Shown piece after piece: positions 1 to 64,000 of a stretch of DNA of 64,000 bases. The DNA comes from Tetradesmus obliquus (Eukaryota; Chlorophyta; Chlorophyceae; Sphaeropleales; Scenedesmaceae). A model generated the notes under the pieces. That model made no database searches. It was not told the DNA's origin and worked only from the letters and a program-made list of their open reading frames with translations. Where the stretch lies: positions 5,563,001 to 5,627,000 of the forward strand of contig CP126195.1 of NCBI GenBank assembly GCA_030272155.1, in the 5' to 3' direction. Within the stretch, counting starts at the first letter, position 1. Every line of letters begins with the position of its first letter. The translations under genes were made by a program, and so were the position numbers.

Positions 1-1857
1 CACATGATGTGGCGGTGCCGGCAGGCAGTTTGTCCAGCAACACGACCGGCTACTGACCGTTTCTCTGTCTTGTACGGCGCATGCACCGAGATTATAACAC
101 TTGGCTAACACTTGCACGACATAAGGCTGGAGCATCACCTACTGGCTTTGCATACTCGTTTTGGTGGAGCGTGGTTGAACAGTGCTTTTGTTACAGCGTT
201 GCCCTACACGAGCTTTGCGTTGTGGGTGGTTTCTGTGCGGTCAGCGCACTGTACGGTGATGAGGGCTGATGACTGCAGGAGTCAGCTTGTTGAATTGTGG
301 GCTAGGGGCAGGCCGCTTGACATGCTTTGTCAGCTGTGCTAGGAAAGCATGCAGTGCCTGGCTCTGCAGCTCTTTACAGCAGCGCTGCTGCAGCTGCAGC
401 GTGCTTAGCAGGCCACTGCAAGCGCAAGGAAGGCTGAATCAGCCTAACCTCGGCTAGCCTAGACATACACTGAGTGAATGTCTTTGTGGCGCATGGGTCT
501 TCCACTGTCGTTGTGGAAAGGGCCTGCATACACTGGCGGCGCAATGAACACTTGGACATGCAAAGCAGCGTCTGCAGGATCGAAGCAGAGCGGCATGTCC
601 CGGCAATTCACGGTTGCTGCTGTGACTGCTGCTTGCTGCTGTGACAGTTGCGGGCGCCTTTAATCTGCTCTCTTTCTCTACATTTGCATAGGGCTGTTGT
701 TGTAGGATTATTGTGGCAGCAAATCATATGTCCGGCTGTTGCTGCGGCAGGCACGGCACTCCGAACTGTTGTTTTGTTGCTGAATGGCCTCACCATATGC
801 CAGCCCTTTCACGCACGTGTGATGAGTTGCAAGGGACGCGCGTGCACGTTGCAGTTTGGGCCGTGTCACGTGCTGAGGATGCGCGCTCAATGTTGGACGT
901 GCGATGTCCTGCATGGCCTGAAGACGCGCACAGCTGTGAACCCTGTACAGGCCCTGTAAACCCTGTACAGGCCCTGTAAACCCTTTAAACCCTGTACAGG
1001 CCCTGTAAACCCTGTAAACCCTGTAAACCCTGTACAGGCCCTGTAAACCCTGTACAGGCCGCCATTGTGCCCTGCATGCATCACTCAACCCTGGACTTTC
1101 TTGGATCGCCACGGGGAGCATCAGCCTTTTGCTTCAGTACTACCAGTGGTGATGCGTGGCACTGTCAAAAGTCATATGGTTGCTTACAGGTGTCCAGTTT
1201 GCAGGCCCCGCCACACGTGGCAGTTGGCGGGAACACCACACACTTCTGGCCTCATTTCCTGCTGGTGCCTCAGCAAACCAAATCCAACCACTCTGCAGGA
1301 TGGCGTAGTGGGCCGATGGTGGCTGGCCTGCACTCATTTCAACGTATGTACTGCTGGGGAAGTGCGTCCTTTTGATGGATTCTCTTGTGTACTCACCAGC
1401 CGCTGCTACTTCAGCAGCTGCTTGATGCGCTGCACAGAACCTGAATCATTTACACAGCGTCAACCACACCATGTAGAAGATGCATGCCATGCCAGTGCAA
1501 CTTGCAAACTTTTGGTCAACATAAACTGCCCTAGCACCCTCGCTGCTGCCACTGGCCCAGCAGCTCAGTAGCCTAATCCCAGGCCAGCTAATCCCAGGCC
1601 CTAGGGCGCAGCGTCCTTGATTTGTGTGTTACACGACGGGAACACAGCCCTTTTTGAGCCAATGACAGGCGCATTGGGCAACCACTTTATCCATCAGCCA
1701 TCCAGGGGCTGCCAGGCCCTGAGCCCTCACACGTGTGCAGTGTACTGCAGCAGAGCCAAGCTGTACGCACAAACCATGCTGATGACGCCTTCTGTGCACA
1801 ACTTGCAGTACGTCCGCTTCCGCTGACTGCAAGAGCGGCTCTTCTCGCGTTGCTGCG
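1..1857. other. No gene recognised (left flank)
   Basis: I see no conserved protein, splice-consistent exon or RNA gene here. The short open frames are low-complexity and match nothing I know. The stretch holds the satellite at 939-1060 and probably the 3' flank of the minus-strand EVE gene. A TTACA at about 1627-1631, which reads TGTAA (the usual green-algal poly(A) signal) on the minus strand, is a candidate end for that transcript. Confidence 0.5.
939..1060. repeat. Minisatellite of CCCTGTAAA and CCCTGTACAGG units
   Basis: The tract alternates a 20-bp unit (AACCCTGTACAGGCCCTGTA) with runs of a 9-bp unit (AACCCTGTA). The 20-mer contains the perfect 10-bp palindrome CCTGTACAGG. The 9-mer resembles the CCCTAAA plant telomere repeat with GT inserted, but it is not a telomere repeat. 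Confidence 0.9.
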
Positions 1858-1874
1858 CTTGCCACCCCCCTCTG

Positions 1875-1920
<46 letters not shown>

Positions 1921-1950
1921 GGGCTTCTCCTGGCCCTCAAGCCCCCGGCA
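1858..1950 (-). repeat. Tandem copy of the 3' end of the EVE-domain gene
   Basis: Read on the minus strand, this repeats the end of the EVE gene: GLEGQE, an Ala run encoded by GCA repeats, then EGGGKRS. It lies just downstream of the gene's own stop at 1967-1969. The copy then diverges and lacks the KGKKSS-stop ending, so it is a partial tandem duplicate of the terminal coding sequence and not a second gene. Confidence 0.8.
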
Positions 1951-1966
1951 CAAACTGCCTCTCCCG

Positions 1967-2006
1967 CTAGCTGCTCTTCTTCCCTTTGCTGCGCTTGCCG
2001 CCCCCC

Positions 2007-2041
<35 letters not shown>

Positions 2042-4288
2042 GCCCTCCTGGCCCTCTAGCCCCAGCACAAACTGCCACTCCTGCTGCGTCACCAGCTGCA
2101 CACTCAGCCGGGGCCTGTTGAACAGAGCCATGCCGGTTAGGCTGCCCTCCTTGTGGTTCTTGAGCTCTTCGAGTGTTATCTGCCTGCTCAGCTTCCGCAC
2201 CAGCTGGAAATCAACCTGAAAGAGATCAAAACACATGCAACCGAGCTACATTGAAAACAATCGACCACATTGACCGCACCAGCAATGGGTGCATTACGCA
2301 GCAGAGCAGCAGCAGTGATATGCGGTGGCAGCATGGGCTACCATTGAGGCCGCTGCTCACAAGAGCTCTGGTGATACAGCCGCCAGAGGGCACTGCCGCT
2401 CGCAGCTGGTATGTCCAGCTTCTTTGCATTGCATGGCTCGTGCTGTGAACAGGGGCCGGGCTGCACATCTACTCACAAACACTCAACATGCTGGTGAAGG
2501 ACATGTGCAGCTGAAGGACCTCAGGCACACACCACTGCGCACCTGCCACCACTTTGGGTTGTCTCTGCTGCTGCAAGCATCATAGTATTGGCTTGCAGGG
2601 TCGAAGGCGGTCACGTCTGGGTAGGCCTCGCGCACCACCTGGGCAGCACGTAGCAACATGCACAGCATGCAACAGCAGGCACAACATGCAGCAACAGGGT
2701 GGCAGCGTCGGAGCAGCACTGAGCACTTGCTTGACTGCAGAACACGTGTGGCGTGCCTCGCGTTTTCACTCCAGCAGCATGAAACGGGAATGATCAGGTG
2801 TTCAGCCAGCCAACATGCTCTTGTTTTGGCCTCACCTTGACGATGCCAACAATGCCCGGCACCTTGCAGCTGCTGTGGTAAAAGAACGCAAGGTCGCCCA
2901 CCCGCATGCTGCGCATGTTGTTGCGCGCCTGCGCGTTGCGCACCCCTGGTTGATACACATACAGCAGCCGGTGGTGTGGCAGCAGGTCAGGCAAGCGCTT
3001 TCAGTGCCGGGCGCAGAGGATAAATGTACTGCTGGACAGCTGCGCTGCAGAGTGCTGGCGCCAGCGCTGGCTAAACAATATGCAGCATGCTGCAGCCGCA
3101 GCACCAGCACAAAAAAATTGCGTCAAAACAGGTGTGCAATGTCCCATCCATCGCTGTGGGTGCGTCACTGCCCGCGGCTGTGCAAAGAAACCACTGCACC
3201 GTACAGTGCGTGCTGCAGCTGTTGCTGCTGCCGCCCCTGCTGCTGCTGCCGCCACTGACAGCAAAAGTGCTGCCATCACTGGTGATGTTCCTGCTGCTGC
3301 AACCCTGTTTGTGCTAACGCAGCCACTGCTGCTTCTGCATTCCACAAACAGGAGCACTGGTTGTAAGGCTGCTGCTGCTGCTGCTGCCGGTGCTGCTGCT
3401 GCCAGCTCACCGTCCCAACCCTCTGTTTGCTTGGGCCGTGCTTCCAGTTGGTCAATCGAGAATGCATCGGGCTCTGATTTGACCAGAAAGAACTGCAGGA
3501 GCACAGATATTCAAACTTGAATCAAGTGATGCAGCAAACAGCAGGCACTGCAGAAGTGAAAGTTTGGCTGTGTTGGCATCAGCTGCAACAGAGCTGGTAT
3601 AGACAAAGTGACACAGCAAACGTCTTGCACACGCTGCAGTGAGCAACAAAGTGTTTCCGCTTTGTAATACATGAAATGACAGTGCTTGAAAGGAGAGCTG
3701 GAACAACAGTTTTGAGGGCCGCCTTTATGTAGGCTCTAATGCAAATCCTGCAATGTGTGGCGAGCAATGCCCAGGCTGCTACAAATGCTTGTCCTGCTGC
3801 GCACGCACCTGTTGCACGGGGGCATCAGATGTCAGCGCATCTGCTGTTGCTGCTGCTGTGCTGGGAGCTGCTGCTGCTGCTGCTGCTGTTCCCTTCTTCC
3901 TTCCAGGCTTCTTTGCCGCTGCCTTTGCCTGCGCTGCCGCACCTGGCTTATCCGCTGCTGCAGCTGGCTTCTTAGCTGCTGCTGCGTCTGTCTGAGCAGG
4001 TGCTGCCTGCTCTGCTGGCTCAGTCTGCTGCTTCAATTCCTTTTTGACCCTCTGACGCTTGCTTGCAAGAGGCTGCTGTTGGCTGCTGTCTGCTGTGCCT
4101 GCACATTCTGCCGCTCCCGCTGCTGTTGCCTAGCATGCAGAAAGCCCGCCACTTGTTACTGGTTTAGCTGAGGTAGGTCAGAGATGGTTCTGGCACGAGC
4201 TCAAAAGCAGACTTGGCACTTGATCAGTGTCAGCAGCTGCAGTGCTGTTGTAACAGTGCAACCTGCTCACCCGAGCCCTACGCCCCAT
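1967..4288 (-). CDS. EVE-domain protein (THYN1/thymocyte nuclear protein 1-like)
   Basis: The EVE fold belongs to the PUA superfamily and is thought to bind modified DNA or RNA; plant and animal members are nuclear. Exons: 4271-4288 (MGRRAR), 3809-4129, 3411-3492, 2836-2945, 2543-2638, 1967-2215. All splice phases agree and sum to 876 nt, 291 aa. Exon 2 is a Lys/Ala-rich N-terminal extension with the nuclear-localisation-like run SKRQRVKKE and an AT-hook-like PGRKKG. The EVE domain starts with FFLVKSEPDAFSIDQL, runs across the WDG|VRNAQARNNMRSMRVGD junction and FFYHSSCKVPGIVGIVKV, and ends near QEWQFVLGLEGQE. The C-terminus is an Ala run plus KRSKGKKSS. The family assignment is strong from these motifs. 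The first exon is only 6 codons and was chosen because it has an ATG, a GTGAGC donor and the right phase, so it is the least certain part. Here EVE is the protein domain, unrelated to viruses. Confidence 0.85.
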
Positions 4289-6661
4289 GCTGATGCAGCC
4301 GCTCCGCCACAGTCGCTGCCTGTATGCTAAAGCGACTGTTTGGCGTGCGAACAGGGTAATGGTGGCAATGGTTGCGTTGTGATCACCAGGAGCAACGCAC
4401 AGACAGGCAAAACGACCAGCCAGCTTCGCGCTCATGCAACGTGCAACAAGAACATCAATCACTGCTTTGAAAAGGCCTTCAACGTAAACAAAAGCCGCGT
4501 GCTGCAGATGCTGTGTCATTGCAAACGTAGGGTCTGATTCCCCAACCCTGAATTCAAATTACACGCCAAAGAACCCGCATGCCAGCAGCGTCAGAATCGC
4601 GTCAACAGCTGGGTTAACGCACTTGCAGCAAATGCTACACGTACGCAGCATGCATTACCCTTTTGGCTGATGACACTGGGGAGGGCAGCAGCAAAGCTAC
4701 AGCAGCTGTCAACAGCAGTCAACATGGGGGGATCTTTTATGGGGTCTGAGGCGGCCACAGCAGAACAGGGGTAGACAGTGATGCGTCGTGCCACAGCTCA
4801 GACTTGCATCCGATGAACAGTTTTGTCACGTGCATGTGCACTGCAGTTAAGAGCAGTCCCTTGGTCTGAGCCCCTGTGCATGTTTACGTATGTTCAACAG
4901 TACCATACATATACCCCACATTCTGCTTGTTCTGCGCTACCTGTTGGCTTGTTGAGGAGGTTGCTTTTGCAGCAGCTACTCTGCCACTGTTTTTGTGATG
5001 ATGAACGCATGCTTTCCTGGCATCCACATCTGGCCCTACACACCTGCGTAGCGCACCGTTTGGCTCCGGCTGTACTAGCTTTGCGTTGTTTGCTTATCAC
5101 CCATGCAGAAGTCGGTTCCGGTTTGTGTCGAGCCCTGTGCAACCTTTTGCAGCGGCTACTAGGTAGTACTGGCACCGCGCTGTCACTGACTTGGCATGCA
5201 TGCCAAGTTTCGCATGGCTTCCTGCGGTGCGGCCGAGCTTGACAGTCAGCGGTTTGGAGGCTTTACACTGCAGTTTTGGGCACCATCCACCTGTCGTCGC
5301 ACTGCTCTGCCTTCTAGGCATTGCACCATTTTTGCTCTGATCCACGGGGTAGCTGGCTGCTGGCTGCATCATGCAGCCCTTTGACAGGCACGCGTGCCTA
5401 TCAGCCATACGACTGGACTAATGTTTGCTTGTCATATGAGCCGAGTTTGTTGAGCTGCCAGCATATTGCAGACGGAACTGCATGCCTGCAGGTCACCTGC
5501 ACCATGCAGGTCGCGTTTTCGCCACCTCCTTGTATTTCCATTGTAATTCATCCCAGCCAACAAATGGACAAGTCGTGTGCATCACTGCGACCATAGGAGC
5601 ACTGATAAACAGTTGGCGAGCAGGGTTTTACCAGAGTGCGGCAACTTGCGTTGAACGCGCCACCTCCTACTCACTATGGTGATGTTACTGACAGCTTTGC
5701 AGTGGTTGCTAACGCACATCACTGTATAAATAATTGCAGGAAAGACAACACAGCTTGCTGATTGCTTCACCTTGCAAGCCTTGAGAGCTGCCCAGCGTGC
5801 ACTGCAGGGGCAGAGGCAAAGTGTGTTACCTGCAGTGCTACACACAATCGACTGCTGCAGCACGCATTGAACAACAGCCAGCAGCTTGCACATAAAATAA
5901 CAAATACACATGCAATGCACGACAGTGTCTGCCAAGAGCTGCAGCGCACTGATGCCACAACTTCCTGAGTGGATCAAACACGAAAGCCCGTGGAAAAGGA
6001 TCCTTCCAGTGCAGCCAGCAATGCCAACGCTTGCAATGCTACCAACATCACTAGCAGCTACGGTGGCGCGTGCAGTACCCTTCACACAAGATTTCTGGCG
6101 GCGCTTTACTTGTACACAACGGCTCCAGCAGCACATCACATCAGCATACATGCTGTGCAGGGTGGGCTGTATGCCCATCCTCTGACACACATAAGGCAGT
6201 GCAGCATGCACCTTGCAAGTAGCCTTCACCAAGCTACCTATGTTACAACATGACAACACAGGTCATACACACCGGATACACATCATACTCTATCATACAC
6301 TATCGTACAGCAACACAGCATCATACACTAATTCTAACCATCAAAAAACAACCAAACGTCACATAATCCAACACATACACCTCCACATCATAGAGGCAGC
6401 ATGTCGCCCAAGATTCACAATGCTGCAGCCCAGTGTTGGGAAGTTCAAGAAACAACCAAGCCAACCATTGTTTGGAAAGATTTTGCCATACTGCCAAGCC
6501 AACCCCAATCGCAGCAAGCACGGAGTTTGAGGCATGTGATGAAGCACTGCAAGCTGTCCCAAGGCATGTTCCTGATGAAGCTGCAGCATAAGTGATGTGC
6601 TTCGTACTCGCTAGTGCTGCTGCTGCCACCGGCCCTCACAGCCGCTGTGTTTCCTGCACAG
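4289..6661. other. Intergenic, no gene recognised
   Basis: No conserved coding or RNA signal was found over about 2.4 kb. It must contain the promoter of the EVE gene and the 3' flank of the mTERF gene. A short AT-rich tract around 6250-6375 is made of loose repeats of ATCATACACTA. Confidence 0.5.
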
Positions 6662-8742
6662 TCATTGCACACTCATCATCAGCCACTGCAAAGTGTCAGA
6701 CGCCTCTTCGCTGCTGCTGCTGCCGCCATCGCAAGCGCCAGCTAGCTCGCCGACGCAATCGTCTCCAACCCGCTGCTGCTGCTGCTGCTGCTGCTGCCAG
6801 CGCTGGCTGCCCACAGGTGGCAGCCCATACAGCCCCAGGTACTGGAACTTGCGGATGTGGCGCCTGAAGTCACGCCCAAAGATGCGCGGGAACTCCCAAA
6901 CCTGCAGCAGGCACAGCAGGCACACAGCTCACATTGCAGGGACAAGCAAGTGACACGGCAGAAACCAACGTAATGTTGGCACAACTTTGTTGGTCCTTGC
7001 AGCCCCCGCAGTTTCATGGGCTGCACTGCCCAATGCAACCACATAAGCAAGTGCAGCACATACTACTCAGCATTGCTTGAAGGTGCGCAGCTGTGGATGA
7101 CCAGCGTATTTCGGTATCCTGGCTTTGTATAGAACTCGTCATTTTATATACTAAGTGACGGAGGCGGCACTCTGGCACGCACCAGCAGCCGAATGTCTTG
7201 TGCGCTGCAGCCCATGCTGCTGAGGTGGCTCAGCACGGGGCAGATGTCCCGCTCCAGCTGCTTGGCCAGCAGGTGCGGGTAGTGGCGCACGATACGGCCG
7301 CGGATGTGGCAGTCCTGCAGGCAAAGTGTCATGGGCAGCACATCTACAGTTTGGGATGTGGCAGTCCTGCAGGCAAAGTGTCATGGGCAGAAAAACTACA
7401 GGTTGGGATGTGGCAGTTCTGCAGGCAAAGTGTCATGGGCAGCAGATACACAGGTAGGGATGCGGCAGTCCTGCAGGTATGTGGCAGTCCTGTAGGCAAG
7501 CAGGCAGGGCAGTGGTGGGCTGGGCGAGGGCGATGGCAGGCAACACACTGGCAGGATGCTGAAGTATGGCAGCAGGGTGGTTGAACAGAGGCATGCAGTG
7601 GCAGCACGCGTGGCAGGCAGCAGGGCGGTGGCAGGGCTGTGTTGGGCAGCTGCAGTATGGCACATGCGTGTGTCGGTCCTGCAGGCAGAAAGCTGGCAGG
7701 CAGCTGCTGGGTGATTTGAAACAGCTGAGGGAGCCTACCACACTAGAATCCACACTGCTGCTGCTGCTGTGCTAGCTGGCGCACGTTAGGCAGGACATGC
7801 GTGCTGGCCCCATGCAATGCAGCATATTTGAATTACCCCCAGCGCCATGTTGCTTGCGGCCGCACACCTGGTAGCCGAGGTGCTTGAAGAAGAGCAGCGT
7901 CCTGCCAGACTCGTAGATGCTGCAGTGCGCAAACAGCTCAGGGCAGGCCAGCAGCAGCCTGCTGATGTCGGGCGCTGCCAGGCCATACGCTTGCAGGAAC
8001 TCCACCTGGATCAGCAGCAGCAGCAAGTGCGCATCCTGTGAATGGACGTCAGTGCAACTGCATTTAAACATCACCCAGGCGTGCGTTGCCGCAGCTGAGG
8101 GACAGTTGCCTTTCATTGTGTGTGTTGCAACACATCAAGCCTGCCCGATATGATGCTTTAACAGGCGGATACAGGCCCCTGCAAGCTCCCCTCGCCGCAC
8201 TGCATAACTCACTCAGGCGCGGCTGCAAGAAGATCAGCCACAGGTCAAGGCTCTCAAGTGGTTTTCAGGGCGCTGCTGCTACTCACCCACGCCTGCAGTG
8301 GGCTGGGGTGCTGCTGCACCTGCAGCACCTCAGGGTGCCTCTGCAGCAGCTCATGTAGCTGCTGTGCGTCCTGCACAAGCTCCTGCAGCAGCGACAGCTC
8401 CGCTGCACAGGCATGCTGCGCCTGCTGTGCCACGTCATCACTGCACGCCGGGTCAGCGCCAGACAGGCCTGCAGCTGACGGCAGTAGCAGCCTGCTGCTG
8501 CGTTGACTAAAGCTATTGCTGCCTGCCTGTAGTGCCAAAGGCCTTGCTAGGCCTGTGGTGGTCTGCCTGCCCATTGCCGCTGATGTGGCAATTGCATGCC
8601 ATGCAGTGTGATGGTGCTGCCTGATCGCTGCTGCTGAATTGATGGCTGGTCTGGGCAGGTGTGACAGCAGACTTTGCTGCTTTTGAACCCCATGTGGAGC
8701 ATCATGAAGATGCAGCTTGCCGTGCAGGCTGCCCAGATGCAT
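6662..8742 (-). CDS. mTERF-family protein, likely organelle-targeted
   Basis: mTERF proteins are helical-repeat nucleic-acid binders that act on transcription, termination and RNA processing in mitochondria and plastids; algal MOC1 is one. Exons: 8287-8742, 7868-8005, 7183-7314, 6662-6901. All junctions are phase 0, giving 321 aa. The family is shown by tandem helix motifs: EFLQAYGLAAPDISRLLLAC then P(E)LF, FFKHLGYQ, RHYPHLLAKQLERDICPVLS and HLSSMGCSAQDIRLL, followed by VWEFPRIFGRDFRRHIRKF at the end. The first exon carries a Ser/Arg/Ala-rich region (from MGRQTTTGLARP, residue 57) typical of an organelle presequence; either the ATG at 8742 or the one at 8574 could be the start. The C-terminus has a Gln run. 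It is divergent from the kinase gene, whose start lies 466 bp away. The subtype and target organelle are not resolved. Confidence 0.8.
7302..7500 (-). repeat. 52-bp array carrying copies of the mTERF exon 3 acceptor edge
   Basis: Exon 3 of the mTERF gene begins at 7314 (minus strand), after the acceptor CTGCAG, with GACTGCCACATCC. The same edge plus about 35 bp of intron recurs upstream in the intron, with copies starting at about 7366, 7418, 7470 and 7489. The period is 52 bp for the first three. The first three copies keep CTGCAG; the last has CTACAG. The exon portion in each copy is only about 13 nt before it runs into the next repeat. Confidence 0.85.
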
Positions 8743-9208
8743 GGGTGCGGTGCAGGAAGGCCGTTGTGAGGGTTACTGGCACGGTGACAGCGATGAACAG
8801 CACCTGCAATATACAAATAAAGTCAAGGCACTTTAATGATCTTCTCAACTCGATGTCAGAGCAAGCAGGAAATGCCGAGACCAAAGCCCTTGTTTGCGCG
8901 GGGCCGTAACACAGCAAGGACAGGAGAACGCCGTTGATACATCCCATGTTTCTTCTGTTCAGTTCTGTCTTGATCTGCCATCATTTGTCTTGCTGTTGTT
9001 GGACACGAGACAACACGACAAACAGCAAGCCGCAAGTTCCACCACCGGCCATAAACGCGATCAATCAAAATAATGTGCTGCTGAAATAGAATGCATGCTG
9101 GAGATGTGCATTAGCTGCACAACAACCCGGCTGAACTGTAGTCTACAGGCCGTAGAGTGCCTGGCAGCACACTCATTTGAGCAGTGAAGCTTATCATTTA
9201 CAACAGAC
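8743..9208. promoter_or_regulatory. Shared head-to-head promoter region of mTERF and kinase genes
   Basis: 466 bp separate the two divergent ATGs, so both promoters and both 5' UTRs must lie here unless 5' UTR introns exist further out. I see no clear TATA box. The inference rests on gene layout only. Confidence 0.45.
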
Positions 9209-9559
9209 ATGTCCTGGTCCGACCCACTACATGGCAACCCGCGCTACGAGAGCATTAGGACCCTGAGCACAGGAACTCGCAGCTTCGTTCAGCTGGCTGT
9301 TGATCGCTCCACTGGCGAGCAGGTGGCGATCAAGTTCACTCAGAGAGGTGGGTCATTCTATTGAGCACTGGCAGCAGGATGGTGCATGGCTGTGTAGTTG
9401 GTTCGAGCACACTGCTTCAGCTTCAGGGAAGGTGTCACCATTGCTGCAAATCAAGATTGGACTGGGATGGATGGTTTGTACAGATCCCGTAGCAGCAGCC
9501 AAGCTGCAGCAGCCAAACCAAAGGCTGATAAGCAGCACAATGAAGCAGTGCTGCGGCAG

Positions 9560-9594
<35 letters not shown>

Positions 9595-12500
9595 CTGCTG
9601 AGCACATGGCTCTTGCTGTAATCAGCGTCTTCAGGCCTTTGCGCAATCGCTCAATGTAGAACTGCGCACAGTCTGCAATCGGTATGCATGCATCTTCTGC
9701 TACTGCTGTTCTAGAGCGTGCTGTGTTGGTGGGCGCACCGTCATCTGCTGAACTTGCTGCTGCTGCAACTGCTGCTGTTCCTGCAAGCAGGATGGGATGA
9801 CAACCAGATGAAGTACCTGCTGCGGGAGCTGCTCATTCATCAGGAGCTCAGTGCCTGCAGGTGCGGCACAGCAGATGCAAAGTGCCCAGACGTCACATCA
9901 GTACATGTTGCTGTCGTACCAACCTAGTGATATGTATCCCTAGCCTGCTTGCATGCAACTGATTGTAGCCACCAATACACGTCAACAGCACTAATATGGT
10001 ACAACAATCGCAGCGGTGTGGGACGCCTGATGTGTATGTCCGTATGGGAACTGCGGATGCAACAGCTGCGGGACGTTGTGTCACTCCCTGTCGAGACAAG
10101 CAGCTTCGCGCATCTCAGATCCTCGGTGCATTTCTGCTGCTGCTGCTGCTGCAGGCACCCCCACATTGTGGAGCTGCGCGACGTGTTCCTCACGCCGCTG
10201 CACCTGGCGGCTGTGTGCGAGTTTGTGGATGGCGAGGACCTGCAGCTGTTCCTGGCCAACACGGGAGGCAGGTGCGTGGCTATGTCGTGCAGGGGCATGG
10301 GCAGTGAACCTTAGGGTCGCGTGCATATGTGGTGCGTGCGTGCGGGCATGCATGCGCGGCGCATATGCGGCTGCGTACATGGTGCGCGCGTTGGTGTGCG
10401 TGCGCATGAGCCTGCATACGTGGTGCCGTGCGTGAGTATGCATGTGCGTGCGTCCGCGTTTGTGTGCGCGTACATGCGTGGTGTACACGTGGTGCCTGTG
10501 CGCGTTCATGTGCGCGCGCATGTGCGCGTGTGTTTGGGCTCACGAGTGCACGTTCATGCGTGCATGTGTGTGCGAGCATGCATGGTGCGTGTGTGCGGGC
10601 GTATGTGTATGCGCGCGAATGCGGGCAGGTATGCGCGCATCTGTGTGTGCATGTAAGCAGGTATTTCCGTGCGCAGAGTGTGCATCCGTGCATTTGTGTG
10701 CGTGCATGCGTGTGTGCGTGCATGCGTGTGTGCGTGCATGCGTGGTGCGCCTGTACAGCGCCTCGTGGGTTTGCGCGTGCATGTGCGTGGGGGGTGCATG
10801 AGAGTGCGTGTGGGGCGTGTGCGTGCATGTGTGTGTGCTTGTGCACGTGCGTGTGTGTGCGTGTGTGCATGCATGCGTGGTGCGCGCAAGTGTGCGTGTG
10901 TCGTGCGCGTGCGCGCGTGCGTGTGCGTGCATTTGTGTGCGCACGTGTGTGTGTGCGCTTGGTGCGCGCGTGCGGGTGCATGTGTGCGTGTGCGCTTGTG
11001 TGCGTCCATGTGTGCGCGTGCGCGCGCCTGTGTATGTGTGTGGTGTGGGTGTGCATGCATGCGTGGCGCGTGCGTGCGCGCGTGTGCGTATGTGCACCCG
11101 GTGTTTGTTCAGCTTACGCGTGTGCTCGTGTGCGCGTGCTTGTGCCCGCGTGCATGCATTTTTGTGTATGCTTGTGCGCGTGCATGTGTGTGCGCGCTGC
11201 ATCCTGTCTTGTCTGCAGCTGCAGCTGTGGCTGCGCATCACGGAGGCAGGTGCGCGGCACGCTGCACGTGTTGACTTGTTGTGCATTTCTTGCTCATTGC
11301 GGGCTACAGCGTGTCTGTCCTGCCACAGAGGTGCCACTGCACCTGCCACGCATTGCTCCTGTCACTTTTGGAAGACACTTGCAACAAACAAATACATCCT
11401 CCGCACTTGCATGGCGCAGGGTCTGGAGACGCTGGGCGCTTCCTCTTCCAGCAGCTAGTGCTGGCGTTGGACTGTGTGCACCTCTCTTGTAACGCAGCTG
11501 TAACACATTTGTGACACATTTGCAATTTGCAGAGTGTCCGAGGCGCTCCGACGTGCCCTGTACCAGCAGCGTGTGCTGGCTCTGGGAGCTCCTGCAACAC
11601 ATGTGCCAAAACAGTTGTAACGCATTCGTCACGCATTCGTGCTGCAGGGTGTCTGAGGCGCTGGGTCGCTTCCTGTTCCAGCAGCTGGTGCTGGCGCTGG
11701 ATTTCGTGCACCGGCGTGGCAAAGTGTGCCGCGGCGTGAAGCTTGCCAACACGCTGCTTGCTCTGGCGCCTGGGCAGCTGCCGCTGGTGAAGCTGGCCGA
11801 TTTCGGCTTCAGCAAGGACGTGGGCCAGCACGGCGCGCCACAGAGCCAGGTATGCTCAACTGTGTAACAACTTCTGGTTCTTGTTGTCGTTTTGGGGGGT
11901 GGCCGGGTTCCGGGGTGGGCGGTTTAAATTATTGTGAACACCTGCGAGGCATGCAGCATGCACACAAAGTGCCTGGGGTGGCAGGTGTGGGTGCGGCGTG
12001 CGTGTTTGAAGGCATGGTGTGCGGGCTGGGTTGTGTGTGATGGCTTGGGCAGCTGTCGTTCGTGAAGCTAGCCGACTTTGGCTTCAACAAAGATGTGGGC
12101 CAGCACGGCGCGCCGCAGAGCCAGGTATGCTCAACTGTGTGGTAACTTCTGTATTTGTTGTCGGATTTGGAAATGGCCGGTTTCCGGGGGTGGGAGGTTT
12201 GAATTACTTTGAACATCGGCGAGGCATGCAGCATGCACACAAAGTGCCTGGGGTGGCAGCTGTGGGTCGGCATGCGCTTTTGAAGGCATGATGCGTGGCG
12301 TGGGTTGTGTGTGATGGCTTGGGCGACGACGCGCCGCAGAGCGGGCAACATGCTGATCATGACTCGAGGCATGTGTTGCTGCTGCAATGTGTTCTGGGCC
12401 CCATATGCACAGCACGTCACGCAGTGCGTGCTCTGCTATCGCACCAAGCCACTGGCTCGGCACTACAGGTCAGCAGACCAAGACACCTGCGCGCCGCTCC

Positions 12501-15354
12501 GCCCGGCAATCCTTTGGTCATTTTGTTCGCGCTGTGAACCCAGCTGAACCCTGTTGCCTGGCGCTGTGCGCAGGTCGGCACTGCGCTGTTTGTGGCGCCA
12601 GAGGTCATGCACAACTTCAACAATGCAGCAATAAGACATGTCCCAAGAAGCAACACACTTGTGCTGCTGCCTGCAGGTCGGCACGGCGCTGTTTGTGGCG
12701 CCAGAGGTCATGCACAACTTCAACCATGCACCTTACGACGGCGCGGCAGTCGATGTGTGGGCGGCCGGCATCGTGCTCTTCATCCTGCTGTTTGGGAGGC
12801 ACCCTTTCTTGAGGCCGGAGGACAGCAGCCTGCCTGAGCAGCAGCAGATGCTGGCGCTGTTTACGCGCACGGCTGCCAGCCAGTTCTGTTTGCTGCCTGA
12901 GGAGGCGCTGGCCATCACGCCGGCCTGTGCAGACCTGCTGAGCCATGTGCTGCAGACAAACCCTGCAAGCAGGTGCGTTCAACTGTTGTTATGCTGTGTT
13001 AGCCGCCAGCCAGTTTCCGTTTGCTGCCTGAGGCTAGTTTGCGCACACCTGCTGAGTCATGTGCTGCTCACAAACCCTGCAGACAGGTGTGTCCGATAGT
13101 TCTAGGCCTATTTCCGCCAGCCAGTTCTGTTTGCAGCTTGAGGAGGTGCTGGCCATCACGCCGGCATGTGCAGACCTGCTGAGCCATGTGCTGCAGACCA
13201 ACCCGGCCAGCAGGTGCGTCGCGCAGAAAGAGGCTGACATGTTGTCGCTGCCACCATGTTGAGGTGTTCTCAACTTCCTGTTCTGCTCTGGTAATTTCAC
13301 TTCAACTTTGTGTCTGTTGTTAGGCTTTGTCAGCCGCCAGCCAGTTTTTTTATGCTTATGGTTCGTTGCTGCCTGAGGAGGCGCTGGCTATCACGCCGGG
13401 CTGTGCAGACCTGCTGAGTCATGTGCTGCAGACAAACCCAGGTATGACATGGCGCAGCTCCAGGCCCACCCCTGGTTGAAGCAGGGCCTGCCGCAGGGCC
13501 GCAACGCCGCGCTGTCAAACGATAATAACAAATAACGTGTTATTTGTGTGCGCAGGTATGACATGGCGCAGCTCCAGGCCCACCCCTGGTTGAAGCAGGG
13601 CCTGCCGCAGGGCCGCAACGCCGCGCTGTCAAACGATAATAACAAATAACGTGGTATTTGTGTGCGCAGGTATGACATGGCGCAGCTCCAGGCCCACCCC
13701 TGGTTGAAGCAGGGCCTGCCGCAGGGCCGCAACGCCGCGCTGTCAAACGATAGTAACAAATAACGTGTTATTTGTGTGCGCATGTATGACATGGCGCAGC
13801 TCCAGGCCCACCCCTGGTTGAAGCAGGGCCTGCCGCAGGGCCGCAAAGCTGCGCTGCCAAACGTCAACAACAAAATAACATGTTGTGTTTGCAAAGCCGC
13901 GCTACCAAACACTAACAGCAAATGACATGTTATTGTGTGTGCAGGTATGGCATGGCGCAGATTCAGGCGCACCCCTGGTTCAAGCAGGGCCTGCCGGAGG
14001 GAGCAGCAGCTATGAACGAGACCATCCTGGCTGACGTGGCAAGCAGGCCCATCAGCTACAAGCAGGCACCCGAGGTGCTGGCGGCTATGCTGCGGGTGAG
14101 TGAGGGTTAACGAGTGTGACAAGGCTTGGCGCATGGGGGGCGCTGCTGCGTGCTATGCCTACATTCAACATGGTGCTATAGCGTGCTGTGTTGCGTGGTT
14201 GTGCTGGAAGACGAAGGAGAGAACTGGTGGTATCTTGCTGGTAAGCGCAGCTGTTGCGTGCCGTGAATGAGACCATCTTGGCTGACGTGGCAAGCAGGCC
14301 CATCAGCTACAAGCAGGCACCCGAGGTGCTGGCGGCTATGCTGCGGGTGATGCGGTTGGATGGTGTGCGCATGGCTGCTGCTGCTGCTGCCGCGGCGGCA
14401 GCGACGGCGGCTGTGATGACAGAGGTGCTGCATGGCTCGTCATGCAAGCAGGCACAACCAAGTTCAACAAGGAGAGAGCGTGTTGTATGCTGTACAGCAA
14501 GATGTGTGAGGGCTGTCAGCATTATCCTTAAACAGTTATGCCGTTGCCTGCCTGTGCATCCTCCGGGAGCCAGTATCAAACAGTTAGTGTGAATTAGTAC
14601 CTGATCGTGAAGTTTGCGGAAGCTGTTGGCCTGCCCCCTACAAGCACAGCGATTGCAACAAGTGCCGTGTGCATGCTGTGCTGTCCTCTGCTCTACAGCT
14701 TGGCCAGCTGTTGTACCCGTCACTGCCTTCTCAGCTGTCTTTGCTGTTCGCCTCTGCCGCTCACGCAGCGTGCTGACTCCTGCTCCTGCTGCTCCCTGCC
14801 CTGCCGTGTACAGGCTGGCCAGATGTTGGACCCTTCACTGCTCGCGCAGCGCTTTGCGTCGTCAGCAGCAGCAGCAGCAGTGCCTGCCAGCTCAGGCGGC
14901 CGGGCCCTCTCAGGCGGCCCTGTCTCAGGAGGCACTGCTTCAGCCGGCAGCCACGGCATCGCACAGCAGCAGCAGCAGCAGGGCAGCTGGGGAGCGCCGC
15001 CGCCGCCACAGCAGCCGCAGCTGATGCGTGTGCTGCCGCACTGCACCAGCAGCAATGATAGGCGGCAGGAGGACTTGTACAACCAGCAGGAGCAGCAGTT
15101 GCTTGGGTTGGGTTCGCCATGCCCGCCTATTCTTGCAAGCTTGGATGAGTCGACATCTTCGTGTGGAGGTGGCATGTATGCACACCACATGGCACAGCAG
15201 CAGCAGCAGCAGCAGCAGCACCTCCTGCAGCAACAGCAGCAGCAGTACCTACAGCAGCAGCAGCAGCTGTCGCCACAGCTGTCGCCGCAACTGCAGCAGC
15301 AGCATGCTCAGCAGCAGCTCCAGCAGCAGCAACTGCAGCAGCAACAGCAACAAT

Positions 15355-15400
<46 letters not shown>

Positions 15401-16057
15401 CCAGCAGCATCTCATGCAGCAGCAGCAGCCAGCTCCTGGCGGCTTTATGAGCCTGCTGCAAGGCCCAGACCAGCAGCAGCAGCAGCAGCAGATGTGGCAG
15501 CCACAAGTGCGCGCAACCTCCAGCGGCACGACCACCACCAGCGCAGGTGCAGCAACCCAGGCCAACAGCACAGCCAGCCTACCTGCCGGCTTCGCACCTG
15601 CTGCTGCTGCTGCTGGTGCTGTGGGTGCTATGGCAATGGCTCCTGCAGGCCCCGCTTCAGTGAATGGGCCCACCCTGAGTGGGGCTTCTGGGCAGTCTGT
15701 GCCACTGGATATGCATGCGCTGACCCTTCAGCAGCAGCAGCAGCAAGGCGCTGCTGCCGACATGAACGGCGCCCTGAGCATCCAAAAGTTGAGCTCAGCT
15801 GATCTAGAGGCACTCATTCCACTGGGAGAGCTGGAGCAGGACACTGCAGCAGCATCAGCAGCGGAGGCAGCAGCAGCAGGCGCACGTGTGCGGGGCCAAG
15901 GCGCAGGCGCAGCGGGCATGGGCACCTTTGCCAGCATTGGAAGCCTGCCGCAGCTGCCCAGCCTGAATGCAGATGCACTGCTGAATGCACAGCTGTCAGG
16001 CGAATATGCTGCGCAGCAGCAGCAGCAGCAGCTGGTGGCGGGTGGCGCCAGCAGCCC

Positions 16058-16099
<42 letters not shown>

Positions 16100-16637
16100 A
16101 GATGCGGCTGCTACAGGCCAGCGCCGCAGCGACCAGCTGCCAGCAGCAACAGCAGATGATGAGGACGCTAATGTAGGCGACCTGGAGATTCCGGAAGATT
16201 ATGCTGCTTTCCTGGTGGATGATGATGAACTTGCGGAGGCAGCAGCAGCAAGCGCACAGCGCAGCAGCGGCGGCGGCGCAGCCGCCGCCACGCTGCGCCG
16301 CAAGCGGCTGCTGTCATCTGCTGGAGCGGGCGTCAGCAGCTTTAGCCAGAGTTTGGATCTGCGGCAGCTGAGTGACATGCTGATGCAGAGTAGTGAGGCG
16401 CAACTGCTGGAGGGCAGTATGTGGCACAAGATCTGCCGGGATCTGAGCTTTAGGGGTACTAGCTTGCTGGCTGGCGGCTCTTCGCTGATGGGTGGTGCTA
16501 GTGGCGGCAGCATGCTGGGGGGGTTGGCGGCGCTGCGCGCTGCTGCTGCTGCTGCAGATGCTGCTGCTGAGCAGGGTGGTGAGGAGGCGGAGGATGCCAC
16601 TCTGCAAGGGCTGCGTGCAATGAGCATCACAAAGTAG
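9209..16637 (+). CDS. SnRK2-like protein kinase with long Gln/Ala-rich tail; catalytic Asp replaced
   Basis: Exons: 9209-9347, 9791-9860, 10155-10271, 11648-11849, 12677-12972, 13945-14095, 14814-16637; the phases match and give 932 aa. N-lobe: degenerate Gly loop (LSTGTRSFVQLAV; first and third Gly are Ser), VAIK Lys42, alpha-C RELLIHQEL, then RHPHIVELRDVFLTP as in green-algal SnRK2-like kinases. C-lobe: FLFQQLVLALDFVH, then KVCRGVKLANTLL where the family has HRD-x-K-x-E-N. Arg137, Lys140 and Asn143 remain, but the catalytic Asp is Gly138 and the Glu is Ala142. DFG (160-162) and VAPEVM are intact, and the lobe ends with AHPWFKQGLPEG. Residues 326-932 are Gln/Ala-rich with an acidic DLEIPEDYAAFLVDDDEL block. 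Without the HRD Asp it is probably a pseudokinase or a very weak kinase. Many exon edges are tandemly duplicated in its introns. Exon order is firm; function is inferred. Confidence 0.82.
10315..11205 (+). repeat. About 0.9 kb alternating purine-pyrimidine tract (TG/CG/CA) in kinase intron 3
   Basis: The tract is almost wholly TGCGTGCATG-like steps, with long stretches of strict purine-pyrimidine alternation. It lies between kinase exon 3 (ends 10271) and exon 4 (starts 11648). Such sequence is a strong Z-DNA former in general. The long open frames it gives in five frames (Cys/Val/Arg-rich on plus, His/Thr/Arg-rich on minus) are by-products of the repeat. Confidence 0.9.
11216..11258 (+). repeat. 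Copy of kinase exon 3 donor edge
   Basis: The sequence encoding LQLWLRITEAG and its GCAG|GTGCGC donor parallels the end of exon 3 (LQLFLANTGGR, GCAG|GTGCGT at 10271), including the reading frame. It is preceded by CTGCAG, so it could in principle be spliced as a tiny alternative exon. It lies just after the TG-rich tract. Confidence 0.65.
11417..11600 (+). repeat. Two copies of kinase exon 4 acceptor edge
   Basis: True exon 4 starts at 11648 (GTGTCTGAGGCGCTGGGTCG). Copies starting at about 11422 and 11534 reproduce the acceptor and the coding for GRFLFQQLVLALDCVH and VSEALRRALYQQRVLALG, then decay into intron sequence. Spacing is about 112-114 bp. Confidence 0.8.
11780..12300 (+). repeat. 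Tandem duplication of kinase exon 4 donor half plus intron
   Basis: Exon 4 ends LVKLADFGFSKDVGQHGAPQSQ then GTATGC at 11850. About 275 bp later (12053-12127) the same block recurs as FVKLADFGFNKDVGQHGAPQSQ with the same GTATGC donor and about 150 bp of matching intron. The copy changes Ser to Asn next to DFG. A third, shorter remnant follows near 12295-12350. If the copy's edge were used, the transcript would carry the DFG block twice or in the alternative version. Confidence 0.85.
12571..12640 (+). repeat. Copy of kinase exon 5 acceptor edge (APE motif)
   Basis: GCAG then the coding for VGTALFVAPEVMHNFNNA repeats the start of true exon 5 (12677; VGTALFVAPEVMHNFNHA) 104 bp upstream. The copy decays after the shared 58 nt or so. 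Confidence 0.85.
13000..13441 (+). repeat. Three copies of kinase exon 5 donor half
   Basis: True exon 5 ends ASQFCLLPEEALAITPACAD...VLQTNPASR with AG|GTGCGT at 12972. Copies end near 13087 (degenerate), 13214 (nearly intact, ASQFCLQLEEVLAITPACAD, AG|GTGCGTC) and 13440 (degenerate start). The last one runs directly into an exon 6 copy without an intron. Confidence 0.8.
13442..13860 (+). repeat. Four copies of kinase exon 6 start, each ending in a stop: possible alternative last exons
   Basis: Units start at about 13442, 13555, 13670 and 13785 (period about 115 bp). The first three encode YDMAQLQAHPWLKQGLPQGR and end with a stop about 30 codons in; the fourth has diverged at its end. They compare with YGMAQIQAHPWFKQGLPEGA in the full exon 6 (13945). 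Units 2 and 3 have a GCGCAG acceptor; unit 4 has GCGCAT. Splicing exon 5 to unit 2 or 3 is in phase and would give a kinase domain without the Gln-rich tail. Confidence 0.85.
14254..14347 (+). repeat. Copy of kinase exon 6 donor half
   Basis: The coding for NETILADVASRPISYKQAPE and EVLAAMLR recurs about 250 bp after true exon 6. The donor after the copy is GTGATG instead of GTGAGT. The exon part is nearly identical, which suggests a recent duplication. Confidence 0.85.
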
Positions 16638-16760
16638 GGTGCTGCTGCACGCAGTGGGTGCTGCTGCTGCTGCTGCTGCTGTGGATGCTGTGTGGCAGGG
16701 TGATGAGGCAGCAGAGGATGCCACGCTGCAAGGGCTGCGTGCGATGAGCATCACAACATG
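16638..16760 (+). repeat. Copy of the kinase C-terminal coding end
   Basis: After the stop at 16635-16637 there is a CTG run, then at about 16703-16759 a copy of the last codons (AEDATLQGLRAMSIT) ending in ACATGA. It mirrors the tail duplication seen behind the EVE gene. Confidence 0.85.
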
Positions 16761-18871
16761 AAGTTGCTGGTGTCTGTGTTTTTAGCGTGTGTGCTAAGTG
16801 TGTCACGCGGTGCTGGGGCTCCTGCAGCCTACGTGGCTGTGGGCGTAAAGCCTCGTGAAGGTTATGTTGGTGGGATTTGTTCACCCTCGTGGTTTATGTT
16901 TCTGGTGACGCTGGGGGAAGCAGGGTGTTGCTGCCAAGGGGAAGGAGGGGGTCAGGCTTGCAGTGCTGCTGGGTGGCAGGGGGCAAGCAGTGCGGCGATT
17001 GATGTACTGTGTGTGCACACAGCGTGCTGCCTGCTTTGTAGTGTGTGTGAGCTGGGGGGTGCAATCTGATAGTGCGCTGGGCAAGGGCTGAGTTGTGCAT
17101 GACTCCAAGTTGCGGGGGTTGTGTTGCACATACGTGCTAGAGTTGCATTTATGAGTTGACGTGTCGTCTGTACGGCTGACGCGGTCGTCCTGCCAGTGGG
17201 TGTTGCTGCTACCCTTGTATACTTTTGAAGAGGTGGCGGCCGGGGCGATTTGGATGGTGGTGATTATGTACTGGAATATTCTGCTGAAGTGTTGACATTA
17301 TCAGGCTTTCGCCACTGAGGATGCCAGCGTGTTCTCGGAAGCTGGCTGCTTGACGGTGGTGTAGCTTCATTTTCATGTTACCATTCAAGGTGGTGTTGGT
17401 TATTCATAAAGTGACGTAGCAGTTGGTTGAACGGTTGACAGGGCGACCTCTGGGATATGTGCTGTTTGACGGCGCTAGGCATCCGCTGTACTGACACAAA
17501 CTACACACCATGTTGCAAGGGGTTGGGGCAACTTTGTGCTGTCACCTGTTCTGGTATACTCTGTGGAGTTTACAGAGTTTTTAGCCTGTAAAGCAGATGA
17601 GAATAGTAGTGTTGTGTTTGGAATGGCGTGCAAGCTGTAGCATGGCTGGTCAAGGTTCCCGTTGGTGAGAGAAAATACCCCGTCGCAGATCCACTCTCCC
17701 AGAGGGTTTGGCAGAATCCTGGCACAACCCTGTTTGCCTGATGTTTCTTCTGTTTTGGGAACTGGTGGCCCTGTTGTGCTGCCTGCAGAGTGGCAGGACG
17801 TTTGGGCTGTGCTGCTTGCAGCGCCTTGCTCCAATCTGCTGCACAGCTCGTGGGTGATGGGGTTGTAACCAGGGACTATGTTCAAGTTTGTTGCAGGGTA
17901 CATATGTACATGGGAGCCCTCAGCGCCTGTCATGACATTATCATGATGATGATGTCATGCCAAGCGCTGAGGGTGCGCTGTGTTGTGATGCAGCAGGTAG
18001 AGTAAAGAGCCAGCATGTGTGAGATACTTATGTAAAGAACGACCAGCATGCGCCTGAAACGTAGTACGTGCCGCATGCAGGCACCCGCGTACACCATCAT
18101 CATTTGTCACAGCACTGGTCAAACCATTAGTCACCAGCGGCAGGGTACTGCGTGTGCTTGCCCACAGATTTTGGTAGAATCAGCACCACGCATACTATGG
18201 CAGACCTTCTGCCGTACAGCCCTGTGTTGTTTGCTCAGCGATCAATGGCGGAGCTGTCGTAGGTGCTTTCCGCTGGATACGTTGGTCCCTCATCAAGGCT
18301 AGACCGTCGCGTTGCCTTGAATACCACAACAAACTTTCCATGTAAAACTAGTCTGCCGAGGACGCTACAGCAACCTGCGCCCAACAAGGTGCAAGCTCTT
18401 GAAGGTTTCGGAGAAGCGCTTCAGGCCACTCAGGCGGGGGAACGTCATAGCAATCGCTGCCAAACATGCCTGTTTCACTACTGAACAGGTGACTACTGAC
18501 CAGGCGCAGCTGGCTGGGCACACCTGAGCAGCTGGCTGGGCACACCTGAGCAGCAGCTTGATAAAGGCTTACGAACACCAGCAGTGACACCTGACACAAC
18601 CTGCAGCAGCAGGTGCAGCAGCACCAAATGTTGGCACTAACCATGCTGATCCAAAGCTGCTCAACAGCGGTAGCCACATTGCAGGCTAGCACCTGCAATG
18701 CAAAGCCAGTAGCAGCAGCAGCAGTAGAAGCAGGAGTGACACCATCAGCATCTGAGCTACTGTGCAAAACACACCGCACTCTACGCCTGCTGTGCCGTAG
18801 GTGATCCAACCACACAAACTGCAGCAACAGCTGCACAACTTACGCAGGTTGCAATAGCACACCCAGCAGCA
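16761..18871. other. Intergenic, no gene recognised
   Basis: This region contains the kinase 3' flank and the SBP promoter. No conserved coding was seen. A 25-bp direct repeat (CAGCTGGCTGGGCACACCTG) lies at about 18508-18555. The sequence 18600-18840 is open in several frames but Ala/Gln-rich; it could hold a 5' exon or UTR of the SBP gene. Confidence 0.45.
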
Positions 18872-21800
18872 ATGATGCAAGGGGCGGCAGTGGCGGAGAC
18901 AGCAGCAGCGGCACCACAGCCATTGCAGTCAGCAGCGCAAGCTGCGGACCAGCTGCCGGTGCCGCAAGCAGCAGCTGCAGAAGCACAGCCGCGCCCTGCT
19001 GCTGCACCATTTGTTGTGCCAAAGGTGCCCTGCTACCAGGGCACATGCCAGGTGAGCGTGCTGTGCTTAACGTGCAGCCGCACAAGTGGTGAGCGTGCTG
19101 TGCTGAACATGCAGCCGCACAAGTGGTGAACATGCTGTGCATATTGTGCATTTGCGCTCTTGAGCTGCTCCCTTCACCCTATCTTGTTGTTTTGGCCTTT
19201 TCAAACGTTCACAACACCGACGGCTAGAGAGCTCTTGGCCTGCAGGAATAGGACCAGCTAACTCCTAGTTTCGTTTTGCGCTGTGTTGTGCCGCACCTGC
19301 TGCAGGTGCCTGGCTGTGGCAAGGACCTGAGCGGGGAGGCCCCCTGCCACTGCACTCTGATACTGTGTGGCGCTGTGCTGGATCACGCTGTTTGAAGACA
19401 TGCTGTGTAGTGCCGCACCTGCTGCAGGTGCCTGGCTGCGGCAAGGACTTCAGGTTTGAGGCCCTCTACTGCTGCACTCTGATACTGTGTGGTGCTGTGC
19501 TGGATCGCGCTGTTTGAAGACATGCTGTGTAGTGCCGCACCTGCTGCAGGTGCCTGGCTGCGGCAACGACTTCAGGTTTGAGGCCCTCTACTGCTGCACT
19601 CTGATACTGTGTGGTGCTGTGCTGGATCGCGCTGTTCAAGACATGCTGTGTAATGCCGATCTGCTGCAGGTGCCGGGCTGTGGCAAGGATCTGAGCGGGG
19701 AGGCTCAGTTGTAGTGTGATCTCATTCTGTGCGACACTGTGCTGGATCGCGCTGTTTCAAAACATGCTTTGCTGCAGGTGCCTGGCTGCGGCAAGGACTT
19801 GAGCTGTGAGGCCCCTTACTACCAGCGCCGCTCATTTTGCCAGCAGCATGTGACAGCACCAGCAGTGAGCTTCGGCGGTGTACCCTGCAGGTGCGCCTGC
19901 TGCTGTACTACTAGTAGTGCTGTGGACAACATGCAGTGCGATGTGCATAGGAGGATGGAGATGTTTTGGGGTTGCTTGAAGTAGTACGTGACAGCACCAG
20001 CAGTGAGCTTCGGCGGCGTGCCCTGCAGGTGCGGCTGCTGCTGCCGCATTTGGTGTGTGCTGCCTGTGTATGCTGCCTGGTGTATGCTGCCTGGTGTATG
20101 CTGCCTGGTGTATGCTGCCTGGTGTATGCTGCCTGGTGTATGCTGCCTGGTGTATGCTGCCTGGTGTATGCTGCCTGGTGTATGCTGCCTGGTGTATGCT
20201 GCCTGGTGTATGCTGCCTGGTGTATGCTGCCTGTGTATGCTGCCTGGTGTATGCTGCCTGTGTATGCTGCCTGGTGTATGCTGCCTGTGTATGCTGCCTG
20301 GTGTATGCTGCCTGGTGTATGCTGCCTGGTGTATGCTGCCTGGTGTATGCTGCCTGGTGTATGCTGCCTGGTGTATGCTGCCTGGTGTATGCTGCCTGGT
20401 GTATGCTGCCTGGTGTATGCTGCCTGGTGTATGCTGCCTGGTGTATGCTGCCTGTGTATGCTGCCTGGTGTATGCTGCCTGGTGTATGCTGCCTGGTGTA
20501 TGCTGCCTGGTGTATGCTGCCTGGTGTATGCTGCCTGGTGTATGCTGCCTGGTGTATGCTGCCTGGTGTATGCTGCCTGGTGTATGCTGCCTGGTGTATG
20601 CTGCCTGGTGTATGCTGCCTGGTGTATGCTGCCTGGTGTATGCTGCCTGGTGTATGCTGCCTGTGTATGCTGCCTGGTGTATGCTGCCTGTGTATGCTGC
20701 CTGGTGTATGCTGCCTGTGTATGCTGCCTGGTGTATGCTGCCTGGTGTATGCTGCCTGGTGTATGCTGCCTGGTGTATGCTGCCTGGTGTATGCTGCCTG
20801 GTGTATGCTGCCTGGTGTATGCTGCCTGGTGTATGCTGCCTGGTGTATGCTGCCTGGTGTATGCTGCCTGGTGTATGCTGCCTGGTGTATGCTGCCTGGT
20901 GTATGCTGCCTGTGTATGCTGCCTGGTGTATGCTGCCTGGTGTATGCTGCCTGGTGTATGCTGCCTGGTGTATGCTGCCTGGTGTATGCTGCCTGGTGTA
21001 TGCTGCCTGGTGTATGCTGCCTGGTGTATGCTGCCTGGTGTATGCTGCCTGGTGTATGCTGCCTGGTGTATGCTGCCTGGTGTATGCTGCCTGGTGTATG
21101 CTGCCTGGTGTATGCTGCCTGGTGTATGCTGCCTGGTGTATGCTGCCTGGTGTATGCTGCCTGGTGTATGCTGCCTGGTGTATGCTGCCTGGTGTATGCT
21201 GCCTGGTGTATGCTGCCTGGTGTATGCTGCCTGGTGTATGCTGCCTGGTGTATGCTGCCTGGTGTATGCTGCCTGGTGTATGCTGCCTGGTGTATGCTGA
21301 CTGGTGTATGCTGCCTGGTGTATGCTGCCTGGTGTATGCTGCCTGGTGTATGCTGCCTGGTGTATGCTGCCTGGTGTATGCTGCCTGGTGTATGCTGCCT
21401 GGTGTATGCTGCCTGGTGTATGCTGCCTGGTGTATGCTGCCTGGTGTATGCTGCCTGTGTGGCGGGTGCCGCATATGCATGCCCAATGCGTGTGCTGCCT
21501 ATACACGCTTGATGTGTGACAGATACAAAGATGTGCCCTGCAGGTGCGCTGGCTGCTGCCGAGCTCTGCCCCTGCTGCACATGCACGCTTGATGGGTGGC
21601 AGACACAGCAGATCGCGCTGTGAGCTTGCTGCTGCCACGCTTTGTGCCTGCTGCGTCAACACACATGATGCGTCTGCTGCCTACACACGCTTGATGTGTG
21701 GCAGACACATAGATGTGACCTGCAGGTGCAATGTCTGCTGCTGAGCTTTGCCCCTGCTGCACATGCATGCTTGATGGGTGGCAGATGCAGCAGGTGTATT

Positions 21801-22985
21801 GTGCGGGTGGGGCTGTGCTGCACACCCTCGCGCGTAGGTTTTGCCAGCAGTGCGCCAAGTTTCAGCGTGTGAGCGACTTCAAGGACGACACGTGCCATTG
21901 CTTCTGCTGCTGCTGCTGCTGCTCCTGCTGCTGGTACTGCTGCTACTGCACATTCTGCCAGCAGCGCGCCAAGATCCAGCGTGTTGGCAGTTTTACTGAC
22001 GTTGTGCATCTGCTTACTGTGCTGCTTCCTCGTCCTCTTCTTCTGCCGCTGCCGCTGCTGCCGCTGCTGCTGCTGCTGCTGCGGCAGGTTCTGCCAGCAG
22101 TGTGCCAAGTTCCAGCGTTTGAGCGACTTCAAGGATGCAAACCGCAGCTGCAGATCGGCGCTGATGAAGCGGCACACAGGCAGGGCCAAGCCACACACGC
22201 CAAACAAGGCTGCAAAGAACGGCACGCATTCAGCAGCAGCAGCAGCAGCAGCGAAGGCAGGTGCGGCAGCAGCAGCAGCAGGAGGCGCTGACGGCAGCTG
22301 GGTGACCACTAGTGGTACTACCGCTGCTGCTGCTGCTGCCATGGAGACAGGAGCTGCAGTCTCAGAGTCCGCCACAGCCGATGGCAGCAGCAGCAGCGGC
22401 AGCGGCAGCGGCGGCGCCCTCCACGGCACTGGCAGCAGAAACAACAGTGACGGCGTGCAGTCAGACAGCAGATCTGCAGAGCATGTCTTGCTGCCTCAGT
22501 GGGGGCTGCGGCGGCTGCGGATGCAGCGGAAAAGAAGACAGCGGCTGCTGCTGCCAGCTGTAGCGCAGGAGCCATCACATGGCCAGCTGGCAGTGGCTGC
22601 AAGGTTAGCTGCAGCTGAATGTGCTGCTGCTGCTCCAGGCGCAGCAGCAGCAGCAGCAAGGGCAGCGACACTGCGTGCATTCGCATCCCCTGTGGCAAGA
22701 GCTCCAGAATCAGCAACAAGGACAGAAGTCACAGCAGCAGCAGCCATGCCTGGAGCAACACCGTTTGTTTCTAGGGCACAATTATCAGCACCAGCGGCAG
22801 CAGCAAAAGCGGCGGCAGCAGCAGCAACAGTTCCCCTGGCTTCAGCCGCACCTTTTGTGCACAGAGTGCCAGCTGTAGCCATGACAGCAGCAGCAGCAGC
22901 AGCAGCAGCATCTGGCACTGCAGCAGCAGCAGCAACAGCAGCACCATCTGGCACTGCAGCAGCAGCAGAAGCAGCAGCTGGCACT

Positions 22986-23022
<37 letters not shown>

Positions 23023-23254
23023 CTGGCACTGCAGCAGCAGCAGCAGCATCTGGCACCGCCAGGCTCGCCATTGCAGTAGCAGAGGCTGCTGCAAGGGCAG
23101 CAAGCAACAGGTGCCTGCAGCTGAGTGACCTGCAGGTGGCAATAACCGCCACTGCTGCTGCTGCTGCCGCTGCTGATCCTTGTAGAGCCCCTGTGCTCCT
23201 CTGCAGTCCGTTTGGCAATGCTGACAGCACGCATGTGAGCAGATTGGTCGAGCC

Positions 23255-23292
<38 letters not shown>

Positions 23293-23404
23293 GGCAGCAG
23301 CGCTGGCAGCTGTGGGAACAGCATTGGCACCAGGCGCAGCAGCTGCAGGGTCTGGTTATGAATGTACAACAGCAGCTGCTGAGCGTGCACAAGGCTTGGA
23401 AGAT

Positions 23405-23445
<41 letters not shown>

Positions 23446-24127
23446 GCTTGGGCGGCTTCCCTATCTGTGGTGCAGATGCTGCTGCTCCTGTCGTTACGTT
23501 TTCGCCTGGCTCCTTCACTGATAGTGTGAGTGTGAGCCGCCTGCCAAGTTCCACTGCGCCAGCAGCAGCAAGCCTTCCAACAGCTTCAGCGGCAGCAGCA
23601 GCAGCAGCAGCAGCTGTTGGCGGCAAAAGGCCACAAGCACTGCAGGCTCAGCCTGCTGGGGGCTTCATGACACTGCAGCAGCACGTGCAGCAGCAGATCC
23701 AGCGACAGCAGCAGCAGCAGCAGCAGTTGCTGCTGCGTCAGCAGTCTGCTCTGGACAGCTCCTTTTCAAGTCAGACAGGACCTGTGGCTGCCACTGCAGC
23801 TCACAACCAGGCCGATGCTGCTTGTCCACAAGCAGCAGGTGCAGACCCTCAGCAGCAGCAGCAGCAGCAGCAGTTGGCAGCAGCGGTGTCCAGCTTCCGT
23901 GTGTTTGAGCAGCAGCTACAGGCGCTGATGACGGCTGTGGCACCAGTGTCTGCAGCAGCTGCTGCCACCCTGACAGGGCACTTGCCACCACTACCACCAG
24001 CAGCAGCAGCAGCAGCAGCTTTGGAAAACTCTGTGCCAGCTGCTGAGTTGCTTTCTCAGGATCCTAGTGATGCAGGTGCTGCACCCGCTGCCCCTGCCCC
24101 GGAACAGCCAGGCATACTGCACCTGCC

Positions 24128-24167
<40 letters not shown>

Positions 24168-24491
24168 GAGAGGCAGCAGCAGCGGCACGTCTTGCCGGGC
24201 TCATCTGCTGCTGGCGCAGTGCTGCCATCTGTTGAGCAGCTTTCACAGCCTTTGCAGCAGCAGCAGCAGCAGCAGCAGCAGACAGTGCTGCCATCTGTTG
24301 AGCAGTTGTCGTGCTTGCTGCGGGCTCTGGTTGACTCTGGCAAGCAGCCTGTGACAGCGACGCCGTCTGTGACAGCCACGCCGGCTGCGCAGAACCCTGC
24401 TGCAACTGCATCTGCTGCTGCAGCTGCTGTTTTTGCTGCACTGAAGTGTGCTGCTGAAGCTGCAGTGTTAGCACAGCAAAAAGAGCAGTAG
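18872..24491 (+). CDS. SBP-box (SQUAMOSA promoter-binding) transcription factor
   Basis: SBP proteins bind GTAC-core DNA with two zinc sites; the algal CRR1 copper regulator is one. Exons: 18872-19051, 19778-19890, 22088-24491; phases match and give 898 aa. The SBP domain is residues 59 to about 132. First zinc site: Cys59, Cys64, Cys81, His84. Second: Cys100, Cys103, residue 107, Cys119, with canonical spacing (x4, x16, x2, x15, x2, x3, x11), which confirms the exon choice. Residue 107, normally His, is Gln. The basic tail RSCRSALMKRHTGRAK is less basic than usual for an SBP nuclear signal. Residues about 140-898 are almost entirely Gln and Ala tracts, as in activation or condensate-forming regions. 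The start ATG (MMQGAAVAET) is the first in frame; an upstream exon cannot be excluded. Introns carry many copies of exon 2 and exon 3 edges and a large minisatellite. Confidence 0.88.
19052..19135 (+). repeat. Short repeats of the SBP exon 1 donor
   Basis: The donor GTGAGCGTGCTG at 19052 recurs about 37 bp later (19089), and a changed form, GTGAACATGCTG, follows about 37 bp after that. Each carries the same 36-37 bp of intron with GCAGCCGCACAAGTG. Confidence 0.75.
19305..19777 (+). repeat. Four copies of SBP exon 2 acceptor edge
   Basis: True exon 2 starts at 19778 (VPGCGKDLSCEAPYYQRR). Copies starting at 19305, 19428, 19550 and 19670 keep CTGCTGCAG plus VPGCGKDLSGEA, VPGCGKDFRFEA, VPGCGNDFRFEA and VPGCGKDLSGEA, then shift into about 80 bp of shared intron. 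Spacings are 123, 122, 120 and 108 bp. All keep the acceptor and the second zinc-site Cys, but none continues to the Cys81/His84 ligands, so use of a copy would break the domain. Confidence 0.9.
19986..20031 (+). repeat. Copy of SBP exon 2 donor half
   Basis: The coding for VTAPAVSFGGVPC and the CCCTGCAG|GTGCGG donor repeat the end of true exon 2 (19890) about 140 bp downstream. Two further donor-edge copies (CCCTGCAGGTGCGC near 21537, CCTGCAGGTGCAAT near 21720) lie beyond the minisatellite. Confidence 0.85.
20062..21453 (+). repeat. About 100-copy minisatellite, unit GGTGTATGCTGCCT
   Basis: The array is about 1.39 kb of a 14-bp unit, with occasional 13-bp variants lacking one G. The 13-mers are clustered: three close together near 20230-20290 and again near 20660-20720, with singles near 20452 and 20910. 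This implies a higher-order block of about 430-460 bp copied at least once. From about 20920 to the end the array is nearly uniform, with one C-to-A variant near 21299. It lies inside the intron between the two SBP zinc sites. The 444-584 residue open frames in this region are repeat artefacts. Confidence 0.95.
21535..22087 (+). repeat. Intron copies with two SBP exon 3 acceptor-edge decoys
   Basis: True exon 3 starts at 22088 (FCQQCAKFQRLSDFKDAN). A copy starts at 21838 (TAG acceptor, FCQQCAKFQRVSDFKDD) and another near 21951 (FCQQRAKIQRVGSFTD), where the AG is lost and a zinc Cys is Arg. Upstream, a 180-bp intron block (AGCTCTGCCCCTGCTGCACA) is repeated at about 21570 and 21745. CTG runs lie between the copies. 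Confidence 0.85.
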
Positions 24492-24639
24492 TAGCAGCTG
24501 GTGGGTAGCGTCAGACAGACACAATGTGACGTGCCAGTGCTGCTAGTACTCATCACACAGCGGATTGCAAAGCTCATTGATGCTCTGCATCATCGGGTTC
24601 AGTGTGACAGCAGCTACCTACAGCAACTGCAGCAGATTA

Positions 24640-25160
24640 CTTGGCAGCGGCAGCTGCCCCTAACACAGCATCTGCAGATGCGGGGCCACCAATTTACCGT
24701 TTCGCACCGCGCCACCAACCACGTGGCAGTGGCACTGGCTCGGCCGGCCGCCTCAGCCTCTGCGCCAAAGGCATTTGGTGGTGCCTGAGCCTGCAGCAGC
24801 AGCAGCAGCAGCAGCAGCAGCGGCAGCAGCAGCTGTCACTGCGCCGCCCAACCCGTGTCAATGGCACTGGCTCGGCCGGCCGCCTCAGCCTCTGCACCAA
24901 AGGCAGCTGGTGGTGCCTGAGCCTGTTTATTGGTCATTTTGGGTCCTGACAGTGGCTACCTACAGCAGCTGCACCTGAGTGCTTGGCAGCAGCAGCTGTC
25001 CGTACCGCAGCGACTGCAGTTTATGCTCCTGGAGCCTGCAGAGCAGCAGCAGCAGCAGCAGCAGCTGTCACTACACCGCCCAACACGTGGCAGTGGCACC
25101 GGCTTCGCAATGGCTTGGCCGGCCGATGCGGCCTTAGCACCAGCGACCCAGCTTATCTGA
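24640..25160 (+). repeat. Tandem block downstream of the SBP stop
   Basis: Blocks containing CACTGGCTCGGCCGGCCGCC and GGTGGTGCCTGAGCCTG recur at about 24735 and 24865, with a degenerate third near 25095, separated by CAG runs. The spacing is about 125 bp for the first pair. It lies in the 3' flank of the SBP gene, and the frame is not conserved. Confidence 0.75.
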
Positions 25161-28100
25161 GCCTTTCAACATATGGTTACTCACCTGTTACCTGTCACAT
25201 GTCACCTGGTGTCATAATGATGCAGATCACTGCCATGCAGCGCATGCACCAAACTTCATGTTAAACATGCATGGTTTGGCACAGCAGCACCCCGCCAGGC
25301 TATGGCTGGTGCATTGACGTCAAACTAATGGTTTGGGTTGGGGGTAGACAAACAGCATGCATGCAGAGCTATGTCTTTTCACAGGCATCTTTGTGTTTGG
25401 CATACATGTCATCGTCATTGTACAGTAATTGTACAGTCCTGCTTCACCACAGGGGTTCTTGTTCCTGCATGCCTGGCTCGCTGGTAATTCAGCATCCCAC
25501 TGGGTGACTACCAATAACATGTCAAGAAAGTGGACTTCATAAGAAAACGGTGTTTCTGATGGTGTCAAATGGTGTGCTCTTTCACAACATGCTGGGAACC
25601 CACCAGCTGCAACAACGTACTATGCGGCATGGTTCACATATGCATATATGTGGCTGCAGCAGCATGTTGGGGGCTGGCATGGGTTGCAGAGCATGTAGTT
25701 CAGCACGTTTTGACGTCGCCGAGACAAATACTGGGTTGTCGCTGTACTAACCAGGTGGTGTTGTGTTTGAGCACGTGATCTGCACCGTTCAAGGTTGCAT
25801 TGCGCCATGAGCTGACAGCCAGAGCAGTCCCATGCTTTCATGTGCCTGCCTGTTATGGTGCTGCTTGCTGCGGTTCATAACATTTCAGGCGTTGCTGTGG
25901 CGTACGGTTTGCTGTGGTTTGGCCCAGAAGCGGCTTGTCACGAGGTAGTTGTATCCTTGTGACGATCTGACAAGTCGGTCGTGTTTGACTGTATGTTTGG
26001 TGTGTGTGTCTTCACATTGCGCTTTCTGTTCATAATGCAGTCAGGCTTATAACGTTGCAGGTGTGCTGTGTCCGAGGTTTGTTGTCTGTTTTCCGACGAG
26101 CCAGCAAGCTTGTTTGTTGAAACTTCGCACATGAGGATGAAATCATCCAGATTGCACGCAGACACAGTTGTTGCATCAGGGGCGGGATGGCCATGCGTTT
26201 CAGTGTGCTGGTGAAGTTTGCTTCTATCTGGTGGGTTTGACACTTGTTGCTGGCCAACATACTACAGCGATTACTCCTGCTCGGCCTGCATGTCTTGCAT
26301 TTGACATATCATCATTTGGGTGCTCCATATTTGCAGGCCCCAGCGTCTTTTTGAACAGCCCCGCAGCGCGTTGCATGGCCAAGCTTTACCCTTTTCAACC
26401 GGCCAAGTCATTCAGCATGGCTCCACTGCGCAGGGCTGATGAGTCAGCAGCCTTTGGTTGATATAATGTATGTGGGTGCGCTGCAGCTGGCGTAAACTTC
26501 CAGTTTGACACAGTGCGTGTTGTGTTGAGTGATGCGCGCTCATAACTTGCCACAAACATGCTGCCAGCATGCACGTGAGTGGCAACTGTCAAATGGTGGC
26601 TGCTTTCTGGCAACATCGCTGCTGTTTGATAAAATCACGGTTGTGCCAAGCATGTCGTGGTGAATCACTGCACGGGCAGGTGTGGGGAACACAGCAGTTT
26701 TGCTGCCACAATTTCTTTGATGTTTGCTTTGATCGCGCTGGACCAGCTGCTGCTGACACCAAACCCTTGTCCAAAGTTCAAACGCATGCGAGAAATGCCA
26801 GTTTGCGATGCGAGGCTGTGTGGTATGTCACAATGCACATGACAACTTTTGCATAAGCAGCAGCACATGCATTGGTGCAAGCACGCAGATATGTGCTGCG
26901 CAGGCACAGATGGTCAAAGGCATCTTTTCGAGGTTTTTGTCTTTGAGATGTCAAGCGCATGGCTGCTGTGTGCTCCGTGACAGTTCTGTGCCACCAGCAT
27001 GATCAGCCCCTGGCATGCGCTCCTGCAAGCAGCTCTTCCTTTAGTTGTGCATTTACCATGCCTAAAACTATCATATTACTTCCTGTTGTGTTTGAATGCA
27101 GCAAAACTCACGACATGAACCGTTGGCAATGCATGATACCTTTCTGGTGTGGTGACTTACATACTACTAGTAGTCACTACGGTATCTTCAGAGCGTGAGC
27201 AGCAGCACACTTTGGTCCCAGCTGCTGACGGGCGCAGGCTTCCATCCAGTCACAGTGTGGCAGTCAAACGTGCAGCATCTTATTTCACAACATGTTCAAC
27301 AGCACACCATGTGACTTTGGCCGCCAGCTGCTGAGCGTCACGCCAACGGCACGGTGCTGGTAGGCTTTTTGAAGCATCCCTGAACCAATTTGCATAGATT
27401 CGATGCTCTTGTTTTATGTTCAGACCCGTTTTCATACGCAGGATATAACTTTTTTTCGGCTGTGCAGTCCTTGAACAAGGGCAGGGCATGGTGCAACTGC
27501 CTTTGAAAGCAGACTGGCACTGCCGCTGCTGATATTGCAATCAGTTAATCAGGCAGATACAATCCAATCCAATGCACCAGTAAGCAATCGTTCAAGCTTT
27601 ATTTGTCAGCTGCTGCCCTAGCCAGCGATGCCTCGCTGCAGCTGCAGCAGCAGCAACAGCTCGGCCTGCTGACAGCTTACAACACGAGCCTTGTATGGCA
27701 GTCGCCTGTGAAAACCAGATCAGCAATTTACTTCTTTTATAACACCTGCGTGCAAATGCAGCAGCCGCGAGAGCTGCCTGGCAGGAAGTGACGAGCCCGG
27801 GCTGTTTGCGCGGGGTGTGACAGTTCTCCTCCTCCGGATGCACTATTTCGGTATGGTGATGCTTACATAGTTTTCAGTATTTGTTTTGTGCTTTAAGAGT
27901 ACATAACTGCATGCCTTCGGGCAAAGATGACGCTGAGCCAGCCTCCCAGAGTCGCGTGGAACTTGCGAGTGCTCCCCATCCACCTGAACAAAGCTTTCTG
28001 GAGCGATTACGATCGATCTAAGAGGCTGGTACCATGGGACACGCAGGCAAGGACCCATACTCAAGGCCGTTTCGCTTATGTAGGGAGCAGCAGGCATCTT

Positions 28101-28261
28101 GCCGTCCTGCAAGCAGCGGGCCTTCCGGACGTGCTTTGTTACTTGCTTTCATTAAGCTTAGTGCTAGGCTGTCTGCGAAACTGTGGCAGGTTGCAGCAGC
28201 AGGCTGGTAGGGCTTCCCTCACTTGTCCTGCTGCTGCTGCTGCTGCTGCTATCTCCTGCAG
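25161..28261. other. Intergenic, mostly without recognisable genes
   Basis: This 3.1 kb stretch is less repeat-rich and lower in GC than its surroundings. I found no conserved protein in either strand from 25161 to 27900. The last part (27911-28261) must hold the first exon(s) of the membrane-protein gene: two ATG frames start at 27911 (MPSGKDDAEPASQSRVEL) and 27927, and I cannot decide between them. Confidence 0.45.
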
Positions 28262-30210
28262 GTGGCCTTGTTCTTCGCCTTCATCCTGTGTGCTCTCAGC
28301 GTCAACTACAGCACCAAGCAGGGCATGGACCTCCCTCGCCTCACCAAAGTCTTCCTCATCCCGCTTTTATACATCAGTGCGTGGCTAGGCACGCTGCTGC
28401 TTGCCCCGGCCTTTTACGCCCGCCACCGCACCCCCATAGTGCTCGCAGTGCGGCTGCTGACTGGCTACACTGCCGGGTCCACCAGCGCAGATACCAAAGA
28501 TATGATCTACACCACGATGAATCTGTCAGATCCGCTAGGGTTTGGCCTGAAGATCAGCCTGATTGCAATGCCGCCGATGATGGTTGTGGAGGTGGCAGTG
28601 CTGCAGCTGCCATTCCTGCTGCAGGCGGCAGCAGTGCTGTACAAGTGCAGCCGGCTGATGTATGGCTCCTTTGCAGCAGGTGGGTGGCTGCTGTCAATCA
28701 AGTGTGCACAGAGCAGCGCAGCGCAGCAGGTGGGCGGCTGATGTTGGTTGCTTTGGGCATAGTTGCAGTACAGCAGGCTGAGGCTGTTGCAGGTGGCAGT
28801 GCAGTGTAGCAGGTGGGGACAGCCACTGCCAGAGACAGCTGTATGCAAATGCAGCAGGGCAGGCGCACAACAAACCTGCAGCATGCGATTGGAGACAGTG
28901 GCAAGGCAAGCAGCAGCGGCAGCAGCAGCAGCCGCCGCCGCAGCATCCAGCAGCATCCAGCAGCATCCAGCAGCATCGAGCATCCAGCTTGTGGTGTGGG
29001 TCGATTCAACTGCATTGTTGGGTTGCGCCTGCTGCTGCTGCCGCCGCTACTGCTGCCACTGCAGAGCTGGTGCTGTGGGGCAACAATCAGCCACTGCTAT
29101 CCTCAGCCGCCACACTCAGCCGCATTTGGGCCTCCCTCATCAGTACTGCTGCTGCTGCTGCTGCTGCCGCTGTTTTGTGCTGCAGAGCTCGTGCTGTGGG
29201 GCAACAACCAGCCACTGCTATCCTCAGCCGCCACTCTCAGCCGCATCTGGGCCTCCCTCATACAGCCCTCCGGATCTGCCGACATGCTGCTGTTGCCGCA
29301 GCACCCGCGGCTGGCTGGCCGATCAAGCGGCGTGCTGCTGTCGTGGTGCATCATGCTGGCGACGCTGACACTGCTGCTGTGGTGGCTGGCGTACCTGGTG
29401 CAGTGGCTGGAGCTGAGGGCGTGGGTTGCAGCCAAGCTGCAGTTGGCAGGTGAATGATTTGAGTGTTTGGTTGTTGATGTAAGCATACACATGCATTTCT
29501 GCAGTTTGAAGTCGTGCAATACACGTGAAGAAGAGTGGACTGTGTCTGCTTGTTCACGAGGGTGGATTGCAGCCAAGCTGAAGCTGGCAGGAGAGCAATT
29601 CAGTTTGCATGCTTATATATACATGCTTGCGTGCCTTAATGTGAGAGGTGTGAAGTTGGTTCGGCTGTGGTGGCTGGCGTATCTGGTGCAGTGGCTGGAG
29701 CTGAGGGCGTGGGTTGCAGCCAAGCTGCAGCTGGCAGGTGAGCAGTTTCATAGGATTATGTCAGCATGCACATAAATCGCATGCATTTGATGTGGATTGC
29801 AGCCAAGCTGCAGGTGGCAGGTGAGCAACCCAATGATTATAACAGCCAGTAACCAGTTACCAGTTCACCCAATGATATTGATATTGGTACTTGTCTTGCG
29901 CATGCTTGTGTGCATTAGATGTGATGTGAGAAGCGTGGAGACGAGTGGACTGTGTTTGGATGTTACCCTAGATGCTGAGCTGCAGCAGTGACGCATGTGG
30001 GGACGGCTTGGAGGGACTCTGCTGGCGGGCGAGCTTGTGCATGTGACAGGCCCTGCTGCCGCGCAGGTTTCAAAGGGCCGTCGCTCGCGTTAATGCCGCC
30101 GCACATGTTGAATGCTGTGCATGTGACATGCCCTGCTGCCAAGCTGGATGTTGAATGCCGCCGCACACCCATCCTACCGGCTTCATGGGTAAGATCCTAG
30201 CACTGCTGCC

Positions 30211-30257
<47 letters not shown>

Positions 30258-30624
30258 ATGCACCACCTGACCACTGCGCTGCTGCCACTTTGTTTTGCAC
30301 CGCGCAGCCAGCGCAGACGCCAGCGCCTGGCGTGCTCCAGCCACCACCACCACCAGCAGCAGCAGCAGCATTGTCATTGACGGCATGCATATCTCAAACG
30401 AGGGGCTCCTGTCCATGCTGGCAACCAAAGCTTCTGAGCTGCTGCTTGAGCCTGCGCCTGGACTGGGTGGCATTGCGATGCTCGGAATGCTGCACCTGTC
30501 GCTGCTGGGGCTGCTGAGCAACTTGGCAATGCTTGCGGCACATGGTGTGGTGTACTGGCTGCTGCCAATGGTGCTGAATGATGGCGACTTTGATGCATTC
30601 TACCCGCTCGCACCCGCTGCTTGA
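28262..30624 (+). CDS. Multi-pass membrane protein of unknown family (5' end unresolved)
   Basis: Exons seen: 28262-28679, 29186-29449, 30308-30624. Junctions are phase 1 and agree, giving 333 residues before the stop. I do not recognise the family. Visible hydrophobic segments are VALFFAFILCALSVN, FLIPLLYISAWLGTLLLAP, LKISLIAMPPMMVVEVAVLQ, VLLSWCIMLATLTLLLWWLA and LHLSLLGLLSNLAMLAAHG, so there are at least five or six transmembrane helices. Between them lies a polar stretch (TAGSTSADTKDMIYTTMNLS). The C-terminus is VVYWLLPMVLNDGDFDAFYP. No start codon in phase is established upstream: a 27927 ATG exon ending near 28079 (GRFAY, donor GTAGGG) would be in phase, but the evidence is weak. Edges of exons 2 and 3 and the terminal coding block are tandemly duplicated. 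It may be specific to green algae. Confidence 0.65.
29062..29185 (+). repeat. Copy of membrane-protein exon 2 acceptor edge
   Basis: The coding for ELVLWGNNQPLLSSAATLSR starts at about 29070 after GCAG, 116 bp before the true exon start at 29186. The copy then enters a CTG run and intron instead of continuing to QPSGSAD. Confidence 0.85.
29558..29825 (+). repeat. Three copies of membrane-protein exon 2 donor edge
   Basis: True exon 2 ends LRAWVAAKLQLAG with G|GTGAAT at 29449. Copies end near 29592 (WIAAKLKLAG, with GAGAGC in place of the donor), 29737 (the long copy, WLAYLVQWLELRAWVAAKLQ, donor GTGAGC) and 29819 (WIAAKLQVAG, donor GTGAGC). Two of the copies have a better donor than the presumed true site. 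Confidence 0.8.
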
Positions 30625-31115
30625 TGCCACGTTCATTGCTGTCATTGCATGGCGGCCACTCAGCACACCATTGCGATGTGGACTGCAAAACAGTACTGCA
30701 ATAGTTTGGTACAACATGCTTTTGTTGCTGCACCTGTCGCTGCTGGGCCTGCTGAGCAACCTGGCGCTGCTTGTGGCGCATGGCATGGTGTACTGGCTGC
30801 TGCCGATGGGGCCGGACGATGGCAAATTTGATGCATTCTATCCATTGGCTCCATCTTTGTGATGCCATGTTGATTGCTGTCTTTGTGGGGCGGCCACTTA
30901 TCATACCATTGCGATGTGGACTGCAAAACAGTAGGGCAAAAGTTTGGTTCATTATGCTTTCATCGCTGCACCCGTTGCTGCTGGGCCTGCTGAGCAATGT
31001 GGCGCTGCTTGTGGCGCATGGCGTGGTGTACTGGCTGCTGCCAATGGTGCTGGATGATGGCGATTTTGATGCATTCTATCCACTGGCTCCAGCTGCTTGA
31101 TGTGGACTGTGCTGC
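30487..31115 (+). repeat. Triple tandem of the membrane-protein C-terminal coding block (about 239-bp unit)
   Basis: The block encoding LHLSLLGLLSNLAMLAAHGV and VYWLLPMVLNDGDFDAFYPL, with its stop, is present three times with starts at about 30490, 30730 and 30968. Copies 2 and 3 remain open to their own stops (endings APSL and APAA). Differences are mainly conservative (NLAMLAAHG, NLALLVAHG, NVALLVAHG). The intervening sequence, including TTGCGATGTGGACTGCAAAA, is shared. Confidence 0.9.
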
Positions 31116-33780
31116 ATGTGAGATCCAGTGGCAGCAGCTGCCTGATGTGATTTATGCTGCATGTGGCTTGTGCACCCTTGCGATTAATTGTATGCAATGC
31201 TGCATGCACTGCATTCTGAAAAAATGCAACCCAGAAACATTTCTTGCTGTGGGACGGAAGCCATGGATGCGGCTTGTGCACCCTTGCCACTCACTGCATG
31301 CAATGCTGCATGCACTGCGATATAAAACAATGCAGTTCAAAAACAATGCATGCTGTGGGACACATGCCTGCTGTGGCTGCGAGCCCAGTAAGGCGTCTTA
31401 CAGCCCAAAAGAAGGTGTGAAGATTGACTACGTGTGTGGTCTGTGCTTGGTGTAGCATTGCTGTGCTTGAGAATATGTCTTGAGCAGGACACAGCGGGTC
31501 ATAGGACTGTGTATATGCACCTGGCACAGCAGGTTTCAAAACACAGGGTTTGTGGTCTGCTGCTGAGGACTGGGGGTTGTGTTGGAGGCAGCAGCTGCAT
31601 TGAGTGGGTGGTGCAACTGTGGTTCGATTTTGCAAAGAGCCTCAGCAAACATGCAGCAGCTCTGAGTCCTGTGAAGCGTGCAGTGGCGCAAGTAGTGCTG
31701 CCTGTATGTACGCCCTGCTGGTGCCGCTAGGGTCAGGTGCGGGTGATTCGTCAGGTATGTGCGCTACAGTTGAACCGTCTATGGAATGGCACATTTAGAA
31801 AACGGTGCTGCATCATGCACGCATTGCATAGCACACATGGGTGCTGCATGCTTGGCGGGGTACGTTTGCCTAGTAGAACTTTAAAGCGCCGCAGCAGCAT
31901 TACCTTGTGCACTGTACTTCGTCAACTGCAGCGAGTTGTGTGGATTATAATGGCCGGGCTGGCATATTGCTGCTGATCACGCTCATGTGATGTTGTGTGC
32001 GCTGTATTAAAATCTCAATGGGGTTCAGTGAACTTGCCCTCTCCTGCTGTGATGCTAGCAGTGCATGCAGTGTTGGGAGATTTAATTGATTGCTTACGGT
32101 GGGTACCAGTGTTTTCAGGGTTGGTGGTCAGGCGTGCAAGAAGGACGCTGATGCCTTTCACATGTCATGCAATCTGCATGGTTCACAAGCATTGATGTTT
32201 CTGCATGCATGCGCATGTCAGTGAAGGGATGATTGTGCTTGCATGAACAGGGCGCACCAACAGCTAGCAGCAGCAGTGGTCCAGGTATGGAAAAAGCATA
32301 GCAATTCTTTGCACGCATCATCTTAATTTGCTGGTGCGCAGCTCAGCATAATGATGCTGTACAGCAGTCAAGGGGTAGCACAAACAGCACGGAGGGCGCA
32401 TTGGGTGCATGGCTGGCGGTGGCTAGCACCCCTCACAGTGCACATGTCAGCTTACTATATAGTAATACATATCAGGGACTGCTGAAGGCTGCCAAATCCA
32501 ATCTTGCTGCAGGCATATGCGTGCGCTGCAATGATGCATCAGCGTTACTGAGGTTCTGCTGGCTTGAATGTGAAAAATGTGAGAACAAAAATGATTCCAG
32601 GGGCGGTGTTCTGCGGACCCTGCCGAAGGAGTGGGGCGGGCGCTGCCAGAGTGTTGTGTGCTGCATGTGTAGAACAGTGATTTGTGCTTGATTGCTGTTT
32701 TTTCGTCATGGTGGGGTCACTACCTGAACACTGCTTAGTGCGTGATTGCTGTCCTTGGCCGGTTTGACGCCGCCACTTGAACCCTGCTTCATGTGCTGCT
32801 AAATGTATCTAAGGACTCTGGTGGGGTTCAGCGGGCACAAACACCGTGCCGCATTGTACCTTGGGCTTGTTTGAACATGTGCATGGTGGCAGCCTTTGCA
32901 GTGCCACCAGGGGCATACAAACAGTGCTCCCAAGACATTGGTTGGTGTGCCTGACTTTGGCTTCTTGGCGTGGATGTTTTTGATGATTTGTGCCGCGCAG
33001 CAGCAGCAGCAGCAGCTCCTGCTGGCAATGCCACTAGAGACAGCTGGAGGCCCAATCCTTGTGTAGTCCTGTAGATGGCCTGGCATGCGACACCAACGAC
33101 CAAAAAGGAACGCTGTGCTGGTGGTTTTGTTTATCATCTGTGCTTTGAGGCTGCAGCAACCCAGCAAGCCGCCTGCAGCAGTGAAAGGGGGACCTTCTAG
33201 CCATGTGAGTACGCATTAATCTCCATGTTGCCTAATTTGTGACCTGTAACTATACTGAACGCTGGAAGATCTGCAGCTGCCCTTGTGGTCACCACACGGT
33301 GGCACTACTGCCCGGGGTAACACTGTTACCCATGACGATGATGGTGGCACTACTGCCCATGATGATGATGATGGCACTACTGCCCGGTGTGTGAGGGCCT
33401 TGTGGTGGCACCGCTGCATGTGTCCTTTTTCGCTCAAAATCCGGGTAACCAAAGCGAATAATGCTGGATGCTTGCAGGACGGCTACACCAAACTGGAGGC
33501 TGCACTTGATGTTTCCAGCTGAACTTCTGGGGTTGATGCTTGCAGGTGACTGAAGATGGTCATGGGAACATGCCAGATGGTCATGGAGACGGCGAGGTTC
33601 AGCCTAATCGTAGTAAGAAACAAACCATTGTACTATGGAAATGTCCGAACTGACCATCTAGCTGCTGGGGATCGTGTTTAGGCTCAACTTCCTGAGGCCA
33701 GCACCGTTGAGGCTTTTTCTGTGTGCATTTTCACTCACCAAAACAATGAAAAGAATCATTTATCGTTTTAGATCAGGCTT
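31116..33780. other. Intergenic, no gene recognised
   Basis: No conserved coding was seen. It contains a diverged direct repeat of about 110 bp (GGCTTGTGCACCCTTGC at about 31163 and 31270, each followed by GCAATGCTGCATGCACTGC) and a short repeat of GGTGGCACTACTGCCC units with GATGAT runs at about 33295-33385. Confidence 0.5.
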
Positions 33781-33817
33781 AGAAAATGCATTTGCCTTTT
33801 ACAGGCGCGCAGCTTCC

Positions 33818-33853
33818 GTTACGATCGTCGTAACGTGACGGTCACGGCGTTAC
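33818..33853. promoter_or_regulatory. Nested TGACG palindromes
   Basis: GTTACGATCGTCGTAAC (33818-33834) and CGTGACGGTCACG (33834-33846) are back-to-back palindromes, the second set inside a longer imperfect one (33830-33853). TGACG half-sites are bZIP/CREB-type binding cores. They lie about 70-100 bp upstream of a TATA box and so are likely operator-type sites. The binding factor is an inference. Confidence 0.5.
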
Positions 33854-33917
33854 TGTTCGTGTCCACTTCCTTCCCATTATAAGGCCTTGATGCTGATAAG
33901 AACCGCTTATTCATGTC

Positions 33918-33925
33918 TATAAATA
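33918..33925 (+). promoter_or_regulatory. TATA box TATAAATA
   Basis: This is a canonical TATA element in an AT-richer stretch (about 33600-34060) upstream of the small gene at 34250. The predicted transcript start is near 33950. A plausible 5' intron follows (donor GTGGGT near 33974, acceptor TTCTGCAG ending at 34223). Confidence 0.5.
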
Positions 33926-34249
33926 CTCGTATAGCTCAAGAACAATCACTCATTCCAAGCATCGGAGTTGCCAGGTGGGTCGGTGAAACAGCACTCTCCT
34001 GTTCAGCGAATGCTTTGAAGGCACAAAAACATCGCTGATCGAGACATTTTCGCTGTATAGCTGCAATTTTTGGAGGAAAACAAGGCTTCAATGCGACGAT
34101 CGGTTGAACCAACACATGCACGTTGCTCGACAGTACTGTACGTGCAAGTATCTGCGTGTGCAACCAGAGGAAAGCATCATGACCCACATTTCACTTACAC
34201 ATCTATTTTGTTGCCTTCTGCAGGCTTCGAACACCATTCAACGCACAAG

Positions 34250-34555
34250 ATGCTCCCAGGTGCCCATGCCCCTGCTGCGGATGCAGCACAGCAGACCCAG
34301 ATGGCTGCCATGAGGGCGCAGCTGCTGCTGCAGCTTTTTGGCAGGCTGAAGGCAAGGCTGGAGAACGCTGCTGCTGCTCAGGAAGAAATGGGCGAAGAAA
34401 TGGCACTTGGCAACAACCCGATTGCAGCGGCGCTGGACGATGCTGCTGTTGCTGCTGAGCTGGCGCAGCTGGCTGGAGATGATAATACTATCTTCCAAGA
34501 TCTGGCTATTGCCTTGAATGCCGTGCAGCAGGCTGGTGTTCAGCAGCAGCAGTAG
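34250..34555 (+). CDS. Small helical protein, unknown
   Basis: This is a 101-residue open frame starting MLPGAHAPAADAAQQTQ. It is rich in Ala, Leu, Gln and Glu with amphipathic-helix patterning (RAQLLLQLFGRLKARLENAA, then EEMGEEMALGNNPIAAALDD and LAQLAGDDNTIFQDLAIALN) and ends in four Gln. It has no signal peptide, Cys or transmembrane segment. I do not recognise it. It is supported by codon patterning, an upstream TATA box and a good acceptor at 34223. The frame stays open upstream into the presumed intron, so the true start could be in an earlier exon. Confidence 0.5.
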   Translation: MLPGAHAPAADAAQQTQMAAMRAQLLLQLFGRLKARLENAAAAQEEMGEEMALGNNPIAAALDDAAVAAELAQLAGDDNTIFQDLAIALNAVQQAGVQQQQ

Positions 34556-37500
34556 GATCGGTCATCGCACGATTGGTCATAAATACCACCTGCTTCATCT
34601 GCGCCGCGAGCGACTCAAGGCCGCTGGGTGCACCCTATGTGGATGGCTGTTATGAAACTTCTTCGCTGGAGTTGAGAAGTCATGATGGTGCCTTATGATA
34701 ATATGATGGCCACTTCCAGCTTTTATTTTTGTTGCTGTGTTGGTAGTAGTGCTGTCTAGACACAGAGGCGTTGGTCCCGTTGCTGGTTGTGTCTTGACAG
34801 ATGAAGTGGTGACAGCAACAGCTGGCAGGCTCAAGGCAGCAACAGCATTAGCTGCATGGATAACCTGAGCAGGCTGTCAGAATGCCCTAGGGCTTGTGCT
34901 CAGTCAATGTGCACAACATAGAGCTCATACAACATATGATTTGGCTGTGCTGCATTCATCATGCATTGTGGAGGCCGCATGGTGGATGGGGCTTTGGTTG
35001 TGACTGCAACTAACAACAGTGACAGCATATGCTGCAGGTTCTGTGCAACAGGTCTGCATGTGCTGTGGTGCTTGGCTGTGGTGTATGCTGTGAGTCAAAA
35101 GATGTCAACATGGTGGGCCGTGGTGTTTGCAGGCAAACTATCTTATCTGCCTGGTGCTGTGTGTGGGAGTAAAACCAGTTTTCCGGGTGTGTGGATGCAA
35201 GGTGGTGCCGTGGAATGGCACGTGCATGTCAACGGGTCATGCAGGAAGCAGCAGGCAAACATCGGTGTTGTGCATCCAGCTGTCTTGCTGAGTCAGCGTG
35301 CCGCAAGCAGCAACAGCGCGTGCGCATTGTGGTGCAAGGTGCTTCTGCACCTGCAGCTGTTGTGTGCTCCTACGTGCTGCTTCAACTTGCTGTCCCAGGA
35401 ACACACGGAACAGCCGTGCATGTGGGGTGGAAGGGTGGGTGCATCTAAAGGAGCATCCAGGGTGTGGCTGGAACCAAACATCATGGTTTATCTGCAGCTC
35501 TGTGTGCTCGATTGGTGCATTTGCAAGGGAAATCATGTGTGTGCTGCACGCGGTGTTGCAGTTACGTGCAGCATCAAAGTGCTGGACTGTCACTGCGCAG
35601 CACAGCCATTATGACTGCATGCTGTCGACGTTACATGCATATGGGTGGAATGCCCAGACAAAAGAGGCATGCAATCATGGAGGGTGGTGACGATGCAGGG
35701 TGGGGCATGGTGCGGGGTGATTGACGTTCTGGGTGGTGCAGGGTGCAGAACAGTCAGGGTGGTGCAGGGTGCAGGGTGGTTGAAGTGCAAAGGCGTGCTG
35801 CCGTCTTGCTGCATGGGTGTATGGCAGGTGTATGTACCTTTTGACTGATGCATGCAGGCTGGTCCTGTGGTGCCGCTTGTGATGTTCCATGTCTCACCTG
35901 GCGTCTGCAGCAGTCACATGGAAACTTCGGGGCATGTGTGTTTTGCGGTTTTGCGCTCCTGTCATGTTCCATGCGCATGTGTGTTTGCATTTTGCACTCC
36001 TGCCATGTGTGCTCCACACTACTTGGGGAGCCATGCATGTGGTGGTGATGGTGGTGCTGCTGAGCACTGTCAGCGCACCAGGCCGGGTACTGCACCATCA
36101 TGATGAGGATGCCATCCAGTGGTAGTCATGAAAACTAGAAATGAAGATGAGTAGGCAGATGCAGTGGATGTTGGGACTGCATCCCCTCAGCACAGCCCAG
36201 CAGCTTGCTGCCTGGTGTCAGATACCCTGCACAACATCATCGTGCTCGTGTTGTTGGGCTGTTTTTGCTAAGGCTGGATCAGCGAGATGTCATTGATGAT
36301 GGTGGTAGTGGTGCCTGTACCACACAGCACTGGGCTTGGTGCATGTGCCGCATACACTTCAGTTATTCTTGAGGAAGGTTCTTAGGACGCTGGTGCTGCA
36401 ATGCACGAGCAGCCGTATTGGCTCTTGCTTGCGCTCCTGCAGGGCGCGGGGGTGATGACTTGATCTGTAACATACATGTTACATTTCTGTATCAAAGTGG
36501 TAGTACCACTGACTATAGATTGAGGGAAGGGGCAGATAGCAGTCGGTTCACTGCACCGCTTGCCATAGCTGCTGTAAAGGCAGAGTTTTCATTGTACAAC
36601 ATGTAAGCACGGCTGTGTGTTGCCATGTTGGTCAACGTTTGATTCAAGTAGGATACAGCCTTTCAGCGCCAGTGCCAGCTTTAGCCCACTGTACACTGTA
36701 AACTCTCCCTTTGCAACCGCGCTGCATGTCAGGCGGATTGACATTCAACATTGGTAGCGATGCTGCGACTGGCTGCCGCTAACAGTCGACACACATTGCA
36801 CAAATCGCGCTGCCTGCCAAGCGAGAGAAGTGTGGGCCGTCAGCGCCCCTAGCACCGGCAGGTATCAGCCAATACTGCACAGGTCACCACAGAACCGTGC
36901 CTGCATGCAGACCGAAAACAGATGAGGGAAGCGGCATGCATGCTTACCTGCCTGCCTGCCTGTCCACACATGCCTTTGTATGCGTTGGCTGCTACGCCAC
37001 TAGCCTGATGCGGCATTAACCAAACCGCTCCCACATTGCAGCTATGCGGCAACGAGGCAAGGTCAAGTAGGTGTTTACTCAAAGAGGAGCAAGGCAGTGA
37101 GCTCAGCAGTGGTGAATTCGACTTGCAGTGAGCCAGCATACACGCCAGCGGTTCCAGCCGTGGCCAACACTTGCCAACATCTGATCAGCACAACCGCAGC
37201 ATGTGCATCACAGGGGTGGGAGACAGGTACAGCATACTTGCTGCTTGCTAAGCAGCGGGGTGGGAGGCAGATACAGCATCATTACCAGGAACAAAAGCAC
37301 CGCCTGCCCGCGACCCCATCATCCAAGCAGCAAAGCAGCCTGCACTTACATCGCAGAGGATTCAAAGCACAGCCAGGCACATGGCTGCAGTGCGTATTTC
37401 ACGGTGCTAGTGCTACCAGCAGTGCTTCTAGTGCAAACTACACCGGCAGAGAGCATGCTGCCAAATTGAGACGGTGTCAAGTCTATGGTCAATCGCGCAG

Positions 37501-37557
37501 GCAACAGTGGCTAAGGCAAGATCAGCGATCAGCGAAGCGAATGAGAAGTACAACCAC
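34556..37557. other. Intergenic, no gene recognised
   Basis: Both strands were read for conserved protein and none was found. Short direct repeats of GGTGGTGCAGGGTGCAG lie at about 35730-35780, and AGCAGCGGGGTGGGAGGCAG-like duplications near 37210-37285. Confidence 0.5.
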
Positions 37558-39188
37558 TTATATGAGCGCGGCAGTCTTTGCTTTGGCAGCTGCTGCCATC
37601 CCTTTGCAGGAATGATCAAGAGTCGCAGTCAGGCTGGCCTGCACTGCTGCTGTTTGGTTTGACTGCAAGCTTTTGTGCCAAGGTCCACCACACTCAGTCT
37701 CTATCCTGCTGAAGGATGCCTTGGTGCCTCTTGCCGTTCCACAGCTGCAAGGTTCAGGGGTCCAACGGGACGGCGCTTGGCATGTGCAGTTGCTGCTGAC
37801 ACAGCTGGGAGCACATATGTCACCAACCACTCTGTAACTGCCTGCCACCCTGCGCCTCCTTCCGCTACATGTAAAGCTAGCTAGATCCCTGACCCGAACA
37901 TCTGGGTGGTTGGTGCTGCCGTTTATGTCAACCATGCTGTGAAAATCACGGCGCCTGCAATGTCTACTGTGCTTGTTCCACCGATGACCATTGCGACACC
38001 TTCATTGCCTTGGACACAGTTAGCCACACTGGCCAAAGTGACGTCACCATCCGACACTGTAGCACAGCTACGACAGTCCGAAGAGGGTCCGCTTGAAAGT
38101 ATTTTTGGTATGTGTTGTTGATGCAGGAAAACTTGGCACCCTTGACAATCATTGATGAGGCAGACAAGTAAACAGCGCTGCCACTGTTCGCTACAAACTC
38201 CGCACCTGCCAGTAATTGCAGCACTGAATGGTCATATGCATACAGCGCTGCGCCGCTGCAGGGAGCTACGTAGGCGTCAGCGTAAAGTGATCCACTGCCT
38301 GCTGTGTTGTTCACAAACGTCAGCCTGCCCTCCGCTGTGATGTTGCAGGCCGTCATGCACACAGCCCCGCCACCTGTGTGCCCGGACCAAAAACCTTCCC
38401 AGTCAGCAGCACTGTTGTCCGTGGACGTTGTGTCGCTTTGAAAGGTCATGTTAGCGACCGAGCAGCTAATGGCGCCTCCGAGGTGACCGCAGTTGGCTGC
38501 ATACAATGCATCCGTGATGTATTGCATGTTGCCTGAAAAGGATGCAGGGCCATGGAATGAGACGTCTGAGTAGACTGCACGCAAGCAGCCGCCACTGCCA
38601 CATGGTGAAAAGATATATGGATGTATTTCATTCAAGGCAACGGCCGCCTGACCAGAACCATTGCAAACAAATGAGCTTCCAAACACAGCGCTGGAGTTGT
38701 GAATGTCCATGGCAGCCTCTGGGTTATCACTGTTTCCCGACAATACCACACTGCTGCTGAAAAGAACGGTGCTGTTCATGATTGTCATCACCCCTTGCCT
38801 ATTTGCATACGCAGAGACATCTGCGTCGAACAACACTTTGGTATTGACTGCTGAGAAGGCACCGCTTGGCAAGTGAATGGCGTAATCCCAGTAGTCTACC
38901 ATCGATGGCATTGCTCCTTTTGGCTGTGTTCCACGTGCTCTAGGCAAGCTCCCGTTTACTGCATGTTGAGTATCCCTCTTTCCCAACTCCATGGTGGTGG
39001 CATTGTGCCCGCTGAATTTGCGGCCACTTTCCCCTGCTCTTAGAGCAGGAGGCGCCTGCCCTGTACTGCGGGAGTAAGGCTTGCTGTTGTGCGCAAAGTT
39101 TACAGGGCCTTCAAAGGATATGGTGATGGGAGCTTTGCCAGGGGGTGACGAACTGCACCAGGCACGTGCATGCTATTCAACTTGAATA

Positions 39189-39286
39189 CGATACTAAAGG
39201 ACGAGATCCTACATGTATGCCTTGCTGAGATGATGGGTTGGTTGTTCAGCAAGGCATACATGCAGGAAACTCGTCCTTTAGTATCG
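39189..39286. other. Near-perfect 40-nt-arm hairpin inside an intron
   Basis: The left arm 39189-39228 (CGATACTAAAGGACGAG ... CCTTGCTGA) pairs with the right arm 39246-39286, with one mismatch region and one base change; the loop is 17 nt (39229-39245). It lies in the unit 2 intron between about 39426 and 39154 of the minus-strand gene. It could be a pre-miRNA-like or hairpin small-RNA source, or a tiny foldback element. The sequence cannot separate these. Confidence 0.8.
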
Positions 39287-41732
39287 AAGACCGAACAAGC
39301 TTGCTGCAGCATACACAGCTCTTTTATGGCAACAACTTGCAGATTCTGGAGTCACTGTTAGCCCCACTTATTGTTGTCATGCAACCTCTCTCAGAGTTTA
39401 AGATGGTCTGCAGCACAGAAACACACACCTTGTAAGAGCCCCCCATTCATATGCAATGAACTTTGTATGTCCTGAGAAGATCGCTCCAGATGCAAGCGTA
39501 GTGAAGCCAGCGGCCCACCCACAACTTGTTGACTGGTTGCCATTTGTGTGCGGTTGGCTGTCATCGCACCAACAGTATGTCCAACAGCTGCCTGGGTTAC
39601 AGTCATACCCACACTCCACTGATGTGTCGTTGTTTTCCACAAACGCAGTGTCTTTGAACAAGAGCCATGCACCAACGTCGTCTACATTCAGCACAGCCGT
39701 AGGCGTGATGCGCCTGCAGTTGCAGAGGCAGTAAAGACGACAAACGCAACGCCATCGTTGGTGGGTTCCGCTGGAAGCTGTTGGTTTGTCAGCATACACG
39801 CTTGTGTCTTTGTTGAGCAACCACCAATCCGAATGGCATTGTCAAAGCTCAGTGCTGAAGGCCGCAACAGTTGTGTCAGCAGTGTCAACATGCATGCCTT
39901 CAGCAAGTAATCATTGCCTTATCGTGGCACGCATGTGTTGTGCAGCTGTCACGCACACATGTGGTGTTTGGACACATCTTTCACAGTTCAACCTACACAA
40001 AGCTGCATACCAGGTATGCTGCAGGTGGTAGTTGTGCTGCTGATGTATAAAGAGATGTATCAAGCAACTGCTTCCAAGAAAACCTACGTGAAGGTAACTC
40101 TCTCAGTCACAAGCGTGGCATGGTCTGCAGTGTCTGCAGCTTCTGCCCGGCTTTTCCAAACGACAATGCCGCCTCCACCCTTTGTTGCTGTGGGTTGTTC
40201 TGGGTCAATAGCTCCAGAGATCACAATGTCAGTCAGAAACAGTCCTCCACCGTACATGGCAAAGTGGAGATGCCCCTTGGTCGCATTCATGTCTCGAGGA
40301 GGCATCAGAACACTTGGCTTTCCCGCCTCTGCATGGCCCAGTATGCAGATCACCTGCCCTGCGCCCAACTCGATTGTGTTGTTCAGCGTGAAGTTGCCGG
40401 GCCCGAAGACATAGTTGCAGCCGGATGCAGCACCACAAGTTCCAAGGTGTTGTTCACCAAGACAGGGTCTGCAGCTGGGCAAGTGTACGAGTTGCATCCG
40501 GGGGACGTGCCAGAGTCGGCGTGGTCAGGCACTGGTGGCTGCCATATGCCGTTGGCACAAGTTGCCGACCATCCCCCACCCTGCAAGCACCCATTCCAGA
40601 TTATGCATGCCATGCGCGGCGCATGTGCGTGATTCTTTGGTGCAAAGCTTGATGACAGTCAGAAAGCCAGGGTGAGACTTATCTACTGGATTGAAAGCAG
40701 CTGCAGGGTACGACCATGGATCAGACCGCTGGGTGGTATGCGCCAACATAGCACATGTTGCAGTTGCCTTACCTTTTATTTGGAGCAGCTTCACCATTGC
40801 CCCTCTTGACCATCATGCCATGCTGCTGTACCGCAAAATCACAACGAATGATACAATATAATACTATACCATACACATACGGGGCTTAACCCGCCCCAGG
40901 CATTAGCCCAGCGAGCCGCTATTCCGCTCATGGGGGATAGTAGTAATCGCACCCAGTCCTTTCTTTGTTGTTTGGGCGATCACAATCACCTGCGCAAGTC
41001 CGTCAAATGCAAATGCATGAAAACATTGCACACGTTTCGCATGTGCATGCTGTGCTAACCTGGTATGGGGGACCTGAGCAGCTAGCCCAGCACTTGCTTT
41101 CAGGCAGGCCATGACACCCCTCCGGAGGCCAGGTGGCTCCCGCATCCAACACAGGGGCCGGCGTGCCATGACATGACCCCGCCATTAGAATACACTTTGA
41201 CGCTGTATCCTCCAGCACCCATGTTGGTTCGGCAGCCGCGTTGGTAGTGCAGATAGCACTTGGGTTTCCCCTGTACCCTGCAGCCACATTGCAGCCTGCT
41301 GTGCAGCTGCTGTTCATTGGAGCATCCTTGCACTTGTCAGGCCAAGGCAACGCCCCGAGCCCTGCAGCGGCCGGAAGGCCGGGACAGCGAGCTGCGAAGC
41401 ACGCTCGATGCAATGGTGACCATCCATCAGGTCTGCATTCAACCGCGGGCGTTCCCGTGTAGCCGCCAGTGGCATTGCACACTCCGATGCATACGTCGCC
41501 TGGCTGCGGCATTTTGCATTGTATGGTTGACGCCCATTTGATGTGTGGGGCCTTAGGAGGTGGTCCAACACACCCTGGCAGTACACACCACCACACCCGA
41601 CAACAGTAGGTTCAGGGCAATTTTGCGCACCAGGCACGGTTGATTGAGCCTGGTCTGCTGTAAGGATGTGAAATGCCACTCTGGGAATAAGCACGCACTA
41701 GCATGGCGTCAAGCTGTGATACAACAAAGCTT

Positions 41733-41824
41733 GTGGACCTGCGCAGGTCCACAATGCATGCATTACGTATGAAACTATCGCAGGCATGCCTTACGTATGA
41801 AACTATCGCAGGCATGCATTCGGT
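41733..41824. repeat. 20-bp perfect palindrome followed by a 28-bp direct repeat
   Basis: GTGGACCTGCGCAGGTCCAC (41733-41752) is a perfect palindrome. It is followed by two copies of TTACGTATGAAACTATCGCA plus GGCATGC (about 41765 and 41793). It lies in the intron joining unit 1 to unit 2. Confidence 0.85.
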
Positions 41825-44800
41825 TTGATATGATGCATGTTTGCATTTACATGCTGGCCATTGCTATTGCACAATCAATCCAACTTCCATAGGATTCACA
41901 CAAATGTCAGTAAGTGGCACCTACCGTTTTTATCGCCACACATGCGAAGGACCCAGTCATTGGGTGGCTGCTCTGCGCAGGTGGTCCCTACACAACCTGG
42001 CGCACACATGTCCCCCTCTACTGTGTAGTTGCCTGCTGCCCTGCGACGACCACCACCGCAGGTGAAAGTAGCAGTGTCTGTCACCATCATGTCCATCTCG
42101 TACATGCGAGCGTTGTCGTGCACACGGTTGTTATGGAAGAGGACAGCCCCAACGAAATCAGCCACACTTGTCCCTGTGATGCTGAGCCCTGCTGTGAGCG
42201 TCTTTTCGCCCCACCAAGCCGGAGGTGGCGGCAGCACCCAGGGAGGTCTCCACAGAGAGGTTAGGCGTTGTGCGCGGTTGTCTTGAATGCAAGTGGTGGA
42301 GCTGGAAAAGATGGCTTGGGAGTTGAAGAGGCTAGCACATCCGCCTTGACGTGCAGCAGAGTTGTTACCGCATGACACGCGTGTGCCGTTCAATGTTAGG
42401 TTTGACCGTTCTAGGTCCAGCGCTCCACCGCCGTACATTGCTGTGTTTGACCGCAGCTCCACGTCACCAGAAAACTGCAACACAGAACCAACTGCCTGCA
42501 CAGCGCCGCCTGCTGAGCTGTCACACGGGCCAAGTGCCGAGTTGTCCCTGAAGCGGATTGCGCTGTCCGCCTGGAAGGTGCAGCTGGTTAGTCCCACTGC
42601 ACCCCCGCCTGCACACACCTCATCTCTGTAGTTATAACAACCCGATTCGCATGACCTTTGTCTACCATAACCATCCTTGACAGTGTTGCTGAAGAAGTTG
42701 GCGGCGGCCTTGAATGTGATGGTGGACTTTGTGCATGCAAGAGCTCCTCCAGAAGCCTCTCCATAGTCTGGGTAGCAGATGCTCCACGGGGACATCGCAG
42801 GGTCGTTGCCAAATGGATCATTATACGGTGCATCTAATATCTGTTGGTTCCCTGTGAATGTTGCTGTGCTCCCAAACGTCACATTTGATTCCACGACAGC
42901 CATGCAACCGCCACTTCCACAAATCCACTCGTCTGTCAGTCCAGCAGGCGTGTGGCTGGCTGCAGAGCAGGAAAAGGAACCAGCAAACACAGCCAAAGAA
43001 CTGTGCAGATACATTGCAGCATGAACAAGGTCATAATTGCTGCTCAATGTAGTGCTGCCGTTGACGCGAAGAGTCCCAGAAACAAGAGCTAAAGCCCCTT
43101 TAGAGTTCTCTCTGAATGTCGTGGTAGGCCCGTTGAATACTAGGTTGGTGTAAACCGCCAAGACGCCTGCCCCACGCCATTCGTCATGCACATACATGTC
43201 AAATTCTCCGCTGCTGCCACCCAATGGCCAGAAGAGTGGCCTTGAGGTAGCAGTGATAGCCTCCCTTTTTTGGCCGTGGTTGGGCGTCCTTAGCTGCTGT
43301 TGAGTGCTGTTGTGCTTGCTGATGGGTTGTGCTGTGACAGGATACGATCGGCGGCTCTTTCCACTAAAAGTGTTGCGGCTGCGCGCAAACAACACCGGAC
43401 CATTGAAGGTGATGTTGATAGGATCACTGCTGGACGGCCCAACACTTGGCATTGCAACCCAAACAAGGAGGTGGGAACACAGCGCAGACATGGTGCGCAA
43501 TGGGTTAGGACCAGCTCTGGCCGGATCATCCGCTGTCACAGTGCACTCATGCTGCCATGCATTCCCTCACTGATTGACCGACGCCTGATGAGATTACTAC
43601 CGTGTCCAATCCTGATGTCTTAGGTAGATATTGCTTTCACCACTAGATGGTGCTATTTCAGGTCACTTGAAGCTGAGTGCCGGCATGTTGCATGCTCAAG
43701 TAATCGCATGTGCTAACAGTGCACTGTTATGTGGTCGCCAATGCGCCTTCAAGGTCGGAGCTGTGATGAAACGTGTTCCTGCCGAAAGCTTAGCACCCGG
43801 CACTGCATGCAGGTAGATTTTCCTCACTTCTAAGGACCAGGTGAGACCCTCCGCTGCCCCTCAAAATACTGTGAGGGCCTCAGCTTACCTCATGAGAGCA
43901 CCCCAGATGTTGTCCACAAACTTTGTGTAGCCAGAAAAGGTTGCGCCTGATGCTTGAGTGGTGAAACCCGCAGCAGGTGTCAGTCCCAGCTGCATCAATG
44001 CTTCATTATGCTGGCAAATGTAAACCTTTCTGTGCCAGTGGGGGTAGTAGTCCTCCAGTTCCGATGAGCACCCCACGTCCTCATTGATGTTACCAATGAA
44101 GGATGTGTGCGCAAAAGTGAGGGACGCATGCACATCATCCAGACTCAGGACTGCTGTGTTGATGATATGCCTGCAGCCAGAGTTCCGTGCACAAGCATCG
44201 CAAAGTGGTTTGCAGGTCAGCGACGACGCGTGGACAGAGTTGTTACCAATCTGTGTGAGACCAGCAAGGGGTGCACAGCCCCGACGCACAACAAGCAACT
44301 GCCCGGCAGTGCAAAAAAGCTTCTGATCAACAACACCACTTACTGAAAAGTGACCCTGTTGGTCACCAGCGCAGAGCCGCCTGTGCCATTGCCTCTCCTG
44401 ACAACAATGCCGCCGCCATTTGGGTTTTGAGATAGTAACATGATGACAGGGGTTGTGTTACAGTGATGTCATTCAGCTCAAGCCTGCCACCAAGCAGTCG
44501 AAAGTGGCTTGCCAGATTACAGCTGCTCTTGTCATAGGGTGACAGCAACACACTCGGCTTGCTTGCCACTGCACTGCCCTTGATACACACCACCTCCCCA
44601 GACTGCAACTCTACTGTGGCATTGAGAGTGAAGTTGCCTGGCCCAAACACGTAGTTGAAACCGGAGTGCAGCGTCACTGGGGCGGAGGAGTTGTCAACAT
44701 AAACGGGAGGTGTGGTTGGGCAGCCATATGCCTTGCACCCTGCAACAGAGCCGAGGGCGCCTGTGGGTGCACCCGTAGGTGCTTGCCACACACTTTGATT

Positions 44801-46700
44801 GCAGGTTGAGACAAACCCTGAGCCCTGTCAAGGTCGGAGCAGGTACCAAATCACGCATGAGCCGCAAATTCGGATGAGCTCAAAATTGTGAGTTCAAACT
44901 TGCAAGTTGAGCAGTGCCAGGTTAAGGGACTGTGTTTGGTCAACACTTTGTCAGTGCAGTTTGGGGGCATGGCAAAAGCTGCCGTCAAAGTGACGGATTT
45001 GTCTCTGATACAAGCAGCTTGATGGGCAGACGTATGTGTGCGCGGTGTGTCTGCAGTGTATGTTTGTGTGTTGTAACACCATTCAATGGTCATCAGTGAT
45101 GCATGTGACATATGGCAAAGTCTTACTCCGACAGATCATGCTGATGATGTCCGCTCACTCTGAAGGTTGGTTCACCGCAGCGCGCCAAACACGTGCCGCC
45201 ATTTGGCGCGTCACAAACTTCCGGCCAGGCTGCCATCACACCAAGGTCGGAGGGTGGCATGCCATGGCATGACCCGGGCAACTCCTTGCAGTGCCTGGCG
45301 TGGGACAACTCCACGCTGGCTCCCCAGCTGCAGTTGTAACGCACTGGGCCCTCACACTGCCCATGTAGCCGGCACTGGTGTTGCAGCGTGCAATGCAGCT
45401 GCTGTTGATGGGCGTGGCCCTGCACTTGTATGGCCACATCATTGCTCCAGGCCTTGCAAGAGCTGGCAGGCCAGGGCAGTGGGCGGCAAGGCATGACCCG
45501 TTTGGTGCTGACCAGCCAGCAGCGGTGCATACAACCGTGACTGTCCCGGGATACCCAGCAGTGGCGTTGCACGCCCCTGAACACGTGCTTCCCAGGTGTG
45601 GGGTTGTGCATGGTAGCGACGGCGGCCATGTGATGTAAGGTGTGGGAGGTGGGGGCCCAGGGCAACCGAGGCCTGAGCAGCAGCATAGGTTATGCGGGGC
45701 AGAACAGCTACAGCTGAGAGGCTGCTGCAAGCAGGAGGGCGATGCATGCATGCCATATGGAGCCACATGTGGGCTTGGCACGCAGTGCTGTAAATCATCT
45801 TGCAGCTACAAGCATGTACAGGTAGACCGTGATGTGCGCATGTAGCGCAGCATGCCACATGCAGCAGTGCTGCAGCCAATACCGCCTGGCCGCCAAGTTA
45901 CAGTGTACAACAGCACCACCACATGCTGTTGCCTTCAGCTGGCGCCAGCCGGCATAGTGAGGTAACTGTGAAGTTGCAGGTGCTGCTGTCACAGGTGGAA
46001 CATGCGTCAAGCATCATATGTCAGTAGCATTTGCACAGAGACTGGCGATCAGCGTAAACACATCAATTCCCCTTCATGACGGCGTTGACGATGCCTGTTT
46101 TGACCATGCCGTTGACACTGTCAGAAATGGGCCATTTCTGAGAAATTTCATCACATTTTGTATAGGCATGAATTTCGTGTCTATTGCCTGCCGAAGTTGC
46201 TTCAGGCATGCCAGGTTATCCTTCATCATAGACAAACAAGTTGTTTGGACCAACAGTATGACAGCCCTCGGCTGCTGGCCAGCAGGGGCGACACCACGGT
46301 GTTGAGAACAGTTGTAGCTCATGGTTTATGCTGCAGTCACATGACTGCAGAGTGACTAGCTCGGTTTGCCACCGTGACAGCATGCTGCAAACAGGCACTG
46401 ATAGGTTCTGGTTGTCATGTACCTGTCATGCCATGGCTCGGTGCTCGTTGCTGCACTGCTTGCTTCTGCTCATGCACCACAGCACACATCTTTGTAGACT
46501 GTTTTGTTTTGGGATTTGAAACATTGGAAACTGTAGTTACCTTTGATGCACTTTTCGCCGTGTGTGCAAGCAGGAGCCGGACCGGTGGCAGCATGCTGTT
46601 GCGCAACAGCAGCAGCTGCAAGACAAAGAAGTAGCTGCATGCACAGACACATCGATGCCGCCAACAGTTTTGCCACAACTCGACCGTTAAGCTGTGCCAT

Positions 46701-48720
46701 GACGTCAAGCTGCAGCAACTATGCGCAGCCCTACAATTCTGCTGTCGAGAGGGTCACGGAGTTCTCTGAGAATGTAACAGAAAAATTGCTTGCGACGTGA
46801 ACGCTGCAAAACGCATTCGGCAGTTTTGGCGCATACCGGAACTGCGAGCAATTCACGTTTGTGATGACAAGCAGCCAAAGGGGAGCACATAACAGCCTGT
46901 TACATGCAAGTTGGCCTAGTCCAGTACTGGACACTTGACTGCACTGGACAGGACAGGCACCAATCGTCAGCCAGCGCCTGAACTCTGACAGTATGGTGTG
47001 CAAAAACGTTGATGTGGTACACTGGTGACCTGCTAGTTGTTGCAACAGCAGCAGGCGGCACGTGCTGTGTGCCTACCCTTTCCAAGTTCAAGCTGTTTGC
47101 GGATGTTACACCCGGACAGCGCATGACTCTTGCATGTTAATGGCCACACCCAGCAACATACGACATGTCGCAGTCCATTTATAAACATGCTGCGTCCTCT
47201 TACAAACATGGTGAAAAAACATGGATGCCAGCTGAAACTGCCTAGTCTGCGCAACACGCTGGACCTGCCAAGTTAACACTGCAGCTGCAGCACAGCGCTG
47301 TACTAGCTACCTGTCAATGACAGCACATAGCGTGCAGCACAATACACGGTGTGTTTCGCTGGAATGCTCACATGCAAATGTGATCACTACGTCAACAGTC
47401 GTGGCATGCAAGCAAGGCAGCGCAAGGAACCACACCATGGATACCTGGGGTTTGCTGGTGGCACCCCAAAGGTCGGCAGACAGACGTTGTGCCGTGCACC
47501 GCCAGCCGTTGCTGCTATTAAGCCGCACCACCAACAGCACCCTGCTAGGCTGGGCCAGCTGTGTTGTGCAGTGCCAGTGCTGTACTATGAAAGCAGCGTG
47601 GTTGCTGCTGCTGCTGCCAGCCATGTGCAGGGTGTAGGCAGGCGGTCCTTCACATGTTGACAGAGAGGTTGCATTTCATCGCATGCGTATCAGGATGGCA
47701 ACACATCCTGCATGTGTATGAACAGCACATTTTGACACATGTGCCCACAGATGCACCGCCCCTCGCAGACGCGCACGCATGCTGCTTATCAAGCATTCAG
47801 AAAATCAACCATAACAGTGTGAACATGTGAACCACTGGCAGCATGCACCGAGCTGACAGAAACAGGACTGCACGTCACCCAGCGCAGATCCTGTGCAGAG
47901 CAGCACCAAGTCAACACAAGGAAAGAGATCTGCGTGCTCGCGGCCTCCATGCATTCCATGCAGCAACATCTCAGCCTCCTGCCAGCCTGAGCAGCTGAGG
48001 AACACTTTCAAACAACCTCCAACCTCATTCTCTACACTTGCCCAGGCAGGCAACCCGGCCACAAGCTGCTGATGTAGAACGCCTGCAGGCCTGCGAGCAC
48101 ATGCACGCGGCTCTTTACAAGCAACTGCAGGCTCTGCAGACACAAGCACACTGCAGACACTGCAGGCACAAGCAACCTGCCAGGGGGCAGCCCCACAAGC
48201 GCTGGACGCGAGTGCAGCGTCTCAGCAGCAAGCGGCGCTCCTGCTGTGTCTCACTCAGCACACAGCCAGGTATGGCCAACATAACAAGAACCACGACAGT
48301 ACTAGCTGCACAGCGCTGGCACGCGCAAAGAGCAGAGCTACTGCTGCAAGCAAGGCAGTCAGATTCACGCAGCTGTGTAAAGATCACTGCCAGGCACAGC
48401 AGCAGCACATGCGCACACACCACACTCAGCCAGACAGCCACGCTGCCTGCATTTGCACTGCAGTAGCGGCAGAGCGGTCATCCGCTCGTCTGACATGCAG
48501 ATCATGTGGTGCTTGGCATGCCACAGCAGCAGTGCGCCGTGCGCCATACTGTATGACGTAGCTTGTGAGCTGCCTATTGCCGCAACAGACTGCTGCTTCA
48601 TGCGTATGAAGTCACCCATGACAGCTGGCTCTTTTGCCAGAGCTGCCACTGTCCCACACCATGCGCTCATCCGCAGCACACAAAACAGCCTGCACCCTAC
48701 AAGGTCCAAAACCTCAGCCA
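46701..48720. other. Intergenic, no gene recognised
   Basis: This holds the promoter of the sushi/beta-helix gene and the 3' flank of the PHT4 gene. TTTACA near 48113 would read TGTAAA on the minus strand and may be the PHT4 poly(A) signal. No conserved coding was seen. Confidence 0.45.
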
Positions 48721-51700
48721 TCAGTCGAAGATGCGCTCCCCTGTGGCAAACAGGTTCCAGATCACAGTACCCACCAGGTACAAAATGACAGCCACCCGCC
48801 ACACATCCGTCCAGGTGCCATGTGCCAGCAAATACCCAGTCGCCAGGCTGCCCAAAACCCCAGCCAGAACCCCGGCCGTGTTGCTAAGCCCCAGCAAAAC
48901 CCCGGCGTAACGCGGGCCGATGTCTTGGTGGTTCGAGTACAGCCCGCTTTGGCTGAAGGCGTCAAAGCCTTGCGCGCCCATCATGCACGCGACAGCAGCA
49001 GGCAGCGTGGATACATTCTGCAGCTGCGTCAGGCAGAATGCAGGGCCTAGGAAGCCTAGGGTTTGCATGATCTTGCGCACTGCTGTCACACTGGTGCCGC
49101 GCTGCACGAGTGTGTCTGCGATCCAGCCGCCCACGTTTGCTGAGATGGCCATCGTCATCCACGGCAGCACCGAAAAGATGCCCGACTTGAAGATGTCGCA
49201 GCCCAGCACCTGCAGCAGCAGCAGCAGCAGCAGCAGTGTAATTTGATTGAGATGGCCATAGTCATCCATAGCAGCACTAGAAAGATGCCTGACTTTGAAG
49301 ATGTCGCAGCCCAGCACCTGCAGCAGCAGCAGCAGCAGCAGCAGTGTGAGTTGGCTGAGATGGCCATGGTCATCCAGGGCAGCACTGAGAATATGCCGGA
49401 CTTGAAGATGTCACAGCCCAGCACCTGCAGCAGCAGCAGCAGCAGCAGTATGAGTTGGCTGAGATGGCCATGGTCATACACGGCAGCACCGAGAGGATGC
49501 CTGACTTGAAGATGTCGCAGCCAAGCACCTGCAGCAGCAGCAGCAGCAGCAGCAGCCGCTGCTTACGCCACATACAAGGAGAGCCGCACAGGCGGTATGT
49601 AAACTGCATGCATTCTGCCGCGGCCCAGGGCGGCTGCCGCAAGCATGACGCAACAGTGTTGAAGTGACAGGCCTGACCGCCCACCTGGTTGGCGTAGGTG
49701 GGCATCCACGTCAACAGGCATGCAGGCGCCATCTTGCAGGCGTCATCTAATCATAGGCTTTGAGAATGAATGACGAAAGAGTCGCACCGCCCCACCTGGT
49801 TGTAGTAGGTGGGCATCCAGGTCAGCAGTATGAATGTGCCCCAGTTGTGGCAGAAGTGGCACACGATGATGGCCCACACCTCCTTGCGGCTCAGCAGCTT
49901 GCCCCAGGGGATGCTGCGAGTGGACTTGCCAGACACGCTGGTGTTGGCAAGGATGTACGCCTGCAGCAGTGACAAGCATCCACCATGAGAAATAAAGCCA
50001 AGACACTAGGAATACAGCCAGATTCTGGCTAACTTGCCAGACACGCTGGTGTTGGCAAGGATGTAGGCCTGCAAGAATGATTACAGTGGTGGCAGGGCTT
50101 GTAAGGCAGTGCAGGCAGTGCAGTGAGCATGTCGAATCCTTTATCTTTCCAGTGATTGCTTGCCCGACACTGGTGTTGGCCAGGATGTATGCCTGCACAC
50201 AAGAAAGAGGCTGAATGCGAGTATTGCTGCATTTCACTTACACATACAGCTGGCCAGCTTCAGTTGCTGACTTGCTCGACACGCTCGTGGTGCCCAAAAC
50301 ACACCAGAAACTGCACACACTCCTAGATACCAGCAGCAGGCTGCAACATGCGACACCTTGAGCACTGAAATCCAACAAAAGTCCCATAAACCCTCGCCAA
50401 ACCCACAAAACCCTCCAGAAATGCATGAAAACCCTCGCACCTTCTCTGCGTTGCTGCACAGCGGGTCCTCCGAGGGTGTGCTCGCCGCCTTGCTGCTCCA
50501 CAGCCCGTACCACAGCACGCCCAGGCTGCCAAAGCCATAAAACACGCTGGGCCAGCCCAAGGCCCCAATGAGCCCGGGGCTGAGGGCGAGGCCCGCGATG
50601 CTGCCGATGAACATGCCGCTGTACACCAGTGACAGCGAGCGGCTGCGCTCCGCAACCGGCACCCAGCTGCAGGCATACACCACATGGGGCACAGCAGGCG
50701 GGCATAAGCAGGGGTGAGATGCATGATGCATGCGGAAGTGTGCATTTGAGTGACAGCCAGCGGCGGCACTCCGCGACCAGCACCCAGCTGCAGGCATTCC
50801 AATGCCCATCAGCTGCTGTACTACATGCTGCAGCTGCCGACATCACGCAGCATGTCATACATAACAGCCGCCGCTCCCTCACCGGCTGAGCAGGTTCTTC
50901 ATAGCTGGCAACACCCTCCCCAATGCCCATCAGCGCACGCGCAGCCAGCAGCCAACACGGTCTGACCCACAAACACTGTTACTACTTGAACCCTGACCGG
51001 CTGAGCAGGTTGTTCATGGCCGGCATGGCCACGCCCTCTCCAATGCCCATCAGCTGCTGTACTGCACACTGCAGCCGCCCAACACTCTGCACATGCAACC
51101 TAACAAAGCACAAAACCACTGCCGCTCACCGGCTGAACATGTTGTTCATGGCCGGCATAGCCACACCCTCCCCGATGCCCATCAGCGCACGCGCAGCCAG
51201 CAGCTGCACATTGTCTGAATTCACAAACACTGTTACTACTACTCAAACCCTCACCGGCTGAGCAGGTTGTTCATGGCCGGCATGGCCACGCCCTCTCCAA
51301 TGCCTATCAGCTGCTCCACGCTGCAGCTGCCATAAGCAACATGTTCCTTGCAACAACGTAACAAACATAACAGCCACCGCTCCCTCACCGGCTGAGCAGG
51401 TTGTTCATAGCCGGCATAGCAACACCCTCCCCGATGCCCATCAGCGCACGCGCAGCCAGCAGCTGCACACACACACACACACTGTCTGAACTCACAAACA
51501 CTGTTACTACTACTCAAACCCTCACCGGCTGAGCAGGTTGTTCATGGCCGGCATGGCAACACCTTCTCCAATGCCTATCAGCTGCTGTACTACACGCTGC
51601 AGCCGCCCAACACTCTTCACATGTAATCCAACAAACCACAAAACCACTGCTGCTCACCGGCTGAGCAGGTTGTTCATGGCCGGCATGGCCACGCCCTCCC

Positions 51701-53051
51701 CAATGCCCATCAGGGCACGCGAAGCCAGCAGCGCCGGCAGCCCCATCTGCGCTGCAATCGGCGTGAAGGCAGTAGCCATGCTCCACCACACCACGCCAAG
51801 CCCCAGCACCAGCTTGCCCCCAAAGCGGTCTGCCCAGATGCCGCCAAGCACCTGAGTCAGCAGGTAGCCCCTGCAATGGCAGCAGCAGCAGCAGCAGCAG
51901 TGGTGAACACATGCCTAGCACCAGCTTGCAACCAAAACGGTCTGTCCAGATGGCACCCAGCACCTGAGTCAGCAGGTAGCCCCTGCAGCAGCAGCAGAGC
52001 AGCAGCAGCAGCAGGAGTAAGGACATGCCTATCACCAGCTTGCTGCCAGAAGAAGCTGCTCTGCACCAGGCCAATGCTGCATTGCACACCACACCACGCT
52101 ACAGCACCCCCGAAACAGCAATTCGCTGCAAACCCCACTGTGATCAGTCGCATCAGTTCACCAGAAGAAGCTGCACTGCACCAGGCCCACCGTCTGCATG
52201 GACCAGACGTACTGCATGCGGCAACCAATACATATAAAGCAGAAGAAACAAACACCCCTAGCCTGCTGCTCACTCACCACTCACCAGAAGAAGCTGCTTT
52301 GCACCAGCCCCACCGTCTGCGTGGACCAGCCGTACTGCACTCCGCACCCAATACAAGCACCCAAAGAAACAAGACAGACACTTGAGTCCAAAACTTGCTG
52401 CTCACCAGAAGAAGCTGCACTGCGCCAGGCCCGCCGTCTGCATGGACCAGCCGTACTGCAAGCGGCAACGATTCAAAAAACCAAAAGACACAAACACCCC
52501 CAACCTGCTGCTCACTCACCAGAAGAAGCTGCTTTGCACCAGCCCCACCGTCTGCGTGGACCAGCCGTACTGCGCTGCCATGGGCAGCACCGCGATGCTC
52601 ATGTTCACGCGGTCCATGTTGCACAGCATGAACGCCACAAAGCACAGCAGCACCATCGTCCAGCGCCGCCGCCAGCCAGAGATGCCCTCCAGGAACTGCA
52701 GCAGCAGCACACGAAAAGGACACAATTAGACAGTGTGGCACAGGCGAATGTATAGCAAGCAGATGCAGCCAGCCTGGCCCTGCAGCCAGCCAGGACCTGC
52801 AGCAGCACAGGCAGAAACAAAATGATGACAGGCATGTTGGCACATGGGGGCGTATGACGAGCAGATGCGGCACAGGCGTGCAGGCACACAGATGAACTGG
52901 GCAGCACGGCGCGACAGGTGCAGCAGATGTCGAGGAATAACTGTTGCGCCGCAACATTGCCAACCGGCCGGGAGGCACGGCAGCGAGTGTTGCGCTGCAA
53001 GCGCGGCTGCACTGACACGTAACTGCCTGCATTAGGGCCCCAGTCCTGCAT
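48721..53051 (-). CDS. PHT4: PHT4/ANTR-type plastid anion (phosphate) transporter, MFS/SLC17
   Basis: PHT4 proteins carry phosphate (some ascorbate) across chloroplast and other membranes. Exons: 52890-53051, 52520-52695, 51658-51870, 50441-50666, 49796-49960, 48721-49209; phases match and give 476 aa, the usual family size. Diagnostic stretches closely follow plant ANTR1/PHT4;1: FMLCNMDRVNMSIAVLPMAA, YGWSTQTVGLVQSSFFWGYL, GIGEGVAMPAMNNLLSRWVP, VAERSRSLSLVYSGMFIGSI, HFCHNWGTFILLTWMPTYYN, WMTMAISANVGGWIADTLVQ and FSQSGLYSNHQDIGPRYAGV. Twelve transmembrane segments are expected. Exon 1 (MQDWGPNAGSYVSVQPRLQR...) is Arg/Ser/Ala-rich like a transit peptide, but its donor (GTGTGC) is the weakest point. 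The gene carries the most exon-edge copies in the window, about 18. Confidence 0.92.
49210..49531 (-). repeat. Three copies of the PHT4 last-exon acceptor edge
   Basis: The true last exon starts at 49209 (VLGCDIFKSGIFSVLPWMTM). Copies start at 49317, 49424 and 49528 (minus strand). Each keeps CTGCTGCTGCAG and about 80 nt of exon, then runs into a CTG tract. Spacings are 108, 107 and 104 bp. The frame stays open across each copy. Confidence 0.9.
49684..49735 (-). repeat. Copy of the PHT4 exon 5 donor edge
   Basis: LLTWMPTYANQ plus CAG|GTGGGC repeats the end of exon 5 (LLTWMPTYYNQ, CAG|GTGGGG at 49796), about 110 bp downstream in the transcript. Confidence 0.85.
50030..50300 (-). repeat. Copies of the PHT4 exon 5 acceptor edge
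   Basis: True exon 5 starts at 49960 with AYILANTSVSGKS. Copies starting near 50069 and 50192 encode the same AYILANTSVS with CAG acceptors; a third remnant (TTGCTCGACACGCTCGTGG) lies near 50272. Spacing is about 110-123 bp. Confidence 0.85.
50740..50800 (-). repeat. Copy of the PHT4 exon 4 acceptor edge
   Basis: CTGCAG then the coding for WVLVAECRRWLSLKC repeats the start of exon 4 (WVPVAERSRSLSLVY, start 50666) 123 bp upstream in the intron. Confidence 0.85.
50875..51560 (-). repeat. Six copies of the PHT4 exon 3 donor edge
   Basis: True exon 3 ends MGIGEGVAMPAMNNLLSR with CG|GTGAGC at 51658. Six copies of this edge follow in the intron, with donors near 51524, 51388, 51255, 51129, 50994 and 50881 (spacing about 113-136 bp). 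All but one keep CGGTGAG; the exon part varies (GEGVAMPAMNNLLSR, GEGVAMPAMNNMFSR, GEGVASYEEPAQ). Nearly every copy has a usable donor, so many alternative 5' splice sites are offered in tandem. Confidence 0.9.
51871..52055 (-). repeat. Copies of the PHT4 exon 3 acceptor edge
   Basis: True exon 3 starts at 51870 (GYLLTQVLGGIWADRFGGKL). A copy starts near 51986 (GYLLTQVLGAIWTDRFGCKL) and runs into a CAG tract. A further remnant (KLVIGMSLLLL) lies near 52020-52045. Confidence 0.85.
52045..52470 (-). repeat. Four copies of the PHT4 exon 2 donor edge
   Basis: True exon 2 ends YGWSTQTVGLVQSSFFW with CTG|GTGAGT at 52520. Copies with donors near 52404, 52281 and 52159 keep TTCTTCTG|GTGA; a fourth near 52047 keeps only the exon edge. 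Spacing is 112-123 bp. Several keep the coding nearly intact (YGWSTQTVGLVQSSFFW near 52281). Confidence 0.9.
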
Positions 53052-56000
53052 CTGCAGGAACTCCAACAGCAATGGGTCCTGCCATCAGCCATCAGCAACT
53101 GCTGTACATGCACTGGCATGCATTGCGCAGCACGCAGCTACTGCAAACAGCTTGCAGCTACAACACGTACAGCTTGCTAGTCATTGCACTGCTGAGTAGG
53201 AGCATGCACATCAACCCACCTGAGGTTTAGGGTCTGCCAAGCCATCATCACCGCCTGCTGCAAATGTTGCACGCAGCGGCAGCAACCGCTGCCGCGCCGG
53301 ACACTGCTGCTGCTGCTGCTGCCGCTGCTTGTGCAAGCTGCTCGACTCGCTACTGCTGCTGCTACTGCTGCTTGGCAGCAGCTGCTGCCGTTGCTGTGCT
53401 GCCTGCCACTGCTGCTGTGCTGCAGGCAGTGCTTGAAGACCGCCAAGCAACTGCCGGCCGTTGCTTTGGCTGCGCTGCAGCACGCATGGCTGCAGAAAGT
53501 GTTTCGTGCTGCTGCTGCTGCTGCTGTGGATAGGCGACAGCAGTTTGCTGCTGCTGCTGCTGCCACTGCTACTGATGTTTAGTCCCGTCTGTGCTAAGCT
53601 GTGGCACCTGCGGGTGCTGGATGCCTGCGATGCATGGTGGATGTGACAGTAATGTGTGTGAAAGAACGCCAGCAGCAGATAAGTCTGAAGAAGTGCCGCT
53701 CCCGAAAGAAGCAAGCATACAGCAAGCAGTGCACAAACACAGCACATCTGCACGTCTATCAAGCAAGCACGCAACACAGGCAAAGAGCAGCTGATGATCC
53801 TGTGAGGCAAATGCACACGGCAGCAGAACGACAGCATGTCAATCCTCGCACCTGTCTGTGGCCGCTCAGCAGCTGCTGCCTGCGCAGCGGCAGACTGAAA
53901 GCCATGGCTCTGCAGGCGCAATGTAAGAGCAGCAGTGGGGTTCACACAGGGCTTGCAGGACAAGTACACTTGAAACTGCTACTGTCCACTGTTTGCTGCT
54001 GTGGGCTGTTTCAGGCGGATGCACCACACAATGTTCTTTTAGAGATGGACAATGAATCTTTGGTGCCCGAAAATGATTTTGCAACGCACCTCTTGCTGAT
54101 CGCAGGCGTCTGCAACGGGCACGAGTGGAGCCTGGAGCCCTGCATGCCACTGCCTTGCGTAGCTGCCGCGTGCAGCCTTGAAGCCGCCAGATTAACACAA
54201 AGTGTAAGTTTTGCACGCGTGTGCGGTTGCGTCAGCACAGACCGCTGCCCCAGGAATCAATCGCAGTCGATACCACGACAGTTGTGGACTCAGACACCAA
54301 CAAGCCACATTAATCACTGTTCGCCTCTACCAACAGAAACACTGTTGCGGCTTCAACATGCTCTGAGCAGCGGACGCCCGACAGCAATGGGAATTCTGAA
54401 ACAAAGTGTAGGGTTCAAGTGCGGAAGCCTCTATATTAATTGCAACAAACACGCTTGAACAATGTGCTGTGGTTGCGGCTCATCCGTAATGTACTTCTGC
54501 ACGCCACTCAACACAGGACACAAGTGACTGTTCTTTTCCGCTTTGAGCCTGTGTACGCCATTTTATTGGCAGAAAGCCTTTGCGCTTAGCAGCAGTGCAC
54601 TGACATCGCGACAACGTAGCTCAGCAGCTGTACGTGCATGCTGCAGCATGTGGGCTCACCTGACACACCACAGCATGTGCACCACCTCAGCTGCAGATGC
54701 TAGGCCAGGGGTCGCTCATCAAGCAGTTTGCTACACATTAGTTACAAGTAAAACTGAACACCTCGCCACTCTTGCTAACCAGACTCGCCTTGCCTTGGCA
54801 ACCTGTGTGGTGGAAAGCGACTGACATCATGCATGCGCATGCACTGCTGGTGCACAATGCTTTTGGCCCCCACACACAGCATGCAAAAAACTCAAACTGT
54901 GGCCAGCAATAAGCGTTCAGCATGCTTCATTGCTTGAGAACATGTGCAACATTGAGCAGCACCAACAAGAATGGCCACACTTTAATGGCATACAGCCGCC
55001 TCTCACATGGCGGTGATCAAGCACTTCTGCCAGTGCACACGCCGTCATCGGGTACGATGCGTGCTAACAACGCGCCAGGCTGTTCAATCACCCACTACAA
55101 CAGCCCACCACCAAGCCACACACAAGGGCGGCCTTTTTACGGAGCTCAAACCCGCCCCAAAGCAGGCATACAGCACCCAACAGCAGGCATGGGACACCAT
55201 TGTGCCTGTCAAGGCATGCACGCAACGCTCAACAGCATGCACAACAGCACAACTCCCTAGGCAAAACTGCATTGCACGCCATGCCGGCCCTTGCAATGTG
55301 GCTTCTCAGTCCAGCCCAGTCAGTGTCCAACTATGTAAAGAGTTGCAAAAAGCACACTTTGCAAAAGCAAAATGAAACATATCGCTCAGTCACATCCAAC
55401 TATGCATGTGAAGCTGGGTGCTGCCCATATCTGCCACAAACAAGCAGCGTGCTACACACTGGCTGGCTTATCGCCCAGAACCCGCAAAGACGTACCTACT
55501 CCATGCAGGTAAGGCGTGGACACGAGCAGGCAGCTGGCCGCACAACAGCAGCACCAAGTGCTCTGCACATACAGACGTGCACTGAAAGGCAACTCGCAGC
55601 ACTCACAAGGAAATGCGCCAGCTGAAGCAAACCCCAATCGCTCGGCCAATGCGCAAAGGATCATCCAGTGCTGCTGCTGCAGCAAACAAAGGCTTGCAGG
55701 GTCCAGGCATGAAGCAACCTCGCCTCACATAGACTCTGGACAGTTGGGTTTGGGTCCCAAAGCATGAGTGAGAAACCACAGGATAGGAGTGAGACGTCAC
55801 AGTAACCGTTGAAGCATTACGCAGGAGGCAACAACAGCAGCCCCAAGCGCCACGCAGTCAAGCAGCACCACAAAGCAGCATAACACATCGTGCAGTACAC
55901 TTTGCACTACGTAAACCAGCAAGATATCAAGCCTGGAGCATGGCGCATGCAGCGCAGCACTGCTGCCACCACTGCACCTCCTGATATTTGTGTCAGCCGT

Positions 56001-57059
56001 ACAAGCTCAGCTTAGCAGCAGATACAAGGCAAGCCAATGACAAAAGTCAGGTGCCAAAACAGATAGCCTCGGAATGCCCTCAGGCTGCAAGCTGCAGAAT
56101 TCCATTCAGATAGAGTGGCGAGGTTGGCGTGGTTGTGTGTGCTTCCAGCAAGCGCCAACCATGCCTGGAGTTCATGTTGCATGAATGCAGATCAGGCATA
56201 CAATCGGCGTTGTAAATGCAGCCTGCGGCTCCAAACACAAGGCGCCGAGTGTAACTCTGCCTGACGTACAAGAATCCTGCTTGAACTGACAGAATAGAGC
56301 TGTCCGTGCACAGGGAAATGTGCACAGGAGCAGAAACACAAGCTCGCAGGACAAACGAACCACCTTCACATCTACCTACCGAGCATAGCAACACAGTATG
56401 CACGACAGTGGCCACACACTGCATACAAACCTGCATACACACCTGCTCACATACGTTGCGCCGCCGCACAAACATGCACAGTGCGTTGCAGCACGTGGGT
56501 TGTACGGCGATCGCAGTTTGCGGCAGACACTGCAGCAAGGGAGACACGTTTGCCACCTCCAACTCTCTCACCACAAAAGAGGCTGTTAATGTGTGTTACG
56601 CAGCAGCCATGAATACTGCACATCACACAGCCTATGATAATTGGCACCATCTGCATTGCCACTGCAGCAGGTGGCAGCTGGGTACCTCTGGCAAACACAC
56701 ACTGGCCAGTAGCACCTGCAGCTTAGCACAACACACAACACATAACCTGCATCAGGCATACCATCACCTTTCACAGCAGCTGGCCTGCCCACCTTATGCA
56801 GGGGGCAGCAACACAAACTGTGACATAGGACATAACCCTCACAGGAATAGCGACCGCCCCACAGCTGCACTGCAACATTAGGGAACATGCTGCTGACACG
56901 TCATGCAACATGCCAACAAACTCCTTGCTGCCACGGCTTGCTACACCTAGGACGCACCTGCAGCTGCACTGCATGCAGCCCTGCCTGACTCCACACTCAA
57001 CTCACCAACCGCAACACAACACATATGGAACCAGAAAGCTGCACAATGTGTGACACACG
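53052..57059. other. Intergenic, no gene recognised
   Basis: This 4 kb stretch is open in several frames because of low-complexity sequence (Gln, Ser, His, Thr), but none has recognisable domains. The most CTG-rich part is 53290-53570. Confidence 0.5.
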
Positions 57060-57190
57060 TCACTCTGCATGGTGATGTGGCGCATATGCCTTGATCTCCA
57101 CAGTGCCTAGCAGCTCCTGCTGCTTGCCATCCGCACTAATGCGCAGCTGCTGCCGCTGCTTCTCCTTCAGCTGCTGCAGCTCCGCCACAC

Positions 57191-57225
<35 letters not shown>

Positions 57226-57856
57226 TTGGCGCCAAACATCATCTTGTACGCGCCCTTCGCAATCTTGACAAACCACATCGTGTTGAGCGCCAGCAGCAGC
57301 AGCGGCACACCCAGCAGCATCGCAACTGCGTGTGGCGGCTCCTGAGCAATTATGCGCAGGTTTTGCAGGACGTGAAGGTAGAATGGCACAAACATTGCCA
57401 CACGTGCCACACCCCACACCAGCAGCATGAGCAGCCCATTGACTTGATACAGCTTCAAATGCTTCAGCTGCAACCGATCCAATGCCCATCGCAGATTCAC
57501 AAAAGGTGTAGTAGCCTCGGTAAGCAGCACCATCAGCAGGTACACATGCAGCGACTGCACTTGTGCAGCAACTGCCAGTGACAGAAGCGACACCACATGG
57601 TGGATGTACATCTCCTTGCTGCCGATCTCTGTGTGCCAGCAGATCACACAGAAGTCCACCAAAAAATAGCCGGCTGAGATGCCCAGGATTGCATATGAAA
57701 GCTCGCTGACGCGCAGCACCACGCTGCTGCTGCTGCTGTTGCTGCTGTCGAAGAACTCGCCGCTGTAGCAGAGCGCCCACAGGCACAGCGCAGTGACCAG
57801 CACTGCATGCAGCGTGCTGGGCAAGCTGCACACAGCAGGCAGCAGAAGTTGATGGA

Positions 57857-57905
<49 letters not shown>

Positions 57906-58571
57906 TGTCAGAAGAAGAGGCGACCAGCACTGCATGCAGCGTGCTGGGCAAGTTGTGTATGAAGCACGGCAGGCAGCGGAGTTAAAAGAGGCGACAGCAG
58001 CAGCAGCAGCAGCGTGTTAGTGATTGCAGATAGCTTGCAGGGTCACGAAATGCCAACTGCCTGCTGCTGCATGCTACGGCCAACTGCACCCCAATCACAT
58101 CCGCGCGTGCAGAACAGCTGCCACAGCAGCCACCAATGCACATGCATTCAAATGGTTATGCTAGCTGTAGATACTACAAAACAATATTGTTCTTGTTACC
58201 TGCTGTTCAAACAGGTGCATTGGCCTAGTTTACTGCACGAAGCTTTCTCAAGCAGCCGGTTGGGCAAGCAGCCAGTTGCACAAATAAGTGGATAAAGAGA
58301 GAGCAGCAGATGCTGCGAACACTGCGCAGCTGCTTGATGAATGAACAAGCTATGCAACAAGCTACGCAACACACGTCAGCGCAGCACAGCTGTGTCACAG
58401 CAGCATACACAGCAGCATACACAACAGCAGCAGCAGCAGCAGCACCAGCTCACCGCGTGTTCCAGTCGACCTTGTCATGCTGCTTCAATCGCCTGTAGCC
58501 GCTGCAGAGCTTGGGTGATAGCACCTGGGAGCACTTGTACAGCAGTGTGTAGCCCACAGCGCTGAAGAGGC
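57060..58571 (-). CDS. TLC-domain (TRAM-LAG1-CLN8, TLCD4/TMEM56-like) membrane protein, first exon missing
   Basis: TLC proteins are multi-pass ER or endomembrane proteins linked to ceramide and lipid handling. Exons seen: 58454-58571 and 57060-57825, joined in phase 2 to give RRLKQHDKVDWNTR|LPSTLHAVLVTALC, the conserved W-N-x-R / STLHA entry to the domain. Later motifs: YFLVDFCVICWHT, MYIHHVVSLLSLAVA (paired His), EATTPFVNLRWALDRLQL, NGLLMLLVWGVARVAMFVPF and NTMWFVKIAKGAYKMMFG. The tail has a Gln run and ends IKAYAPHHHAE. 293 residues are visible. The first exon enters in phase 1 and was not identified; it should lie between 58600 and about 59100. The catalytic ceramide-synthase Lag motif (HHxxDD) is absent, so it is not a ceramide synthase. 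Confidence 0.85.
57826..57975 (-). repeat. Copy of the TLC exon acceptor edge beyond a CAG run
   Basis: The edge of the main TLC exon (LPSTLHAVLV, CTTGCCCAGCACGCTGCATG, start 57825) recurs near 57951, 126 bp upstream in the intron, with about 14 CAG/CTG triplets between. The copy has lost the CAG acceptor: the preceding bases are CACAA. Confidence 0.8.
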
Positions 58572-60943
58572 CTGCAGCAGGGCAAAATACAGCACAAGAC
58601 AGCAGAAGAGAGCAGAAGACAGTATGTGAGGTGACAGTACAACAGAAACAACAACTACTGCTGCTGCTGTGGCTGCAGCCAAGCTGCTGGCGCTCAGAAA
58701 AGGGCTCGTAGCAGCTGCGTGAAAGAGCTTGCTGCGAGCTGACACGGCAGCCATGGGTGCTTTACATAACACTGCTGTTGCATTGCCCGAGTACAGGACA
58801 ACATAAGTAGCTCCATTAGAGCATCAAAATCCTCAAGCAGCTGCTTAGCAGTGCCTTTGCAGATGGGGCTGGTGTGTGCTACAGCTGCTGCTGCTGTGCT
58901 GCTGCTGTGCTCACAGCACGCCTGTTGCGATTAGCAGCTGCTAGCCATCGCCCGCAGGCTATATTCACCTGCTGTACCCGCCACTTGCAGGAGAGGGTCT
59001 TCCGTCACAGAAGCCAGCACTGCAGGAAGCAGCATGGGGGCAGTGAGGCAAGAGGGTGACGGTTTGTTTGCACAGCGTCCCAAGCTACGCCGCTCCCCAT
59101 TGCATAACTGATACCATTAAGACAATTGAAAACTAAAGCGGATTGGACTGACCCAACAGCGCTGCTAGCGCATAGAAGGCTCGGGAGGAAGCTCACCTTC
59201 ACTAGCCTCGGTCCAAACGCCAGCCATGGCGCAGCACGGGCTTGAAGCCCAACAGCTACACAATTATGCTTGCTGTCCGAAATTGACAATTCAATGCGAT
59301 CACGGGGCAGGGGCGCGCTTCAAATTGTTGGCTGGCAAAAGCACTTGCTGCTGCTTGTGTGGCTGAATGCAGCTCCTGTACTGATAAAACGCTTGATTTG
59401 TGACAATGAAGCAGAGCATACGAGTACTGTGGAGAAGCCAAAACTTGGATAGGCTGTTGAAGTGGTGACCTGGCAGTCATTTGGGTGGCACCAGTGCAGG
59501 TCTTGTCGGACTTGGGTTCAACAGTTTCGACTTTGAAATGCTGGTTAATACTAATCGTAAACTTAATGCATTTTCAGATGAAGAATGCAGCCCCGCACAT
59601 GTGGTGTCAGGCTGCCACCTGGCAGCTGCTGAGCGTGCCACCTGGCAACTGCACACAGCTGTGTGCCTTTGCAGCCATGCCATGCAATTGAAGCAATACC
59701 CCGTAAGATGCCAGCTGCGGCAACATCCAACCAAAAGCATTTTCTGAAAGTTACTTCAAAGTCAAGCTATAGCAGCAAGCCCAAGTCCATATACCTAAGG
59801 TAAGCTTCTTCAAAATGTTGACACTAGGATCCTACCGCCATGCAGACAACGTGGTCGCCACATGCAGGTGACGAAGCCATGCTGCGATGCAGCATAGCTC
59901 TGCAACACAGCCACAAAAATCTTGTTACAGGGGAGAGCAAATGAACACCCGAAAGTGAACACTCACAAAAAAAACACTCACCCTATTTTCAGTTCACACA
60001 GCCCGCCACGCACTGCGATGGCATCACACCAGTTATATCACTCCGAGTGTGTGAGTTCACACCACACACCTGGCCGCTGCGTAAATTTTGGTTGTCATCA
60101 GGAATTGCAGTGCTGTTGCAGCTTGCAGCAGCCTGCATCCACCACTCCGGCAAAGCAGCAGGTTGCCTATCACATTAACAACCTAGTTCAAACAGTCATT
60201 GTTATGTAGCGTGTTAGTGGCATGACCAGCCTCTGCAGCCTCTAGTAGCATCACAACGAGCTTGTACCAGCCATGTAGACCGGCACACTCTGACCACAGG
60301 ATCATAGCTTGGCAAGTGCCGGGGGCTGCGCAACCCACCAAGCTCTGACCCTGTAGGTTGGCTGCTGCAGCAGCAGAGGCCGCCAGCTGAGCTGAGCAGC
60401 TCAGCAGCAGGGGCCAGGCCTTGAAAATCTTAGCTTTGCAAACTTAGCATAATGAAATGCGTGCGGAATTCCTGAACAGCCTTGCATTCTCGGCAAGCGG
60501 CATGCGTGGTACTTCCCGCCAAAAAGAATCCGCTGCACACTTGAACTTGCAGCCAACCGAACTGAAGATCGCCCCCAGGTTATGATCACATGATGTCTTG
60601 CTGTCAAGCCGATTGCAAGCTGCGTGGTGCAGGGCGCACCCAGCCGCACACTGTCACAGTGCGGCCGCTGGTGCCGCTGCTGTCCCTGCATCAGGCAGCT
60701 ATCTCATTTGTGCCTGGCCCAGCCTGACTCAGGCCCTTGTGACAAGGGCACAATGCGCAGCAGTTGGCCACCGCCACAAATCTTCCGCTGGTGTCCCTGC
60801 ATCAGGCAGCTATCTCCCTTATGTGCCAGGCGCTGCCTGCTCCGGCACAGTGCAGCAGTTGGCCACCGCCGTGAATCCGACAGCTGCTGCCCTTTGCTGT
60901 TGCTGCTGGCTGCAGCTTACTGATTACAGCAAATCCAAAAGTC
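58572..60943. other. Intergenic with no firmly recognised gene
   Basis: The 58572-59100 part probably holds the unresolved first exon and promoter of the TLC gene. Near the right end, a block of about 100 bp (CCCTGCATCAGGCAGCTATC ... CAGTTGGCCACCGCC) occurs twice (about 60687-60776 and 60791-60872) in the 3' flank of the b561 gene. A TGTAA on the minus strand (about 60923-60927) could be its poly(A) signal. Confidence 0.5.
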
Positions 60944-63900
60944 TTATGCCTCAGGCTGCTGCTGCTGTGGCTGCGCCTCGAGGGCTGTGGGGCTGCAGGG
61001 TGCCTTGTCGTCACCCTGCGGCACCCCTGGCCTGTATGACAGCGTGCGCGCATCGTAGCGTCCCTTGCGTTCAAGCTGCAGCAACAGCAGCAGCAGCAGC
61101 AGTAGCAGCAGATGCTGTTTTCATATGTATGTTAAGCATGTATGGACATGTGACAGCAGTTGTGTTTGCGCCACTCACCATGCGCTTGGGTGCCTGCAGC
61201 TCAAGCCTCGTCAGCTTTAGAGTGAATCTATGTCAACTTATGGCTGTGACACAGCGGGCAAGAACTTCACTGCTTCTTTCACAGTGCGCCGCTCACCGCG
61301 CGCTTGGGCACCTCCAGCACTAGCCCTGCCTGAGTCAGCAGCAAAACTGCCAGCAGCATCAGCCTGCTCAGGCTGCCATGCAGCCACTGGCATCATCCTG
61401 GCAGGATCCATCAAGATCGCACATTAAGACGCCTTTTGCTGATGCTCCAACACATATACAGTTTGTTTGCGGAGCAATTACAGGTAGAACGAGACAAGGT
61501 GCGGCTCACCGTGCGCTTGGGCACCTCCAGCACCAGCCCGGGTAGTGCCATCAAGCCCAGCAGCACGCAGATGGGTATCAGCCAGAGCAGGCTGTCATGC
61601 AGACCAGTGCTTTAGCATGCTTTAACATAATGAATAATAGCATCATAGCAGTATGACTCCCTCTCCAAATGTTCAATGGGCATCTAAACATTTTGTGGAT
61701 AATTGTTGTTGAGTACAGGAAACTACGATACTGTGGCTCACCGTGCGCTTGGGCACCTCCAGCACCAGGCCTGCCAGTGCCATCAGGCCCAGCAGCACGC
61801 AGATGGGCGTCAGCCAGGCCACCAGCGCCGCATTCTTCAGGTCGTGCATCAGCAGCACGCCCAGGAAGCAGTTGACAATGCCTGCAGGAGACATGCACAT
61901 CAGCATGTGCGGGCATTTGAACATACTAATCCACGTGCAGAGAGAGATACAGGAGCTCTGAGGACGAGAGCTAGTGAGTGACACTAACGTGAACGGATGA
62001 TGCGTGTAACACATGCTGCAGCTCTGTTTTGTATCCCACAGTGTTACTGGCTGTAAGCATGTTTGACAGCCTTACCAACGATCGGTCATGGCACCAGACT
62101 GCCCCCCTGCTGATGCCTACTGTCCTGAAGCGCACTCTAACGCAGCTGCAGACAGCATGCATCAGCTGCCAAACCCCACATCTTTTCACCAAGGATCATC
62201 GCCACCCAGCCCAAACTGTAGTGCCCCACCTGCCACATCCTTCTACCCTGGTACCTAGTAGGATGTATCACTAGCCTGCTTGCATGCAACATATTTTTAT
62301 ATCTCTGTTAGCAACGCTCACTGAGGATCATTGCCACCCAGCCCAAAGAGTGGTGCCCCACCCGCCACATCCTTCTACACTAACCTAGTAGGATGCATTA
62401 CTAGCCTGCTTGCATGCAACACATTGTAAATTATTGTATCTGTCAACAACTCTCACCAAGGATCATCGCCACCCAGCCCAAACTGTAGTGCCCCACCCGC
62501 CACATAGGCAGCGCAGAATGTCCGACGCCAGGGTTCATAAAACCGCCAGCCAGCTGCAGCACTGACACAGCAACAGCTGCAACGCCCAGCCCAAAATGCG
62601 GCGTGTACAGCTTGTGGATGCCGGCTCCAGTGCCGTTTTCACTGAAGAAGAGCACCATGGCTAGGCCAAAGCTAGCAATGACACAAAGCACCGCCAGCAG
62701 CTGCAGCAGCTGGTGCAGGTGGCGCCACGTGTTGGGCAGGCGGCCAGCCTGTTGGGTTGCAGAGCAGCACGCCGCAGGAATTGCAAAACTCAACCACGCA
62801 ATTCCAATGTTCAAGATCTCAGGTGCTGCTTGACAGTATGTCCATGCGGGAAACAGGGTGCGTGCTTTCAGGGCGCAATTTGCTGTGATGCATTCAACAT
62901 GCCGTGACAGCCTATAACGCTGCTGCCCACTAAGCCACAAAGCTGCTTCCATTTCAGCAGTGACACCTTCTCTACGCATTTCAGCAGTGACACCTTCTCT
63001 ACGCATTTCAGCAGTGACACCTTCTCTACGCATTTCAACAGTGACACCTTCTCTACGCATTTCAGCAGTGACACCTTCTCTACGCATTTCAGCAGTGACA
63101 CCTTCTCTACGCAGCAGCAACACGTGCAGTCACAGCAGCTGCCGAATGCACTGTAGTTGTTGCACGACCAGTTTACAAAATGCCCGCACCTCGCTGTCCC
63201 CAAAGAGCCACATCTGAGTGCAGCTGCCACATCAGAGTGCAGCTGCCACATCAGAATCAGCTTGCAGCTGTCACATCAATGCAAGGTCTTAGTCAGCATC
63301 GCAGCTGCTTTGGTTGTTGATTGCCCGCACCTCGCTGTCTCCAAAGAGCCACTTGTGGCGAGTTCAGCTGCCACATCTGAATCAGCAGCGCAACTGCCAC
63401 ATCAAAGGAAAGTCTCAACAACAGTGCAGCTGCCCCATCCGTGCAGTTGCCGCATCCGAATGATATTTTCTCTTTTGGCTCTCACCTCGCTGTCTCCAAA
63501 GAGCCACTTGTGGCGTGCCAGCAGCATGCCGGCCGGCATCAGTGCGCAGAAGGCCACCAGCATCAGCACCCCGTGCGCAATCTGGGCCGCTGAGTTGCCG
63601 GAGGAACTGGACACATCAGAGTACTTGCCTGCAGGCAGGGTTTATGCAGTTCATCACAGGGTTTTACATGTTAGCAGAAGGCCACCAGCATCAGCGGCCC
63701 ATGCGCGATCTGGGCTGCTGAGTTGCCGGAGGAGCCGGAAACATTAGAGTACTTGCCTGCAGCCAGGGTTCACACAGTTCAACACAGGGTTTTAGAGGTT
63801 AGCAGAAGGCTACCAGCATCAGCAATTTTGACATAGAGATGCATGCTTGCAGCAGGCCACCAGCATCAGCGCCCCGTGCGCGATCTGTGCTGACGAATTG

Positions 63901-64000
63901 CCGGAGGAGCTGGACACGTCAGAGTACTTGCCTCCGGCAGGTTATGACATACCCTCCTCATGGTGGAGTAGAGTACACAGGCAAGGAACTCCTTCTCCTT
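60944..64000 (-). CDS. Cytochrome b561-domain protein (C-terminal part; continues beyond the window)
   Basis: Cytochrome b561 proteins move electrons across membranes with two b hemes; plant and algal ones often follow a DOMON domain. Exons: 63953-64000 (partial, tentative), 63486-63628, 62457-62748, 61742-61881, 60944-61075; phases match. The four heme-binding His are visible, one per central helix: AHGVLMLVAFCALMPAG, WRHLHQLLQLLAVL, LYTPHFGLGVAAVAVSV and WRVGHYSLGWVAMILG. They are followed by IVNCFLGVLL and the last helix ending LVLEVPKRT. The terminal exon encodes LERKGRYDARTLSYRP and ends QPQQQQPEA. KYSDVSSSSGNSAAQI just before the first helix fits the linker after a DOMON domain, which would lie outside the window. 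Every internal exon has tandem edge copies in its introns. Confidence 0.85.
61170..61595 (-). repeat. Three copies of the b561 fourth-exon donor edge
   Basis: True exon ends LVLEVPKRT with ACG|GTGAGC at 61742. Copies lie near 61509 (long; includes LTPICVLLGLMALPGLVLEV), 61294 and 61178 (short, degenerate: GTGAGTGG donor). CTG runs follow the last copy. Confidence 0.85.
62165..62410 (-). repeat. Two copies of the b561 third-exon donor edge
   Basis: True exon ends VGHYSLGWVAMILG with CTTG|GTGAGA at 62457. Copies with edges near 62319 and 62189 keep about 45 nt of exon and 60 nt of a shared intron (AGTAGGATG...CTAGCCTGCTTGCATGCAAC in antisense order). Spacing is 138 and 130 bp. The donors are changed to GTGAGC and GTGAAA. 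Confidence 0.85.
62951..63112 (-). repeat. Six-copy 27-bp repeat, open as a 9-residue peptide repeat
   Basis: The unit ATTTCAGCAGTGACACCTTC plus TCTACGC occurs six times with one base change. On the minus strand it reads (MRREGVTAE)n and is open, in frame, into the b561 exon at 62748. I place it in the intron because a good acceptor (CCAACAG) precedes the conserved exon, but retention would add an in-frame charged repeat. Confidence 0.85.
63179..63360 (-). repeat. Two copies of the b561 second-exon donor edge
   Basis: True exon ends ARHKWLFGDSE with GAG|GTGAGA at 63486. Copies near 63324 (KWLFGDSE) and 63187 (MWLFGDSE) repeat the last 8 codons; both have GAG|GTGCGG instead. Spacing is about 137-162 bp. 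Confidence 0.85.
63660..63935 (-). repeat. Two copies of the b561 second-exon acceptor edge
   Basis: True exon starts at 63628 (KYSDVSSSSGNSAAQIAHGV). Copies start near 63758 (KYSNVSGSSGNSAAQIAHGP) and 63930 (KYSDVSSSSGNSSAQIAHGA). Spacing is about 130 and 172 bp. The first keeps CTGCAG; the second has CCGGAG. Confidence 0.85.

Follow-up and report, generated by a model that had tools for sequence, protein, structure and literature searches.

Internal gene duplications, the subject of work by Gao and Lynch in 2009, are reportedly common and able to wake cryptic splice sites. Set against that work, as it is cited elsewhere, the features of the pattern found in Tetradesmus obliquus are a bias of repeat ends towards splice junctions, a spacing of ~125 bp and a strong bias towards exon edges. 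Intron gain by tandem duplications that span splice sites has been described (PMC4974935, PMC3443670); in the potato RdRp case, the excerpts available state that the intron-exon structure was copied (PMC4974935). As far as the available parts of these sources go (Hellsten 2011; PMC4974935; PMC3443670), the likeness lies in a local, direct, intragenic duplication involving exon and splice signals, and in both systems the extra copy is tolerated because splicing removes it. In the AGGT model, as outlined in the same excerpts, a new intron obtains its opposite splice sites from the segment that was duplicated. Here, unlike in that model, donor copies donor and acceptor copies acceptor beside an existing predicted intron (AGGT content being unscored), the events affect very many places by extrapolation, and the copy often stops at the splice consensus.

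Two other systems come close. Introner elements (PMC9860276) are similar in that they change intron content en masse, but in the portions of that source available they share sequence between loci, whereas the spacers seen here do not, with one exception, and it is the host exon that is copied. Tandem exon duplication, with its mutually exclusive exons (PMC9013439, available in part), has in common the repetition of exonic sequence within a gene; here, however, a whole exon with both splice sites is rarely copied, 5 of 58 arrays holding more than one boundary and L021:2212/2267 being among the few loci that possibly copy one. The first-pass annotation had stated that no described system matches. 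That is too broad in view of the known tandem duplications across splice sites, but it stands for splice-junction-bounded copying, of which no report was found in the parts of the literature searched; a search on green algae, covering titles and the first lines of abstracts, likewise returned nothing on the exon-edge copying pattern.

The 364-kb sample consisted of the window, i.e. the whole 64-kb stretch that was analysed, and of 30 sampled 10-kb loci (labelled L005, L008, etc.) from this one genome. Exon edges are the predictions of an ab initio gene finder written for the analysis, which placed 592 introns, giving ~1,184 edges. The copied piece, an exon end of 22-155 nt with, at half of the edges, no more intron than the 0-12 nt at the splice consensus, is called T, the spacer Y and the intron beyond U; arrays are written X(YX)n. 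An edge was listed when a copy on the intron side of the boundary had at least 80% identity, an offset of 50-1000 and at least 20 nt of exon, with the exon continuing beyond the repeat; exon-side and very short copies fall outside this list. The self-BLAST counts exclude L016 and L017, which hold long arrays, satellite-like or of tandem genes, and, at least nearly, the window stretches 10300-11250, 20000-21500 and 62900-63250; a self-BLAST histogram retains all of these, and the listing that goes with it omits almost the same stretches. Pairs longer than their own offset, which are contiguous arrays, were omitted from the end-clustering test and the spacer analysis, and low-complexity pairs were removed from the count of independent loci. 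Repeats were counted from a length of 28-30 nt upwards. With low-complexity sequence masked, exon-edge copies were detected without the CTG-rich tracts.

The tandem copies of exon edges described in the window by the first-pass annotation are indeed present: 18 arrays with a period of at least 40 bp comprise ~50 units and 6.4 kb, or 10% of its length, and 19 predicted exon edges have, under the strict criteria, at least one copy in the adjoining intron. The eight genes said to carry them proved identifiable for the most part, seven of the eight hand-trimmed proteins matching the named Pfam family or its superfamily (mTERF, EVE, Pkinase, SBP, MFS_1, TLC and b561), whereas the membrane protein matched none. 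The presence of copies in all eight holds for many edges but not throughout, the strict 19 being without an entry for some genes, e.g. mTERF/EVE. In the genes missing from the strict 19, the repeats are weaker, CTG-rich or short of the criteria.

On the plus strand, several copies lie in the kinase gene. An acceptor-side copy at 11416..11482 matches the real edge 11644-11712 (84%, 4 nt of shared intron), and the donor-side end of the DFG exon (Pkinase) lies in a tandem copy that includes intron (11768..12324, period 275, 86% over 284 columns). Another acceptor-side copy, 12570..12627, is 97% identical to the real edge 12673-12730 over 54 nt of exon and 4 nt of intron. The real exon end 12875..12978, with its donor at 12972/12973, is the source of two donor-side copies, 13116..13219 (93%, 98 nt of exon plus 6 nt of intron, GTGCGT) and 13366..13439 (96% to 12890-12963). 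The latter adjoins, almost as a spliced junction with ~7 nt missing, the first copy of an acceptor-side array at 13439..13884 (114 bp x 3.9, TRF 96%), whose real edge is 13942-14001; that first copy and the real edge have 57 nt of exon and 3 nt of intron in common (90%). The donor-edge pair 14013-14099 / 14264-14350 (14013..14350) is 98% identical over 87 nt, which of the two is used being uncertain. Further along the same strand, an SBP acceptor-side copy at 21836..21885 corresponds to the real edge 22086-22135 (92%, 48 nt of exon plus 2 nt of intron). The membrane-protein gene has an acceptor-side tandem pair (29029..29299, 83% over 150 columns) and a real donor-side edge at 29376..29453 with copies at 29562-29594, 29664-29741 and 29792-29824 (88-97%, 4 nt of shared intron), and a donor-side array with intron, 238 bp x 2.6, spans 30488..31102 (84%).

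On the minus strand, an exon edge in the mTERF/EVE gene region forms a 52-bp x 3.4 array at 7302..7477 (TRF 89% matches; 7302-7373 versus 7406-7477 by self-BLAST, 90%), outside the strict list of 19 edges. The PHT4-like gene carries an acceptor-side array of 104 bp x 4 (49135..49555, TRF 86%) and two donor-side arrays, 271 bp x 3.6 (50798..51732, TRF 81%) and 121 bp x 3.5 (52158..52573, the outermost copies having in common 54 nt of exon plus 4 nt of intron at 91%). Its real acceptor-side edge 49924..49965 has copies at 50032-50073 (98%) and 50159-50197 (88%), which hold 36-37 nt of exon and 5 nt of intron (TGCAG) between differing flanks. Also on this strand are the acceptor-side edge 50628-50676 with its copy 50749-50797 (50628..50797; 90%, 39 nt of exon plus 10 nt of intron), the donor-side pair 61500-61585 / 61732-61817 (61500..61817; 91%, 76 nt of exon plus 10 nt of intron) and, close to where the b561 gene region begins, a 135-bp x 2.4 array (62186..62505, TRF 84%) with outermost copies 98% identical over 53 nt. 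A 128-bp array at 63546..63946 (TRF 88%, self-BLAST 85-89%) is outside any gene in the final model and has no assigned strand.

The focus of the repeats on exon edges extends beyond the window to the whole sample and is supported by several counts. Copies in their own intron were found for 113 predicted edges in the 364 kb (65 donor and 48 acceptor, both sides being copied, as claimed at first pass), i.e. a recognisable self-copy at roughly 1 in 10 edges (113 of ~1,184), and of the 29 sequences that were examined, 22 contain such edges. Among 143 independent direct-repeat loci, 107 are at a predicted exon edge, 14 others include some boundary and 8 are confined to introns, despite the larger target that introns offer. 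At 90% identity or more, 96 pairs are direct and 5 inverted. Of 80 first-order pairs, 58 are spaced by less than 200 bp, with an average of 125 ± 26 bp that agrees with the periods of mostly 104-140 bp given earlier. Repeat ends are non-random with respect to splice sites across the sample: in 86 pairs of at least 90% identity, 52 of the 111 boundary-near endpoints fall 0-8 nt within the intron, against a mean of 8 and a maximum of 16 in 200 shifted controls. This peak and the 107 edge loci support the first-pass interpretation in part, namely as regards the focus of the repeats on exon edges. That local duplication acts recurrently at exon edges of the T. obliquus genome, as read from ab initio gene models, is a serious possibility, if somewhat short of probable.

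Among the 113 edges, the exon share with the farthest copy ranges from 22 to 155 nt (median 54), and the shared intron is at most 12 nt in 57 of them (34 of 48 at 90% identity or more). The early statement that each copy spans the splice site is thus an oversimplification. The remaining 56 edges have more than 12 nt of intron in common with the farthest copy, but at about every second edge what was copied amounts to the exon edge and the splice consensus, without the boundary region and its intron. Gradual decay of long duplications is disfavoured by simulation, plain tandem duplication with neutral decay leaving 12 nt or less of shared intron in 7-28% of cases. Arrays are often of the form X(YX)n and tend to start and finish with T: what is left over beyond whole units matches the exon share to within -5 to +20 nt in 22 of 39 one-boundary arrays, versus a mean of 7.4 and a maximum of 15 in 2000 permutations. 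Directly beyond the end of T, ungapped identity is at background (0.22-0.29, 34 pairs).

Copying bounded by the splice junction leads as the explanation of this sharp edge, homogenisation anchored on the exon being its main rival. T would be copied as one piece, with its intron-side end fixed at the splice junction and its exon-side end free, and later slippage between T copies would generate the X(YX)n arrays. The fixed end may reflect splicing on the nascent transcript, which is the least certain step; a possible route would be copying from, or nicking opposite, an RNA whose intron part is bound by U1 snRNP or U2AF. Introns would lengthen and gain spare splice sites, and these may be tolerated, since the site attached to the complete exon body prevails over them. 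In its full form the proposal is of a DNA-copying process that would read splice junctions, cut exon ends at the 5' or 3' consensus and insert the copies into the neighbouring intron at a distance of ~125 bp, with tens of thousands of such events in a genome by extrapolation; coupling nascent-RNA splicing to DNA change, it would continually lengthen introns and supply them with spare splice sites. As such it is tentative. We know of no enzyme or pathway that copies exon ends bounded by splice junctions. Points against it are the 56 edges with more than 12 nt of shared intron, the similarity and the composition of the flanks, the ends at stop codons, the synonymous excess and the reliance of the exon edges on ab initio prediction.

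The rival, a possibility also to be held with reserve, supposes ordinary boundary-spanning tandem duplications in which the selected exon converts the exon part of the copies while the intron parts drift and leave exchange; the sharp edge would then be the limit of constraint and no cut. Several features suit it. Among 64 T-only pairs, flank similarity exceeds the 95th percentile of controls in 27% and the 99th in 16%, which hints at an older, longer duplication, the residual similarity often being weak and shifted (e.g. L008:1477, L011:5537). At acceptors, the outer-copy flank is 60.0% pyrimidine, as in clean acceptors (60.1%) and against 51.1% in deep intron, and a true splice-site composition of outer flanks is unpredicted by plain insertion of T into the intron. 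One copy in L005 terminates 4 nt beyond a stop codon instead of at a splice site, one array in L021 does so 9 nt beyond, and donor- and acceptor-side copies behave alike. With exchange simulated, 18-100% of the loci that survive to ages of 0.4 or more retain at most 12 nt of shared intron, and at the oldest ages repeats confined to introns disappear. In the same simulations, however, young duplications are about equally frequent in introns and at edges, so that the ratio of 107 to 8 would require nearly all births to be old, and survivors are few at low exchange rates. Nor does the mismatch rate show a trend along T, being flat to the last exon base, and the divergence of T-only pairs is similar to, and no higher than, that of pairs with intron. 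Exchange over 30-60 nt is also demanding.

An unlikely alternative is that Y was inserted into the exon near its end, duplicating T, so that the outer copy is the former site; only duplicates with a working splice site would survive, as splicing could then remove the insert. This would account for the splice consensus being nearly always just included and for outer flanks that resemble true sites, and small tandem duplications are known among the products of repair (PMC8355091, in the part available). It requires a minimum of shared intron but imposes no maximum, yet sharing is near the minimum with an exon share of 22-155 nt, and it predicts common intron-internal events where 8 of 143 loci are found. 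Nor was an outside source of Y found. In the 364-kb sample, where matches within 3 kb were left out of the comparison, nearly all spacers are unique among loci, other matches being of simple-repeat or same-locus type; the one repeat-like exception is an L021 spacer that matches L005 and L025. A whole-genome search of two regions returned, besides themselves, just short matches, mostly to CTG-rich stretches. Introner-like or mobile spacers were rejected, no spacer family being present in the sample, and base counts of the 12-nt flanks revealed no target-site-like motif beside the copies.

It is improbable that ordinary random tandem duplication, filtered by purifying selection against exon-internal and whole-exon events and followed by neutral decay, suffices. 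Random placement gives 33.6% one-boundary and 28.5% intron-only units, so that a boundary within a unit is by itself weak evidence. The exon per unit in the 58 TRF arrays (short-period and overlapping arrays dropped, two L016 arrays retained) is as under random placement (median 54 versus 53, KS p = 0.23; p = 0.06 as a share of the period), and the boundary content of contiguous arrays was dropped as stand-alone evidence. Nevertheless, 39 of these arrays hold one boundary and 12 are intron-only (5 hold several), the loci divide 107 to 8, and the end peak at splice junctions indicates breakpoints that are not independent of splice sites.

Selection for splicing decoys or alternative exon starts is very improbable. 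GT or AG is intact in 96 of 113 copies (85%), a count in which alignment favours intact sites, outer flanks resemble true sites, and synonymous differences above the expectation for one free copy point toward conservation. However, 99 intact sites are expected at a decay of 6.5% per site; mismatches run at 6-8% in the first two codon positions, as compared with 13-17% in the third and, for the larger classes, 11-13% in alignable intron, so that splice dinucleotides and these two positions decay about neutrally, and some copies contain frame-shifting gaps. From this roughly neutral decay in sequence, the copies are probably not functional decoys. An assembly or polishing artefact is hardly credible for copies that span 80 to 100% identity with coding-like mismatches in 22 of 29 sequences.

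Exon-edge copying has the look of an unusual local duplication process by which introns lengthen and spare splice sites are spread. The origin of introns and of new splice sites is an old open question, for which this genome offers many datable events. Were splice junctions to set the ends of the copies, RNA processing would be leaving its mark on DNA, a novelty; were the likeness of the copies maintained through exchange with the selected exon, they would be an unusually clear case of selection-shaped concerted evolution on a scale of tens of bases. Under either reading, a gene finder run without RNA annotates false exons here, as the one used here did.

A search for copies of spliced exon-exon junctions gave 4,516 matches in other loci and 373 in the same locus, 25 of which were inspected and were largely low-complexity or mis-called exons. 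The kinase case at 13366-13498 is thus a single one. Two equally scoring DEAD-box matches, at C2:8541825 and 8545417, form a pair that might show an empty site.

The window (C5:5563001-5627000 of a 104.66 Mb, 17-contig genome, presumably that of a green alga) has a GC content of about 55% and is rich in CAG/CTG repeats; seven of its eight hand-trimmed predicted proteins gave Pfam matches (mTERF, EVE, Pkinase, SBP, MFS_1, TLC and b561). With lenient settings, Tandem Repeats Finder detected 18 arrays of period at least 40 in the window, amounting to 10% of its length, and at least one such array in 18 of the 20 sampled 10-kb loci. Since, in addition, the units inspected in the window read as exon ends with their splice sites, the exon-edge repeats reported there by the first-pass annotation are real, and they are not specific to the window. 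Self-BLAST also revealed numerous copies outside contiguous arrays; the offsets between direct repeats peaked at 110-120 bp, with a second rise at ~220-250, and inverted repeats were scarce at short range.

Exon edges were taken from ab initio models. The gene finder, a frame-dependent Markov model with splice matrices, was trained on the sample itself (31 sequences, 364 kb) after the arrays had been collapsed; left uncollapsed, they lead it to call copied edges exons. The signals learned were CAG/GTGAG-like for donors and TGCAG/G-like for acceptors (the slash marking the junction), and the final version predicted 67 genes and 592 introns. When units are placed at random on the collapsed models, 33.6% hold one boundary, 28.5% are intron only, 17.2% exon only, 15.3% intergenic and 5.4% hold several boundaries; the 58 arrays observed were distributed as 39, 12, 1, 1 and 5, respectively (array 13439-13884 of the window was scored intron-only, yet is an exon edge by its sequence). 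The exon carried per unit had a median of 54 nt versus 53 for the null (KS p = 0.23), and its share of the period gave p = 0.06. Set against this null, arrays are only moderately enriched in boundary content by itself, and the quantity of exon that they carry is not unusual.

Repeats of 90% identity or more tend to end only a few bases from the splice junction. For the 86 pairs concerned, 52 of the 111 near-boundary endpoints were 0-8 nt inside the intron, whereas 200 shifted controls averaged 8.0 and never exceeded 16; the pile-up at splice junctions bears out the earlier claim that the repeats centre on exon edges. At 75% identity the figure was 91 of 306 endpoints (control mean 22). Among 143 independent repeat loci, from a set in which 183,520 letters are intron, 114,114 are exon and 46,366 are intergenic, 107 were an exon edge with its copy; the others involved some boundary (14), intron only (8), sequence outside genes (6), exon only (5) or a mixture (3).

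Of the predicted edges, 113 are repeated within their own intron; 65 of them are donor and 48 acceptor edges, and 19 belong to the window and 94 to the other sequences. An edge and its farthest copy have in common a median of 54 nt of exon (range 22-155) and a median of 12 nt of intron, and this shared piece is called T below. No more than 12 nt of intron was shared at 57 of the 113 edges (31 donor, 26 acceptor; 'T-only') and, at 90% identity or above, at 34 of 48. Simulated neutral tandem duplication followed by decay, filtered by similar BLAST settings (with a stricter E-value to suit the shorter sequences), gave sharing this short in 7-28%, mostly lower at higher identity. Of the 39 one-boundary arrays, 22 exceed a whole number of units by a length that matches the exon share (-5 to +20 nt), i.e. 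X(YX)n where X is T and Y the spacer, versus a mean of 7.4 and a maximum of 15 in 2000 permutations. At 2627-2959 of sampled locus L018, in a gene found Snu114-like by PDB search, the three X and the two Y are 100% identical and the outermost flank is unlike. At 13366-13498 of the window, a donor-edge copy adjoins a copy of the next exon's acceptor edge in a near-spliced arrangement lacking ~7 nt, which either goes back to an earlier state without the intron or was fused by chance.

Edge and copy mismatch at 6-8% of codon positions 1 and 2, at 13-17% of position 3 and, in the larger classes, at 11-13% of alignable intron, a pattern compatible with one copy being selected and the other free. 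T-only and intron-sharing pairs have similar patterns, and mismatch along T is flat, without trend. GT or AG is intact in 96 of 113 copies, close to the neutral expectation. Synonymous differences (337 versus 197 expected at random) exceed what a single free copy would yield; one possible cause is mis-called exons among the copies.

In one explanation, an exon edge would be copied locally, the copy being bounded at the splice junction. Such copying would explain why the end is sharp, why repeats favour edges, why mismatch is even and why ages are similar, although we know of no agent for it, and we rank it by a modest margin above the alternatives. It does not predict the composition of the outer flanks. 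Ungapped identity beyond the end of T is at background (34 pairs), whereas flank scores of the 64 T-only pairs exceed the control 95th percentile in 27% and the 99th in 16%, some pairs retaining an old, shifted similarity. Pyrimidines make up 60.0% of outer acceptor flanks (24 cases), which compares with 60.1% for 100 clean acceptors and with 51.1% for 66 stretches deep in introns (p = 0.0002 for the latter comparison); outer donor flanks (31 cases) are at 46.3%, versus 48.0% at clean sites and 53.1% deep (p = 0.007 against deep). The outer flanks thus share the composition of true splice-site flanks. Moreover, one copy in locus L005 terminates 4 nt, and an array in locus L021 9 nt, past a stop codon. 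Residual similarity, splice-site-like flanks and ends past stop codons favour a history longer than a single clean insertion. All three would be explained by homogenisation anchored on the exon, selection on the latter keeping the exon part of the copies alike; we rate this main rival somewhat less likely than junction-bounded copying. In simulations it produced sharp ends chiefly among old survivors and, alone, did not give the thirteenfold excess of edge over intron-only repeats. Insertion of new sequence into an exon with duplication of T, which explains the minimum content of T but leaves its upper limit unexplained, is improbable.

Whole-genome searches with three families, not reliant on the present gene models, found a nearby partial repeat of an exon end for two: PF03572 (C16:3539956-3540186, profile 40-118, and C16:3539688-3539798, profile 82-118, with one stop) and PF00009 (C16:1898062-1898232, profile 62-118, and 1898302-1898436, profile 78-122). 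No such repeat was seen for PF00270; two DEAD-box matches of equal score lie 3.6 kb apart (C2:8541825-8541992 and 8545417-8545584), likely a recent tandem gene duplication. Extrapolation from 113 edges in 364 kb, a non-random sample (fixed-coordinate loci, the window and its two neighbours), leads to an estimate of roughly 32,000 such edges genome-wide. Among the literature matches listed, most subscription literature being outside their scope, none was recognised by its title or the start of its abstract as describing exon-edge copies that end at splice junctions.

Other repeats were encountered. The window contains a 14-bp minisatellite (20051-21457; ~101 copies, 98% matches) with several open frames, called a repeat protein by the gene finder, a 27-bp repeat with 98% matches over 6.1 copies (62950-63113, within the b561 gene region), and a short array of CTGTAAACCCTGTACAGGCC units (934-1060). 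Among the sampled loci, arrays of 279 bp x 14.2 and 345 bp x 5.5 (L016, 1-6039) make up 59% of the 10 kb, predicted gene models in L017 reveal a tandem gene repeat of period ~4.28 kb, and a 191-bp x 6 array (L004, 1-1135; 90% matches) is wholly labelled intron.
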